From Paralvinella palmiformis (Eukaryota > Annelida > Polychaeta > Terebellida > Alvinellidae): a stretch of DNA of 64,000 nt. The position numbers were made by a program, and so were the translations under genes. Of the stretch, positions 1 to 64,000 are shown piece after piece. Under the pieces are notes generated by a model. The model was not told the DNA's origin. It saw nothing but the letters and a program-made list of their open reading frames with translations, and searched no databases. Location: contig JAODUP010000084.1 in the NCBI GenBank assembly GCA_025642065.1, positions 444,501-508,500 of the forward strand, in the 5' to 3' direction. The stretch's first letter is position 1; each line of letters opens with the position of its first letter.

Positions 1-240
1 TGATATCTGCCAGCAACCTATTCCCAAAAGTAGGGGCCGCAACATTAAACGCACAATCGCCATATGACTGGCACCTGCAATAGTATCTGACTGGATGACC
101 TGAGTTTCTAATGGTCGCCAGTTCACACAGGTATTCTGGTGCCAAATCATTAATAGATTTATAAGTTATTAATAAAATCTTGAAATGATTACGCTGTCTA
201 ACAGGTGGCCAATGTAGTTTTTTAAGAATTGGGGTGATAT
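1..240. repeat. Dispersed repeat copy, related to 19752-20000
   Basis: This stretch shares an ordered set of short blocks with 19752-20000, including a 'cacaatc(g/a)ccatatga' block, an 'atctgcaatag' block, a 'ggatgac' block and a 'gttcacagaggtatt'-like block. Shared order over more than 150 bases indicates a dispersed repeat family with two diverged copies in the same orientation. It resembles non-coding tails of non-LTR elements, but no open frame supports that assignment. Confidence 0.5.
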
Positions 241-764
241 GATCATATTTTCAAGTATTTGTCACTATGCGAGCTTCTGTAGGCGATTAATGTTAAAATC
301 AAATATGTTTATATATATATATATATATCACCTACCTGCACGTGCGTCACCTACCTACACGTGCGTGTCAAGAGAAAGAGAGAGGGGGGCACTTCATTAC
401 AGGCGTGCACTCCGTGAGACTGAACTGTGCCAGAACTGTGACCGGATTAATGGCATATTTCTCTCCGATGATGACTTATTTTATATGTCACGATTATTAA
501 GGCACTCCACCACTAAATGGTATCAGTGATTACTAACTGGAACAGGCGCCGATGTAAGTTGTATAATACAACATTTAGACCAAAGACCCTAAACAGAAGT
601 GTTATGTTGCCGACTTTAAGCTGAAGCCACATTGGTGACTATTGTCTGGCATTGGTCTGGGATCGTTCTGATAATGATGAGGTGAAATTTTTCCTGTAGG
701 GAGTCGCTCGTTGACCAACACGTGATCAGTGTCGAGGTCAAACAAAAAGCCCGATAGTGTGGTT

Positions 765-1020
765 GACATTTCAGTTCGAATCCCACCCCGATCGGCAGTG
801 CTTGGGGGTGTGTATCACCTCATCGCGTTCGGAGACCGATTGGTTCATTTAACGTGCCGTGTGCATAAAGATGGCCGATAAACGACATCTGTACTTGGAC
901 TATGGGTTTGCCTAACCGCCTGTACTTGGTGCGCCACTGACCTCGATTTTATTCGAGAATATTGGCGCAATAGAAGTTTTGCAATTATTATTATCATCAT
1001 CATCATCATCATCATCGCTG
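765..1020 (+). repeat. SINE-like element with ATT/ATC tail
   Basis: A pol III B-box-like GTTCGAATCCC lies at about 774. It is followed by a body with 'catttaacgtgccgtgtgcataaag', and then a 3' segment ending 'gcgcaatagaag' and an ATT/ATC repeat tail. The last ~75 bases match 63186-63252 closely, so this is a family with at least two copies here. Order of head, body and simple-repeat tail is that of a tRNA-derived SINE. The 5' end is not well defined. Confidence 0.55.
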
Positions 1021-1099
1021 TTGATAATAATAATATTATTGCCGACTATTAAGGACTTTATATCAAAGAATATATTTTAAAGTGGGAGCTTAAATTATG

Positions 1100-1590
1100 G
1101 TTCTAAGACGTTAATTTCTAACTGTTTCGATCGAAGTCTGCTGTATATGCCGACATCCGGCTTTTCCGACGGCCCAGTATCCCGAAAACGGGATATTCCG
1201 ACAATCTCATATTCAGTCCCGCTATGCGCCTGCCACGAACTGTGTCTTGCCAACACGAGATTTCCACGGATTTCCAAACGATTCTAGGAGTCTCTAGGCG
1301 TCTCTACCCGGAGCGCTCCGACAGCCCAGGACAAACAATTCCCCTTCTAGGTGTCGTTAGCTGTAGATGTTTAGCTGCTGTCATGTATGTAGTAACGTCC
1401 CAAAGAGACTGATCCCGTTTCGGAGTAACGGGACGTGATAACAGCGCCATTATCCCCTATTCCTCCTACTGTTCTTGTTACTATGCTCTATTTCCGGGAC
1501 AACTCTGGTGGAATTTAAACACTGATGCAGGCAATTGGAAATAGTTCGGTATTTTTAAAGATATAAATCTGTTACATCAATATAATAAAT
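1100..1590. other. Non-coding flank with a small hairpin
   Basis: No gene is visible. A perfect short hairpin (TATCCCG, loop AAAA, CGGGATA) lies at about 1178-1195 amid several 'ttccgac' words, which recur in the degenerate array at 2099-2310. Confidence 0.35.
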
Positions 1591-1593
1591 ATA

Positions 1594-1663
1594 ATACATT
1601 TTTTGTAAAGCGCCTTAGAGTAACCTTCTTACAGGTTATATAGGGCTCTATATAAATGTTGTA

Positions 1664-1698
<35 letters not shown>
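1594..1698 (+). repeat. SINE 3' tail with (ATT)n
   Basis: The segment runs 'tgtaaagcgccttagag', then about 20 bases, then a 'ctctatataaat' block and about 11 ATT units. The same tail occurs at 20930-20995 and, more diverged, at 54040-54103. It is a 3' module widely shared by invertebrate SINEs; no head is recognisable here, so the copy is 5'-truncated or the head has decayed. Confidence 0.65.
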
Positions 1699-1699
<1 letters not shown>

Positions 1700-1804
1700 G
1701 ACCGAACAGTGGGTAGAAACACTTTTCAAAATATCTGCGACAACGTGTTGCAATACGACGCCGACTATTTTCTGTAGAGATCATAGCTTGTTTGTTTTGT
1801 TGTT

Positions 1805-2031
1805 CGGGAAGAATCCCCAGGCTGTCGCTTATTCGGCACAGCCTCTATGTTGGAGTGGTTGAGAAACGGCCTTCCCCACCACTCACAGGGGAGCAGTACG
1901 GAAAGATGGAGCCGAAATACCCTGAGGGTTGTCACCGCCAGAGTGTTTTACGTCCTCAGGGGATCTTTAACGTCCCCTTTATTTTAAATAATTCAGTGGA
2001 GACGGCAGCGCCATTTAACGGAGCTCATTAG
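1805..2031 (-). repeat. Dispersed repeat related to 32590-32905
   Basis: It shares blocks with 32630-32790 in the same order: 'gagcagta(c/g)', 'aaagatg(g/a)agcc', 'aaatacccatg/ctgag', 'gtcaccgcc..agtgtttta', 'tctttaacgtccc' and 'agcg/tgccattta'. The 32.6 kb copy ends in a tRNA-like head on the minus strand, so the family is probably a minus-strand tRNA-derived SINE. This copy lacks the head. Part of the first block recurs at about 53830. Confidence 0.6.
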
Positions 2032-2098
2032 ATCATAACATCATGTAGACAGCATATACAGCACGTGTTACGTGTATAGGGGTCCGGGGTATTACCTT

Positions 2099-2310
2099 TG
2101 TGCCAACGAGACATTAATCCGACACTCCAACGTTCCGACATTCCATTGTTCCAACAATCCTTTACTCCGATAACACACTGTTTCCACAACCCATCATTCA
2201 GAAAGCCCACTGTTCCGACAATCTATAGCTCCGACGGTCCCATGTTTTGATAAGTATGTTATGAGGTGTCAGTGCAATATACCAGTGTTCCGACATCCCC
2301 TTGTTCCGAC
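2099..2310. repeat. Degenerate minisatellite built on TTCCGACA
   Basis: Words such as 'ttccgaca', 'ctccgaca', 'ttccaaca' and 'ctccgacg' recur about every 10-25 bases through this stretch. Related words occur at 1140-1205. This looks like a decayed short tandem array. No coding frame is convincing. Confidence 0.45.
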
Positions 2311-2475
2311 TCTGTAGTACTATCTTTATAGTAGAGTATAAACGTCAAAGTATATGAAGCGTGGCGGTTGCTGGCCAATATTCACACTGCGGTGAGAGCT
2401 TGGACCCTAGATGTTTTTTTTTTTCAGACTCGCTGTAAATTTCGACTCCACAGTATCGAAAAAACATCGTAAATG

Positions 2476-2478
<3 letters not shown>

Positions 2479-2510
<32 letters not shown>
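2479..2510. repeat. (TA)n microsatellite
   Basis: An uninterrupted TA run about 30 bases long. Confidence 0.9.
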
Positions 2511-2514
<4 letters not shown>

Positions 2515-2519
2515 ATAAA

Positions 2520-3055
2520 GCATGTATTAAGCAGTGTATTCCCCGCAGGCGCTGCACATCTTGATAATAAATAATAGCAATAATAAGAAATATGATAAGC
2601 ATATTAAGGTTAGCCTGTATTACAGTAAAGCTAAATGAAATAAATACGGTTTTTTTCATGGCATTTGAATGTTGCAACAGTCTTCATGGATCCGGCGACT
2701 TCTGGGAGGGCATTCCATACAGTTGCAGCTTGGTAGATGAAAGTCCGGTCTCCTGCCGTCTTGAGGCGAGTCTATAGGGGACAACAAGAATATCCTTGGA
2801 ACTAGACGCCCAGTTGCCACTGCCCTTCGTGCATTGTCAACAGATCAACAGACATACGAGGGTGCATCACCTTTCAGTGCTAATCAACAGTATGAACAGT
2901 AAACAGTATGACCTTGCACTTCATACGCTCTTCTACAGCTGGATGGATGGGTGTTGTTTAAAGCGCTTCTACGGTGTGGACTCTTTAAGATCGGGGGCTA
3001 TGAGGTCATGTTTTTACATCGTGAATTTGCTGTTGGAGTTTATGAATGAGTGGGG
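2520..3055. other. Non-coding, possible LINE-derived sequence
   Basis: No exon is supported. The part from about 2660 to 2960 has the look of the non-coding tail of an L2/CR1-like element ('gggagggcattccata'), judged only from general familiarity. Nothing else in the window matches it. Confidence 0.25.
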
Positions 3056-3059
3056 GTGA

Positions 3060-3591
3060 GTGGGGGAGTGAGTGGTGGTTTTGGGGGTTTGAGTGAGTGA
3101 GTGAAGTTGGTGAGTCGAGTGGAGTGATGAGTGAGTGAGTGAGTGAGTTTGAAGTGAGTGAGTGTGTGGTGTGTGAGTGAGTGAGTTGATAGTAAAGTAG
3201 ATGAGTTGGGTTATCAGTAAAGATGAAATTTTTGAACAAGTGATCGAGTTAGGATGAGTGAGTGAGTGAGTGAGTGAGTGAGTGAGTGAGTGAGTGAGTG
3301 AGTGAGTGAGTGAGTGAGTGAGTGAGTGGTGAGTGAGTGAGTGAGTGAGTGAGTGAGTGAGTGAGTGAGTGAGTGAGTGAGTGAGTGGTGAGTGAGTGAG
3401 TGAGTGAGTGAGTGAGTGGTGGTGAGTGGTGAGTGGTGAGTGAGTGAGTGAGTGAGTGAGTGAGTGAGTGAGTGAGTGTGAGTGAGTGAGTGAGTGAGTG
3501 AGTGAGTGAGTGAGTGAGTGAGTGAGTGAGTGAGTGAGTGAGTGAGTGAGTGAGTGAGTGAGTGAGTGAGTGAGTGAGTGAGTGAGTGACG
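3060..3591. repeat. (GAGT)n tetranucleotide array
   Basis: A tetranucleotide array over 500 bases long. The left part (3060-3240) is degenerate; the right part (3254-3591) is nearly pure, with occasional 'gtgagtgg' interruptions. The long minus-strand Leu-Thr-His-Ser frames across it come from the repeat itself and are not genes. Confidence 0.95.
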
Positions 3592-3599
3592 ACTTTCTG

Positions 3600-5140
3600 G
3601 GGAGACATCCGACAAATATCAGTTCGAGTCACATTCGAAGCTACAACCGAGACTTTTAATAGCCCACTGAACCATTCGGTAATTGGGGGGTTGGTGGTAG
3701 GCGGCACCCCTCTCCCCTACACAAACACACGCCTACGACGAAGTCAACAAAAACCAACGATACAGCTAGGGCCTCTTACGATGCGGGCGCGGTCTTTTCT
3801 GATACATCGATCGGGGTCGGTTACGTGGTGAAGCTATCTAGGCACGAGCGACGATACTCCAACAAAAGAAGAACCGTTAACACAGGAAAGAGTAGCGTGT
3901 ATAACCTAACTATACGGCATTCTAAATAATTGGTGAGCGTGTTGTTTATCTGAGCCCCAGTCACGGTCGATGTATAATACGTCCCCAGCCCACGGTAACA
4001 CTACCATATGACACCCCCCCCCCCCTCCGAGATAGAACTTACCTAGAGTAACAACTATACGGCTATATGTGGATGGATATGCATAGAGCGTTCGAGTGTA
4101 TTCTGGTCTAGATAACCGACTATAGGCTGTGCGTTCGTGTATGATATGTCGGACGGCATCGAGATTAGACATCCGCTGGTCGGACAAAAGCAGTGGGCAG
4201 TGGGGTGTAGACGTTTGTATGGGAGTGTCGGAACGACGGAATGTCGGACGAGTGGGTTTGTCGCGGGCACAGAGCGGACGACCGTGAGCACCACCGAGCG
4301 TAGAATAATGAAGCGGTTCGGTCGAATCGAATCGAACACGTCGTCGATATTATAATAGTCGCATGACTCCGAAACACGGGCGGGCGCACAACGGTAACAA
4401 CAACGAAATCAACCGCGACGACAATAACAACAACAACAACAACAACAACATCGCACCCACTCGGCCCATACCCCGGCATCTAGACCACCTATGACTAAGC
4501 TCGGCGGAGACCTTGACAGCTAAACTAAAGTAAACCAAAAAGCGGAACAGACCGTTTTCAAAGAAGGCCAAATATTTACTCGGTATTTGGCGCACATTAG
4601 CATACATTAACCGGGCTCCCACCCCCATCCCCTCCCTACACCTTTGTAGCCGCCCGTCGCCATCCGCTTAACGCCGCGCAATAAGCCACCCCTCTCTGTT
4701 CGTTCTGTACGCAAACAAACAAACAAACAAACGCCACGCACAAATAAACCACCACCAAACCAACAATCGGCCTTCATTTTCTTCTTCTTTTTTTAAATAA
4801 TTTATCGCTCATCTTCCAAGGACGCGTGCTAAATTCTGTCGACTGTTGACAATAGTAAAAGGACAGGTCCGGAGACGAACGTGGCGTCGTGTTGATAATG
4901 GACCCCCAATTATAAGTTCCTTCCTTTCAGAACGGGACCATGTCGGTTACGTTCGACGGACGCTGTCGTAACCCAGCTGGTGGCGGGGTATGGCGTTGGA
5001 GACTGGCTGGGTCGCGGGATCGAATCTCGGTATTTAATAACGCCGTTTTGAGTTGGTTCATCGATCGTTCCAATTCTCGACAAAGAAGCCCCTGGACAAT
5101 ATGTCTCACCGACTGCCTGCCTGCCTGAATGACTGCCTGA
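3600..5140. other. GC-richer intergenic stretch without a supported gene
   Basis: CpG is more frequent here than in the surrounding DNA. It holds a C run (about 4013-4024), a CAA run (4429-4450) and a possible pol III B-box (GGGATCGAATCTC near 5015). Open frames on both strands are short and mutually overlapping with no splice-site support. A distal promoter or an untranslated exon cannot be excluded. Confidence 0.3.
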
Positions 5141-5149
5141 ATGACTGCC

Positions 5150-5263
5150 TGAATGAATGACTGACTGACTGACTGACTGACTGACTGACTGACTCACTCA
5201 CTCACTCATGGTGTCTAGCTAGGAGCGATTCTATTTATGTGCGAAGATTTAGTTACTCACGCC

Positions 5264-5313
<50 letters not shown>
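5150..5313. repeat. Compound microsatellites (GACT)n, (CACT)n, (CA)n, (TA)n
   Basis: Four simple repeats in close succession: GACT units at about 5157-5192, CACT units to about 5207, CA at 5264-5288 and TA at 5289-5313. Confidence 0.9.
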
Positions 5314-5848
5314 GCGTGGCTCAGTTTTGGTGATGTAAGCCAAAGCGTAAACGAGGACCATTTATTACAGATCGTCGAGTGAGTGGCCGGATTTAACCCA
5401 TTCAACAGTCGATCCAGGATAGCCGGTAATAGGGCATCAGGAGTTAGACTCCAACGGTCATGGCGTGTACTTGATCAACACGATTTAATGCAGTATTAAG
5501 GATTTTAAATTAATGTTCACACCTTATGAACATTTAGATACTAAGATAGACTACAGACGATGGCCACGTCAGCTTGTTGACAACGCGTGTCCTGAGTTTG
5601 TTTGTTTGTTTTTTAGGCACATACATACCTTGAGAATTTTGCATACCGCCATTATCTAACAAACTGGGTGTACTAACGGGTGATATCAGGCTATATTAGC
5701 TAATATTGGTATGATGACGCGCACCCACGCACGCACACATATATACTTGCATGCACACACACACACAGGCACGCACATACATACATACACTCGGAATACG
5801 GGTATCGTTCACATAGGTTTCATACAATCATACAATCAGAACATATAA

Positions 5849-6031
5849 ATGTCAGACAAACAGAATACACAAACATCAAATGGGCCTAATCGCAATACAC
5901 AAATATCGTACAATCAGAACATACGGATATCTGATAATCATAACACGCAGGTATCGCGCAACCAGACCACAGAAATCCCACAGAAAGATACGACACACGT
6001 CCAGAATCTCAACAGTAAAACCTCGAAATAG
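5849..6031 (+). repeat. 24-bp degenerate minisatellite, open in one frame
   Basis: The sequence has a clear period of 24 bases for about six units. In one plus-strand frame it stays open for 60 codons and reads as an eight-residue degenerate repeat: Asn-Thr-Gln-Ile/Val/Thr-Ser, then two or three variable residues rich in Asn and Gln. Units begin near 5890, 5914, 5938, 5962 and 5986. No signal peptide, known domain or splice site supports a protein, and a 24-base period keeps frame automatically. It is therefore called a repeat, with coding potential only as an alternative. Confidence 0.6.
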
Positions 6032-6845
6032 AACAATAAACCTTACGATTATGGAAGAGCTAAAAACTACAAACAGTTTGTGATCATCAATCGATTAATT
6101 GGCTATATCTAACCGTCGCCAATCGTTTGTCATTGTAACGGTTCACGTCACTTAACACATGTTCATATGGGGGGGGGGGTTATGATGGTGGGGTCCTTTA
6201 TTCCAATGGCACGATTCGGATCACTTATCTCGGATCGTCTCCGAAGCGAGTCACCTTTGTCCTGGGGCACTAATCATCATTCGTAATAGACTTCTCAAAG
6301 CCGCCCGACAGGTAACAACCAGCCTATTATACCTAAGCCGAAAACTGATTTATCATATAGTTCACGATTAGAAGCATCCATGGAGCTGAACCTGACCCAA
6401 ATTACAGGTGGGACCGGCGTCCGCTAATCCGGACCATACGGTGGAAAAAACTGGACAAAGTTGGCTATTAGGAAGATTATCTGAGGCCATATTAGGTCTG
6501 TGAATGTTAGCTATTGGACGAAACTTCGTGGCTCGGCCAGCGAGCTGCGTGTGTTGTGTGTGTGTAGTGTAGTGTGTGCCACGTGATTTAAGATTGTTTA
6601 TGAAGGTGTGGCCATGGGGGGGTCACTTCGTGTTATGTGGGCCGGGGAGGACTTTTGATCTCATGGCTGTCGTATGGTGGAGTTTTGCGCTTACAGTTTG
6701 ATGTACTCGTTGTGTAAGATAGATACGATATGCTCGTTTAAAGAAATTAGTGGGAGATTCTGAGATGAAATGAGAATGCCTGACCTCGAGCTGTTATTTT
6801 GAATATTTAATAATTTGCAATAAATATTTACGCTGTGCAACGCTA
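6030..6845. other. Unassigned flank
   Basis: I see no gene. The stretch contains a G run at about 6170-6179 and GT-rich DNA near 6547-6580. There is no repeat copy shared with the rest of the window that I can recognise. Confidence 0.3.
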
Positions 6846-6848
6846 GAA

Positions 6849-6977
6849 TAATATATATATATATATATATATAGTGTGTGTGTGTGTGTATGTTTCGAAA
6901 TGTTTCAAAAATTGTAAGCAACAAAGCTTAATTGTCTCATTTCGCCAACACACACACCACTCAACACAGACACACAT

Positions 6978-7027
<50 letters not shown>

Positions 7028-7048
7028 GTGCGTGTGTGCGTGTTAATA

Positions 7049-7088
<40 letters not shown>

Positions 7089-7201
7089 GGATTTTATTTA
7101 GAAGCTAATATTTGGGAGGTAAAGAAAACATGTAAACCTATATTTATACACGCCTGGACTACTTACAAAGAGCTTCTCAGACACACACACACACACACAC
7201 A
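6849..7201. repeat. Cluster of AT/GT/CA/CATA microsatellites
   Basis: AT then GT runs at 6849-6892, CA and CATA runs at 6950-7026, a long AT run at about 7051-7085, and a CA run at 7180-7201. The frames across it are repeat-encoded. Confidence 0.9.
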
Positions 7202-7254
7202 GGAAAGCATACACAACGCTACATTAGTCGTATTGTGAGAGATACCCCCCTCAG

Positions 7255-7345
7255 AGTATGACAAGTGCTACTATTGGGTGTGAGTGGGTGTGGCTTGATG
7301 GTTCCCCGGATGTTCAGGGTGTGGTAATGACATCTTGCCAGCAAG
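7255..7345 (+). promoter_or_regulatory. KLF: Proximal leader/promoter of the long KLF form, two CACCC boxes
   Basis: Just before the start codon at 7346 lie GGGTGTGGC (7286-7294) and AGGGTGTGG (7316-7324). Their complements, GCCACACCC and CCACACCCT, match the CACCC element bound by KLF zinc fingers. A further GGGTGTGAG lies at 7276. An in-frame TGA at 7328-7330 closes the reading frame upstream of the start. Whether this is promoter or transcribed leader is unknown, since no start site can be seen. Confidence 0.45.
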
Positions 7346-7469
7346 ATGGCGGCCCGGGGAAAGCGAAGTCGTCGCTCTACGAAAACAAATGAACATTGCC
7401 GACCGAAAACTAGCGATCGCATAGAAACTGATAGCGAAACGGCATCGTTGGATAGCAATTCGAACTTCA
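7346..7469 (+). CDS. KLF: KLF exon 1 (long form), N-terminus; donor uncertain
   Basis: The ATG sits in a strong context (AAGATGGCG) behind an in-frame stop at 7328. The frame starts MAARGKRSRR, a basic cluster, then becomes Ser/Thr/Asp-rich. It lies just upstream of exon 2 and would supply the phase exon 2 needs. The given end uses donor A|GTAGGT, leaving one base, which pairs with the two bases at the start of exon 2. Another phase-1 donor is A|GTATAT after 7526. Donors after 7510 or 7513 would fit if exon 2 began at 8317. CpG-rich sequence continues to about 7510, which favours one of the later donors. The exon is thus supported by start context and phase only; no known domain is present. 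Confidence 0.55.
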
Positions 7470-8314
7470 GTAGGTATTCGGGGAGACGATCGTCCACTGG
7501 CGACGTCTCAGTAGTAACTTTCTTTAGTATATTTGCGTGTGTTATATATACACATTACATACACTAACACACTCTAGATCTAGAATCGTTTGGTTATATG
7601 GCGGAATGACGTGGGGCCCTCTATGGGGAAGGCCACAGGATAATGGCCGTACGCCTATTTGTTTATGTCGATGTCGTAACTTACCGCTGGGCCAAGAGAT
7701 ATATACTAAATATATGTGTGTGTGTGTGTCGCGTATGGGCGCACGTGTGTGTAGTACATGATATAACTAAGTTACTAAGTATATCTTATACAGGGAATAC
7801 AGTAGAGTCTAGACTCCAGTTAGTTACCAGATTATATTGCCTATTTTTATGTGCCGTGGGTCAGTGTTAACCTATAAAACAAGCATGACGTGCTCTTATT
7901 ATAAGACCACCTCAGGCTCATGCTTGTTTTATAAGGCTTACACTTCCATTGAAATGTTGGGTATTGATGTCTGATGGCAGAACACTTGTTGTCAGAATTG
8001 AGGCACTTCCTTCTGAACTACAGTCATTGTGGTTAATGGCATTGTAATCCTGTTTGGATTATAACAAACAAATGACAACTTAATTTTTTGGTTAAAATAG
8101 TCACTATATATCCTTATATGTGTCTAGTTTTTGGCCCGTGAAAGAGAATCATCCATTTTAATCGGGTCAGTGTGTCATCTGCTTAAGAAAACTGAGTTCC
8201 CAGGACTTCGAGATATATTGATATTTTCAGGTTAATGATGAATGAAATGTGCCCCAGTAATGATATTTGTTACCATTAGTGGATATCCAATTAAACTATT
8301 GTTTTATTTTCTAG
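7470..8314 (+). other. KLF: KLF intron 1 (approximate left edge)
   Basis: Non-coding stretch between exons 1 and 2. Its only notable content is a hairpin at 7873-7933, described separately. Confidence 0.4.
7873..7933. repeat. Perfect 16-bp inverted repeat (hairpin)
   Basis: TATAAAACAAGCATGA at 7873-7888 is exactly complementary to TCATGCTTGTTTTATA at 7918-7933, with a loop of 29 bases that holds a smaller palindrome (CTTAT-T-ATAAG). Flanking CC/GG can pair with one bulge. It may be a small foldback element or a structured RNA. Confidence 0.75.
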
Positions 8315-8414
8315 AGCTAAACACAGATGAGTGCAAACCAGAATGGCTTCCTGCAACAGATGTAGCTAAACAAGAGGATAGACAAGATGATGATGGAATG
8401 GAAGATAGCCATAG
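8315..8414 (+). CDS. KLF: KLF exon 2, acidic linker
   Basis: A good acceptor (TTTTATTTTCTAG) precedes the exon and a GTTGGT donor follows. It encodes LNTDECKPEWLPATD and then an acidic stretch (QEDRQDDDGMEDSH). The exon ends with two bases (AG) that are completed by the first base of exon 3 to Ser, giving the uninterrupted junction EDSH-S-DASIEQ. That exact phase match across a 16-kb intron, with matching acidic composition on both sides, is the main support. The two-base shift acceptor CTAGAG at 8316 is an alternative. No known domain is visible. Confidence 0.6.
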
Positions 8415-9199
8415 GTTGGTGTCATAAATAAAGGCTATGCCTATCTCTGTTATCTCCCTCTATAACTGGATGCTACCAGGGTATGGGGGGGGGTTCACCC
8501 TCCCTATTTTATCATCCACATTCTGTAACCACAGCAATAAAAGATGGCAGTTCTCGTAATCCAACAGACAGCCATAAGGTCGAAATTGTGGAATGTTTTG
8601 GAGGTTAATTTATAAAACCATTCCAATATTAGCCATGGAGAGATCCCTAGAGTGGAAATAAAAAAATAATTACCTTGATAACATTTATGGAAGCTGACTG
8701 ATCATGTGTAGTTGTTACTGTTTTTCCATTTATGAATTTTGATCAGGGCCAATGTTGAGGGGGTTCCAGGATATGTCCACTTCCTGGTTTCTAAATAGCA
8801 AGTGAGCCAGAAATTATACACTTAATCAGTTGGCAATCATTTATAATATAGGTCTGATAAGCCACAAATACATCATATAAATGCTAGGAAGTTTCAGCCT
8901 GCCCCTGACCTAACCCAGGATCTTAGGAGCATGGGCTGTTCAGAAATTTTTTCACATCTTTCAGGTCTCACCATGATTGTAATCCAATTCATGCAGAATG
9001 TGTTTTCTGGCGTTCAGTTCATTTTGTTCAGGGCGTGTCTACCAGAAGGTAGAGGACAATTTGAATGAGAAATCTTCCACTCATTGCCTGTCTTCTGCAT
9101 TCAACCATATAATGGATAGCCCACACATGCAGTGTGTTGCTTTCATATGCCTGTGGATGAGATTTGGGAAGGGTTTTGTAGCATGGCATGTTTATTGCT

Positions 9200-9257
9200 G
9201 AAAATACAAAGCAAACTGTATATTTATCCAAATATATACAATTTGCTTTGTATTTTC
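9200..9257. repeat. Inverted repeat, about 24-bp arms
   Basis: The left arm 'gaaaatacaaagcaaactg' and its TA-rich continuation pair with the right arm ending 'atttgctttgtattttc', with about one mismatch and a loop near 10 bases. It is a short foldback, possibly a decayed MITE. Confidence 0.7.
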
Positions 9258-12200
9258 CATAAGAATAAAGGGCTATTTAGAATTTTGCCAAAAAAATTAC
9301 CATCTAGTTGAGGCTTGAGATTTGAGTACGATTTCTTAGGATTTTGTTTGTGCAGTTTGGCTCATCTTACTGCATGAAAGAAAAATTGTGCTTACTAGCC
9401 AGGGTTTACTATTTTGCTTTCTCCTTTCTGACAATCACTCATCAACATTCATGTGTACACAGGTGATACACAATTGTATGTTTACATTGAATTTAAATAG
9501 AAACGTGGCAATGGAGATGGCATCTCTTAAGTAGTGGGCGGGTCTTGAGTTGATAATTAACAAAATTGAAATTACTGTATCATCAGCAGCTCAAGTCATT
9601 TGAGGACCATCTGTGTGATAGCTTCAGAGTCTCTGCATTATCACTCGTTAATTTTGGGAGAATCTGCATGCTATTTTCATCACATTTGTGAATATGGAGG
9701 CTAGCCATGGTAACACCAGCAACAGTACATATTTTGCGATATAAAAATGTGTGCAATTTATGAGCTTACGTGCTAATTATCCACTGCAACCCACTGGTCA
9801 GTCTAGGTCCTCCTGTACTGTTGTGGTTAGAGCATGGTGCAACTGCAACTCACTTGTCAACCTGGGCACTCTTGTAATCTGTCAGTTATAACACTGTCCT
9901 GCACACTTCCAAGTTAGGCAATCAGTTCAAATTAAGTTGCCTGTGTTTGTGAAATTCTTTCTCCGGGAGTCGTCCCTTGGTCATATGTCTTCCCTAGGTA
10001 GGTCGTATGTAGCAAGTGTGACCAGGGCTGAGGCTAAGCTCCCTCACTCACAATAATTGCAGAGTACAGCCACCGCTCCAGGAGACATAGAGTGATCCGA
10101 GACCAGTCTGAAAATTACTCTACAGCAGTTCATCCATACTGTGAACTACTATTTAGTATAAGGTTTCACTTCTGCAGGGTTTTTTTTTCTTCTTTTTAAA
10201 GATACTCACACTTGTGCGCTGTTTCAGCCATGACTCATCCAGATAACAAACACCCAGGATGATCTCATTAGCCATGCGCTAATGGTGCCTGGATCTGGTT
10301 CTTGTTTTGTGATGCTATGCTTAGTATGGCTGTGTCTGACATCATTCTGGGAAGCTGGATTAACTGGACATTTAATTTAGAAATGTTTTAAAGCATTTGA
10401 CACTGTTGTCTTAATATTATAAATTGTTGTGGACATCTTTTATAGTTTACCTTCACCAGTCTACAGCTTTACTTTTTTTCTATTGCAAAGTGCCCCAGAA
10501 TCATTTTGTATCAGTCTGGCTGTTATATAAGTAATATTATTTTCTTCGTCTGTTAAACCGGCCCCTTTTAGCCTACTGTATGTGCACAAAAGTGGTAGCA
10601 AAATACCAATCATCTTCTTGTCTGTTATTGTGTTGAACTTTCTTTCCATTTATTTGTTGCGTTAATGATCTGTTAGCCGCAGTTCCGATATACCTAGCGA
10701 GCTGATTATCTGGACACATAGTGTGTACTTTTATATGAACACCGGCTTGAGCTCAGTTCACATATATCTACTCACTCTCCTTGGTTTCATGCTAATTGTT
10801 GTCTTTCTCTATTGAAAGTGTTTGCATGTGGTTTAGCACTGATCAGTGTTTGAGCAACGCTTTGAGCTTCAGTCAGACTCTTTATACATGCGCCACGAGG
10901 AATCTCATAGAACATAATTGTGTCTGGGTAACGAGGTGCGGAATTGCTTGCATTGGATTAGGTGTGCTAAGAAAACTGTTCGCCTTTGTACCAAAGTGTA
11001 AATTTTTTATTTGGACAAAATCTCACCACCACTGAGTGCATCACAGTACGGAGATGATCCTGTGTAGGTTATGTTCCGCATCTTTTTGTATATGCATCGC
11101 CACATCCAAACATTTACGCACACGTATAAATGCACAACAGATACATATCTGCATTTGTGTGACGGACGGAATATAGGTACGGTTAACATTTTTCTTTACA
11201 TGAAGATGTAATTTCCATAATGTTAAAGATGCTGTTTGGTTTGTACTTGTGTCTAAATGTAAAATAGCAGTCTTGTTGATATAGAGGGAGTGGCAACATT
11301 ACATCACTGACTGGTCAGTGATCAAAGGTACAGCGCGATTAAGAGATATTCTAAGACGGAGTATCACCTAAATAGTCCATATTCGTCTAGCAGGTTGTGT
11401 TCTACTTCTAGTCAAGAAAATCCCATTCATCAAGCTTTTACTGTATCCTCCGGATCTTATTTGTTTTATCACAACACATACAGATGTCATTTGTCCAGTA
11501 TTCAGTGTTTTCACATTATTTTAATTATGGCCCGCCCCCCCCCCCCAAACCCCAGCAATCTGCGTACTTTGTCAGTGGACGTTTTTCTTGTTTATTAATT
11601 CACCTTCGACTCGGTTCATTGACGACTGTGTGGCTGCTGGATGGCCTGTCTACGGGTGCTCAGCTCTGTAAGATTGGCAACTGGTCTGTGCAAACAGTTT
11701 GTAGTGTTCAGTGTATACACCGTGTAAGTGAACACTCCAGATCATAACAGGACATGTTAGGAGTAGTGCTATCCCGCTGAGAACGTTCTTAATAATCTTC
11801 ATGTGTTAGTTACCTGCGATTGTGTACGTACAAGTCGGCCATATTTTCATCAACTGACAAATGCTATTTATGTTTACAATAAACACACCGGCTTGGCGTG
11901 CCTTTATCAGCTGAGCTGACCACTTAGCAGTTGAATGAACTTTCTGCACCTTTGAATGCAGAACACATCTAGGATTGTATTTTTTTTATTATATATATTT
12001 TTGACACACACACACACATATATATATATATATGTATATATTTGAAGATGGATCCATCATCTTGTGATGATTCTCAGTGAGGTATGCTGAATGATAGCTG
12101 AGAAACATACACATCAAGCTAGTGGGGAGAGGGCTATGGTATTGAGTTGGTTAGCTTTTATGTTTCGTTCTTGGGTACATCACTTCCGGTTGGCTTTCAA

Positions 12201-14040
12201 ATGCCAGTGTTACATGTGTCTGTGGGTTGTTTCATCTGATAATTATATTTCTCCAGAGAGTCCTCCTTCCCTGTCATCCAGTTGTTACAAGTATGTGTGT
12301 CCAATTGCTGGTTGGATTCGTCATATAATTTTGTGTAAATCCTCTGACCAGAGACTCAGCGAAGTTCCATTTACAAATAACACGGTTGATTCCAGTATTC
12401 CGGTGTCAGCGGTGTTTTAATGGTCAAAGCATAGCCTTACTCAGTGATTACATTCATTACTCTAGGTTGCGGGTTCAAATCCAGCAAGCACTCATTCATT
12501 TTTATAGTGGAATGTCAAAAGCTGTGACCAACCCTTTTCTCAGTTCTACTTATCTTCTCAGAGCTGCCACAATACTTTAAATGATTGGGAAACGGTTTGT
12601 TTCAAAAACAAGGTGCAGGCTCTCCATTACATGTACATTAACAGGTGTACTGCTTAATCATGTGAATACGATTAGATGTGGGTCAGTTGACTTATAAACT
12701 TGGATAATCAGGTTTTGCCAGACTAAGTGGTTTCAGCCCGCTAGAACATCCATAACTGCATGTGAAATATATCAAGTTTTTTAAATTTCATATCTAGAAA
12801 ACATATTAATAAAATATTATCCAAAGCAGTAGATTTGCAATGCAATACACTGTGGGGTCCACGTCATTGCTGAGTTTTGTGATATGTGGGCTTGTCTCCC
12901 GTGATCAGCTGTTCAAGCAACACACTTCTAGATCCGGAACCGGACCACCTGTCGCTTTCTTGATCAATTTCTTGTATACTGCCTGCATCTGTTATACTGC
13001 AGAGAAAAATCTGAAACCTGATCTGACTGAAGTGTTACAAGGAGCTCTCCTTGCCAGGAATCATGACCTACCACAGATGAGTAGTTTTATAAGTCTGTTC
13101 TGAATTGTTGGTTGAGTGGGGGGGGGGGGGGGTTGTCCACTGGTGGTTCAGGGGTACTTAAGAAAACAATTTGATTAAAAATAGTCCTATTTGTTTTGTG
13201 ATATACAGACAATAATTTGTAAATAGTATACCTAACATAAGCCAATTTTACTTGTCATGATCGTATGTGATTCTTATGTCTTCAATAATTTCTGTTTTAT
13301 AGTTAGCAAATGGGCAAGTGACCTTTTCTTTTCACAACCAGCCTATTTTTGTTTATAAGATTATGTGTTAATCCAAATGAGAACTTGTTTTCATGTATCC
13401 ACATATCATACGCATTGGTGATTTCCATTTATGAAATGAAAATATGGGCCTCTTTTTACAAACTGCAAAACCATCCTGGAACAACACTACTACTACTTGA
13501 GTGGATCTAGCAGAAAGAATCCATATTTGTGGGTGTTTTTAGAGTGCATCATGCAAAAATTCCCATACAGCTCCTCGTTTTTTAGTTGATATTATCACAT
13601 TAAACAAAACATTCTTCACAAGGATCTTCTGTAATTTGGAAACCTTCCAAACAAAATAGGGGGAGTTAAGAAATTCAGTGTAAGACAAAATCCCTGAACA
13701 ACAACAAAATAGCATTTCGTTGTATTCAGTCATTATAAAATTCATTATAAAAATGCTTTTATTCACTCAGCTACAGCTAGACACATATTTATTTATTATA
13801 CAAAGACATAATATGAGCATCCATTCAAAGAATTACATATATTTCAAAAGCTTTCATTCTCCATTCAGATATTATAATCACAGAATTATACATATTTTAA
13901 AAAATTATTTTGTTAAACATAAATACAGCATACTGAAGTTTAAAGCCATCCTAGTTGTTTTTGATTATTTCCATGCTGTTGATATTTTGATCACAATTAT
14001 AAAAAATAATTCTTGAATTTCAACTTCATATAATTGCAGT

Positions 14041-14358
14041 TTATTTTTTACTTCTCCAACAAAGAAGAGATGTTCTTTCTTCAGGAACACGATGATATTC
14101 ATCATCTGAGTGATCTTTGAAGACCATTACTTTCATCAAAGGTTGACTTTGATTACAATTAAACGGTTTCTTCGTTGTTAGTTTTATATATAGGTATTTT
14201 GTTTTGTAAAGTTTCTTTCTTGCGTTATATTTCATATAATATGAGTTAAACATCTTCTCTCTCATCTTCAAACCATCCCAAATAAAAGGATGGTTTTTGT
14301 CTCTTTTCCTACAAAGGAATGGTGGGGCTTTTTGTCCGTATACCAAATAATTTAACAT
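14041..14358 (-). other. Unrecognised 105-codon open frame in intron 2
   Basis: A minus-strand frame begins at an ATG (14358) in weak context, MLNYLVYGQKAPPFLC, and ends LLCWRSKK with TAA at 14041. If read upstream of the ATG it gives VLAALFFVMLNYLVYG, which is signal-peptide-like, but no start codon lies further upstream: a TGA is at 14403-14401. The rest is Lys- and Tyr-rich with three Cys. An AATAAA overlaps the bases just after the stop. It matches no family I know. It could be the last exon of a small secreted-protein gene nested in the intron, a pseudogene, or chance. Confidence 0.25.
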
Positions 14359-17300
14359 TACAAAAAACAGTGCTGCAAGTACAGCTGAATCCACCTTTTC
14401 TCAGAGTTCCCAATCCAGTAAATGTTCTGTCGTCACATAGTGAACATATATTGAAGGGGAAATATTGTCAGTGTGCTTAGATATAGATAGTAAAAGACCA
14501 AACAAATAAAGAATATTGGGTTTTCGGAACACGTAGCCAACTCATGTTCCATGCGTGTTGTTCAGTGCAGCGTGTGCACTACACTACAGAGTGTCATTCC
14601 AACTGTTGCTTGTGTTTGAGGGATGTTTCAGCCCTCAAGTAAAGGCTTCATTCTGATCATTTCATTTCTCAAGGTAGTATTGTCTTCAACCTTGTGTCAT
14701 ATGTGTGACCAGTACTGAAGTTAAACGAATTGATGTTCGTCTATCTGATGGTCAGTGTATAATGATGATTATTAATCACTGCAAAATGCTATTAGAGTAA
14801 TACCTGGTTGAGTGTAACATGGTGTGTGTGTATATATATATATATGAGAAACTTTTATGTAATTTAAGATTAGTTCACTTATATCAGCTTATGTAATGAT
14901 TATAAAAGGGTAATATTGGCTGTGTGAGAAAATGATCAAATTATCACTCTGTTGGGTAATACAAATTGGAGGTTTTACTGTACTGCTTCTGATGGTTAAC
15001 AGCTAGGTTGCATCTTAATTTTTCAGGTGTGTCATATACACACAGTTCGGTGGCTATTTGCCTAAGTTAATAATAATAATAATACGTGATATTTAAATAG
15101 AACCACTTACCCTTACTATTAGCACACCTATGGGTAGTTGTTGTCACAGAAATGTGAGTGTAACAGCTATTTATGTCTTGTATGCTTGTTATACACGGAT
15201 GGTTTAAAAGGTGAATCTGATTTCATACGTATGGAGATTTCATCATTTCTAGTTTCAATAGCTATTTTTAGAATTTGTGTACTTTTAACAGTTAATAAAT
15301 CATTCCTTTATGACTCTTCTAAATAAGATCTGTGATAGTAATGACTGCCTAGGTCTGAAGATCGGCCGCTAATAGAAGCGGAAAGATATGGAAAATGGTT
15401 TTCTGGTTCACCTACGATGTCATTGTTTCTAGAATTTTCTAGTTTGTACCGGAGCGGGTGAAATTATAACTATATCAACTGTAATGGTAAATAAATATTG
15501 ATTCGGTTATAAACAGTGAGATCCCCAGACAGTTTCTAACCAGGGGCACACAAGTCAAAAGATCTAAAGCGCTTTTTGGTATATTGAAGCAAACTGTTAG
15601 ACCATTTTCGGGGCTCACAATTTCTATTCCCACAAAATACTCATCCTTTAGATACTTCTGGGTTAGTTTAACCCGTCCATTTTCTGAAACTGTTAGTGAT
15701 AAATGATGGACAGAAAAGTGTTACTCGAGTTGTTATGCACACACAAAAAAAGATTTTGGAGTTAATTCGAAAAAGTCGTTAACAAAATTGTACTAAGCCG
15801 TAAACAGAGAACATCCCTATGTTGTTGGTGCTTGGATCGCAAATCATTATTATTGTGTCCCGGAAAGTCGCACACCTGAACCCCCCCCCCCGACTGGCTG
15901 TGACTTTTTGGCAGAAGTTTGATTACGCATAGTATGACGTTCTCCAGCATTCATTAGAAATAGCTAGAGCGTCATATTTGTTGACGATTACAGTCAGACT
16001 GTTGCACGACTTAATAGTGGTGTCCATTTTCTGTGAAACGTAGTGTTGTTTTCACTAGAGAGTTGTTTCTACCTTGTTCGTTAACTAGTAAAGAGACAGA
16101 CGCTCTGGCAGTGCGTCGTCATGCAACACTTGATTTGATCATTGTGGTCTGAAGGATGCGACTGACAGTGAGAACAATTTTGAAAGGGAAGAATCGGTTA
16201 GAATACTCTCAAAAGGAATGACCTATGATGCTAACTGGATGATCCACGATGTCCGGAGTAAAATGCCGGAAAATGGATTAGCCGTTGTGATGTATTAGTC
16301 AAATAGCTGGAGTTGGCCGATAGACCATGATAGTTCACGGCAGTATACGGATCTTTTAAATTGTCATTCAAATGGAGAAAAATCCCAGCAACAGCCACAT
16401 GCATTTTTCTATACATAACACACACACACACACACACACACAGGGTGAGAATGTACGAGAATCAGCGGATTTTGATTTGGCGAGAACCAACTTATTTTCA
16501 CGTTAGATTACCGCTTTAAAACATCCCATGCATTTCATTGTCATATTCATTATCTGTAGATGGAGCTGTGTCAGCAAGTTCTCCAAATTTTAGTAGTTTA
16601 TGCTGAATATTCGGTGATTTTGGCGCGAATCAACAGTGATTCACGCAACAAAGAATTGCGCCAATCGATTCACGGATTCGCGTCGAAATTCTAGCCCTGT
16701 ATATATATATATATATATATATATACACGCCCACTTAGCAATCTGTTGCTAGAGATGTGGGTGTTTGGCTCATTCAGGAACAGATAAACTGCTGCATTAC
16801 CATTTGCCAGTCCAGATTGCTCTATGGAAAATTAATAAAATAGCTATCAGTTGAACTCGTGTTATAATGATGAATGAAGCTTGTTTGACTTACTAGCAGC
16901 ACTGCTGTATGGCCAGTCACACCTGTTGGACACACGTTAACTGGCTTTGAGAGATATATATTTCACTTGGTTATACTCACTGAGTATAGGCGATATGATA
17001 CCAAATCATCGTATGTGGGACTGTTGACACGTTAAATACATCACTATGAAAAGTTGCTACTCGGGAATCAGTCACCTGATGCGTTACCCACTGATCCAGT
17101 GTTGTGTTTATGTTTCGTAATTCTCAGTTTCATTGCCTTATCACACACACACACACACGCACACAGGTCGACTCTGCTACTGAGTTTAACTAGGTAGACT
17201 GCAGCCAGCTGCATAAATGAATAATATTTATGTGTGTGTAAGGTTAAACAGGGACAGTTAATGGTCTATTTCGAGCTTTTGATGTTACCATGTTTATTTT

Positions 17301-17639
17301 TAGATTAATTAAAGGTATTCAAAGAACAACATGTAAAAAAAACCTGGCCAGTCAAGAACCAATCATATAAAATAAAAATGTTGGCACTTGAGCCACATTT
17401 CAACTGAGTATGGAGCAACATACAATGTACTGGTTGCTATTATATATTTTACCGCAGTAACGTATGCTACGATTCTGATGTCCAAGTTTACTATATTAGA
17501 AAGGCAGATTGTATGTGCATGCCACTGATAAACATTATAGAGACTGTGTAGGTACATCTGTGACACTTACAGAATACAAGGTTCAGATATGATACTGAAT
17601 GGCAGCAGCACTGCTTCATTTTATTGGCTGCGGATATCT

Positions 17640-17733
17640 GAATGGTGTTTCATCTTTGACTTCGCCTCATTACCTTTGGAGGTCACTAGGCCCCATTAGC
17701 CTACTTTGTGGCCGTAAAACATCAAACCTACAC
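17640..17733 (+). repeat. SINE body fragment (family of 43873-44063)
   Basis: 'tgtttcatctttgacttcg' and 'cattacctttgg', 'ccattagcctac' and 'gtggccgtaaaacatcaaa' match the full element at 43.9 kb. The tRNA-like head and the ATC tail are missing. Confidence 0.7.
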
Positions 17734-19751
17734 ACATCGGTCTATTGACACTATTATCAACATTATTTTGTAAATACTGGCATGTGCAGTTTACTTGTTA
17801 CCGAGAGCATGTGCAGTGAGAACTGTTGGATATATGCCATTATAGCAGAATACAGAAGTTAGTGACATTTCAGTTCAGAGAACTGACTTATTGCTTGATG
17901 CAGCTGTCATGGACCATTTCAATTCACTAGTTTCATCAAGATTAACATAATTAATAGTAGCATATCATAGTTATTAGAGTATTTATTTACTTTAGTTTAA
18001 GAGTTCACTTTACTGATTGTTACATGCTTGTTATATGTTCAGGCCTTTTGGTAAGATCTGGTTGATCTTTGTTCTGGAAGTCTTAGTTGAGGCGACAAAT
18101 GTATTCGCTGTAGCCATTTTGAGTCCTGCCTGTTTCATGACTAGATTGTAACATAAATTACTAGATCCAGTTGTTGTGTGCGAACATTTGCCAAACGTCA
18201 CACACACACACGCTTTCTCTCTCTCTCTCTCTCTGTGTTTGTTATTAAATGTTCTTATTACGTTGTACGTACCATATACAGTGTATTCCGACAACTGTAT
18301 GCGTAATGTGACGTTTTTATAGGTGTCTCTGGTTTTGCTTGTAGGGGGGTTGTATTCCTAGTGACTGTTATGCTGGCATAGATTCAGAAGATCATTTAAT
18401 ATGGCCGGGTCTAGTCTAGGTCATTCATTCGCTTCTAACACCAGTTTTCTACTGGTAGGAACAACGTATTGCACTACACCTGTGTCAATTGTCTTGTTGC
18501 CCAATTATCATACTGTAATTGTAAGGGAGCTTTGCTCCTAATGCTTCGTGAAATGGTGTTCATCATTGCTAGGCGTCAACCTCTAATTCTACCTGACAAG
18601 ATGAGCATCTGGTTTCTTTCACCGCTTAAACAATTATTAGTTTGTCCTAAAGATGTTTATCTTTGAAAGTGATAAGAATTATTGACGGATTGGTAACTAT
18701 CCTCTATTTTTCAGTCACATGTAATCTTTAGAAACCTGAAAATGCTGACAGGTTGGATATAGCTGCCATGGGATATAACTTCTAGCTTGAAGGCATTGCG
18801 AAGCTGATCCTGAATGCAGCATTTTACTGTTATTTATGAAACAGTTCCGTCAGAAGCATTGGTTACATCACGGTCTACTGTTATTAACGGAGCTTCAGAA
18901 TGAATTGAAGTTTAATTTGTAAAAGCATCGTAATTAAGGTGACAGTCATTTTAACATCATAATTTTTATTCGTACTAATAATATATTACTCCAAAACGTG
19001 AACAATGTAAGGTCTATTCAGCACATGCATAATAAATGATTTCTCGTAATTTGGGAAATTTGAAAAATTAGTAGCTGGGACCTGCTAATGAATACTGTAT
19101 AGAGTATCATTTAAAGGCGAAGAAGTTGACTAATGGATTATAATATCAGTCCACAAGTTAATGGGTACAAACATCAGTAAACTTCCAATGCCTATATATG
19201 TGCAACTGTGTAGCACTTTATATTGGAACATGGTAAAATGATAGTTTCCAGTCATATTTAACCTCTATGCCATTGAACAGTTAGAAATGATGATGATAAA
19301 ACATTAATATTAATATAACTTTGATACAACTTGATGTAAAACTGACTATTTGATTTAAAATCTTTAGTTGTATTGGTAAATAGTTGGCTATGTGTGGATG
19401 TCAGTTTCAGTGTGACATCAAAGATGACCTAAATACTTTCCATATTGATTTACATGAAGTGGTATAAAATATATTTACAGCTTTGTTGTGTGTTTTCAAA
19501 GTAACAAAAATGTCACAAGCACCATGCAGGTATCGTGTGTACGAGTTGTACTTAATATCATTGTATTTGCGAACATTACGGGCACTAAGGGAATAATAAC
19601 AATGGATATTTAATAAATTGTCTTTACTAGCAAAACCCGTTCGAGTGCTGTTAAGTTAGACACCAAAAATAAGGTGTACATAAAAACTTGGCGAGAAGGT
19701 GAGTTTTTAGAATTGATTTAATCTTTTCAACAGCAGACACGTCTTTCTGAT

Positions 19752-20000
19752 ATATGCAGGCATCCTGTTCCATAAAGTCGTCACGGCTATGATACTAAAT
19801 GCACAATCACCATATGATTTGGGGATTCATAGGTATCTGCAATAGTCCATGATTGGATGACATGGTTTTTTTCTTGGATGACTGTAATGGACAGGAGTTC
19901 ACAGAGGTATTCATGTACCAGTTGAATACCCCTTTGAGTACAGGCTAGATGAATACCATTTGAAGAGAATTTATGTATAGGCTAATTTTAATGGTTAGTC
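19752..20000. repeat. Dispersed repeat copy, related to 1-240
   Basis: It has the same ordered blocks as the start of the window and is diverged by point changes and small gaps. It lies in intron 2 of the KLF gene and has no coding frame. Confidence 0.5.
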
Positions 20001-20654
20001 ATACTTCAAAAGCCTGATTGCTTCAATCTTATTAAAACATCATCTATATCTATCTGTTCATATAATTTCAATATGTTGACCTTTTGTTGTTCGACATCCT
20101 ATGGAGGTGTTGATTTGTATATAAATAAATTTAACATCAAAATATTAGTGTATACATATCAGTCAACGGTGTAGAACTGAATCGGCCATACCAATTGCTT
20201 ATATTGCGTCACATAGTAAAACTCACTCGTCTGAATTATTCTGTTGAAAGCAAGTATTAAATTGTTACAGTCAAGATAACTGTACACCGTGTGGCTTCAA
20301 ACTTAACGATAGTTCACAGGTGTTAAGCAAATGTTCCGTTTCAGCTTATGCCATGAAGTGCAGCTAGCAGTTACTGAGGGTCGTTTACAATTACAGTGAA
20401 CATAAATACAAATAAGTTGATATGACGCATTTACCATGGTATCAGGAGCTTATAACTTGGCATTTGACTATATTATGTGTTATCACATTGCACATATCTC
20501 AACAGATCATGTATAGTGTGATATGCACTGAAACGACGGCGGTGATCTTTAGCTTTTATTTGTGTCTTTGTGTAAAAGTGCTCTCTGTAGCTTGGAGAGT
20601 TATCTCTTAGTTAAAAGTTGTACGAACTCCAGGTCTTACGTGTGTCCTTCTACT

Positions 20655-20995
20655 TCATATCAAGCCGTGATAGCGCAGTTAGTTAGAGCGTAGTACTCGT
20701 AGCCGAACGGTCGCGGGTTCGGGGCTCCGTGAGCTGCAATGCTATCATGTGGCGACTGGTTCACTCATCCATAAAAATGAGTACCTGGCAAGACGCGATG
20801 GCCATGCGTCTGAGTAACGCTTTGCGCCTATAATGGCAACATGTGTTGTATGCTCCTTTCGGAGTTGAGATGTGTGCTGTGTGGAAACAGGTCTGAGTCG
20901 GGGATAATAATATTGTAAATAATTTTGTAAAGCGCCTTAGAGCAGCTTCTAGGTGAATAGAGCGCTATATAAATATCACATATTATTATTATATG
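20655..20995 (+). repeat. Full-length tRNA-derived SINE
   Basis: The head (about 20668-20740) has an A-box-like TAGCGCAGTTAGTTAGAGCG and a B-box-like GGGTTCGGGGCTCC. A body of about 190 bases follows, then the shared 3' tail 'tgtaaagcgccttagag' with 'gagcgctatataaat' and ATT units. The tRNA-like head cannot close a seven-pair acceptor stem, so it is not a working tRNA gene. This is the most complete member here of the family whose tails also lie at 1594 and 54040. Confidence 0.75.
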
Positions 20996-22149
20996 GACAC
21001 ACACCTTCTAAGTTCTTGATCTTATTAGCTAGCAAATACACATGGTAGGTCTGTATCGGTGGGTGGGTAGACTTTACGGCAGGTACGTGTGCCTGAGTTT
21101 CAATAAAAGATTAATAAAAATATGTAATTATTGGCAGTATTTTAAGGTTAATGTAATGCGTTGAACAACACTTCCCCCCCCCCCCCCACACACACACAGA
21201 GAACTATTTGTATATTTTGTCCCAGCAGGTGGTAGCACTGCTGAAGTAAAGCTAGATATTAGCAACCTGTCTTGACCTATCCAAAATTTGACTTGTGTTC
21301 TGATTTTCTTATTAGATGGCCATTTTTATGTGGTTGATCCTGTGCAATGGATCACATGACTGTTGGAATGGCGGGGGGGGGGGACTTGGTTTGCTCTTGT
21401 CATACATGAGTTAATAAATCATTACACAGTCTTCAAGGGTAAGAATCTCATTATTCCACATGAAACTTAATTACTAAATTAATGAATGTGTTTTTATTCA
21501 TTGACAGGAATCGGTAAGTTTGGAATACGCTTGCATCACACTAGCTGCACGATGAATGGCCCAAATTAATTAGACTTTAAATTAATTCAGCTTGCGATAT
21601 CTTAAATATAAAATATTGTATCAGCAGTTAGCTGTTATAACACGCACAGCATACAGGTCTCAGTTAAATAATTCATTACCAACTGGCACTTAGTACAGCA
21701 GTGTGTTCATGCCTTCGTGATCATCTTTAGAAAGTGAATTTTGCAAACCGTTGTCAGTTATCTTGATAACTAGATTTTGCTGTACGTTTGTAACTCGATG
21801 ATAACTTGTAAATACGGTTAAAGAATACTTTTGTATACAAACGTGTGCTAGCACACAGTATTTATCAAGAACTACCCGTGCATAGCCTTTCCTGTAATTT
21901 GGTGTAATGGTGCTCCTGGTCGGCATGTGATTTTTGGTCTCGGTGAGACATGATTACAAACGGTGATAAGGAAGTAAATGATTAATTCAGGATGCACATT
22001 TGAAAGAAGGGTTCTAACAAGTTTATAGGTCATTTGTGTGTGACAATGCACTGAGCAATCCGTTTGCTTCATGGCTTAAACGTTAGCAAATGTATCAGAA
22101 CACAGAAAATTTTAGTTTGTTCTAAGGTTGCTTTCATCATTGTATATAT

Positions 22150-22299
22150 ATGTTACAGTTAATCTGTATAATCAGGTAATATGGATATTATCTGAAATTT
22201 TCAGGTAATCTGTATTAGATCTCAGTTAGCAGTAGACATATTACCTGAAAATTTCAGGTAATATACATATTAGCTGATTATGCAGATTAACTGTAACAT
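22150..22299. repeat. 150-bp near-perfect palindrome (foldback element)
   Basis: The left half beginning 'atgttacagttaatctg' is complementary to the right half ending 'cagattaactgtaacat' along roughly 65 bases, with a few mismatches and a loop of about 20 bases near 22217-22236. Inside each arm 'cctgaaa(a)tttcagg' is itself palindromic. The size, symmetry and AT content suit a foldback MITE; flanking TA-rich DNA hides any target duplication. Confidence 0.8.
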
Positions 22300-24062
22300 G
22301 CACGCATGCACACACACACATATTATTGTTAATTATTCAGATTTACAATGTAGTTTTATATATAAAGTATATTTAAGATAGCACTGCTCAATGTCTTTGA
22401 ATATATCCTGCTAGTACATCTAAATTATTATTATATTGTTATTAGTAAGCGCGTCTATAAAATTGTGTAGAACAAACATTGAAATTTCCACTTTACTCAT
22501 AAGGTTTAAAACAATAGTAGAAGGATTATATGTTAACCCCACTGTCAGATAGGTTTTATCAGTCAAATGTTGACCAGGTAACGACAGCTTGGTGTAGTGA
22601 CACGTTTTTAAAGTATGGCTAATTCTCAGAATCACTGCCCAGAGTGACTTTTGAGAACAGCAATGGATGTCTGGATATTGATGCTGAGACATGATAGTAC
22701 CATAGGATGTCCTAATCAAACAGCACTTAGCCAATCTTATTTCCTCCACCCAGACCTATTACAGTCACGATCTTTGTAGGAGGTTCCCAAGGGGACAGGT
22801 TTTGTTAGTATGTGTTTATGTCACTGAGTGTCATCACCATTTGTTAATAAAAAGTTTAAATGTGTTACCGAGGGTTAGCAATACTTCTTCACTATCTAAA
22901 ATTGTATGGCCTTCTTCCATAGGCTAAGAATTGAACTGACTGAACAAAACTCTTAGACATAGACTATGATAGTTCATGTCTTAGTTCGTAGACTATCAGC
23001 TATCTTTTTACAGATTTTTTCAGTTTATTTGTACACATTTTTCATCTTAGCACACACACGCACACAACCATAAAGTTTTTTTAACATTTTGCAGCCGCTA
23101 AAAGATGGCATTCTACAGGCGCCTGAACACTGATACTGTGATAGAAGTATTATGCATATTGCAATGTAGCTTTCAAAAATACTCAGCTGCTGGTCTTGAG
23201 AACTTGCCAGTTTACAGACCTTGTTGGAGACTTCAGTAGCAACACCACTGTTCAGAGTGAACTAAATTAGATGCCACGCCTAGTGATATTTGAGTGACTG
23301 CCCAGAATTTTTTGAAAACACATATGATACTAATATGACCCGTAGGTTGTTTGCTAAACTCACAATATAAATCTATAAGTTAACTATGCTTATCCAAGTT
23401 AAATATGTATATGTCGGCAAAATGTATAAAATTGGGGAAAACGTTTTGAATTTTTTGAAAAAGGATTTGTTGGGTGTGTGTATGTGTGTGGCAGATAATT
23501 TACTGTAGTACTACTTCTGACCAGGTTGGAGCTAAGAAACCATACATATTGTGTTTCTGCTAATAGTCTTAGCTGAAGCTGTCTGGAATATAACCATAAT
23601 TTGTGATTCTGTGTGCCTTTTCTAAACGCGCATACACTCATACACAGTGTGAGACATACACATGTCTCAGCATTAAGTCGCCACTCTGGATTCAGTCCCC
23701 TGAAGAAACGTCCAGAGTTTGAATTCACGGTTCGAGATTCTCTGTGCCTGTGCCTTTTTATACACAACTAAAACAAAGTTTCTGTGTGTGTGTGTGTTAC
23801 ACACACACATGTTGGGGCCGTGTATTATATATATGTGTGGTTGAGAGATTCCCTTTGTGATCTCAACAGAAATGCTCCAATCTGAAACATGCTAAATATT
23901 ATATTTATATCTCAGACATGTTATAATGTACTTCAAAGAGATAATGGGACTCCCAGTTTTGAATGTGTATTACATTATGAAGTAACTTCTTAACTTACAA
24001 CACTCAGCATATTAATAATGTGCTATGCACATATCACTGACTTGATATGGCATTAGAATATA

Positions 24063-24063
<1 letters not shown>

Positions 24064-24109
<46 letters not shown>
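24064..24109. repeat. (GT)n microsatellite
   Basis: An uninterrupted run of about 22 GT units in intron 2. Confidence 0.95.
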
Positions 24110-24115
<6 letters not shown>

Positions 24116-24404
24116 GGAGATATGTACAAGCTTATTTTACCTTGTGTGCCCATTAAGTTTGTAATTACAGCAGCCAGTAGATACATCTGAAAAATTCCAT
24201 TTAAATAAAGGCCTTACTTGTGCATGTAGGGTGTGTCTACTACAGCCAGTTGGGTGTGGTTCAACTGACACTGACTGTTGGAGTGTGTCTTCTCCCTGCA
24301 TTTAAGTGAGACAGTTAATTGTAACAAAGTCTGACCAGTAACGAGATCTGTTGATGCACGGTTATTGATCTGTTCTTTTTGTGATTCTGTTTATGTCTGT
24401 ACAG

Positions 24405-24546
24405 TGACGCCTCCATCGAGCAACCTAACGAAGATGGTGAAGACGAGCTGACAAGTGAGGACACTGTGTCACAGCAGCAACTGCAACATACCACCCATTC
24501 CCCGGGCAGCCCTGAAAGTTTGGGCTCGGCAACAGACTCGAAAAGT
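24405..24546 (+). CDS. KLF: KLF exon 3, acidic and Ser/Pro-rich
   Basis: The acceptor is TCTGTACAG at 24404 and the donor is AGT|GTAAGT, a strong match. One base completes the Ser codon from exon 2; the exon ends in phase 0, which exon 4 needs. It encodes DASIEQPNEDGEDELTSED followed by a Gln patch (SQQQLQ) and THSPGSPESLGSATDSKS. Acidic then SP-rich sequence is usual for the regulatory N-terminal half of KLF transcription factors, where it acts in activation or repression and is often phosphorylated; no specific domain can be named. Of the other two frames, one opens with TGA and the other stops within the exon. Confidence 0.8.
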
Positions 24547-25632
24547 GTAAGTAGCACGTGTGGTGGATGGTGCTCTTTGATGACAATCTGTACCCGATGA
24601 TTGTCATCAACCGCTCACTATTTCGATCTTATCATTTGCTGTTTACGAACATCTTTTGCACTGTTTCAGTGGCTTGCTGTAGAATGTTGGTAACTTGACA
24701 TGTATTCCTTAGTACTGTCTATGTGGTAGACAAAACCAATGCTGCATATCCTGATTATAATGGTGAGCCACTGTTCAGTTAGAAGCATCAGAACCAATAA
24801 CACTGCAGTTTGTCACTGAAGTAAATTATGGCCTTTTCTGTTTGGAAGCAACTAAAAGCTAAATTTATTGTTGTAAATCTTAGCATCCATCTGCCTTCGT
24901 GAACAAACCATGTGAAAAACTATCATGCTCCATCTGAACTCAGGGGCGAGGATGACATCACATAGCTAAATATAAATTGGACGAATATACTTAATGGTGG
25001 ATATCTCAGCACTAAGTTACCCCACACTGGCACTAATTTTTGTATAATGAACTGCACGGTACAGGGTAATAGTTAGTTAGTTACCAACGACTAAAACTGG
25101 CTACTGTTTTTATTGTGACCTGGCTGTTAGAGACTTGTTGAGTATTTACTTACTGGTTATCATTAAACATTGGCTGGTTTAATTCTGATCCTCTCTATGC
25201 ATACATCGCTGTTCGGTTGTTATGTGCTAAACACAAAGTTGGCTTAAATTGATTTATATTGTTGTTACCCGGTATTTCCAATAGGGCTACCTTTAATCCC
25301 TTCAAAGTCTATACATTTACTGGTCTGTGGCCAACCACACTACCAGTTAGACTATGGAGATGTCCTAGTCAGCGCTGAGTAACTGATTATTTAACACTGA
25401 TAGGAGACACTACTTATGCTAAATAACTAGCAATAGACATCATTAAATCAATGTTAACATTATAAGTAATCAAGTAGTTCATCTTAAATTCCAGTGTGAT
25501 AACCAAATGTAATAGATCTTTGCCAGTACGTAATATTTTCACCATTCTCGCTGTTAAACCAGAAGAATGATGCAGTGGAGTGCTCTTAACGTATTTTCAC
25601 TGTATTTTGTCAAATGGTTCATTTGTTATGGA

Positions 25633-25682
25633 AGGTATTGAGGTTCAGCTAGATTACAGGTATTGAGGTTCAGCTAGATTAC
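25633..25682. repeat. Exact 25-bp tandem duplication
   Basis: Two adjacent identical copies, each starting 'aggtattgaggttcagct' and ending 'agattac'. The lack of divergence implies a recent event. Confidence 0.9.
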
Positions 25683-27113
25683 ATCAATTGTTTGTATGTT
25701 TTCAAGGCACAAGCTAAGCCAAAAAATTAGCACATTGGTTGTTGCTGTGTAGAAGTAGTGTTACATAACAAACCGAATTTTTGTTAATCTTATTGTTATT
25801 TAGGGGGTTGTTAGATGAACATCTAATATATATATATATATATATAATGTGGATGATAATATCCAGTCAATAACTTCATTTAAAACAATTCACATCACTA
25901 AAGTCCAAGTAACAAATTATGATAGCAACAATCAAGATAACTATGTACAGTATTTGAAATCTGCAACTACAATGGATAGCAAACTCTACCATCGTAGGTT
26001 AAATGTTTTCTTAAAGGTCAGAAGCGTATGTTGTAGTTTTGATGCTAAACACTAAACTGTAGTAAACCATTTGGAAAAAAACCAGCAACATCTGTACAGG
26101 CTGTCTAGCATGAAACACTATTTCTGAATTGCAGTTTGGTTGTATAATACCAAGGCAAATAATATAATTAATTATATGTGGATATTGTTTTTTATTAATT
26201 TTTTACACGAATGAAAATGTTATGTGTCAAACAGAGAAAAATTTGCGGTAAACAACTTTAGTTGTTTGCTTTGAAATGATTCCATGTAAGGCCATACTGT
26301 GATGAACATGAATACAAATAGAATCAACTTTATTCCTTTGGCAGCTATTACTTTACATGCCTATAGCACTGTCACTGTCAGTGTATAGGGTATTGAATGG
26401 CTGGCCTATTTGGATTTCTAGTTTTTCACAGTTGTCTATAACTGTGGCTTCGGAAAATGTGATGTGGTATAACATATTTTGTGTACAGGGTTATGTTTTT
26501 CAGGAATATGATGGAACATATTTGGCACCTTAGGTCATTTTCTTCAGGACTGTATTATGTTTAATATAGTTATCGTAATTCAAAAGGCAAGATCTGTCTC
26601 CTAATATGTTGCGATACACCAAGATTCAGGTGTCTCATGTCTTGAACTCCGTTTAGTGGTATATGTGTGGGTGTGGGTGTCTATTTTGGTCATGGTTGGG
26701 CAGCATTTCATTAAAAATTTCTGTTACTGGTACTCTGCTGTATGTGAATATATTAGTACTATGATTTCGAAAGATACTGATGTGTATACCAGTTACCTGC
26801 CACTGCAGTATTTATACGTGCATACCCACATGCAACCCCTCCCCCCCACACACATACATATGCACAAGCTTACAATAGTTACATGTAAGCAAAATTCATT
26901 ACTAATACTCAGACTCTCATATACAGTTGCATGTTCCCAGTCAATAACGCAAACTATTTGTGGAACTACATTTGAAGAAAATGCTATCATTCAGTTTATC
27001 CTTATAAACGTTTGACCAACAATTACTGAACCTAACCAGGTCATGCCACTGGGTGATTTCATATTACAAGTTATTGCTAGTTAAACCATCTTTGGGGGTT
27101 TTCTTACCCATCA

Positions 27114-27151
<38 letters not shown>

Positions 27152-27295
27152 AATAAAGGAGTTGGCAGAAGTTTTCCTGACGTATATAAATATTATAAAT
27201 GGAAACCATCATACAAGCACAGGTATGGGCCAGATTTTAACCCACAACGTGGAGATTTACAGTATGCTGCTCTAATTACTCTGTTGTCAGACCAC

Positions 27296-27379
27296 CAGAG
27301 AGAGAGAGAGAGAGAGAGGTGTTGATGTTATAATGAAGTAGAGAGAGAGAGAGAGAGGTGTTGATGTTATAATGAAGTA
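27296..27379. repeat. Tandem duplication of a (GA)n-containing unit
   Basis: A unit of about 42 bases made of a GA run and 'ggtgttgatgttataatga' occurs twice in direct succession, with the GA tract slightly different in length. Confidence 0.85.
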
Positions 27380-28288
27380 AAGATATTCTTGGTGTTTTTT
27401 TTATATACATTATTCACATCAATTCTTGACTAGCTGGTGAACAATTTCAGTTTTGTAAAGAAATGTCAGTTGACAGTCGTGTTAATGCACATGATGCAGG
27501 TGTTTCCAAGCACTAAATTAAATGTTATATGCTAATTTTGGGTTTTAGTTTCTGGGATTCTTTCTGTGGTGACATAACGCTATATTTGTACCGGTAACTC
27601 ATTAATTTTGGGTCTATAGCATTTTTCTGGAGGCTGTTAATTATTGAGTTAATTAAATGAGTACACACTCAGGTTTCTATTTTGAGGGATGGATGATCTG
27701 TTGTTATCATTCTTCTCTCTGTGACCGATACATTTTTCTAAGTGTTCCATAATCTGCCATTAACAGTTTTATTTGTGATGTTTACATGGTGTTTCCAAGA
27801 AGATGTTGAGAAGATGTGTGAACGTATTACTAATGAATCATTTCTAAGATGCCAGTATTACCTTTTTTGGGGGTCATTTAATTCTCGAGTAACTAAATGA
27901 GACCCACTAACCGTTAAGACCCAATATGTAGGCCAGAGTGAACGAAGGCAGCCTCATTTCAAGTAGGTGAGTCAGTACTCAGTAATGGTGTGATTGTTAT
28001 GACTTAGTTGGTAGAATGATCTAATTGTGTTCGGGGGGGTCATAGCCTCGTCACAAGTTGTCTCAGCCAGTTGTTTATTTTGTAGTTTAGACATTAATTG
28101 ATTGACCTGATAATAATAATAACCGTTTGGGCACTGAAGTTTAATTCTGCACAATCAACCGGTTTTACCAGAACGAATTAGAGACTGTTCAGTATTTATC
28201 TGTTCACTGTCATAGCTTGCATATTGAAACAGACTAATAGCTTAATCCTGGGAGAATTTATGTAATTTGATATGATATTTAAAAACAA

Positions 28289-28890
28289 GTTGGAAACAAA
28301 TATTAATTATGAGTGTGTTTGGACTCCACATGGTAGAACATTAACGCTTGTCCGGGACAAGTGGTTTTGCATGCTGGACAAGTAGATCGTCCCAAGTACT
28401 TGCCCGACAGGACAAGTAAACTGAAGGATATCGAAAACGACTGTTTATTCATCATTTCTTGACATTTCCATTTACGTGTCATTTTCCCCAGATCACCGTC
28501 CGGAAGTTTGCTAAAAGACTGAAACCAACTGCGCATGTCGAATGCGTGGGCCAATCACGGCATAAGTTAGCAATGTCTGTGATTGTTAATGTCACCTGGT
28601 CACGGAAGTTTCAGTCCATGTGCTTTTGTTTACATCCACTTTGCCACCATGTGCTTGTGTTTCACAAATAAATATACAACAAACAAAAACCCCAATAAAT
28701 TGTAACTTTGCGTAATTCTGTGATATTGTGGAGGTTTGTTGGGACAAGTAAATTTCAGATGGGACAATTTTGCAGCACTTGTCCTCAAGAGTAAGTGTCA
28801 TGCCCTGCTCCAGAGCTTGTTGTATGTGATATTTTAAAAAGTTGAAAACAAATATTAATTATGTACATGTTTGGACTCCAGGGAGTATGC
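28289..28890. mobile_element. Possible non-autonomous element between ~45-bp direct repeats
   Basis: 'aacaaatattaattatg' followed by 'tgtttggactcca' occurs at 28298-28327 and again at 28848-28880, so about 500 bases are flanked by a direct repeat. The interior carries many GGACAAGT words and inverted copies near its ends: 'cttgtccgggacaagt' at about 28347 and 'cacttgtcc' at about 28778. This suggests a DNA-transposon derivative inside a local duplication. No coding sequence is present. Confidence 0.35.
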
Positions 28891-29352
28891 CAAGTTGGCC
28901 AATAAACTGTTCTATTGATGCACAGTGCTTGATCTTCTCCATGGAAGTGTAGCCATTTAACTACACATTAGTAAATTAAGGGCTCATCTGTGGCTGGGAT
29001 TGGGTTATGTTACCATTCTTTGGTGTAAACAGTGAAATTGTCTGTCGTAGATCACAATCATTTTATGCTCCCAGAGGACAAGACTATTTTAAATGGAAAA
29101 TGGGCTTAACTCCAGTGGTAAAACTGACCCGGACTTGAAACTCCACTGAAAGAAAATCATTCCGATATATCCCCACTGAAAAATAGAAAAACTCTGGACA
29201 TAAACCCACACAGAGATAACCCCATACAGACATAACCCCACACAAACATAAAATCTAATTTGGAGTTATTTGTTTTGGTAAAATATCAGTTAGTTTATTA
29301 TGTAGTGGCCAATGGTCTTTAACACTTCTGGAATGGAATTGATGTAATTTGT

Positions 29353-29401
<49 letters not shown>

Positions 29402-30767
29402 CTTATTAGCTAATTAAAGTATTTAATATACAGAGAAGCATTCAGTTTTTATCATGTAATTACCTCAAGCTCTGAAATCATACTGCCTATTTATATAATG
29501 TTCCTTATAAGGGGTCCATCTAATTTATTATTTACTAAAATTGGCTTCATGAAATCCATATTCCATGGTTTCCCTGATCTCTTAGATGATCTTTTAATAA
29601 TTGTGATCATACAATTGAAAATATTAGTTGTTTTAGCTATTATTACACTGTGTTAGATTTATTAATAGATCCCCATCCTTAAAGGTGATGGGAAAAGAAA
29701 TTTCACATTTCGAAGTAAAATATAAAGTAACAAACAGCTATTTTATTCCCTATGAGATGCACTACCAAAACAATTCTAACCACCATCTATCATATTTTGA
29801 TTTAAATTATCCCAAAATCCTTAATTACCAAACTATCACTAGCCATTATTAGTGTTACACTCGCTAGGGGTTACTGTGTGACGTCATCTTTGCCGAAGAA
29901 CATCACGTAGTGCCACAGTTTGTTTACAAGCGTCTTGACCCATTGAAAGTTTTGACATTCTCAGGGATATCAAGCCCTACAGCTTCGAACCATTAGTGAA
30001 AAAGGTCACAGACATTATTATTTGGGAGGAATTAGCTGCAGCAAGTGTATACGATGTTTCATCTCTGACTTCATTTCACTACCATGTTCACAAAAGTGGC
30101 CGTAAAACATCAATCTTCGATCATCATTTAAATGAGCTGAATAATTGACAATGCTTTGTTCAACGCCGAGTGATGCTTAGGGAGAACGAGGTTGAACGAA
30201 CATTTTAGTTCTGACATTTCGTCCCTTTTCCGATAAAATGCGGATTTAAAATTGATGTGGGTCATTTTGAAGGCGCCATGTTTGATATGTCTTCCTCTAT
30301 AGTCTAGTCATGTTTAAGTGATTGTCTTTGTGTGTTTGTATTATTGGCCAGGATACACCCAGTGCTTATCAGTCACACAGGTAATTGGGCTCTCGTCATA
30401 ATAGTCATAATTTCTACTCACTGAATAGATCTTTGTCACGATTGCCCTCTGGCCGGTCCTTCTTTGTCGGTCTGATGAACAATAACATAGCTGAGCCATT
30501 ACTGATTTTATTACAGAAATTCTGAATCAGTAATCTAATACTGATGATTTGACGGACACACACTTCTATTCCACTAATGTAATATTGCACTTATATATCC
30601 TCAAAACACAAACCAGTGGAAAGATTAGTGACAATACTTGAAGCTGCATCTCTATATCACTATCAGTAGGTAGATGCACATTTTTCTACAGGTTAAGACA
30701 CATGATAAGACACATGATGGGTTCAAGGTTACCCATACAGATAGTATAACTAAATTATAAGAGCATT

Positions 30768-30817
<50 letters not shown>

Positions 30818-30861
30818 ATGTTCTATGTTTGTACAGACATTTATATTGAACATTATTTAAT

Positions 30862-30905
<44 letters not shown>
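29353..30905. repeat. Long (TA)n runs in intron 3
   Basis: TA runs lie at about 29353-29400, 30770-30808 and 30866-30904. The last two flank a short AT-rich spacer. A SINE body copy lies between the first and second runs. Confidence 0.85.
30046..30112 (+). repeat. SINE body fragment (family of 43873-44063)
   Basis: 'gtttcatctctgacttc' and 'ttcacaaaagtggccgtaaa' with 'acatcaatc' and an ATC-like tail match the 43.9 kb element. The middle of the body is deleted. Confidence 0.65.
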
Positions 30906-30907
<2 letters not shown>

Positions 30908-31373
30908 TTTGTGAACAAAGTAAGCTAATACAGGATGTCACATGATGTAGAAGATATTCAAAGTTTAAAAACTCCAGTTAAACGACCTGAATAATTTTTT
31001 TCTCTAGATAGTAAAACTTTGAGAGACTCTGTGAGTCTAATCATGGTTAGAAGGTTATAAAACATGTAGAAATACATACCTTATCTCTGCTGTAACCAGT
31101 ATGTTTTTATACAAGGCCACACTTCATGCATCAGTAACAACAAGTCAGATTTACTTACTCCCAAATTTCACACTGGCTAGTGTGATGAACCACTAGGTTA
31201 AACCAGGCCAAGAATATTATGAAGATAACAGTTATAAGCTAGTTAAAAATTAAAAATACATTTTGGAATTGGCCATAAATTCCAGTTCCAGAATTGAAAT
31301 GACCTCATGTCTGATCTTAACTCACCAAAGTGGTAATAATGAAATACCTTCAATGTACCATAAGGCGTGGGGA

Positions 31374-31520
31374 CTCCGATCGCGCAGTGGCTAGAACATT
31401 GCACTCCTGGTTGTGGGATCAAATTTGAGTCGTACCTACATTTGGGGGATGTTACCCCTAGGAATCACCCTCAGCCATTTCTCCCAGATGTGATCGGCAT
31501 CAAGGTTAAATAAACTACTC
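31374..31520 (+). repeat. tRNA-derived SINE-like element
   Basis: A tRNA-like head with 'gatcgcgcagtggctagaac' (A-box-like) and 'gggatcaaatttgag' (B-box-like) is followed by a body without a simple-repeat tail. A partly similar stretch lies around 9810-10035. It has decayed B-box bases, so it is likely inactive. Confidence 0.5.
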
Positions 31521-32589
31521 ACTCGCTGGATGAAAGCCATAGTTTGCCCAGACAAGTTTCTTTAAGCTCTTCCCATATTAATACTCATTTGTTATATAGT
31601 AAAATGTTCATGCTAAACAATTGGAAGTATCGTATTGTACATTTCAGTGTTAGATTGGCTTTTTGTTCTGACATATTGCTTCTTTTGTATTTGTTATCTC
31701 AGTTAAATTTGTTTTTGCTTTTTTTAACATGTGGACAGTTTCTTTGACTGCCAGAATTCATGATTGTTTTGAAAGTGTTGATCATTTTTATCTGTACTGA
31801 ATTTGTATTTTTCAAATAGTGCTGTTTGAGAAATGAATGTTTATGTTATTGTACTTATATCTGAGTACTAGCCTTATCGGTTTTTTAATCTTTTTTGTTA
31901 GTTAGCATCAAGAAGACAAACTTCAGACTTTAAATTAAGAAAGAAGATTTATATCAATTGTATGCATTATGAATACCGTTCACTCCCAGGACTGTATCGA
32001 GCTAGTAATGACTGTTTCTTTATACATGGTACCTGGTAATAATAAAGAACAATAAAATAAATATTTTGACTCAGATTTTCCAATGAATTTATTATATTAA
32101 TTACTTATTTTGAGCTATAGTCTAGGACTAAAATTAAAAAGGTATCTAAATGTAGGTCTAGCTGAAATAAAACAAACCGGACAGTAAAATATTTTTAATA
32201 ACTTTCCTCTAATTTAATTCAGCTATCTATATACAAAATGCAAATTGATGTAACCGCTCGGACGAGTATTGTATTACAAAGTGTATTGTGAAAAAATACA
32301 CTTGACCCGAACAAGTGTTTGCATGGCAAAATGCAGTACAATACTATTTATGTTTTGCACCAGGAGTTGTACCAGTATGAAAAGGGCATTAAGATATACA
32401 AGGAAGGCATCCATAGTGATTTATCTCTGTGGATATAACTCTATGTTGTTGTTTTTTCAATCGCTATGACAAAAAACAAAGACAACTGTGGCAATCATTA
32501 TGCTGTTGGCCAAATGCAATCCCTTTAAAGTGATTGCTGAAATATTCAGTGTGAAATGGTTACATTTCATCTTGTCACCTGGCTTCACT

Positions 32590-32910
32590 GTGCTCTATTT
32601 TTATTCAGTGGCTGATACGAGCAATCCCCTCGCACAACTATTCACCAGAGAGCAGTAGCGAAAGATGAAGCCCAAATACCCATGATGGTCGTCACTCCCA
32701 GTGTTTTACATTATCAAGCAGTCTTTAACGTCCCACTTTTCAACTCACCGAGATAACACTTAGCAGTGCCATTTAATGTACTGGTAGTCAGCCCTTTTCG
32801 ATGTTGTTAGTTGTGAAAATTAGTACTTGGAAAGGTTTTGACTTTTGTGTGGGATCGAACCTGTGATTGAAGTGTAGTATGATTAACAATGCGACCACGA
32901 AGCCTTAATA
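32590..32910 (-). repeat. tRNA-derived SINE on the minus strand
   Basis: Read on the minus strand, the head starts near 32908 with 'cgtggtcgcattgttaatca' (A-box-like) and has AGGTTCGATCCCACAC (B-box). The body then runs left and shares the blocks found at 1805-2031. It lies in intron 3, antisense to the KLF gene. Confidence 0.65.
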
Positions 32911-33135
32911 AAATCACCTTGTACTGTTGCATTTATATATATTATCATTAGAATGTAAAATCTTTTGTGGTTATTTTTCACAATGACTAGAAAATATCAC
33001 GTCAAACCATAACTGGTGTGTCTTAGGACGTTATGGTTAAATGTTATGTCAGAATTTATTTTGTTCTGATGTTGACTTATTGAAACCCGTTTACATAAAA
33101 ATCTTTTTCAATGTCTGATCTCTCCATTATTTCAG

Positions 33136-33948
33136 GGTGTAGAGGAAAATTTGGCAACCTCCCCAAGGACAATGGTGTCTTGCGAGCCTGTACCTGGTGT
33201 AGCCTCGTCCTCTGTTGATTGTCAGAAAGGATCTAAAATAAATCAGGTCGGCCAGTATTTGCTGTCAAGACTGGAGCAGAGATGTCACATCAGTGTTTCT
33301 GCAGTGACAGCACCAGGAGAGAACAGTTATTTGAAAGAGTCCACTACAGGCTCACATTTGCTGGAAGGTGATGGCAGATGCAATGGACATCAGACACCAG
33401 CATTGTACAACAAACTTGGTTCATATGACTGGAAGAAGCAGGTTCTTCTTCGTACTGGCAGCACAAGCTTTGCTTGTGATGACAAAACAGACTCGGCGTC
33501 AGGTCGTGACTTTGGTGACGAAAAAGCTCAGTGTCCACTTTCACTCACAGGAGATGCCTTTAATCCTAGTCAGTATTGTAATGGTCTTCAGGCGGGCCAT
33601 CTTTCACAGCCTCAACATCCGAGGTGCACGCAGCCCACACACCCAACTGCCTTGATTGTTCCGAAGAAACGAAAATCACCACCAGCCAGTGATGATTCCT
33701 GTGATCCTACCTGCCTCAAGTCATGCCAATCACCCAACATCTGTCTGTCGGGTTCTGGATCAATGAATGGTAGTTCTTCGGCAGCTGTTGTCTTGGAAAC
33801 ACCAACATCAACAGTGATAGTGACCACGCCGCCCCTTCTGTATACCTCCAGCAAAAGCTGTTTGCCATCTGTCACAGCTCTCGGTGCTCATCACACGATG
33901 CCCCTGACCATCCCACAGTATCTCTCCTCATCGTTGTGTTATCATGGG
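33136..33948 (+). CDS. KLF: KLF exon 4, large Ser/Pro/Thr-rich regulatory exon with basic NLS
   Basis: This exon of 813 bases is open for 271 codons, the longest real coding run in the window. The acceptor TTATTTCAG precedes GGT GTA GAG and the donor GGG|GTAAGT follows; both edges are phase 0, as neighbours require. The protein is low-complexity and rich in Ser, Thr, Pro and Cys. A classical basic nuclear localisation motif, VPKKRKSP, lies at 33658-33681 (about residue 298 of the long form). Later sequence (ETPTSTVIVTTPPLL) is a Thr/Pro/Val-rich stretch typical of transactivation or repression regions. No folded domain is recognised, as expected for KLF N-terminal halves, which diverge quickly. 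The ATG-initiated open frame inside it is not a separate gene. Confidence 0.85.
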
Positions 33949-34133
33949 GTAAGTGATCAGTCTGGTGAGCTGTGAATTAGGTTTCAATCAGTTTGCTCAT
34001 ATACTTATCCTGTAGTTGTTGTGAAAGCAGGAAGCTTAAATTTTCCATTAATGTTTAATATGTTATTACCCTGACCCCAGGATGGGGGATATTACACACC
34101 TGGACATGTAACAATGTCCTGCCTTACTTTCAG

Positions 34134-34271
34134 GTTAACACTGCCGCCAATGTTGGTACTGATGGATGTGTGCATAGCAAGAGGGGAAAATGCAGCAGTC
34201 CTCCATCACCTACTGGTTCCCATAGCAGCCATTCGGATGGGTTTTCTGTCAGCTCAAATGAAGCATTAGAG
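34134..34271 (+). CDS. KLF: KLF exon 5, Ser-rich segment
   Basis: It follows a short intron of 185 bases. The acceptor TTACTTTCAG is good; the donor GAG|GTTCGT is weak. Length is 46 codons, phase 0 on both sides, so the exon could be skipped without shifting frame. It encodes VNTAANVGTDGCVHSKRGKC and then SSPPSPTGSHSSHSDGFS. SPPSPTGS resembles the phosphodegron-like SP clusters of KLF5 (known for that family), but that role here is inference. Long-form splicing next joins exon 6 (45577). Confidence 0.75.
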
Positions 34272-37200
34272 GTTCGTTCTTGCACCATTGTCTTAAATTG
34301 TATGTAATTTGTAGGACATCGGCTGTGAGGGCGTTCAAGGGAAATTGGCCATACACACAGTGTTGCTTCATTGTCATCTTTACAGATGTGATCCATTCAT
34401 GCCGTACTTTGATGGCGGGGATTTTAATGTCTTGTTTTCCCCTAGTGTGGTAAATGTTAATTAAATCTAGCATAAAAATATATGTTGATGGTGAGGTGAC
34501 AATCATTAGATAGGATCAGATCTGATACTGGTTGAGGGCTTCTGTAATTCAGGATTGTAGCACGCTAAACCAAACACTAGCTTTCCTGGCCACCTTTTTA
34601 ATATTTGTACCCCACTGTTACTGAGGTGCAGAATGCTCTAATGTGTCGAGCTTACTCGGTGTTATGATGCCTTAGGCAAGACTAGAACACTGTTTAAAAA
34701 CTTTAATACTGACTCCCACTAACAGTGAATGTACAGTTGTCGTGCAGTATTGAGTTTGACAATGGCGGCACAGTGACTGTGCTTTAGGTTAGCAATGATG
34801 TGTTGTGTAGTTGATGAAGTTCAGCAAATGTATGGCTTATTTTTGCCACGAGTTCAACAAAAAAAGGTGATTGTTGAATGTGACTAATAACCAGTAGATT
34901 AAACTATGATGGTATGTGATGAAGACTGAGAGTGTGTATTTACCGGTAGTAAGGCTTGAAAGCAGTGTACTGTGGTAAACTAAAACGGGAAAAAAACACA
35001 AGAACAAGTATTTTCATGAACAAATCAATACAAATCACTATTAAACAAATGGGTTTCGGTGTATGGAATTTGTGTTACCTGCTCTCATTGCAGACACACC
35101 AAAAGTAGCATCTCTATACAAATAAAAAATGATATTTGGCATCTGACATAGAAATAAATTGTCGGACGTCAGTTAACATGCAGACTGTTTTGTTCTTATT
35201 GGATCAAATACAAAAGATTGGAATATGTCATGCACTGTTCTGTATATGTGGGTTACAATATCTTGAATGCTCTGTCGTGCTTGGCTGGCAGCCAGGTAAA
35301 ACGATTGAGTACAGGCTGTATACGATTATATTTGGTGGTATTCATCAATATAGGTATGGTATATTTTTACATACCATCCAGTGTCTGACGTTGCCATCAG
35401 AGGAGTTCTGACAATCTGCCTGAGTGATGAAGGCATTAGCGGATAGACGACCAGGTCGGCTGTTTCAATAGAAGCTGACATCCGACGCTATACGTCATCT
35501 ATTTTACAGTCCCTGGTTGCCTATTTAATGGGCAGAAAATCGGTTGGCTACTTTGGTTTTGCCCAAAAAAGTGGCCTGAAATCCACCAAATACTCCATTT
35601 TTCCACCTTTTTCAGGGGTGAGCCCCAAACCCCCTTTCCAATGGAGAAGGGCCTCTACTGCATTAGTGTTACCTCCAGCAACACCACGACAATGATATCG
35701 CAGTGTTTTTACAGGCCACCACAGGTGAGCTGCTGGCTACTTTTTGTAAGAGGTGCTCTACTCTATTCCATACTGAAAAGGCTGATACATAAAAAGTATA
35801 GGTGCTTGGATTCAAGTTAAAAGATCGGGGTGCTGTTAGTGGAGCACTGTGCTGCAAACGCCCAGCTTCTCGGTTTGAATCTGAACCAGTAATACCAACG
35901 CTAAACAACTTAGTTCAATTCGAAATCAATGAATTTCAGTTAAAGGTTTTAGCAGTATCGCATGCTTCGACTGTAAACGATTACAGCCATCTTTACCAAT
36001 TGATGTTTTGTAAACAGAAGATAAACATCGCACACTAATGTATGAAATAATACCATTTCGTATTTAATTTGGTACACTCGGTATGTTACGTAGGCGTCAC
36101 ATTCCAATGTAATCCTCTACTTAAACTTAAGTTGTATACTTTCTAAACATTCATATACCTATCACATTCAGATTGACAGTTATCTTTCATATTAAAAAAA
36201 CTGTGTCATAGATAATATTAAAATGTTTCAATTATTGGACCGTCTAAAAGAAATATTTTGGACGTCACCCTCCTACAACATAACTTGTCTGTACCCGAAT
36301 GGATGAGATTTGAAATGCTGTCGTCTAAAAGACACCACTCTTCCGACGATGTTTTCTTTCGGTTTTATTACTGGCTCCAGTTTAAGAAGACCAACCTATT
36401 CTGAATAATGCCAGTCTTTTCCAACTTGGTACCAGATTGTATGTACAGTTTGCATAGGGAAGAGGTCTAATCAACCTTTTGACCTTTTAGGCACGAACTG
36501 CTAACACTTGGACCTGTTGTTTGCTAACTACTAAACAAAAGATAGACTTCTAAACATCTCTATCTAGTTATCAGTTCAGTTCGTTCATTAATAACACTTA
36601 ACATCATAAAAGAGACGTAGTTTGTAGCTCTTAAAAACGTAACCAAGTTCTGTGGCTTGTGGAGATAATCTTCACATACAATATTTGTCCATGTGGTATC
36701 CTATGATTTTTGTTGTGTTGCGTTTTTATTGTAGCTTAGAAACCCTGAATAACATTATTATATGGCCATGTACACGACTCATTGTTGAATTTGAATAGCG
36801 TGTGCGCAGCTGATCGTGTTTGTTATCTTCAGCGTATATTCCAATGATTATCTTTGCAAAGGTATTCAGACTCCCAAGACCAGTTGGTTTTAGGTAACAG
36901 CTCATCTTGTACATTTTTCTGGGTAATTTTTGTTGTACACTTGATTGATTATCTATGCATACTGAGCCTTCCGGGTTGGTTAGTTGGTTGGTTGGTTAGT
37001 TGCATACATTGTAATAGAACTGCGAGCGAAATGTTCCAGGTGCCATCCTACCAGAGTATTGAATAAATTAATAGTAGTATAAATTTAAAGATGCCTATAT
37101 ATGATTCGTTCTAAAATGTATGTGAATGAAATGATAGTGTTTTAGCGTTAGCTACTGTTCAGATCGTTGATGACGCCCATGTATGACTTTCGACCTCTCA

Positions 37201-37992
37201 ATGTCATGTACCAGCTGACCTCCTACAAACGAGTGTCATCATTACTACGACATAAACGTACTATACTTTTTTAAATAACATGAGAGCTAAAACAGCCGTT
37301 GTAGAAAATCTGCTACCATCATTTGTAACAGATTCCAGTAAAGTTCAGTTAGCCAGAATTCTTACTAACCACATTATAATGTCTACAAAAAACCCCGAAT
37401 AAAACCCCGCGGACATACCCTCCTGTGGGCATAACCCCCTAAATATAGGTTAATTGACAGTAATTAACACGCATAAAAATGGCTGTTAGAATATGGCCAC
37501 TGCAATTGAAAATTTGTGTTTGGCCTTGTATAGTTATATTTTGAAAAGCTCTATATTAAATTCACGTATAAACCATCTTTTTCAAAACAGCCACTGACAT
37601 TCAGGGGGTTTTGTTCAAGATGTCGTTTTCAGAATTGCAGGGGGTTTTGTCCTGGATTCATTATAAAGATCACTGGCACCAAGCAACACTAAGTGGTTCA
37701 TAGCATGAGTAACAATCATCTGCCTGCTTAATTGAGAGTTGATTGTAACACAATTTTCCCGCAACGCTTATCATCCCTTAAAAGATCGGCTCAGGAGGAT
37801 TCGTTTACGTTTAATTAGTTGTGATATAATAAATGGTTGTCATACGGAATGTACACAAACATGCCCAGGTAACGGTATTATTGTATTGGTTCCCATCCAG
37901 AACTTCAAAGCACCGAACTGTTAACAAACCTTTATGGTGTGTTTTCTGTTGACAGAAAACGGTCCACGGTTCAGAGCCAACTTATGCTTGAC

Positions 37993-37995
<3 letters not shown>

Positions 37996-38024
<29 letters not shown>

Positions 38025-38042
38025 CGCGTGTGTGTGTGTGTG
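37996..38042. repeat. (GT)n(GC)n(GT)n microsatellite
   Basis: GT units, about five GC/CG units, then GT again, located just upstream of the CpG-rich alternative promoter. Alternating purine-pyrimidine sequence of this kind can adopt Z-DNA; that is a physical possibility, not an observation. Confidence 0.9.
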
Positions 38043-38249
38043 GTGGAGTGTTTTGTATAGTTAAGAGAAGTCCTAGAGATGTGTTTTTTCCTACCCCCCT
38101 CCTTTCTCTCCTGGTTACTTCGTAATGTTTAGAGTAGGATTTTCTGGCTTTCAAACAGATGTCTTCCCCGTATTGTCAGCTAGGTGTTTCAGGTGGGCCG
38201 AGATTTCTTCGGCCGTATATCATCACGCCTAGTTAGTCAATATTTTACT

Positions 38250-38644
38250 GCTTAGTGATCACTTCTCGTAATTCCCCAACCCGGCTCTCTTGTCTCGCTC
38301 GCCTTGCCAAGCACGACAGGCTCCACCCCTTCAGCGGTGGCGTGGCGTGGCGTCAGCAACCCGCAGGTGTGTCCTGTGTGCGTCTCGTTCCAATAACCGA
38401 GCAACGTGCTGCTCAGTCACCCCCACTGGTGTTGCTGGCTGTGGCTGTTAGGCGCTAACCGTCAAAATTGGGTGTTACCCGCCACCTAGCTGTCCACTGC
38501 CTCGCCTATCTCTGGCTGCGCCATTACAAGCGTAACTTGTGTGTTTTGTTTGAAACATCTCGAGGGTCCGTCATTCGACCGACCGACAGACGACGACGAC
38601 ACCTGAATATACCCAGCTCTGGGCCTGGAACCGGAGCTGTTGGA
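38250..38644 (+). promoter_or_regulatory. KLF: CpG-rich alternative promoter/5' leader of the short KLF form
   Basis: In an AT-rich intron this block is unusually rich in CpG and G+C, and it ends in the leader of exon 1b. CACCC-type words occur at 38323-38329 (CCACCCC) and 38418-38426 (CACCCCCAC), which are candidate KLF/Sp sites. I see no clear TATA box. A start site cannot be fixed from sequence, so the left edge is only where CpG density rises. Confidence 0.55.
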
Positions 38645-38680
38645 ATGAACAAACCGAGCAACTACTGGCTGGCTCCTTGA
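38645..38680 (+). promoter_or_regulatory. KLF: Upstream ORF 1 in the exon 1b leader
   Basis: An ATG at 38645 (GGAATGAAC) opens a frame of 11 codons that ends at TGA 38678-38680, 34 bases before the main start. Confidence 0.5.
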
Positions 38681-38685
38681 GCACC

Positions 38686-38718
38686 ATGCTAGTGACAGAT
38701 CCGTACTTGTTAACATGA
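38686..38718 (+). promoter_or_regulatory. KLF: Upstream ORF 2, overlapping the main start
   Basis: An ATG at 38686 (ACCATGCTA) opens a frame of 10 codons whose TGA (38716-38718) overlaps the main ATG (38715-38717) as ATGA. This arrangement would force reinitiation or leaky scanning. Confidence 0.5.
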
Positions 38719-38954
38719 TGGGAAAGTGGTATTCTGAGCCGAGCGACTTCTGCCACCTCTGTCTGGAGCCGACCGGTGGTACGGGCAGCACACCACAGAC
38801 CGCTCCCGAAGACCTAACCGTCGCCAAGCCTGAGGACCTATCGCTGCCAAAGATCAAGTTCACGGCCACCGATATGGCGAGCATCATTCATCAGACGGTT
38901 ACCATACAGTCTCCAGTCGTACACGTAACGTGCTGCTGTAGAAACGTCATATTG
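38715..38954 (+). CDS. KLF: KLF exon 1b, alternative N-terminus with tandem CtBP-like motifs
   Basis: The main frame starts ATGATGG; the second ATG (38718) has the better context, A at -3 and G at +4. An in-frame TGA at 38646 lies upstream. It encodes 80 codons and ends at a donor TTG|GTATGT in phase 0, matching exon 6 at 45577. The N-terminus has two close Cys pairs (CHLC, then CCC further on). Residues 35-45 contain PEDLTVAKPEDLSLPK: PEDLS fits the PxDLS site bound by the corepressor CtBP in KLF3/8/12, and PEDLT is a near match. FTATDMASIIHQTVTIQSP follows. Spliced to exons 6-9 this gives about 305 residues. It could instead be a separate gene's first exon, but the phase match and related motifs in exon 6 argue against that. 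Confidence 0.7.
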
Positions 38955-39867
38955 GTATGTCAGATTGTTTATGACTGGGGGAGACAATCAGAGAGACCTG
39001 GGATGGGTGTGAAGAGGTATCCATTGGGTGTCTGGTCTTTTTGGGGTTAGGCTGGCTGAGTGAGTGAGCAAGCGAGCGAACGAGTGAGCAGTTGTCTGAG
39101 TGATTGAGTTGTTTAGCTGTTGAACCTGCCACTGAAGGGTCTAAATTGCTTATTGAAATGACGTGATTAAGCTGAAACTGGCTATTCACGTACCTATAAA
39201 TAAATAAGCACATGAGCATGATCAGTGTGACACAGCGTCATGAATAAATACAAACTTATTTTACTCAGTAATTTTTAATTTATTAGACAATTAGTCAGTG
39301 GTGGATGAGTGAATAGGTGAGTAAGTATTATGTGCAGTCTCAGCATGTTTGGGACTTACGGCGAAGGGGAAGCTCCCTGGAGGAACATCCCATAGAAACC
39401 GGTATGAGTTGGATTCAAACCCTGACCTGGAAGTTTACAGTCCATTTCTCTAACCACTGCTCTATCAGTATGTTATGCTTGTGTTCTATGAGAAGTGTGA
39501 CTAATAAGCACACAAGTCTGTGCTATGCTTTGCATGTATGAAGAGGGGGGTGGTGATGTTTTGGTTCACATTATTTCATGTCCACATTATTATTTTTAGT
39601 ATTATCGTCATCGCTGAAGGAAGTTGTATTGAGTTGTTTTAACGAGCTGGCTCGACATGTCAGCTGAATAATGCTACTGATAGATGTCTATGTCAAAGCA
39701 GAGATATTAAGTCATATCTTTGTCTGGTTTAAGATCATCTGCTTCCTGGTGACTTGCCGGTAGTTTGGTTCCTGGTCAAAATTCGTTACACAACTTCTTG
39801 TAAAAGATTACCCGAAGAAAAACCTAGTTTATTGGTACACTGAATAACTGTTTTTTTATTAACTTGT

Positions 39868-39903
<36 letters not shown>

Positions 39904-42825
39904 AGTGTGTGTGTGTGTTTCAAAAGATACAGAGAATTATGAACTGGGTGATACATCAAGGATACTGATTACAGAGAAGTAAATGTCTGTGATATTTAAT
40001 AGCTCACCAGTCCCTTTTAGTATGAACCTAATTTTTGACATGACCTTTTTAAAAGCCCATGGTGCAAATATAGAAAATGAAATTTTTCTCTCAGCTTTGG
40101 TACATAGAATTTAGAAACCGTATTTATTGCTGTGCTCTCTACAGACCATTCTGTGATGCTTGAATGAACACCTGTTATAATGACTGCGTTTTCAGTTTCA
40201 AGGTTTTTTCTAAACTGTGCAGCTTTGTGCAGACGGGTGTTGTTTAATTCGTAATTGGTATTTGCTTGGTCTGACAGTCTGGGGATTCAATGAGTATAAT
40301 CCAGAAATGAATATTTCCCTCACCAATTCCATTTCTTAGTCAGGATTGAGCCCCAGAGTCCTTCACTCACTTAGTATCTCCAAAACAGAAGCGGTTGTTT
40401 GCTATTGGGAATCCTGTGAGATCAGTCTGAAATTATGTGTGCATGTTTTTGGCTGGCACCGAAGCATTAAACAATAGCATTCCCCCATAAATTGATTTTT
40501 ATGGGGAAGTGAATGTCATAAAGACAACTGACTGCGCATTGTCATCTTTGTATAGGATTCCTGATCCTAATGTGGTACTTATTCCCATAATAGCATACAT
40601 AACACCTACACAGATGAGTGTTCTAGTCTCGTGAATAAACGTTAGAGACCTTTCCCAATTTGCGCTTGCCATTTGGGGAGAGCAAGAGGAACTACTGGTG
40701 TAGGGTTGAAAACTATTGCGAACAAATCTGGGCTGGTATTCGATGCTGGTAAAATGGTAATTCGCTGATGAACGGTACTCAGAATATCAGTAATATTATT
40801 TTAATGATACCTCTCTTGTTCACAAGCAAGAGCAAGGGTTTCCTGAGATATTAGTCTGATGCATGATGAGACAAGTGATTCAGAAAGAACTTGGATATGT
40901 TTAGATAAAAACAGAGGAACTATTACATATAAATGTTGCTTCTTAAGAGAAATAGTACCACAAACCGGATGTTAATGAAGTGACAATAACAGAGGTCAGT
41001 AGGAAACTGATCCTTGTATTTCGTGCAAACCAAGATACATAACAGTAACAGAAACAATAATAGTAATACAAAAGCACACTTACTTGTGTGTAAACGTATG
41101 TCAAACATGTGCACACACATTTAATTGTATAAATCCATACAGGTTAAATCTTGTAATTAATACAAGAGATGGTCTTTGTCTGCTGATTTCCATGGCATCT
41201 ACCACATATTTGTTTTTAGTATTTCGTGTTTGTTTTAAATGTCTAATAAGTGCAGAGAATAAATTGATATGTGCTAGCCTATTCAGTAATGTTTACAGAT
41301 GGATAAATGGGACAGATCTACCGAATGCCCACATGATCCCATATGTCAAATTCAAAGTTTATATCCCACAAGCGATTAAAGAAACTGAAGCAATGTACTT
41401 CTGCGCAGTTAATCCATTAACTAGCAATATCCCAAGAGGGACTTTAATCTGTAAATAAAACCAGAATTATTCAACACCTAGCTACTGAGATTGAGATACT
41501 TTCTCATTTTAGAAAAGAATGGGATAATTAAAGGCTGCAGTGATGGTAATGGGATATTCTAATTGTTGGCAACCAATGTTCATGATAATATATGTTAAAA
41601 CAGTGTAACCTCATTGAAATGATCTTTCCGAGATGTGATGTTCCAGGTTGAAAATGCCAGCATGTTGAACATAACATGGCAGTGAATGGAATTCATTTGG
41701 AGAACATTTCTTTTCTTCCATTACTACAATTCATCATATACTAACAGGGTGCCAAATTTAAGTCACAATCAACATTTTCAGTTGGGTACGTTCTTGACAG
41801 ATATAAATAATTAATCGAGGAAAACTTTTGTTTATTATTATATAGTTTTGCCTATTTGTCCTGCATGCACTTTTCATGCATGTGTGTCTGTGTTGTCTTG
41901 TGTATTGTGTGTGTGCGTGCACGCGCGCACATTAATACATTCTACGGTTATATTTAATAAAAATGAAGCGGCTACCAAAGCTTTAGTTCTGTGAATTCCC
42001 CAAAACATAAATTTACAAACAGTTAGTGAATTACACTTCTTGTTCCATGCTACTACATACGGCTTCACTGACCCGCAAACCACAGTAGGACTGCGCATGC
42101 GTCGCGGAAATTGTCTGTTTATCACGAAAAACATTGGTTTCACTTGCTCTCCCTATCTCTCTCTCTCTCTGTCTCTCTCGTTTGAATGTGGGCTTGATTG
42201 ATTGTTGAATTACAGTTCGAGAACAGTGTTGACTGGTTCCTATAAAATGTCATATTTTTGCATATATGAGAATATATTATTATCTACTTAAAATATTAAT
42301 GTTTACTCATTTAATGGGCATATTCTCTAGAATTATTAACACAATTTCGTGAGGTTGTTAGTGTTACTAATTTGATCAAGCCTCTACAAATCCCTTGTCA
42401 GTCAATCCTTGGCCCTGTATGTCCGAGTGCTGTGGCTGCCTAAACAATCACTCTCCCACTCATTCACATACTGAATGCATCCGTATAAGTGACCAAGCTG
42501 TTGACTTGATATGGTAATTTATTCGTTATAGTTGTGAAGAACATTTCTATGTTTAAACACAAATCTTATGGCATTAGACAGAAACTAAACCGCCCGATAA
42601 TTTTTGATTCTGTAATTCTTTCCTCAGACATATGCTCACAGGTCAAATATTGGCTTAAAATCCATCAAAATCCTACTAATTTTCGTCATTCGCGTAAAAG
42701 CGGGCCCAGTTGTTTCAAACTCATGGTGTCAGCAAGTTAGTGGTAAATATATCAATACCAGTTTCTTCAGCGACACACACACACACATTTTGCTTTGATG
42801 TTTTAACTAATAAACAAACTTGTCA

Positions 42826-43330
42826 CACCAAACACGCCTGATTGTAACTTCAACTGGCAAGTGTTATTAATTAATTGTTTCACGGCAAGTGGCGAGCAAC
42901 ATTTGCAATGTGAACAGTAATTTTTATTTTAATGCTAATCATCAGGAAGTCCTGGTAGTTAACAGCGCGTGACTACCAAAACTATTACATAAAGACTGGC
43001 ATGTTTGTGAGACCCCAATAACAGTTTGGTGAAAATTAATCGTAATTTATTGAATAAGAATAGAAGGCAGAGATGTGGCGATTTTGTTCCAACTATGGCT
43101 CACACAAACACCCCTGATTGTAACTTCAATAAGGCAGGTGTTATTAATTCATTGTTTCACAGCATATCTGGAGGTACTGCTAGGTAGCAGCGCGTGACTA
43201 TCAAGTATTATTACATAAAGACCGGCATGTTTATGGCTATGAGATCCAAATAAATTTTGGTGAAAATTAATTGTTATTTATTTAATAATAATGGATTTGT
43301 AGGCAGCGATGTGACTATTTTATTCTGGCT
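42826..43330. repeat. Tandem segmental duplication, about 260-bp unit, diverged
   Basis: Blocks recur in order: 'cctgattgtaacttcaa', 'gtgttattaatt.attgtttcac', 'cagcgcgtgacta', 'attacataaaga.cggcatgttt' and 'ttggtgaaaattaat'. The first copy begins near 42830, the second near 43106. Divergence is about 15-20% by eye, so it is an old event. It has no coding frame. Confidence 0.8.
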
Positions 43331-43872
43331 CTTATTCAGTTATTGGGTTGAATCCTATAATGTTGTGTGTCAAGGATGGCCGAAAACATCTTTCCTTCAG
43401 CTTGTAGGAAATATGACGCATGTATAATTCGAGGTGCTTCTGGGAACTCCCTTTTCCCTACCCAAAAAATCGACTTATACGCGAGTATATACGGTAATGT
43501 AAAACAAATAATGTAAAATCTTTTCAGAGGCCCCATTAATAATAGTTAGAATAGTCTACAAACTATATTAAGTCAGCTAGTTGTAAGTAATGCTATGTCC
43601 TGTAATAGTGACCTGTCTAATTCACAATTGTATTCAGCTTTATAATCTGTCCACTCTTTATTCATAAGAAATATTTTATTCAACGATTCTGATAAAATCA
43701 GTTTATACGTCAGTTCACCGAGGCATTTCAGGTTACTGAATGATGTTTTTTTAGCCCAGCAAACTAATCTTCAGTATAGAAATGTGGACCATAGGGTAAT
43801 ACAGTCGGGCTCTGTTATACCGCGGTCCGTTATAATACGAAATCAGATATAGCACAATCAGACCTTGAACTG

Positions 43873-44063
43873 GGGTGCCTCCGTGGTCTAACAGTAGCGT
43901 GTCGGACCACAGATCACTACCACCCGTGTTCGAATCTCGGTGTGGGCATATCTGAAGGTTGTTTCATCTTTGACTTCGCTTCATTACCTTTGAAGGTCGT
44001 TCGGCCCATTTAGCCTACCTTGTGCACAAAAGTGGCCGTAAAACATCAATCATCATCATCAAA
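43873..44063 (+). repeat. Full-length tRNA-derived SINE with ATC tail
   Basis: The head has A-box-like GTGGTCTAACAGTAGCG and B-box GTGTTCGAATCTC, followed by the body 'gtttcatctttgacttcg...aaaagtggccgtaaaacatc' and an ATC tail. It is the best copy of a family with fragments at 17640, 30046 and 60372. It lies just beside a pogo-like terminal sequence at 43802-43858 and may have inserted there. Confidence 0.8.
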
Positions 44064-45576
44064 CCCCGAATCGTGAAATCTACGACAGAGCATTTTTATG
44101 CGAAATTGCATGAATTGAAAATGTTTTCACAGTTAGTAATTCACACGTAAAACATACCCAACGTCCACAACGTACCCACGTGTATATTTGTGGATCACAA
44201 ACTTATTTACACACCACCTTGGCTCAATCAGTCAAACAAACAGCCCAATCACAACCTTTAATTATTGTGTGACTCCACCCACTAAATACGTTTGATGAAG
44301 TTTTCGTTACAAAAGCAGATACACAAACAAATATATTTTCATGGACGTTTGTTCGAGCACATGCACCTATAAACGTTCATTTATTGGTTCATATAGTTGC
44401 TACATTCATCTGTTAAACATGCGCTGTTTCTGGCAGATGAATATCACCAATCCAAGATGGCTGCTACTTTTTGCCCAATTTGGCAGAAACATTTTATTTT
44501 CCAGACAAACGCTGCTCAGTGTAACATTTATGTTTAAGTCAGCAAATGATTAAATAATTTCTGGAAACATTTATGAAATAAACAGTTGTATGTAATATTA
44601 AAGGATGGTGCAAAACAAGGTGAATACATTGACTCCCTATTATCACCCATCCCCGAGAGTGCTCTGTCTCGCTTCGTGGTCCACCTATAACATGGTCGAT
44701 AGGTTGTGGACCCCAACGACTGTGTTATATCATTACTGTAATTGTGAATGCATAAGAAAACAAAAATAAGCAATTTTTATAATGTCAAGCTGAACTTCAC
44801 TAATATTTCGGTGAAGCATATTTGTCTGGGTATTAGCCACAATGAACATTTGTTTTATAATCAGGAACACACATACACACACACACTATTTTTGAAACAC
44901 GGTAATGCTGCCATTTTTAAAGGAGAGCTAATTAATCCATTTATCACTAGTAAGAAAATTAGAACTATCAGTAGACTTGTTTACCATATTTTGAGAAGGC
45001 TACTATAGCGTAGCTTATGGCATGCTATATCATAAACCTGATTCAGATCATGTTGTTAACTCTGGGATGTTTCATCTGATGATCTTATTTCCATGGGAAG
45101 TCACCCCTTAGGCATAGATCCCAGAACTGACCAGTGTTTGGGCTAAACAGAGCAGTCAATCATTATATTTTGCGTGATATTTCCATACATCTGCTCCAAG
45201 TAGTCTTTTCATTCATGCTAGAAATGAATTTAAAAGCTTTACTTTTTTATCAACGTCAAACAGCTTTTAATGTTTGTATAAGCTAGTGATGCTGTAACGG
45301 GGGTTTTTCCCTTCTCACGTAAGGATTCAGTGGTTCTTTTGTTGCTATCTTATCTTGGGGTTAAACAAAGAGTTACTTTGTTGAACAGTAACAATACTAA
45401 CATGTGGTGATCATTTAGCATGTGGAATTTTTTGCATTATCCTATAGTGTTGCCATTTCGTGATTATCAGCACGTACATCAATCTCTCTTGACTCATATG
45501 GTTTGTGAGCTTTTAGCCATGTCATACACGAATATGGTACGAGACTGGTTTACTGTATTTGTCCTTGTCTTTTCAG

Positions 45577-45709
45577 CCATTTCAGACTGAGCCAATCAAC
45601 TTGTCAGTGAAACGTGACTGCCACAGCAACCGGACACCAGTAAATTCAAGCCTAACTTGTTGTCCTTGCCAGCACTTAGCGGAGCCCCTAAATCTTGGAC
45701 TTAAAAAAG
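45577..45709 (+). CDS. KLF: KLF exon 6, CtBP-binding-like motifs
   Basis: The exon follows acceptor CTTTTCAG and ends at AAG|GTATGC in phase 1. It begins PFQTEPINLSVKRDC and later has EPLNLGLKK. The first block lines up with the FQTQTEPVDLS region of vertebrate KLF12, whose PVDLS core binds CtBP; Asn replaces Asp here. PLNLG is a second, looser match. This is the common exon joined by both the long form (from 34271) and the short form (from 38954). A second in-frame acceptor nine bases on (TTTCAG at 45585) would drop only PFQ. The Cys-rich middle (LTCCPCQ) is unexplained. Confidence 0.85.
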
Positions 45710-45929
45710 GTATGCTGTTGGGGTCATCTGATGATAGGAAATGTTTACATGTCATCACCTCCTGATGGTAATGGAGATGTAGGACTTTTTTGAGATGTGG
45801 TCACAACCTAATTTTGCTTGAATAGTATATAAATGAACAGCTGTTAATCAGAGGCTCTGCACCATACAGCTATTGAATTATCATAAATTTCTCTCTGTTG
45901 CTGTTACTGATATATTTTGCACATTACAG

Positions 45930-46002
45930 ATCATGATGATGGACAGTTAACATATCACTGTTATGATGTTCCAGCACAAGCCCATCTACGTACTACTTGT
46001 AG
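45930..46002 (+). CDS. KLF: KLF exon 7, 73-base exon
   Basis: Exon 6 ends one base into a codon and exon 8 begins with one base that needs two before it, so an exon of length 1 mod 3 must lie between. Exactly that is found: acceptor CATTACAG, 73 bases, donor AG|GTTAGT. It completes an Asp codon and reads HDDGQLTYHCYDVPAQAHLRTTC with a shared Ser at the next junction. The segment has no known domain. Skipping it would shift the frame and remove the zinc fingers, so it should be constitutive. Confidence 0.8.
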
Positions 46003-47615
46003 GTTAGTGGAAATTAATTTTGCATTTTTCCCTTGTGCATGTAATATGAGCACTTTAGCTAGGTGATGCATGCCCTCAAAATTGCCAAAATATTGTATCT
46101 CAATGAAGGCCAAAAGTAACATTTTAAATTATTTCTGAACCAAACCAACAGCATATATGGCAAGCTCTTGATCCAATAGGTTAAAATTAACATTTCAGGT
46201 AAATAGTGATGTTTTAAATTAATTTTGTTTTGCTTATTTCGGACCAATTCTGGAGACTTGTGATACACTGAAAAATTGTTTCTCATTCTCCTAGTAGCAA
46301 TACTTGTATGACGAAAACTGTAATAAATTCTCTACTAATTCACAAACTTTTGTAAGCCCAATTACCATGACATTTAAATATAAATAATGTATTTGTTCAA
46401 TAGACAATGAGATTTATCACCATTTATGAAATGGACCAGATGTTCTTTTTGAACTAGTTCGATGCAAAACCAACTGATTCACAACACTTTCTAAGCGAGC
46501 AGTTGAACAGTGTGAGTGTGTTTTATCTTAGGCCAAGATGTTGAGAGGTAAATTGTTTTTACTTAATTGTCCATGCTCAGACCAATCTCGGCAATGATCA
46601 TTTACCGGATTACTTGCCATTATTTTGTCTTCATAATAATGCTAGTAATTAGACGCCAGAGTAGAAATATTTCTGTAACATTGCCATCATCACTGTTTGC
46701 CCATCTTTATGGGCTTTGTTTCACTTCACTGGCATTACGTGCAGAATTCTGTCATCACACAAGATTCAAATCAAGCAGATGATAAGCATTTGGGTCTTTT
46801 TGCAGTAACTGATAAAAGAAATAATATAAATTTAATATAATATACATATAAGTTATACTAAATTCACATTTAAATAAAAAAAAAATATTATATGTAAACT
46901 ACTTTTTAGTTATGGTTTAAAAAATTTAAATACAGTCAAATATATGAATAAGTTTTCAGTATTTTTAAATATTTTGACAATTTTATAGTTTAAGACATTT
47001 TTAAAATCTGTATGAAATTCACTAAATGTGGAAGCTTAGAATTAATTCACTAAGAGGTACTGTAATCCAAATAAGTTATTTAAATGAGTAGTTCAGCCAA
47101 ATAACTACCTTGAGTGCGATAACACTGAGCCAGTAATATTATATAAACAACTTCATACATTTGTATGATTTCTGTGTCTGGTTTAATTCAGTAGCTTTCG
47201 TCATATCCCAGCCTAGCTATGTCTGAAGTGTTTCTTCTTTCACTTCACCTTGTTACTTTTGGTGTTTTCTTGGTGTATTAACCATCAGTAACAACAATAT
47301 TTCCGTGACTGTTTGTGTGAGTAGTCATGCCCAGAAAATGTTTGCCACATTAATACATTAGCTTTGTGTTTGGTTCCTGCTACATACATGCGTACAGTGT
47401 TTTTTTTTATAGAGAGCACACTGTCGAGGTCGTCAGTACTGTCTGTCAAAGTTTAACGTACATTCACACTTAAATTTATCAATATGTGAATCCAGGGCTT
47501 CATGCGTGTTTTGTGTTCAACGAGATTGGTTCAGTGGTGGATGTCGCAATAATAAAATGTTATACATTCATGTGACATAATGCAGCAGTGATTTTTGTTT
47601 TCCTTTCTTTTGCAG
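46003..47615 (+). other. KLF: KLF intron 7, about 1.6 kb
   Basis: No exon is seen. Around 47222-47290 a weak trace of the 43.9 kb SINE body occurs; the rest is AT-rich. Confidence 0.6.
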
Positions 47616-47914
47616 CAGTGCACAGCCCACTGACTTTTACAGAACTGACTGCCACTTGGCGAAGTGCCGATCACACCACTGTTATGGAAGTTCATATTCG
47701 GCATCACCTCCACCTTCACACCAACCATATCATGTACCTGTTGGCTACATGCACAATGGTCAAGTCTTGCCCGAGTCTTCGCCATCACCGCCAGCAGCCT
47801 CTGGGAGCCCGTCTAGCCCAAACAAGAAGCGAAACCATCGGTGTGATCATCCAGGGTGTGGGAAGGTCTACACGAAGAGCTCTCATCTCAAGGCCCACAA
47901 ACGTACACACACAG
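47616..47914 (+). CDS. KLF: KLF exon 8, Pro/Ser linker and first C2H2 finger
   Basis: The acceptor reads TTTTGCAGCAG, a NAGNAG site, so use of the second AG removes one Ser (start 47619). The exon reads [10 protein letters not shown], then a Ser/Pro/His/Tyr-rich stretch ([17 protein letters not shown]) and [18 protein letters not shown]. From 47842 the first finger begins: CDHPGC, then [16 protein letters not shown]. Its contact residues by the usual C2H2 scheme are Lys, His and Ala, as in KLF and Sp proteins. NKKR just before it extends the basic patch common at the start of KLF fingers. The donor ACAG|GTCAGT splits the linker THTG after its first Gly base, phase 1. Confidence 0.95.
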
Positions 47915-48233
47915 GTCAGTTTTTCCACCATTGTCATGTGGTCAGTTAAGACAGATTTATACAATAATGCTTAATAAGTTTGTTTGTTTCTTACTCGTTC
48001 TCTGCAATGCCAAAGAACAGTTTTCTGAATCCAGTGCTCTATAAGTTAGCCGTCATCGTTGTTATATTTATTGTTTATGGTTTTAATGTGCTTGTTTCTT
48101 TATGTACTTCGTGAAACCTGTACCCAGTTAGTTACTGTCTACCTTCAGCAACTCTTAAGTCAGCTGTTAATGTAAAATCTGGTTAAACGATCAGAATAAG
48201 GCCAAAATGGTGATCGTTCATTTTCCAATCCAG

Positions 48234-48406
48234 GCGAAAAGCCATACAGGTGTACGTGGGAAGGATGTGCATGGAGATTTGCTAGATCTGACGAGCTGAC
48301 ACGGCACTATCGTAAGCATTCAGGAGAGAAGCCCTTCAAGTGCACGGTGTGTGATAGACACTTTTCACGATCTGACCACCTCTCACTACACATGAAGAGG
48401 CACTGA
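48234..48406 (+). CDS. KLF: KLF exon 9, fingers 2 and 3, C-terminus
   Basis: Acceptor CCAATCCAG; the first two bases complete Gly of the linker TGEKPY. Finger 2 is [20 protein letters not shown] with contacts Arg, Glu, Arg; finger 3 is [21 protein letters not shown] with Arg, His, Leu. The TGA follows directly at 48404. All six Cys and six His zinc ligands of the three fingers are intact. Such fingers bind GC-rich and CACCC boxes in the nucleus. [10 protein letters not shown] and [14 protein letters not shown] are KLF signatures. MKRH ends are typical of KLF1/2/4-7, whereas KLF3/8/12 usually end R(R/K)RH plus a few residues. Together with the CtBP-like motifs in exon 6 this leaves KLF3/8/12 versus KLF5 open. 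Confidence 0.97.
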
Positions 48407-50151
48407 GATGTTGTAAGTTGGCGTTGGTGACCAGTCAGTAATCGGTTCAAGCGTTTATCTGACGAAGCTGAAGATAACAAAAAAAAGAATTGAGAACACT
48501 TCTTGGCCAGTAAACAGCATAATTTATTTTGTGTTATTAACCTGTTTCTAATTCAGAAAGCTATAACTCAACCAATGTCAAAGAGCACCCCACACATATG
48601 TCAATGTCTGTGAGATGTTTCATTTCCCCTAGTAGGTAGCCCGTTATGTTTAGTGAGGTTAAACAGATTAGTTACTTTAATTACATGCCATACAGTACAT
48701 TGAACCTGTTATCAGAATGTCTCTTCTTGATAGTTTGTTTGTGCTACAAAAGTGGCAAGTTTTTTTACAATTCATTTCTGATGTTGAATTCATCCACCAC
48801 CACCAAACCAGCGCCCATCCCCAACCATCCATCCCCCAAATTGACAGCACATCTCGCTGTTGACCCTTAGGCATAGATATGCAGCTAATCATCAGCTAAT
48901 AATTCGTAAAACTTGGCTGAACAAATTGTTGACATTCAGATTCCTCATATCTCAGGTAGCAGTCACTAGATTAGTATTCTAACCAGTATTTCTATCTTTT
49001 CAGGTAGTCGTCGTTTGATGACTGAGTAACGTCCATCATGCTTAACCAGGATATTGATGCCTTTACAAATGTTCAAATAACGAGGTTAATGTTGCTGTGA
49101 TCAACTCGACCATCATTTGTTTGTTTCTGGATTTATTGTTTTGTTTCTGTTGAACCATTTTAACCATCATCTTTGCACACCTTGTGGCTTCCCAGGATGA
49201 TGTGCAGCTTTTTCACTTGTTGTTATGTTTTTTTATAACACAAGCTGCACACATTGCAACATGTCTGTGATTTTGAAAGATGTCGTCGTGTAGTCTTGTG
49301 TGTTCTTGTTTGTATGTGAGTTTTCAGGTGTTTTGCTGTTATTTTGGGGATGTTGTTTTTTACCACACATACTAAGCTATTGTTATTTAGCAGACAAAGC
49401 TTCATGGACTATGATGCTTGTGTGTGTGTGTGTGATGTTTTTTTAGAGCCAAGCTCTATGCATGCGTTTTGTCCAACGTGTTTTGTACACTTTATACTTC
49501 TCACCTTTGCTTGGTCTGCCTACTGAGATGACCTTTGGCAGCAATACTCATCCTGTGGGTGGCATCAGCGATGCTTCGCAGATAACTGTCAGTGCTTCTC
49601 TAGAAGTTATTCATGTTGTCATCAGTTGTACATAATTTTGTTTTGTTCGGTAACATCATGTTTGTGAGTGAGTGATGAATCACCAAATGAGTTGTCAGTG
49701 CATGCATACCGTGTTGTGTTTCTTTCTTTATCCATGCCTGAGAGATCATTTAACAGCAGCATATTCCGCATACAAACAAGCATATATGGTACCTATTCAC
49801 CGTTTTAACACTGATGCCTGAATTCTGAGATACTTCAATTGTTGAGCAAGGTTCTTATTGTACTCAAGTGTACATAGCTTGTATGTGATGTAGGCCTTTC
49901 GAACAGTGTATTTTTGAAACGTTTTATGAAGCCATGCCATAGTGTTTAGCCATTGTGTATATCGTCTCTTAATTATGCAGGCCAACTTTCATGACTGCAC
50001 GTGTGCGAGAAGTACTCTCAATCGAATCAAACGAACAGGTTGTTTATTATTATTCTTGTGATAAGATAAATATAGTGTATTTTTGTGGAGCTTGAATACC
50101 ACATATTTTGCTTCGTCCATGTGTTAGTTCTGTAATTACCATTTTATTAAA
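48407..50151 (+). other. KLF: Probable 3' UTR of the KLF gene (end uncertain)
   Basis: No new coding signal follows the stop. No AATAAA was noticed nearby; variant ATTAAA sites lie at 50146-50151 and 51989-51994, so the right edge is only a guess. T-rich stretches (for example 49205-49230) occur within it. Confidence 0.3.
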
Positions 50152-51775
50152 CTTGTTCACTTACTAAGCAGATCTGTCTGATAAATTATTGCTTCCGTCT
50201 TTCTGATCTCTGCAGAATTTTTCTCACGCTGAACAAAGAATGGCATTAAAATGTAGTTTATGTTGGATTTGTTTTATTTCCATTTTTTGTCAAGGATCGA
50301 GATTGGTCTCTTTGATGTAATTATGATATGTTAATGGCCGTAAATATTTATGGTGCAGTAACAATTTACCAGTTGTGTCTTGGTTTAGTTTTGGAAAAAC
50401 GCTTTGTATAGTGGGAAGGCATTTTCCCCAAATGTTGGACCTCAGCACCTGTTTTCTCACCCTCCTGCATAGCTCTCTCTCTCTCTCTTGTGTCTCTCAC
50501 ACTCGCGCGCGCGCGCACGCACACATTCTATTTTGTGTGTTTTAAAATAACTGCTGAGAGATGTTCCAAATCAGTGTTAACTACATTAGATGACTAACTA
50601 CTGCTGATATTGTTCTGTTACATACACTTGTTATCGATTATTATCATCAGAACATGATTGATTATGTTTGATTGTCAGCTCCAGTCTTATGGCTTCCAAC
50701 CCGTCAACAAATCAACGAATTGATTGCTGTTATTGTTTGTTACTCTTTTTTGCTGACCAAATATTTTATTATTGCTACTGCTGGGTTGTTGGGCTTTTTC
50801 ACGCGTATGTTTTATCTGTTAAATTTCATATATTTCACGTGCTCAGTTATTCTGTTAACTTTATTGCCAGTTTGTTTGTGTGCGTGTGTGTGTGTGTGTC
50901 CATCCCATTATAGTTATAAATCTGTAAAGAAATTTGTACAGTATTCATAAAACCTACTAACAGTTATCATTTGCTGTCCACTAACATTGTCAGCTTAAGT
51001 TGAATGTTTTCCTAATGCAGGTAATACTATTTTGTACATACTGATTATTCATACCTGTCCTAGGTGTGGTGGCATCACTTCTTCTTCTGCCTTAGTACAT
51101 CCTATTACCTACCTAACACATTAATCCCTGCTCCGTCTCAGAAGAAAAGTACAAAACGTGCACATTTCCAGGATTCTACGGACAGAGTTAGTCCACACTA
51201 ACCTACGTCATTGGCTGACTGATCTAACATAAAGTGCCTTTTGGATGCTAACTGGATGTATAGTAGAACAGAAAACTAGGAACTAGTTGATTAACGCATT
51301 AAGCAGCCCATCTGGTAGATTCTGCAGAACATATCTCAGTTGTCATATATATTCTTGTATCGGATTAAGTGACGCGCAGCTTAGTACAGACCGGCTTTGT
51401 TGCTGTAGTGTTAGGGATGTTCACATTGTACTGTACGCTGACAGAGTAGATATTTGTCTCTTTACCTTGGTGAGCATCTGGATTGTCAAGTCTTCATATT
51501 TCACCTTTAAAAAGCTAAGCAACAGGATAACTTAAACAGTATTAATTTTTGTAACCGAATATACAAGATGTATTGCATATTCATTTATATTTACTGCATC
51601 GAGGAATATAATGTTCAGTGTGGGCGTCTGTATGTTTATGTGTGTGTGCACACGCATACACACACAGACGGCCACATTCGTGCATTCTACGTTGGCATTA
51701 AATTCAAAAGGTTCAGCTTACTGACAAATGTTGACTTGTATGTAATGATCAGACATATATATGTATGTATGTATG

Positions 51776-51815
<40 letters not shown>

Positions 51816-53035
51816 TGATGAGAGTATACATGCTATGTTATGGTGACACTATAATATTAGTATTTTGAGGAAGGCTACTCATTGTGATAATTGAAATTGA
51901 TGCTGCCGTCAGAATATCCAGATTGATCAGATCATAATCAAAGATGTAATGAACTGTTATATGAAATCGTTCTGTGAAATATGTATGAATTAAACTTTGA
52001 TGAAAACTGACATCTTGTTATGATTATTTCTGCTGTGCTTATTTGAAATTTGTTATCTGCATACATGTGTTTGCATACTACCAGTTCATGCATTCTTCAA
52101 AAAAGTTTCCACCGACGGGCAAACTGAAAAGAAAATTCCGTATCTGAAAGTGAAATGAAATTGAAAGTGAACGAAATTGTTAAGTTTTACTTTGTAATGC
52201 TTGATTTTGCTAAATACAAATGTTATTTCAGACTTGGCATATTTCATCACATTAATGAATCAACTGTCCTTTGAACTCCAAGCTGATTTTGACAACCTCG
52301 TTCAGTTGGGCAGTGTTAGTGATTATAATGTCATTCTGGAAAATAGGAGCATTCGATATTCATTAGCCTGTAGTTTTAAAACGACACTACTTTAGCAATG
52401 TCAATATCCTATTTAATTTGATTAGATTATATAACAGTGGATGGATAATTGAGAAGAAATGTATTTAATTCTTATGATTAAAGTAGACCATATATAATCT
52501 GTGACGATAATGAATAGAAAAGATGTGTGTGTGTGCGTGAGAGAGAGAGCAACTACTCCCAGACTTTCACCATTGAAATAGGAACTGGCAGACCCGTACT
52601 TATGAGGATGCCAAAACAAACCAGCCAGTGTAGGGCCATAACACACGCATAGGTAATTAATTGAGGTTTAATTACTGGTAAACTCGACTATAAATATCGG
52701 AAGTGTATGAGTAGTTCGAGATCCTGGATCTGTCAAATCTAAGGCATAAGACTGGAAGAAACAGCGATTGTGGATAAGTGTAGAATCAAATGCCTGTTTA
52801 GATCTATAAAGTGGCTAGTCGTTTGACAAATGACTGTTACATAGTGACAGATTGCAGAACTCCTGGCGGACAAGTTCAGCAATTTATTCATGACGAAGAC
52901 AACAATCATCAGGAATAAGATCATTTCTAATTGCCCAAATAATATCTGGATAACAGCCATTATCAATAGATCAGTGGATGAATCAGTGATGCCGTTGTCA
53001 CGTTGAAAGGAGACAATATACCCCCCCCCTGCTTG
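50152..53035. other. Intergenic stretch without a supported gene
   Basis: It contains CT, GT and CG runs at 50471-50520, a CA/GT run near 51640, a GTAT/TA run at 51755-51812 and a C run at 53019-53028. Open frames are short, and none has splice support or a known motif. Confidence 0.5.
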
Positions 53036-53860
53036 GAGATTTAGGTTGGATAAGGAAGCGTTATCGTCCTATTTCCGGCCTTCCTTTCATCTCCAAACAT
53101 ATTGAAAAGGTTGCAGTAGTAAGTCGTATAGAAGAACACTTGGAGCACAATGACTTCCATGACAGTTATCAGTCTGATTATTGCAGAGGTCATTCAACGG
53201 AAACTGTTCTCTTGAAAGTGCACAGTGACATTGTTGAGGCTCTTGATAAAGGATCGATGGCTGCATTAATTGTGCTTGATTTATCTTTTGATGTAATCGA
53301 TCATCCATTACTACTGAAGCGTTTAGAATTTTATTTTGGTATCAAAGAAACGGCCTTAACTTCGGTTAAAGTCGTACCTCGTCGACAGTACTCGATTTGT
53401 TTCAGTGGCAGATAAAACGTCATTGTTATCCCGATGATACACAAGTGTATTTGACTTTAAAATCGTGTTATAAATGGGATGATATTTCATCTTCAATTGA
53501 AGGTTGTATTGAAACTAAGTATTTTGATCAACAGCAACACGCTGAAATTGATTAAAGATAAGACCGAATTAATTGTTTTCTATTCCAACCAAGATTTGAA
53601 GAAAACTGAGAATCTTCGCGTTACGGTAATATGCCGTTATAAATTATTCCAAGTCTGTAAGAAATCTAGGGGTATATTGGATTATACGGGTGAATATTAT
53701 ATGTAAGTCCGGTTATTATCAAATAAGACATATATAACTTATTCGTAAGTACATAAATGATGTGACGTGCAAGACCTTTAGTCCAAGCTCATAATTTCTC
53801 GACTGAACTATGTTTGTGCAGTTTAGTTTGGGGATTTACCCCAGGCTGTCGCTTACTGAG
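53036..53860 (+). mobile_element. L2/CR1-like LINE reverse transcriptase remnant, internally deleted
   Basis: From 53062 the frame reads YRPISGLPFISKHIEKV and then LEHNDFHDSYQSDYCRGHSTET and LLKVHSDIVEALDKGSMAAL, ending in the FDVIDH block, all recognisable as reverse transcriptase of the L2/CR1 group. About 53400 it jumps to YPDDTQVY at 53427-53450, where the catalytic YADD would be (Pro in place of Ala), so much of the palm domain is missing. Further downstream, out of frame, come KTELIVF, KTENLRVTV and ICKSGYYQIR pieces of the C-terminal part. Stops and frame changes show it is dead. Further decayed pieces may continue to about 53860. Confidence 0.85.
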
Positions 53861-53900
53861 CATAGCCTTTGACTGAACTATAGCAATGCATTGTTGTATT

Positions 53901-53904
<4 letters not shown>

Positions 53905-53954
<50 letters not shown>
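53905..53954. repeat. (CT)n microsatellite
   Basis: An uninterrupted CT run of about 25 units right after the LINE remnant. Confidence 0.95.
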
Positions 53955-53960
<6 letters not shown>

Positions 53961-54034
53961 ATATAGCGATTATAGAACGTCTTTATGCATAAAATGTATT
54001 CGTTCTGTATGAGCTTAGGACATGTTTTAATTGT

Positions 54035-54103
54035 GTTTTAAATGTAAAGCGTCTTAGAACAATTCAAGCTTAATATAAGGCGCTATATAAAATATTATTA
54101 TTA
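54035..54103 (+). repeat. SINE 3' tail copy
   Basis: 'tgtaaagcgtcttagaaca' and 'aaggcgctatataaa' with ATT units match the tail at 20930 with several changes. No tRNA-like head precedes it. Confidence 0.6.
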
Positions 54104-54109
54104 TAGCTA

Positions 54110-55300
54110 TACGTCAATCAGTTGGCACTGTTAACTAGTATAAATCTCGCAGACAGCTACGTGCCATATTAACTCGCGGCCAGTTCAGTATGGTTTTAGG
54201 TTCTTATGGTAATTCAATCCTACATCTCGCTAGAGATGACAGCCTTACCCTTGGACAGTAGGCACCAGGCTGCAGTACATAGCTCTATCTCCATTTTGCT
54301 GCTCTCCTGAAGAATTCTACTGATACTTACTTTTTAATATTATTTAAATATTATTTTAAGTGCGTGTGGCTGTGTGGATGCGTGCATATATGTATGTACA
54401 TGTACATATATGTACATATATATGTACATGTACCGCCACGGCGGAAAATGTAAAGTACCTTTAACCATTGAATCCCTAGGGCGCTGGTAACAGTGTCTCA
54501 GCAAAAAAAAATGACCTTATGCTTCAGACCTATGGATAATACCGCATTGAATCTATGCGGAGCGAGCTGGATATCCAGGAGCCCAACCCACACACACACA
54601 CACCCGCCGTTTATCCAGTCGGACTCTGTGGGAGCACTCATCATCATCTCCACAACTAATTTCTCCATCTATCCCGAAGTCACCAAAAGAAAAGAAACTT
54701 CATCCTGGCGTCAACCCTCAGGCAGTGTTGAAGCCAAATAGTCCTTCACTTGGTTCAAAGCCACGTAAACCTTGAGGGTCACGATTGAGCTGACAAACTA
54801 GCGAACAAAGCAACGGTCGTCGAACATGCGGAACACCCCCCAGACGAGTTCAACCGCCTCATCAAAAGTTTCATCTTCGATCAACCCAACTCGGCCAACA
54901 TCGACCACGCGTCATCTTCCAAGGAGTGGTACCAGAGCACAACAGTATCCGGGCCGACATCCGCCTCAGGCGACTAAGTTTCTAACCTACAATCGACAAC
55001 TAGCCTACAATCCTATATACTATCTTCTCAACTGCAGACATGTTAAATCTCCCGATTTCGCCGGAGCCTACCAGTTTTGAACAACGTCTTCCGACGGGAG
55101 CCAAAATATCTCTGTTTTTAACGAAACCCAGACAAAAAAATCTAACTTTCTAAAACTTAGTGTGGAATAATTTATTTTATTTTTGCCTCTCCTCTCTCCT
55201 ATGTTTCTGTGTCAACAGAAACAGTCCAAACTGTGTCTGCTATAGTTCACGTGTTCTTGTTTGCCGCGTAATCAAACAGTCCAATTTTTGCGAGATACTT
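54110..55300. other. Unassigned stretch, probably decayed mobile DNA
   Basis: GC content rises at 54540-55110. Some frames are locally open (for example 54830-55080) but match nothing I recognise. Short palindromes of 'tgtacatgtaca' type occur at 54395-54432. No splice-supported exon was found. Confidence 0.3.
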
Positions 55301-55308
55301 ATTTTGCA

Positions 55309-55560
55309 GAACAGGTGTCGCCACAACTCAGTGCTATTGCGCATCAATGAAGTGCAGCCGAACATGCTTCACGATGGATGTATATGTCATTTAGTGAATC
55401 TGTGCTGCGTGCGTGGTGTGAAGCAACTGCCGTTGCCTGTGGAGGAACTCCTCATCGACGTGTTCTTCCACTTCAACAACAGTGCAAAACGAAATGAGGA
55501 ATGTCGCGAATTCCTTCAGTTCTGCGACGTGGCGCCACTGAAGCTCACAAGTGATAGTGG
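55309..55560 (+). pseudogene. hAT-like transposase fragment (central/C-terminal part)
   Basis: The open frame reads INEVQPNMLHDGCICHLVNLCC and then VEELLIDVFFHFNNSAKRNEECREFLQF, then CDVAPLKLTSDSG. This layout, with CHLVNL followed by a VEE(L/F)hhDhhhHFxxSxKR block, is that of hAT-like transposase-derived proteins common in invertebrates. Immediately after comes GTGTGTATG, a possible donor, and frame identity is lost; the expected 'TRWLSL' block is absent. It is likely a broken piece. The matching N-terminal part of the same kind of protein lies downstream at 58700-59478, in the wrong order. Confidence 0.65.
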
Positions 55561-56735
55561 TGTGTATGCTTGTGTGACTTTGTTACTTTTTGCTAGATCT
55601 GTGTTATGATAGTTTCTGAAATTATGTATATGTAAAGATAATGTTTTTTTATATATTTTTTGCTAGATCTGCAGTGACACATACTTTATTATCATGTTTT
55701 AGTTTGTGCATTTGGTTTTGTAAAGTGCAATAATTTGAGATTGTGTGTTTAACATGTTTTTATGTTATTTTTGCTAGATCTGCATTGGCATATACTTTAT
55801 TATCTTTTTTTCCAATGCATTAGTGTTTATAAAGTGCAATAATTTGAGAGGGTATGATTTACATGGTACATGGACATTTTGTACTTCATCTGGTGCCATG
55901 TATTGGTTGGTAATACTAAAATTTGATTGCTATGATCTAATTAAGGAGTGTTTTCTTTTCTGTTACCATAGTAATTATTATAATAGTTTTACATATAAAA
56001 GTCTGAGACCCTCCGAAAAAAGCATCTCCTCGTTGAAGTCCTCTCAGATGGCGCCACCCTCCTAGAATGATTATTAATTAGAAGAAGAAAAATAACATTT
56101 TGACCAGACATCATCGTCCCACTTCTTCTCAAAGACGTCACCAACAACACAAATCAACATCAGGTGGCTGTACCCAATGGGCGACAGCCACGGATCTCTC
56201 ACAAAACATGTATACATTCTACGACTCGGAAGAATCGTTCATCGCAGATTTTACACCTCAGAGTCTAAGTGTGTGAGCTACCGGTCGCGCCAACATGTGT
56301 TTGTGTATGTGAGATGCGCTACCATACTTCCGCATCCCACGTGCTTTACGATGCAGTAGATAACCATAGCACAACAGACTATTCAGAACCAACCACGAGA
56401 ATGGGATTACTCCATATTTAGCGTGTACGCACACAGGCATGCACGCACGCAGACAAGCACACACACACATACATGAAGGTTTTTCCGCCTTTTACACAAA
56501 GGCCCTTCGTCTGCATGTAGTGTTGATGGTAATCTAGCGAAACACCCCCAAAACCCTACACACGCACAAATAACAACAACAACAATAATAATAGTAATAA
56601 TAATAATGTACATATATGGGTTTGAAGATCACAACACAGCTATGCTACAGTAGGTAATCATGCACCTTGATCGACAGAAGTCTCTTCATGTTCATCATCA
56701 AGAAACTAGTTAACCCTCGGTCCGCAAAGTTTCCT
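55561..56735. other. Non-coding, with a recurring 'ttgctagatctg' segment
   Basis: 'tttgctagatctg' plus 'atactttattatc' recurs at about 55588, 55660 and 55770, a local diverged tandem repeat of about 70-110 bases. CA-rich and ACGC-rich runs lie at 56420-56470 and an AAC/AAT run at 56570-56605. No gene is supported. Confidence 0.4.
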
Positions 56736-56739
56736 AAAT

Positions 56740-57124
56740 CCTATCTCAGTTATAACTGTATTTGATATAATTGCCGACCAAACATTCAGCAACGATCAGT
56801 TGGGATTCGTTATAAATGGCAAAACTAGCGTGACACCATATACTGTATCCCTAACTGATTGAAGAAACCCAGTTCGCATTTCAACTCGTAGTTCCTCGAT
56901 GCTTAGAGAGCATTTGATGCTATACGCCATCATGTTCTATATCAGCAAAACCATAATCAATATCCCGTACAATGCATAGTCACGTTCTACTGTCGTTCAC
57001 TTGTCAGTTCAAATCAGGTACTCAATATAACGTTTTCCCAGCTCAGATGTTAGAAAGGATATAAAATTCCATCTAAAGAACACCTGTCTTTTAATTCCCA
57101 TATTTTATATATTTGCTTTGATAA

Positions 57125-57130
<6 letters not shown>
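56740..57130 (+). mobile_element. Decayed non-LTR reverse transcriptase fragment
   Basis: With frame changes the plus strand reads pieces like QLGF, then an AFDAIRHHVLY block near 56910-56945. This resembles the FDAIxH motif of reverse transcriptase domain, followed by a short readable tail. It has many stops. The family is not assignable beyond non-LTR-like. It is cut off by an AT run at 57128-57164. Confidence 0.4.
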
Positions 57131-57164
<34 letters not shown>

Positions 57165-57167
<3 letters not shown>

Positions 57168-58535
57168 CAATACTTGGGTCTCTTACGCAAACAAACTCGG
57201 ATATTTTTACATCTAAACTATAATGCTCACCTCACCCAAAATTAGTGAGAAAAACTGAAATCTTTATAAATATCTAGAAAAGGCCTTCTTCAATTCCCCC
57301 TTAAATTAGAAATCATACAATACTGAATTATGCAACATAATTAACCTTTAAAAACATGTTATTTTATAAGTCTGGATTTTTTAAGTCTACTGATGAGCTG
57401 CTCCTAAACGGAAACTCCTCTGATCAGGGAGAGATTCATATCAGAGATAACGTGATATGAGAGGGGGAAAAACTCCCGTTTGATGATCCTAATTTATGTA
57501 CATTAACGGCGATCGATAAGATGTTTTTGTTATTACTATTCAATAGACCTGGTGGTATTTAGAAAATTCACTGTTCAAATAGATCGGAAACAATATCTTG
57601 CAAATTTTGCCTATCTGAAAGTATTTTATTCTAGATACCTTTTGAAGTTATTAATTCTGGAAATGAATTAATGCGAAAATTGGTTCTCGTTCATTTGAAA
57701 TAAATATCTTGTGACATCTTTGAAATGAACATCGAAACTAACTCGATTTACCTTCTTTGGTCAGATCTTGGACAGAAATAAGAAGACTTGTATTTATGTC
57801 TCTTTCCAATAATTCAATGAAGTTATCTAATAATAACGTGCCTATAACCAGTAAAAGTAATGTTTAGTTTTAAAAAACACGAATTGGTGCAAGAGTCAAT
57901 GACATTTATCATGTAGTGTTCACTAAATTAAGTCGAACGTTGTTTGTTGTTGTTGTTCTAGTTGTTGTTGTTGGAAAACCAACTTGTTCACTAATCACAA
58001 CCCCAGCCTATCCCTAAACTGATAAAAATTATTAATCAATAGGCAATTCCCGCGACGACTGTGCCATCTAGCGAACGCCCGTTTGTGGGTCGCGTTTCAT
58101 CGGGCTGAACTGTATGACATGGTTCGAAATTGACCACTCGCCACGGCGAGCGCATCTTCCTCCCGGCAGATCCGCACTGGACACGCTGGCGAGTGCTAAT
58201 ATTTGGTACCATTGGCGAGCATAAATTCTAGTACGGTCGCCAGGAATATATCACCCCTTAATTTAACTCGGCTGTTTTCCCACCTTCTCTCGACAAAATT
58301 TACCAACTCTTTTACAATTTTCAGACGAATGTCGCGCTATGGAATATTCGTTTTATTGATCCCGCATTACTTACACAGCGCCACCGGGTCTCAATCGGGC
58401 GTTTACAGAACGAATTAGCAACTCGGTGAAATGCAGTTATCGAAGCGACCTCGACATTTGACCTATCATATTTTGATGTAAACATGGATAAATATAGTAA
58501 ATTATGAAAGAAAACAGAAAAAAAAACTAGCGACG
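57165..58535. other. Unassigned; GC-rich block at 58040-58230
   Basis: Possible further LINE decay occurs before 57700. At 58040-58230 CpG is frequent and CTCGCC-ACG-GCGAG (about 58137) forms a hairpin; this may be the 5' end or promoter of the hAT-like element that follows. No open frame is convincing. Confidence 0.3.
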
Positions 58536-58543
58536 GTCAGAAC

Positions 58544-59478
58544 GATGCAGAGAAGAAAACTCCCACTTGAGGAAATTACAGAACATGTAAAGAAAACAAA
58601 ATGCACTGAGAAAGAGCAGAAAGAGCAGTAGAAATCAGTCCCCAAACCTAAAATATCTGACATTTCTTACCAAAGTGGCAGATTGGTGGACCATGGTTTT
58701 CAATGTTCAAAGAGGTATGTGATGCACACTGTGTGTGAAGCATGAGGCCAAAATCTCACACATGATTCTCTCCAGGCAAATGATGGATGCCAACAAAAAT
58801 AATAAACTTGAGACTATAACTTATCATGATAAGGGTAACTGTCACAGGGAAGCAGTGTCGATTCAGCTCAATACCATTGATAAGCCAGGGGATGCTCCTG
58901 CCAGACATGCTAAAAACTCAATTGACAAAAGCAACAAGTGACAAATTGGGTCTCTTGTACAGAAATGTACATGCATTCCTCAAGCACCAGAAGAGTTTTA
59001 GAGACTTCAGTTGGCTCTATAAGTTGGACGAATCAAAGGGTTTAAAATCTGGCAATACATACCGAAATGACAAGTCTGCTCAACTGTTTTGGGAAGACGA
59101 TAGCACAGGTTGAAAAGAATAAGCTGGCTGATTAGAACAAACGAGTTCCATACATAACATTGACGAGTGGTGGATCTACGGACAGTACTATCACTGAGCA
59201 AGAGATAGTATTCGTACGATTTTCTAACGAGGGCTTCATTTCGACTAAGTTTGTTGGTCTTGGCATGCCCGTCAATCCGGATGGAAGAGGCCTATGAAGT
59301 TGTATACTGAAGGTCATGGCAGGTATTGAAATTGATAGTGATACACTCTCGGAGAAACGTGTATAAGATTTGGATGTGATGGTGCTTCGGTAAAGCTCGG
59401 CAAACAATCTGGCGTCAGCACATTTCTGAAGAAACACATCCAACCATCGATTTTAACTGTACATAGCCCGGTGCATAG
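58544..59478 (+). pseudogene. hAT-like transposase fragment (N-terminal half), frameshifted
   Basis: It starts with an ATG at 58544 (MQRRKLPLEEITEHVKKTKC). After a CTLC-type Cys pair and a HxxKI block near 58730, it goes out of frame and resumes as LGLLYRNVHAFLKHQKSF, then LYKLDESKGL and TYRNDKSAQLF (to 59088). Next are STDSTITEQEIVFVRF, FVGLGMP and, in another frame, FGCDGASVKLGKQSG with FLKKHIQPSIL near 59440. This matches the N-terminal and middle order of the hAT-like family. Several stops and frameshifts break it. It stops just where the 55.3 kb fragment begins within the protein. A GTAAAG donor-like site lies at 59479. Confidence 0.65.
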
Positions 59479-59551
59479 GTAAAGTAAATAAATGTATACT
59501 AAGGGATTGTTCATTAATTACAGCGAAATATTCATGACCAAATGATTACAG

Positions 59552-59815
59552 TCGACTACGGAGGTGGAGGCTGCTCACGCAGCAGATGGTGCTGTGGCTA
59601 AAGAGATAGGAAGCAGTGACAATGATACTGATCAGGCAGAAAATCCGGTAGTTGAAATTGTTGGGAAAGAGTCCGACTGTGACAGTGATGAGGATTCAGA
59701 TAAATTTGATGATGAAGAATTTGATGATATATATGATTCAGATGAATATGACAATGAAATGCCTCAGGAGGAAGTAGTAAAAAAGCTTGATCAGTTTCAA
59801 ATTGATTATGAGTGA
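59552..59815 (+). CDS. Terminal exon encoding an acidic C-terminal tail, gene unknown
   Basis: After acceptor GATTACAG the frame is open from STTEVEAAHAADGAV to a TGA at 59813-59815. It becomes very acidic: SDCDSDEDSDKFDDEEFDD, then IYDSDEYDNEMPQEE, ending KKLDQFQIDYE. Phase is 0 at the acceptor. AATAAA signals at 59945-59950 and 60107-60112 fit a 3' end. No domain is recognised; acidic tails occur in many nuclear proteins and chaperones. The upstream partner exon is unknown. The hAT-like fragment just before it has a donor-like site at 59479, but the phase does not match, so that link is only possible. Confidence 0.45.
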   Translation, partial: STTEVEAAHAADGAVAKEIGSSDNDTDQAENPVVEIVGKESDCDSDEDSDKFDDEEFDDIYDSDEYDNEMPQEEVVKKLDQFQIDYE

Positions 59816-60112
59816 AAATGATGAACTTGTGTCAAATGAATTTCACAAGCAAAAGTGATTAAATTGTGATTAAACAAATTGTGATTCCAAAGTGATTGTT
59901 CTCATTTGCAGCAACTTTTATACCTTTTTCAGGAAATTTTATAAAATAAAACTCAAACTCAACATTTTTATAGCTAGCAGAAATGGTCTATTTGATTGGG
60001 TATTTTATTTATTATATAGACAAAAATATTAATTTATGGTAAATATTGGCAAATAAGGCAACCAAACCATATTTAAGGTAAAATCACTTTCTGCAATTGT
60101 ATGTGCAATAAA
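59816..60112 (+). terminator. 3' UTR with two AATAAA signals
   Basis: AATAAA at 59945-59950 and 60107-60112 follow the acidic terminal exon. AT-rich, no coding frame. Confidence 0.35.
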
Positions 60113-60371
60113 GTTATCAGAATATATTAATCTGTTTATAAAAAGAATAAATGGTATTTATGTATGTTTCAAGAGAGGAGCTAAAACCAACATGAAAAAT
60201 ATTTCAGATACACTACAGCGATCTTCTGATGAAACCGCGAACAGTTCTATAAGCATTGTTAAAAGCATCCCTCGCATATCTTATAGCAGAGTTTCGATAT
60301 TTTACACAAAACACACTCAAATCAGCATATATTACAAAGAAATTATTTTAAACTGCAGAAGCCGGGCTGTA

Positions 60372-60452
60372 TCAGAAAGGTGTTTCATCTTTCACTTCGC
60401 CTCATTACCTTTGGATGTCGCTCGGTCAATTTAACGGACCGTTTGCACAAAA
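60372..60452 (+). repeat. SINE body fragment (family of 43873-44063)
   Basis: 'ggtgtttcatctttcacttc', 'gcctcattacctttgg' and 'tttgcacaaaa' match the body; head and tail are missing. Confidence 0.65.
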
Positions 60453-61073
60453 TGATCTATTCCAAAACAGGAATATTTAAACTGAGAAGAGTAAAAAAAA
60501 ATTACAAAATAAGATATCTCTGAAATTATTGAGTGATTTTACGTTGAACTTCATATCAACTTTTTCATTAGGCATATCGTCAACGATATAACTATGATAC
60601 TTGTAACAATTAACATATTTTAATCCCTTTCCGTTAAGTTAAATATTCCCACGTGATTGAAAATTGTCGATGTCATGTTTCATTCGGGTGTCAAAATTGT
60701 GATGCTGGGGATATATGTGCCTACTTTTTTTCTGATCACTCATTTACAATTCATTTAAAAGAAACGAGATTTGTTTTACTAGCTTCCAATAATAAGCCAT
60801 AATATTATTGGTATAACACAATTTCATTTCAAAGTCTGTCAGCTAGAAATTTGGAAATCCCCATATTACACATTCCCTCTTCAATCGCAAACTTTTTTTA
60901 GATTTTTGTTCTATTTTATACAATACAAACATCATAACTAAACTTATGACAAACAATCCAAACCGGATTCATTCTCTCGTACCTGCGCACCCGAGTGCCC
61001 TCTCAGGTGTTATAATGACCGATACTTTTGGCCACAAATGTACTTTGTATGGCAACAGTGGCGTAGTTTAGAA
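60453..61073. other. Non-coding; upstream of the candidate first exon
   Basis: AT-rich to about 60950, then slightly more CpG (CTCGTACCTGCGCACCCGAG near 60978) just before the exon at 61074, which would suit a small promoter. No clear core element is seen. Confidence 0.3.
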
Positions 61074-61175
61074 ATGGCGTCCCTTATTCCAGAAAGTGGA
61101 ATGATATTCAATTTTGCGGATGTTGCTCCACCTCCATCAAAGGATTATTGTCAGATATTAGTTACAACCGATTCT
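61074..61175 (+). CDS. Candidate first exon of an unknown plus-strand gene
   Basis: An ATG in strong context (GAAATGGCG) opens 34 codons, MASLIPESGMIFNFADVAPP then PSKDYCQILVTTDS, ending exactly at donor TCT|GTGAGT in phase 0. Start context, donor and CpG-rich upstream DNA support it. I recognise no family. The partner exon would lie downstream, possibly beyond the window; I found none with matching phase here. Confidence 0.4.
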
Positions 61176-61434
61176 GTGAGTAGTTTAATTATATTTATTA
61201 GTTTATTATTACTCAATGTTTCGTTGTAGAACTGAAATGCCAATAGGTTTTACACCTACTGGAATTATCGCCCATAAACAATGTTTGAGTTTTCTCTATT
61301 ATTATATCAACATACTAGAATAACATAACCAGAATGTGCGTCACTGTATATATTTTTGAGTTTAAAGCCCAATTCTAACATATAAATATTTTGTATTTTA
61401 GTAATGTACTAATTATATATTTAGCAATATAGAG

Positions 61435-61550
61435 TTTAAGAAGATTTATTAATTCGAAGGTTGTCCTAGTCACTTAGTGCCAGTAGTGGGATCTAGAGTC
61501 TAGACCGTACATGTATGTGTAGACACTTCGAATTAATCAATCTTCTTAAA
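61435..61550. repeat. 25-bp inverted repeat, foldback element
   Basis: Left arm 61435-61459 ('tttaagaagatttattaatt' and 'cgaag') pairs with 61526-61550 with one mismatch. The 66-base loop includes a GTCTAGA palindrome. It could be a small MITE; no clear target-site duplication is visible. Confidence 0.75.
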
Positions 61551-62427
61551 TTCTTGACCCGTACGTTTAAACCCTTACTTAGATCTATCCTCTTCATACT
61601 AGGTTTAGCTCACTACTGTACAACTTTAATCAATTAAACAAATACAAAATTCCAATACTTTTAAGTTGCCAAAATTGAAGTGTGATTTCATGACTATACA
61701 GCTTTAAACAATTACAAAATTCTAATACTTTTAAGTTTAAAGTTCAAGATGCAGCAGTACATCTCGTAGTTGTAGAACTTTTGTATATCAACATGCACAG
61801 GCAAAAATTCACATACGTTTAGACATCAGTACTAAAGATACTGCAGTTAGACTAATGCATTGACCTGAAATTCTTTCACATCAATGGACTAATGCATTAA
61901 ACCTACAACACTCATTACTGGAAATAAAAACATACACATACAAATAATGGCTCACATATATTTAGACTATGGGTCTGAATGTATGGCTCACGTATGCATA
62001 GCCTATGCCTTATTAATTTAATTAATAACTTTATGTGATTAATTATATATAATATTTCGTGGAGTCTATATTGTTGAGCAACACATTGACTAAGACAGCC
62101 TTGGCTCTGTCAGTCTATGATAAGAATTTAAATGTGTAATTTGATTAATTATATTTAATATAATTAGTGGTCACTGTTATTATTAGGTGTTCCAGGACAG
62201 TGGAAGAAATTGGTTTCTTTCAGATGAATGGGATTTAATGACACATTGTCACAAATTAGTTCATTTTAACACACTAGATATATTTCATTTCTCTTATGGT
62301 CAAATAAATTCAAAAGCATAAAATATTTTCAGGAAAGCTAATCAAATGTGATATTTGTTAAATATAAAGTAAGTAGCTGATGATAAAATTAATGTAGACT
62401 CTCTAAAGGTAAAAAAGCAATAGTAAA

Positions 62428-62464
<37 letters not shown>

Positions 62465-63170
62465 ATATATATATATCATGTGAACTTGTGCCATGTACTG
62501 TAAAAATAAATTATAAAATATCTAATCTACCAATACTTTTAAGGCAGAGAATATTCAGTGTTTTCACCATATATTAATATGTTCTGCTCAAACTACAAAT
62601 AAGCCCTGTATCCAACATTTTTTGCTGAATCTGTTGTGTCAGTCAGACCTTATATGGTACAAATTCAACATTCACTTTAATCCAACATATTATCATGTAA
62701 CAAATCTTTAAATAATGACTTTCTTGATATATATATATATATTATATATATATATATGATATATTAGTATTTATTTAATATATATAGAAATGAAAACAAA
62801 CTGGCAGATGTCATATAACCTACTACTATATTAACATGATCAAAATTTGAAATTTTTTAAACAGTTTAATTGCTCTAGGTATGATATTCATTATAACGGT
62901 TTATTAATTGTCTAGGAGAGATAGATCATTTCCCCATAATTGTACTAGCCATAGTAGTGTTAATTGTATATTGCATGAAATTATTAGAAGTTTTTTATAT
63001 GAAATAAGTATTTTGTTCTGCTTTGTGGAAGAAAGTCTTTTTACCATGATGGTATAAATTACTAACCCTAATCAGCACATTGGATTGGATTAAACATTCT
63101 GTTCTGGTTTGGTTTCTTTACATGGCAGTGTGAGGGAAGGATATTTTCTTATATTCTTTGTGCTTTTTCA
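61551..63170. other. AT-rich non-coding stretch
   Basis: A block 'aaattc(c/t)aatacttttaagtt' occurs twice, near 61648 and 61718. TA runs are at 62427-62476 and 62728-62758. No gene is seen. Confidence 0.5.
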
Positions 63171-63171
63171 C

Positions 63172-63252
63172 CAACCCTTGTACTAGGTGCGCCACTGAGC
63201 TCGATTCTTTTCGAGGATATTGGTGCAATAGAAGTTTTATAATTATTATTAT
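63172..63252 (+). repeat. SINE 3' part, same family as 918-1010
   Basis: 'ggtgcgccactgagctcgat' and 'ggtgcaatagaag' with an ATT/ATC tail match the 0.9 kb copy. Head missing. Confidence 0.7.
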
Positions 63253-63725
63253 CATTTGAAATGGAGGATTTACCAGTACACAAATGTCATGTGATGAAAG
63301 TATACGAATAAGAAGATAGCAATAAAAAGACTTGACATAGCAGTAATTTCTCTCCATTCATCTCTTATAGCTAGTATGAATATCCATGACTAGAAGCATT
63401 ACAGACACACAAAACAAATGGATAGGATCAAGTAAAACTGTTGACCCAAAATGAATGGTGTGTCTATGTTTGTTCACTCAGTCTGAATTGCATGATTTTG
63501 TGTAGGTTACAAAGAAGCATGGTGCTCACAAAATATACTGTGTGAGCCCAATTTCAAAGCACAAAAGATGAAATTTAAAACTAGTTTAAAGGCTATGTTC
63601 AAAGGCTCGGGGGGTGAATTCTGGTGTACTAAGTGGTCAGGCCACTTTATTGTTATTATTAATATAAAGAAAGATTATAGTATTTTTATGACGATTAGCT
63701 GATTTACCGCAAATATTATATTGGC

Positions 63726-63821
63726 AGATATCTACATTATGAACATTGCTGTGCTACATACATGTTTTAAATAAGATATCTACATTATGAACATTGCTGT
63801 GCTACATACATGTTTTAAATA
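63726..63821. repeat. Exact 48-bp tandem duplication
   Basis: Two adjacent identical units starting 'agatatctacattatgaaca' and ending 'ttttaaata'. Period 48, no mismatches seen. No coding frame. Confidence 0.95.
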
Positions 63822-64000
63822 AGAGATTTGAGACAAGTAGTATCAAAATTGGCTGGCTGGGGTGGTATGATTTTTCCAGAGTGGAAAATACTACTGGTCA
63901 TTATCAAAAAGATCCACCCTAAGTGGGAAATAATTGGGGTGGGGGGTTATATAGTAAACCAATAAAATGCTTCTCCAATGTCTTTGGCTATTTAGTGATA

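What the first reader, a model, noticed from the sequence alone, without database searches (positions are those of the whole stretch)
7346..48406. One KLF gene with two promoters, assembled from nine short exons plus exon 1b
Seen: splice sites and phases chain exactly from 8315 to 48406 (100+142+813+138+133+73+299+173 bases), and exon 1b (240 bases) enters exon 6 in the same phase. Known: vertebrate KLF3 and KLF8 have alternative promoters. Inferred: the long form has about 360 extra N-terminal residues that the short form lacks, replaced by an 80-residue head, so the two forms should differ in cofactor use while sharing DNA binding.
Basis: partly seen in the sequence, partly recalled or inferred. 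Interest (0 to 1): 0.75.

Follow-up and report, generated by a model that had tools for sequence, protein, structure and literature searches.

The report
Annelid KLF gene, two start exons
A vent-worm gene for a three-zinc-finger DNA-binding regulator appears to have two alternative starts, and the short version carries extra motifs of the kind that recruit a gene-silencing partner; the short version matches an annotated protein, the long version still needs RNA evidence.

Summary
All exon borders of the reported chain are present, with AG/GT sites and matching phases, giving a long form of 664 aa and a short form of 305 aa. The short form is letter for letter the public protein LSH36_84g05035 of the hydrothermal-vent annelid Paralvinella palmiformis. 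This names the organism and supports junction 38954/45577 at the level of an annotated gene model. The C-terminus has the exact KLF/SP three-finger pattern. No row named Paralvinella with the long form appeared, so junction 34271/45577 is inferred. A CpG footprint supports two promoters indirectly: CpG is near expectation upstream and over exon 1a and collapses near 7750, and the only CpG-island-like stretch inside the gene surrounds exon 1b. Exon 1b carries tandem CtBP-type motifs (PEDLT, PEDLS). The long form's 439 private residues carry none, which chance alone would also give, and include an acidic stretch. My reading is a promoter switch between a CtBP-docking form and an acidic form with the same fingers. 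The main rival is two adjacent genes. Alternative KLF promoters are not new. Interest is modest.

The parts
7346..7469 (+). exon 1a: long-form start codon, 41 codons plus 1 base; least certain exon (donor GTAGGT)
   Evidence: lies in the CpG-rich 7251-7750
8315..8414 (+). exon 2, 100 nt; start of the acidic stretch
24405..24546 (+). exon 3, 142 nt; end of the acidic stretch
33136..33948 (+). exon 4, 813 nt, phase 0/0; Ser/Thr-rich, with a basic KKRK patch
34134..34271 (+). exon 5, 138 nt, phase 0/0
37961..39180 (.). CpG-island-like stretch around exon 1b, putative internal promoter
   Evidence: GC 0.52, CpG o/e 0.80; the 514-nt 5' flank 38201-38714 has 34 CpG and GC 0.545, reached by 0 of 772 overlapping gene-body windows
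38715..38954 (+). exon 1b: short-form start and 80 private residues
   Evidence: upstream in-frame TGA at 38646; no good acceptor just upstream
38805..38843 (+). tandem CtBP-type motifs PEDLT (38805-38819) and PEDLS (38829-38843)
   Evidence: 0 of 20000 shuffles of the head reach two matches
45577..45709 (+). exon 6, shared; looser CtBP-like motifs PINLS (45592-45606) and PLNLG (45685-45699)
45930..46002 (+). exon 7, shared, 73 nt
47616..47914 (+). exon 8, shared: linker and zinc finger 1
48234..48406 (+). exon 9, shared: zinc fingers 2 and 3 and the stop codon

Best explanation
It is one KLF-type transcription factor gene of Paralvinella palmiformis with two promoters. The upstream promoter (near 7250-7750) makes a 664-aa form with an acidic, Ser/Thr-rich N-terminus. 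The internal promoter, in a CpG-rich stretch within intron 5, makes a 305-aa form whose 80-residue head carries tandem PEDLT/PEDLS motifs. Both forms share exons 6-9, with two looser CtBP-like motifs and the same three fingers, so they should compete for the same GC/CACCC sites. The short form should recruit CtBP more strongly and act as the stronger repressor; the long form should be a weaker repressor or an activator. Shown: exon chain, identity of the short form to an annotated protein, finger architecture, motifs and CpG pattern. Inferred: transcription of the long form, both transcription starts, CtBP binding and opposite activity. The confidence given is for one gene with two starts; the cofactor switch I put at about 0.3.
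For: Exon chain and frames; splice-site ranks; short form identical to LSH36_84g05035; KLF/SP finger pattern and D44; best-scoring KLF among solved structures is KLF5; CpG o/e 0.96 over 1-7345 and 1.15 over 7346-8000 against 0.51 and 0.44 over 8001-24404 and 24405-35000, falling from 15 to 2 CpG per 250 nt at 7750; the 5' flank of exon 1b exceeds 772 of 772 gene-body windows in CpG count and GC; tandem PxDL[ST] in exon 1b, 0 of 20000 shuffles. Promoters are hypomethylated and gene bodies more methylated in Owenia and Capitella (PMC11292947, passages); low CpG o/e is taken as a sign of gene-body methylation in Platynereis (PMC8330077, passages).
Against: No row named Paralvinella with a long form among the 17 hits and the 120 listed; both consider only about 366-1162 aa. 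Out-of-sample codon scores of exons 1a-5 are only modestly above non-exon sequence (fractions 0.012-0.12), and exon 3 scores lower in its used frame (5.9) than in its two closed frames (18.1, 17.3). CpG o/e is 0.69 over 35001-37500, close to the downstream flank (0.75), as two genes would also give, and 0.81 over 41601-44400 in intron 5; other intronic patches reach 0.7-1.0 without a known promoter. Directly upstream of exon 1a, 6751-7250 has only 5 CpG per 250 nt, and 6832-7345 has GC 0.36. In Owenia and Capitella only 7.71% and 14.08% of unmethylated regions lie in promoters (PMC11292947), so a CpG-rich gap is weak evidence for a promoter. The lack of PxDL[ST] in the long head is what about 96% of its shuffles show too. 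A lone AAVVL (Sin3-type) match in exon 4 is at chance level (p 0.19).
Confidence: 0.68

Rival explanations
1. Two adjacent genes: an unrelated upstream gene made of exons 1a-5, ending by read-through of exon 5 or at other exons, and a separate short KLF gene starting at exon 1b.
For: The public collection holds the short form as a protein of its own. Exon 5 read-through meets a stop after 11 codons (stop codon ends at 34307), and an AATAAA/ATTAAA hexamer lies at 34460. CpG o/e recovers between 35 and 39 kb.
Against: No Pfam match at E <= 1 has its best stretch in residues 1-439, and the exon 4 open frame has none at E <= 0.1; the region looks like the low-complexity N-terminus of a nuclear factor. 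Phase 0 matches exon 6. Such hexamers are frequent there (11 in 34271-38700). No separate upstream protein of about 366-1162 aa was among the 17 hits; a shorter one was not searched for.
Confidence: 0.2
2. Only the short form is real; exons 1a-5 are a chain of chance open frames.
For: Only the short form was found among public proteins. Codon scores of exons 1a-5 are modest. In the exon scan, the best minus-strand control (21.3) beats exon 2 (18.9).
Against: The 299-codon open frame holding exon 4 is the longest on either strand of the window; 0 of 230 control segments of 813 nt were open. The acceptors of exons 4 and 5 are in the top 0.23% and 0.11% of AG sites. CpG depletion starts just after exon 1a, not at exon 1b.
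Confidence: 0.06
3. Exon 1b is an internal cassette exon, not a first exon.
For: Its frame fits between exons 5 and 6 in phase 0.
Against: Of the AG sites scanned (38401-38900), those upstream of 38715 that leave the frame open rank at best in the top 24%, and those inside the exon at best in the top 20%. The exon lies in the CpG-rich stretch and starts with ATG after an in-frame stop.
Confidence: 0.06

Closest known systems
KLF3/KLF8/KLF12 (CtBP-recruiting KLFs)
   Same: Three-finger domain, CtBP-type PxDL[ST] motif before the fingers; Klf8 has a named 'promoter 1a' (PMC4056533, methods passage). One source lists the PVDLS/T site for KLF3, 5, 8 and 12 (PMC5369966, passages)
   Different: Motifs are PEDLT/PEDLS, tandem and confined to an alternative first exon, not PVDLS/T; fingers match recalled KLF3/8/12 no better (64-68 of 83) than recalled KLF5, 6 or 7 (69-70 of 83)
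Spiralian KLF1-8+12 group
   Same: Spiralian KLFs of which many cannot be assigned orthology; some spiralian sequences carry a PVDLS domain (PMC7661307, parts 1-2 of 6 read)
   Different: A promoter-dependent N-terminus is not mentioned in the parts read
KLF6 splice variants (KLF6-SV1)
   Same: One KLF gene giving functionally opposed isoforms (PMC7140685, passages)
   Different: KLF6-SV1 loses the fingers; here both forms keep the fingers and differ in the head

Membership tests
KLF/SP transcription factors | C-X4-C-X12-H-X3-H-X7-C-X4-C-X12-H-X3-H-X7-C-X2-C-X12-H-X3-H (PMC7661307) | tested here: met
   exact match over the last 81 residues
KLF/SP transcription factors | Asp at position 44 (PMC7661307) | tested here: met
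   D found, counting from the first Cys of the pattern
KLF rather than SP | no Buttonhead box | tested here: met
   no CxCxxC or CxCPxC in residues 1-580 of the long form (crude recalled pattern; the 1b head was not scanned)
KLF3/8/12 subgroup | CtBP-binding PVDLS/T motif | tested here: inconclusive
   PEDLT and PEDLS in exon 1b, PINLS and PLNLG in exon 6, no PVDL
KLF3/8/12 subgroup | finger sequence grouping with KLF3/8/12 | tested here: inconclusive
   recalled human fingers: KLF5 70, KLF6 69, KLF7 69, KLF12 68, KLF3 67, KLF4 65, KLF8 64, KLF15 57, KLF9 53 of 83; no tree built
KLF3/8/12 subgroup | physical CtBP binding and repression | not testable with these tools
   needs protein or cell assays
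alternative-promoter gene | two transcription starts joined to common exons in RNA | not testable with these tools
   no RNA data at hand; CpG footprints only

The most novel reading that the evidence does not exclude
Promoter choice within one annelid KLF gene switches corepressor docking: the internal promoter adds tandem CtBP motifs and removes an acidic N-terminus, turning one set of fingers from an activator-like into a dedicated repressor form, with the internal start kept as a CpG-rich gap in an otherwise CpG-depleted gene body.
Probability: 0.3. Interest if true: 0.55.

Novelty: new member of a known kind. Interest (0 to 1): 0.35.

Why it matters
If the long form is confirmed, a single invertebrate KLF gene would do by promoter choice what mammals are described as doing with separate activator and repressor KLF groups (PMC5369966, passages). 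It would also show that a public gene model holds only the short form of this locus. It gives a directly testable case of an internal promoter lying in a CpG-rich gap within a CpG-depleted gene body.

Tried and rejected
Search of the long form with words from its first 500 residues: 17 hits among the 7989 candidates scored (a capped set), each annotated with C2H2 zinc-finger Pfam domains. Search over residues 430-664: 6480 hits at E <= 1e-10 among 6850 candidates, of which 120 were listed, mostly multi-finger proteins. No listed row is named Paralvinella, but some rows have no name, and both searches consider only about 366-1162 aa. An identical long form should have topped, since 226 identical residues gave 528 bits and the best row has 426; that is my inference. 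Short-form search over residues 1-226 (about 168-533 aa): 1 of 193 candidates at E <= 10, itself, so conservation of exon 1b could not be tested. Exon 1b as a cassette exon: disfavoured for lack of a good acceptor. Sin3-type AAVVL in exon 4: chance level. Structure of the short form without an alignment: mean pLDDT 31, uninformative. The exon scan used a codon model trained on the same exons and is circular, and its best minus-strand control (21.3) exceeds exons 2 (18.9) and 7 (9.0). No Rfam match at the gathering score and no tRNA in the window. KLF-site-like hexamers upstream of 1b (CCACCC 38323, CCCGCC 38478) were not tested against chance and are not used. Paper search and the passages added nothing that I use beyond PMC7140685.
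Full report
What was checked. The long chain 1a-2-3-4-5-6-7-8-9 gives 664 aa and the short chain 1b-6-7-8-9 gives 305 aa. In 9 of 9 long-form exons the used frame is open, and in 8 of 9 it is the only open frame. Splice sites rank well as a set: 8 acceptors in the top 0.03-8.9% of 3523 AG sites and 9 donors in the top 0.16-15.2% of 4393 GT sites, by recalled weights. Short open segments between AG and GT are common by chance (40 of 234 at 100 nt), long ones are not (0 of 230 at 813 nt). Exon 1a has the weakest donor and stays the least certain exon.

Organism and annotation. A search with the pre-finger part of the short form returned one protein at E <= 10 among 193 candidates, the 305-aa 'hypothetical protein LSH36_84g05035 [Paralvinella palmiformis]', identical over its whole length. 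The species is an alvinellid annelid. The public model therefore is the short form. Whether RNA supported that model I could not see: the genome paper is not held. No row named Paralvinella was listed among the 17 hits or the 120 listed of 6480, which consider only about 366-1162 aa. A separate upstream protein shorter than that cannot be excluded.

Family. The C-terminal 81 residues match the KLF/SP pattern exactly, with the Asp at position 44 and no Buttonhead-type motif in residues 1-580 of the long form (criteria from PMC7661307, parts 1-2 of 6 read). Among solved structures the best KLF is KLF5 (166 bits), ahead of KLF4 (153 bits); four multi-finger chains rank higher by summing several finger stretches (60 of 246 rows shown). 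By recalled human fingers KLF5, 6, 7, 12 and 3 lie within 67-70 of 83 identities, so the subgroup is open, as PMC7661307 reports for many protostome sequences of this group.

Two promoters. In annelids studied by others, promoters are hypomethylated and gene bodies more methylated (PMC11292947, passages), and low CpG o/e is read as a trace of methylation (PMC8330077, passages). Here CpG o/e is 0.96 over 1-7345 and 1.15 over 7346-8000, then 0.51 over 8001-24404 and 0.44 over 24405-35000, while TpG/CpA rises from 1.18 and 1.04 to 1.35 and 1.34. The drop is sharp: 18 and 15 CpG per 250 nt in 7251-7750, then 2, 3, 0, 2, 0. Three CpG-island-like stretches exist in the window by the thresholds (3241-5280, 37961-39180, 54521-55100), and the only one inside the gene contains exon 1b. 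Its 514-nt 5' flank has 34 CpG and GC 0.545; 0 of 772 overlapping gene-body windows reach either value. Against this, other intronic patches also have CpG o/e of 0.7-1.0 at ordinary GC. The 500 nt just before the exon 1a block hold only 5 CpG per 250 nt. In Owenia and Capitella only 7.71% and 14.08% of unmethylated regions are promoters (PMC11292947). The footprint is therefore suggestive, not proof.

What the two heads carry. The 80 residues of exon 1b hold PEDLT and PEDLS eight residues apart, start to start; 0 of 20000 shuffles reach two such matches. The 439 residues private to the long form hold none, which about 96% of their shuffles show too, so that absence is not itself significant. 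They include a 40-residue stretch, picked as the most acidic, with 17 acidic and 2 basic residues. The shared exon 6 has PINLS and PLNLG, looser CtBP-type matches (shuffle p 0.0007 for two). CtBP binds factors through PLDLS-type motifs (PMC9907507, passages), and KLFs with PVDLS/T are described as recruiting CtBP (PMC5369966, passages).

Weak points. Codon scores trained on the annotated short form support exons 1a-5 only modestly: 0.054, 0.120, 0.104, 0.012 and 0.037 of 2000 non-exon segments score as high, and exon 3 scores lower in its used frame than in its two closed frames. Two adjacent genes remain possible: exon 5 read-through meets a stop after 11 codons, a poly(A)-type hexamer lies at 34460 (one of 11 in 34271-38700), and CpG recovers between 35 and 39 kb. 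RNA across 34271/45577 decides.

Verdict.

Noticed in passing
window 35616-35724 (+): Strongest splice-site pair among the 22 candidates listed in the exon scan (acceptor 8.3, donor 8.0), within intron 5; read after exon 5 it gives a stop at its second codon, so a possible poison exon of the long form.
   Followed up: partly
window 52990-53415 (+): Reverse-transcriptase fragment (PF00078, E 2.4e-5, below the gathering score), probably a degenerate retroelement.
   Followed up: partly
window 42856-43295: Direct repeats of 32-50 nt, 82-91% alike, 225-277 nt apart, beside a patch with CpG o/e 0.91-1.02 at 43.2-44.4 kb: possibly a young insertion.
   Followed up: no
window 3090-3589: 500-nt (TGAG)n array overlapping a CpG-island-like stretch at 3241-5280 that ends about 2 kb upstream of exon 1a.
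   Followed up: no
window 63726-63824: 48-nt unit repeated 2.1 times at 100% identity.
   Followed up: no
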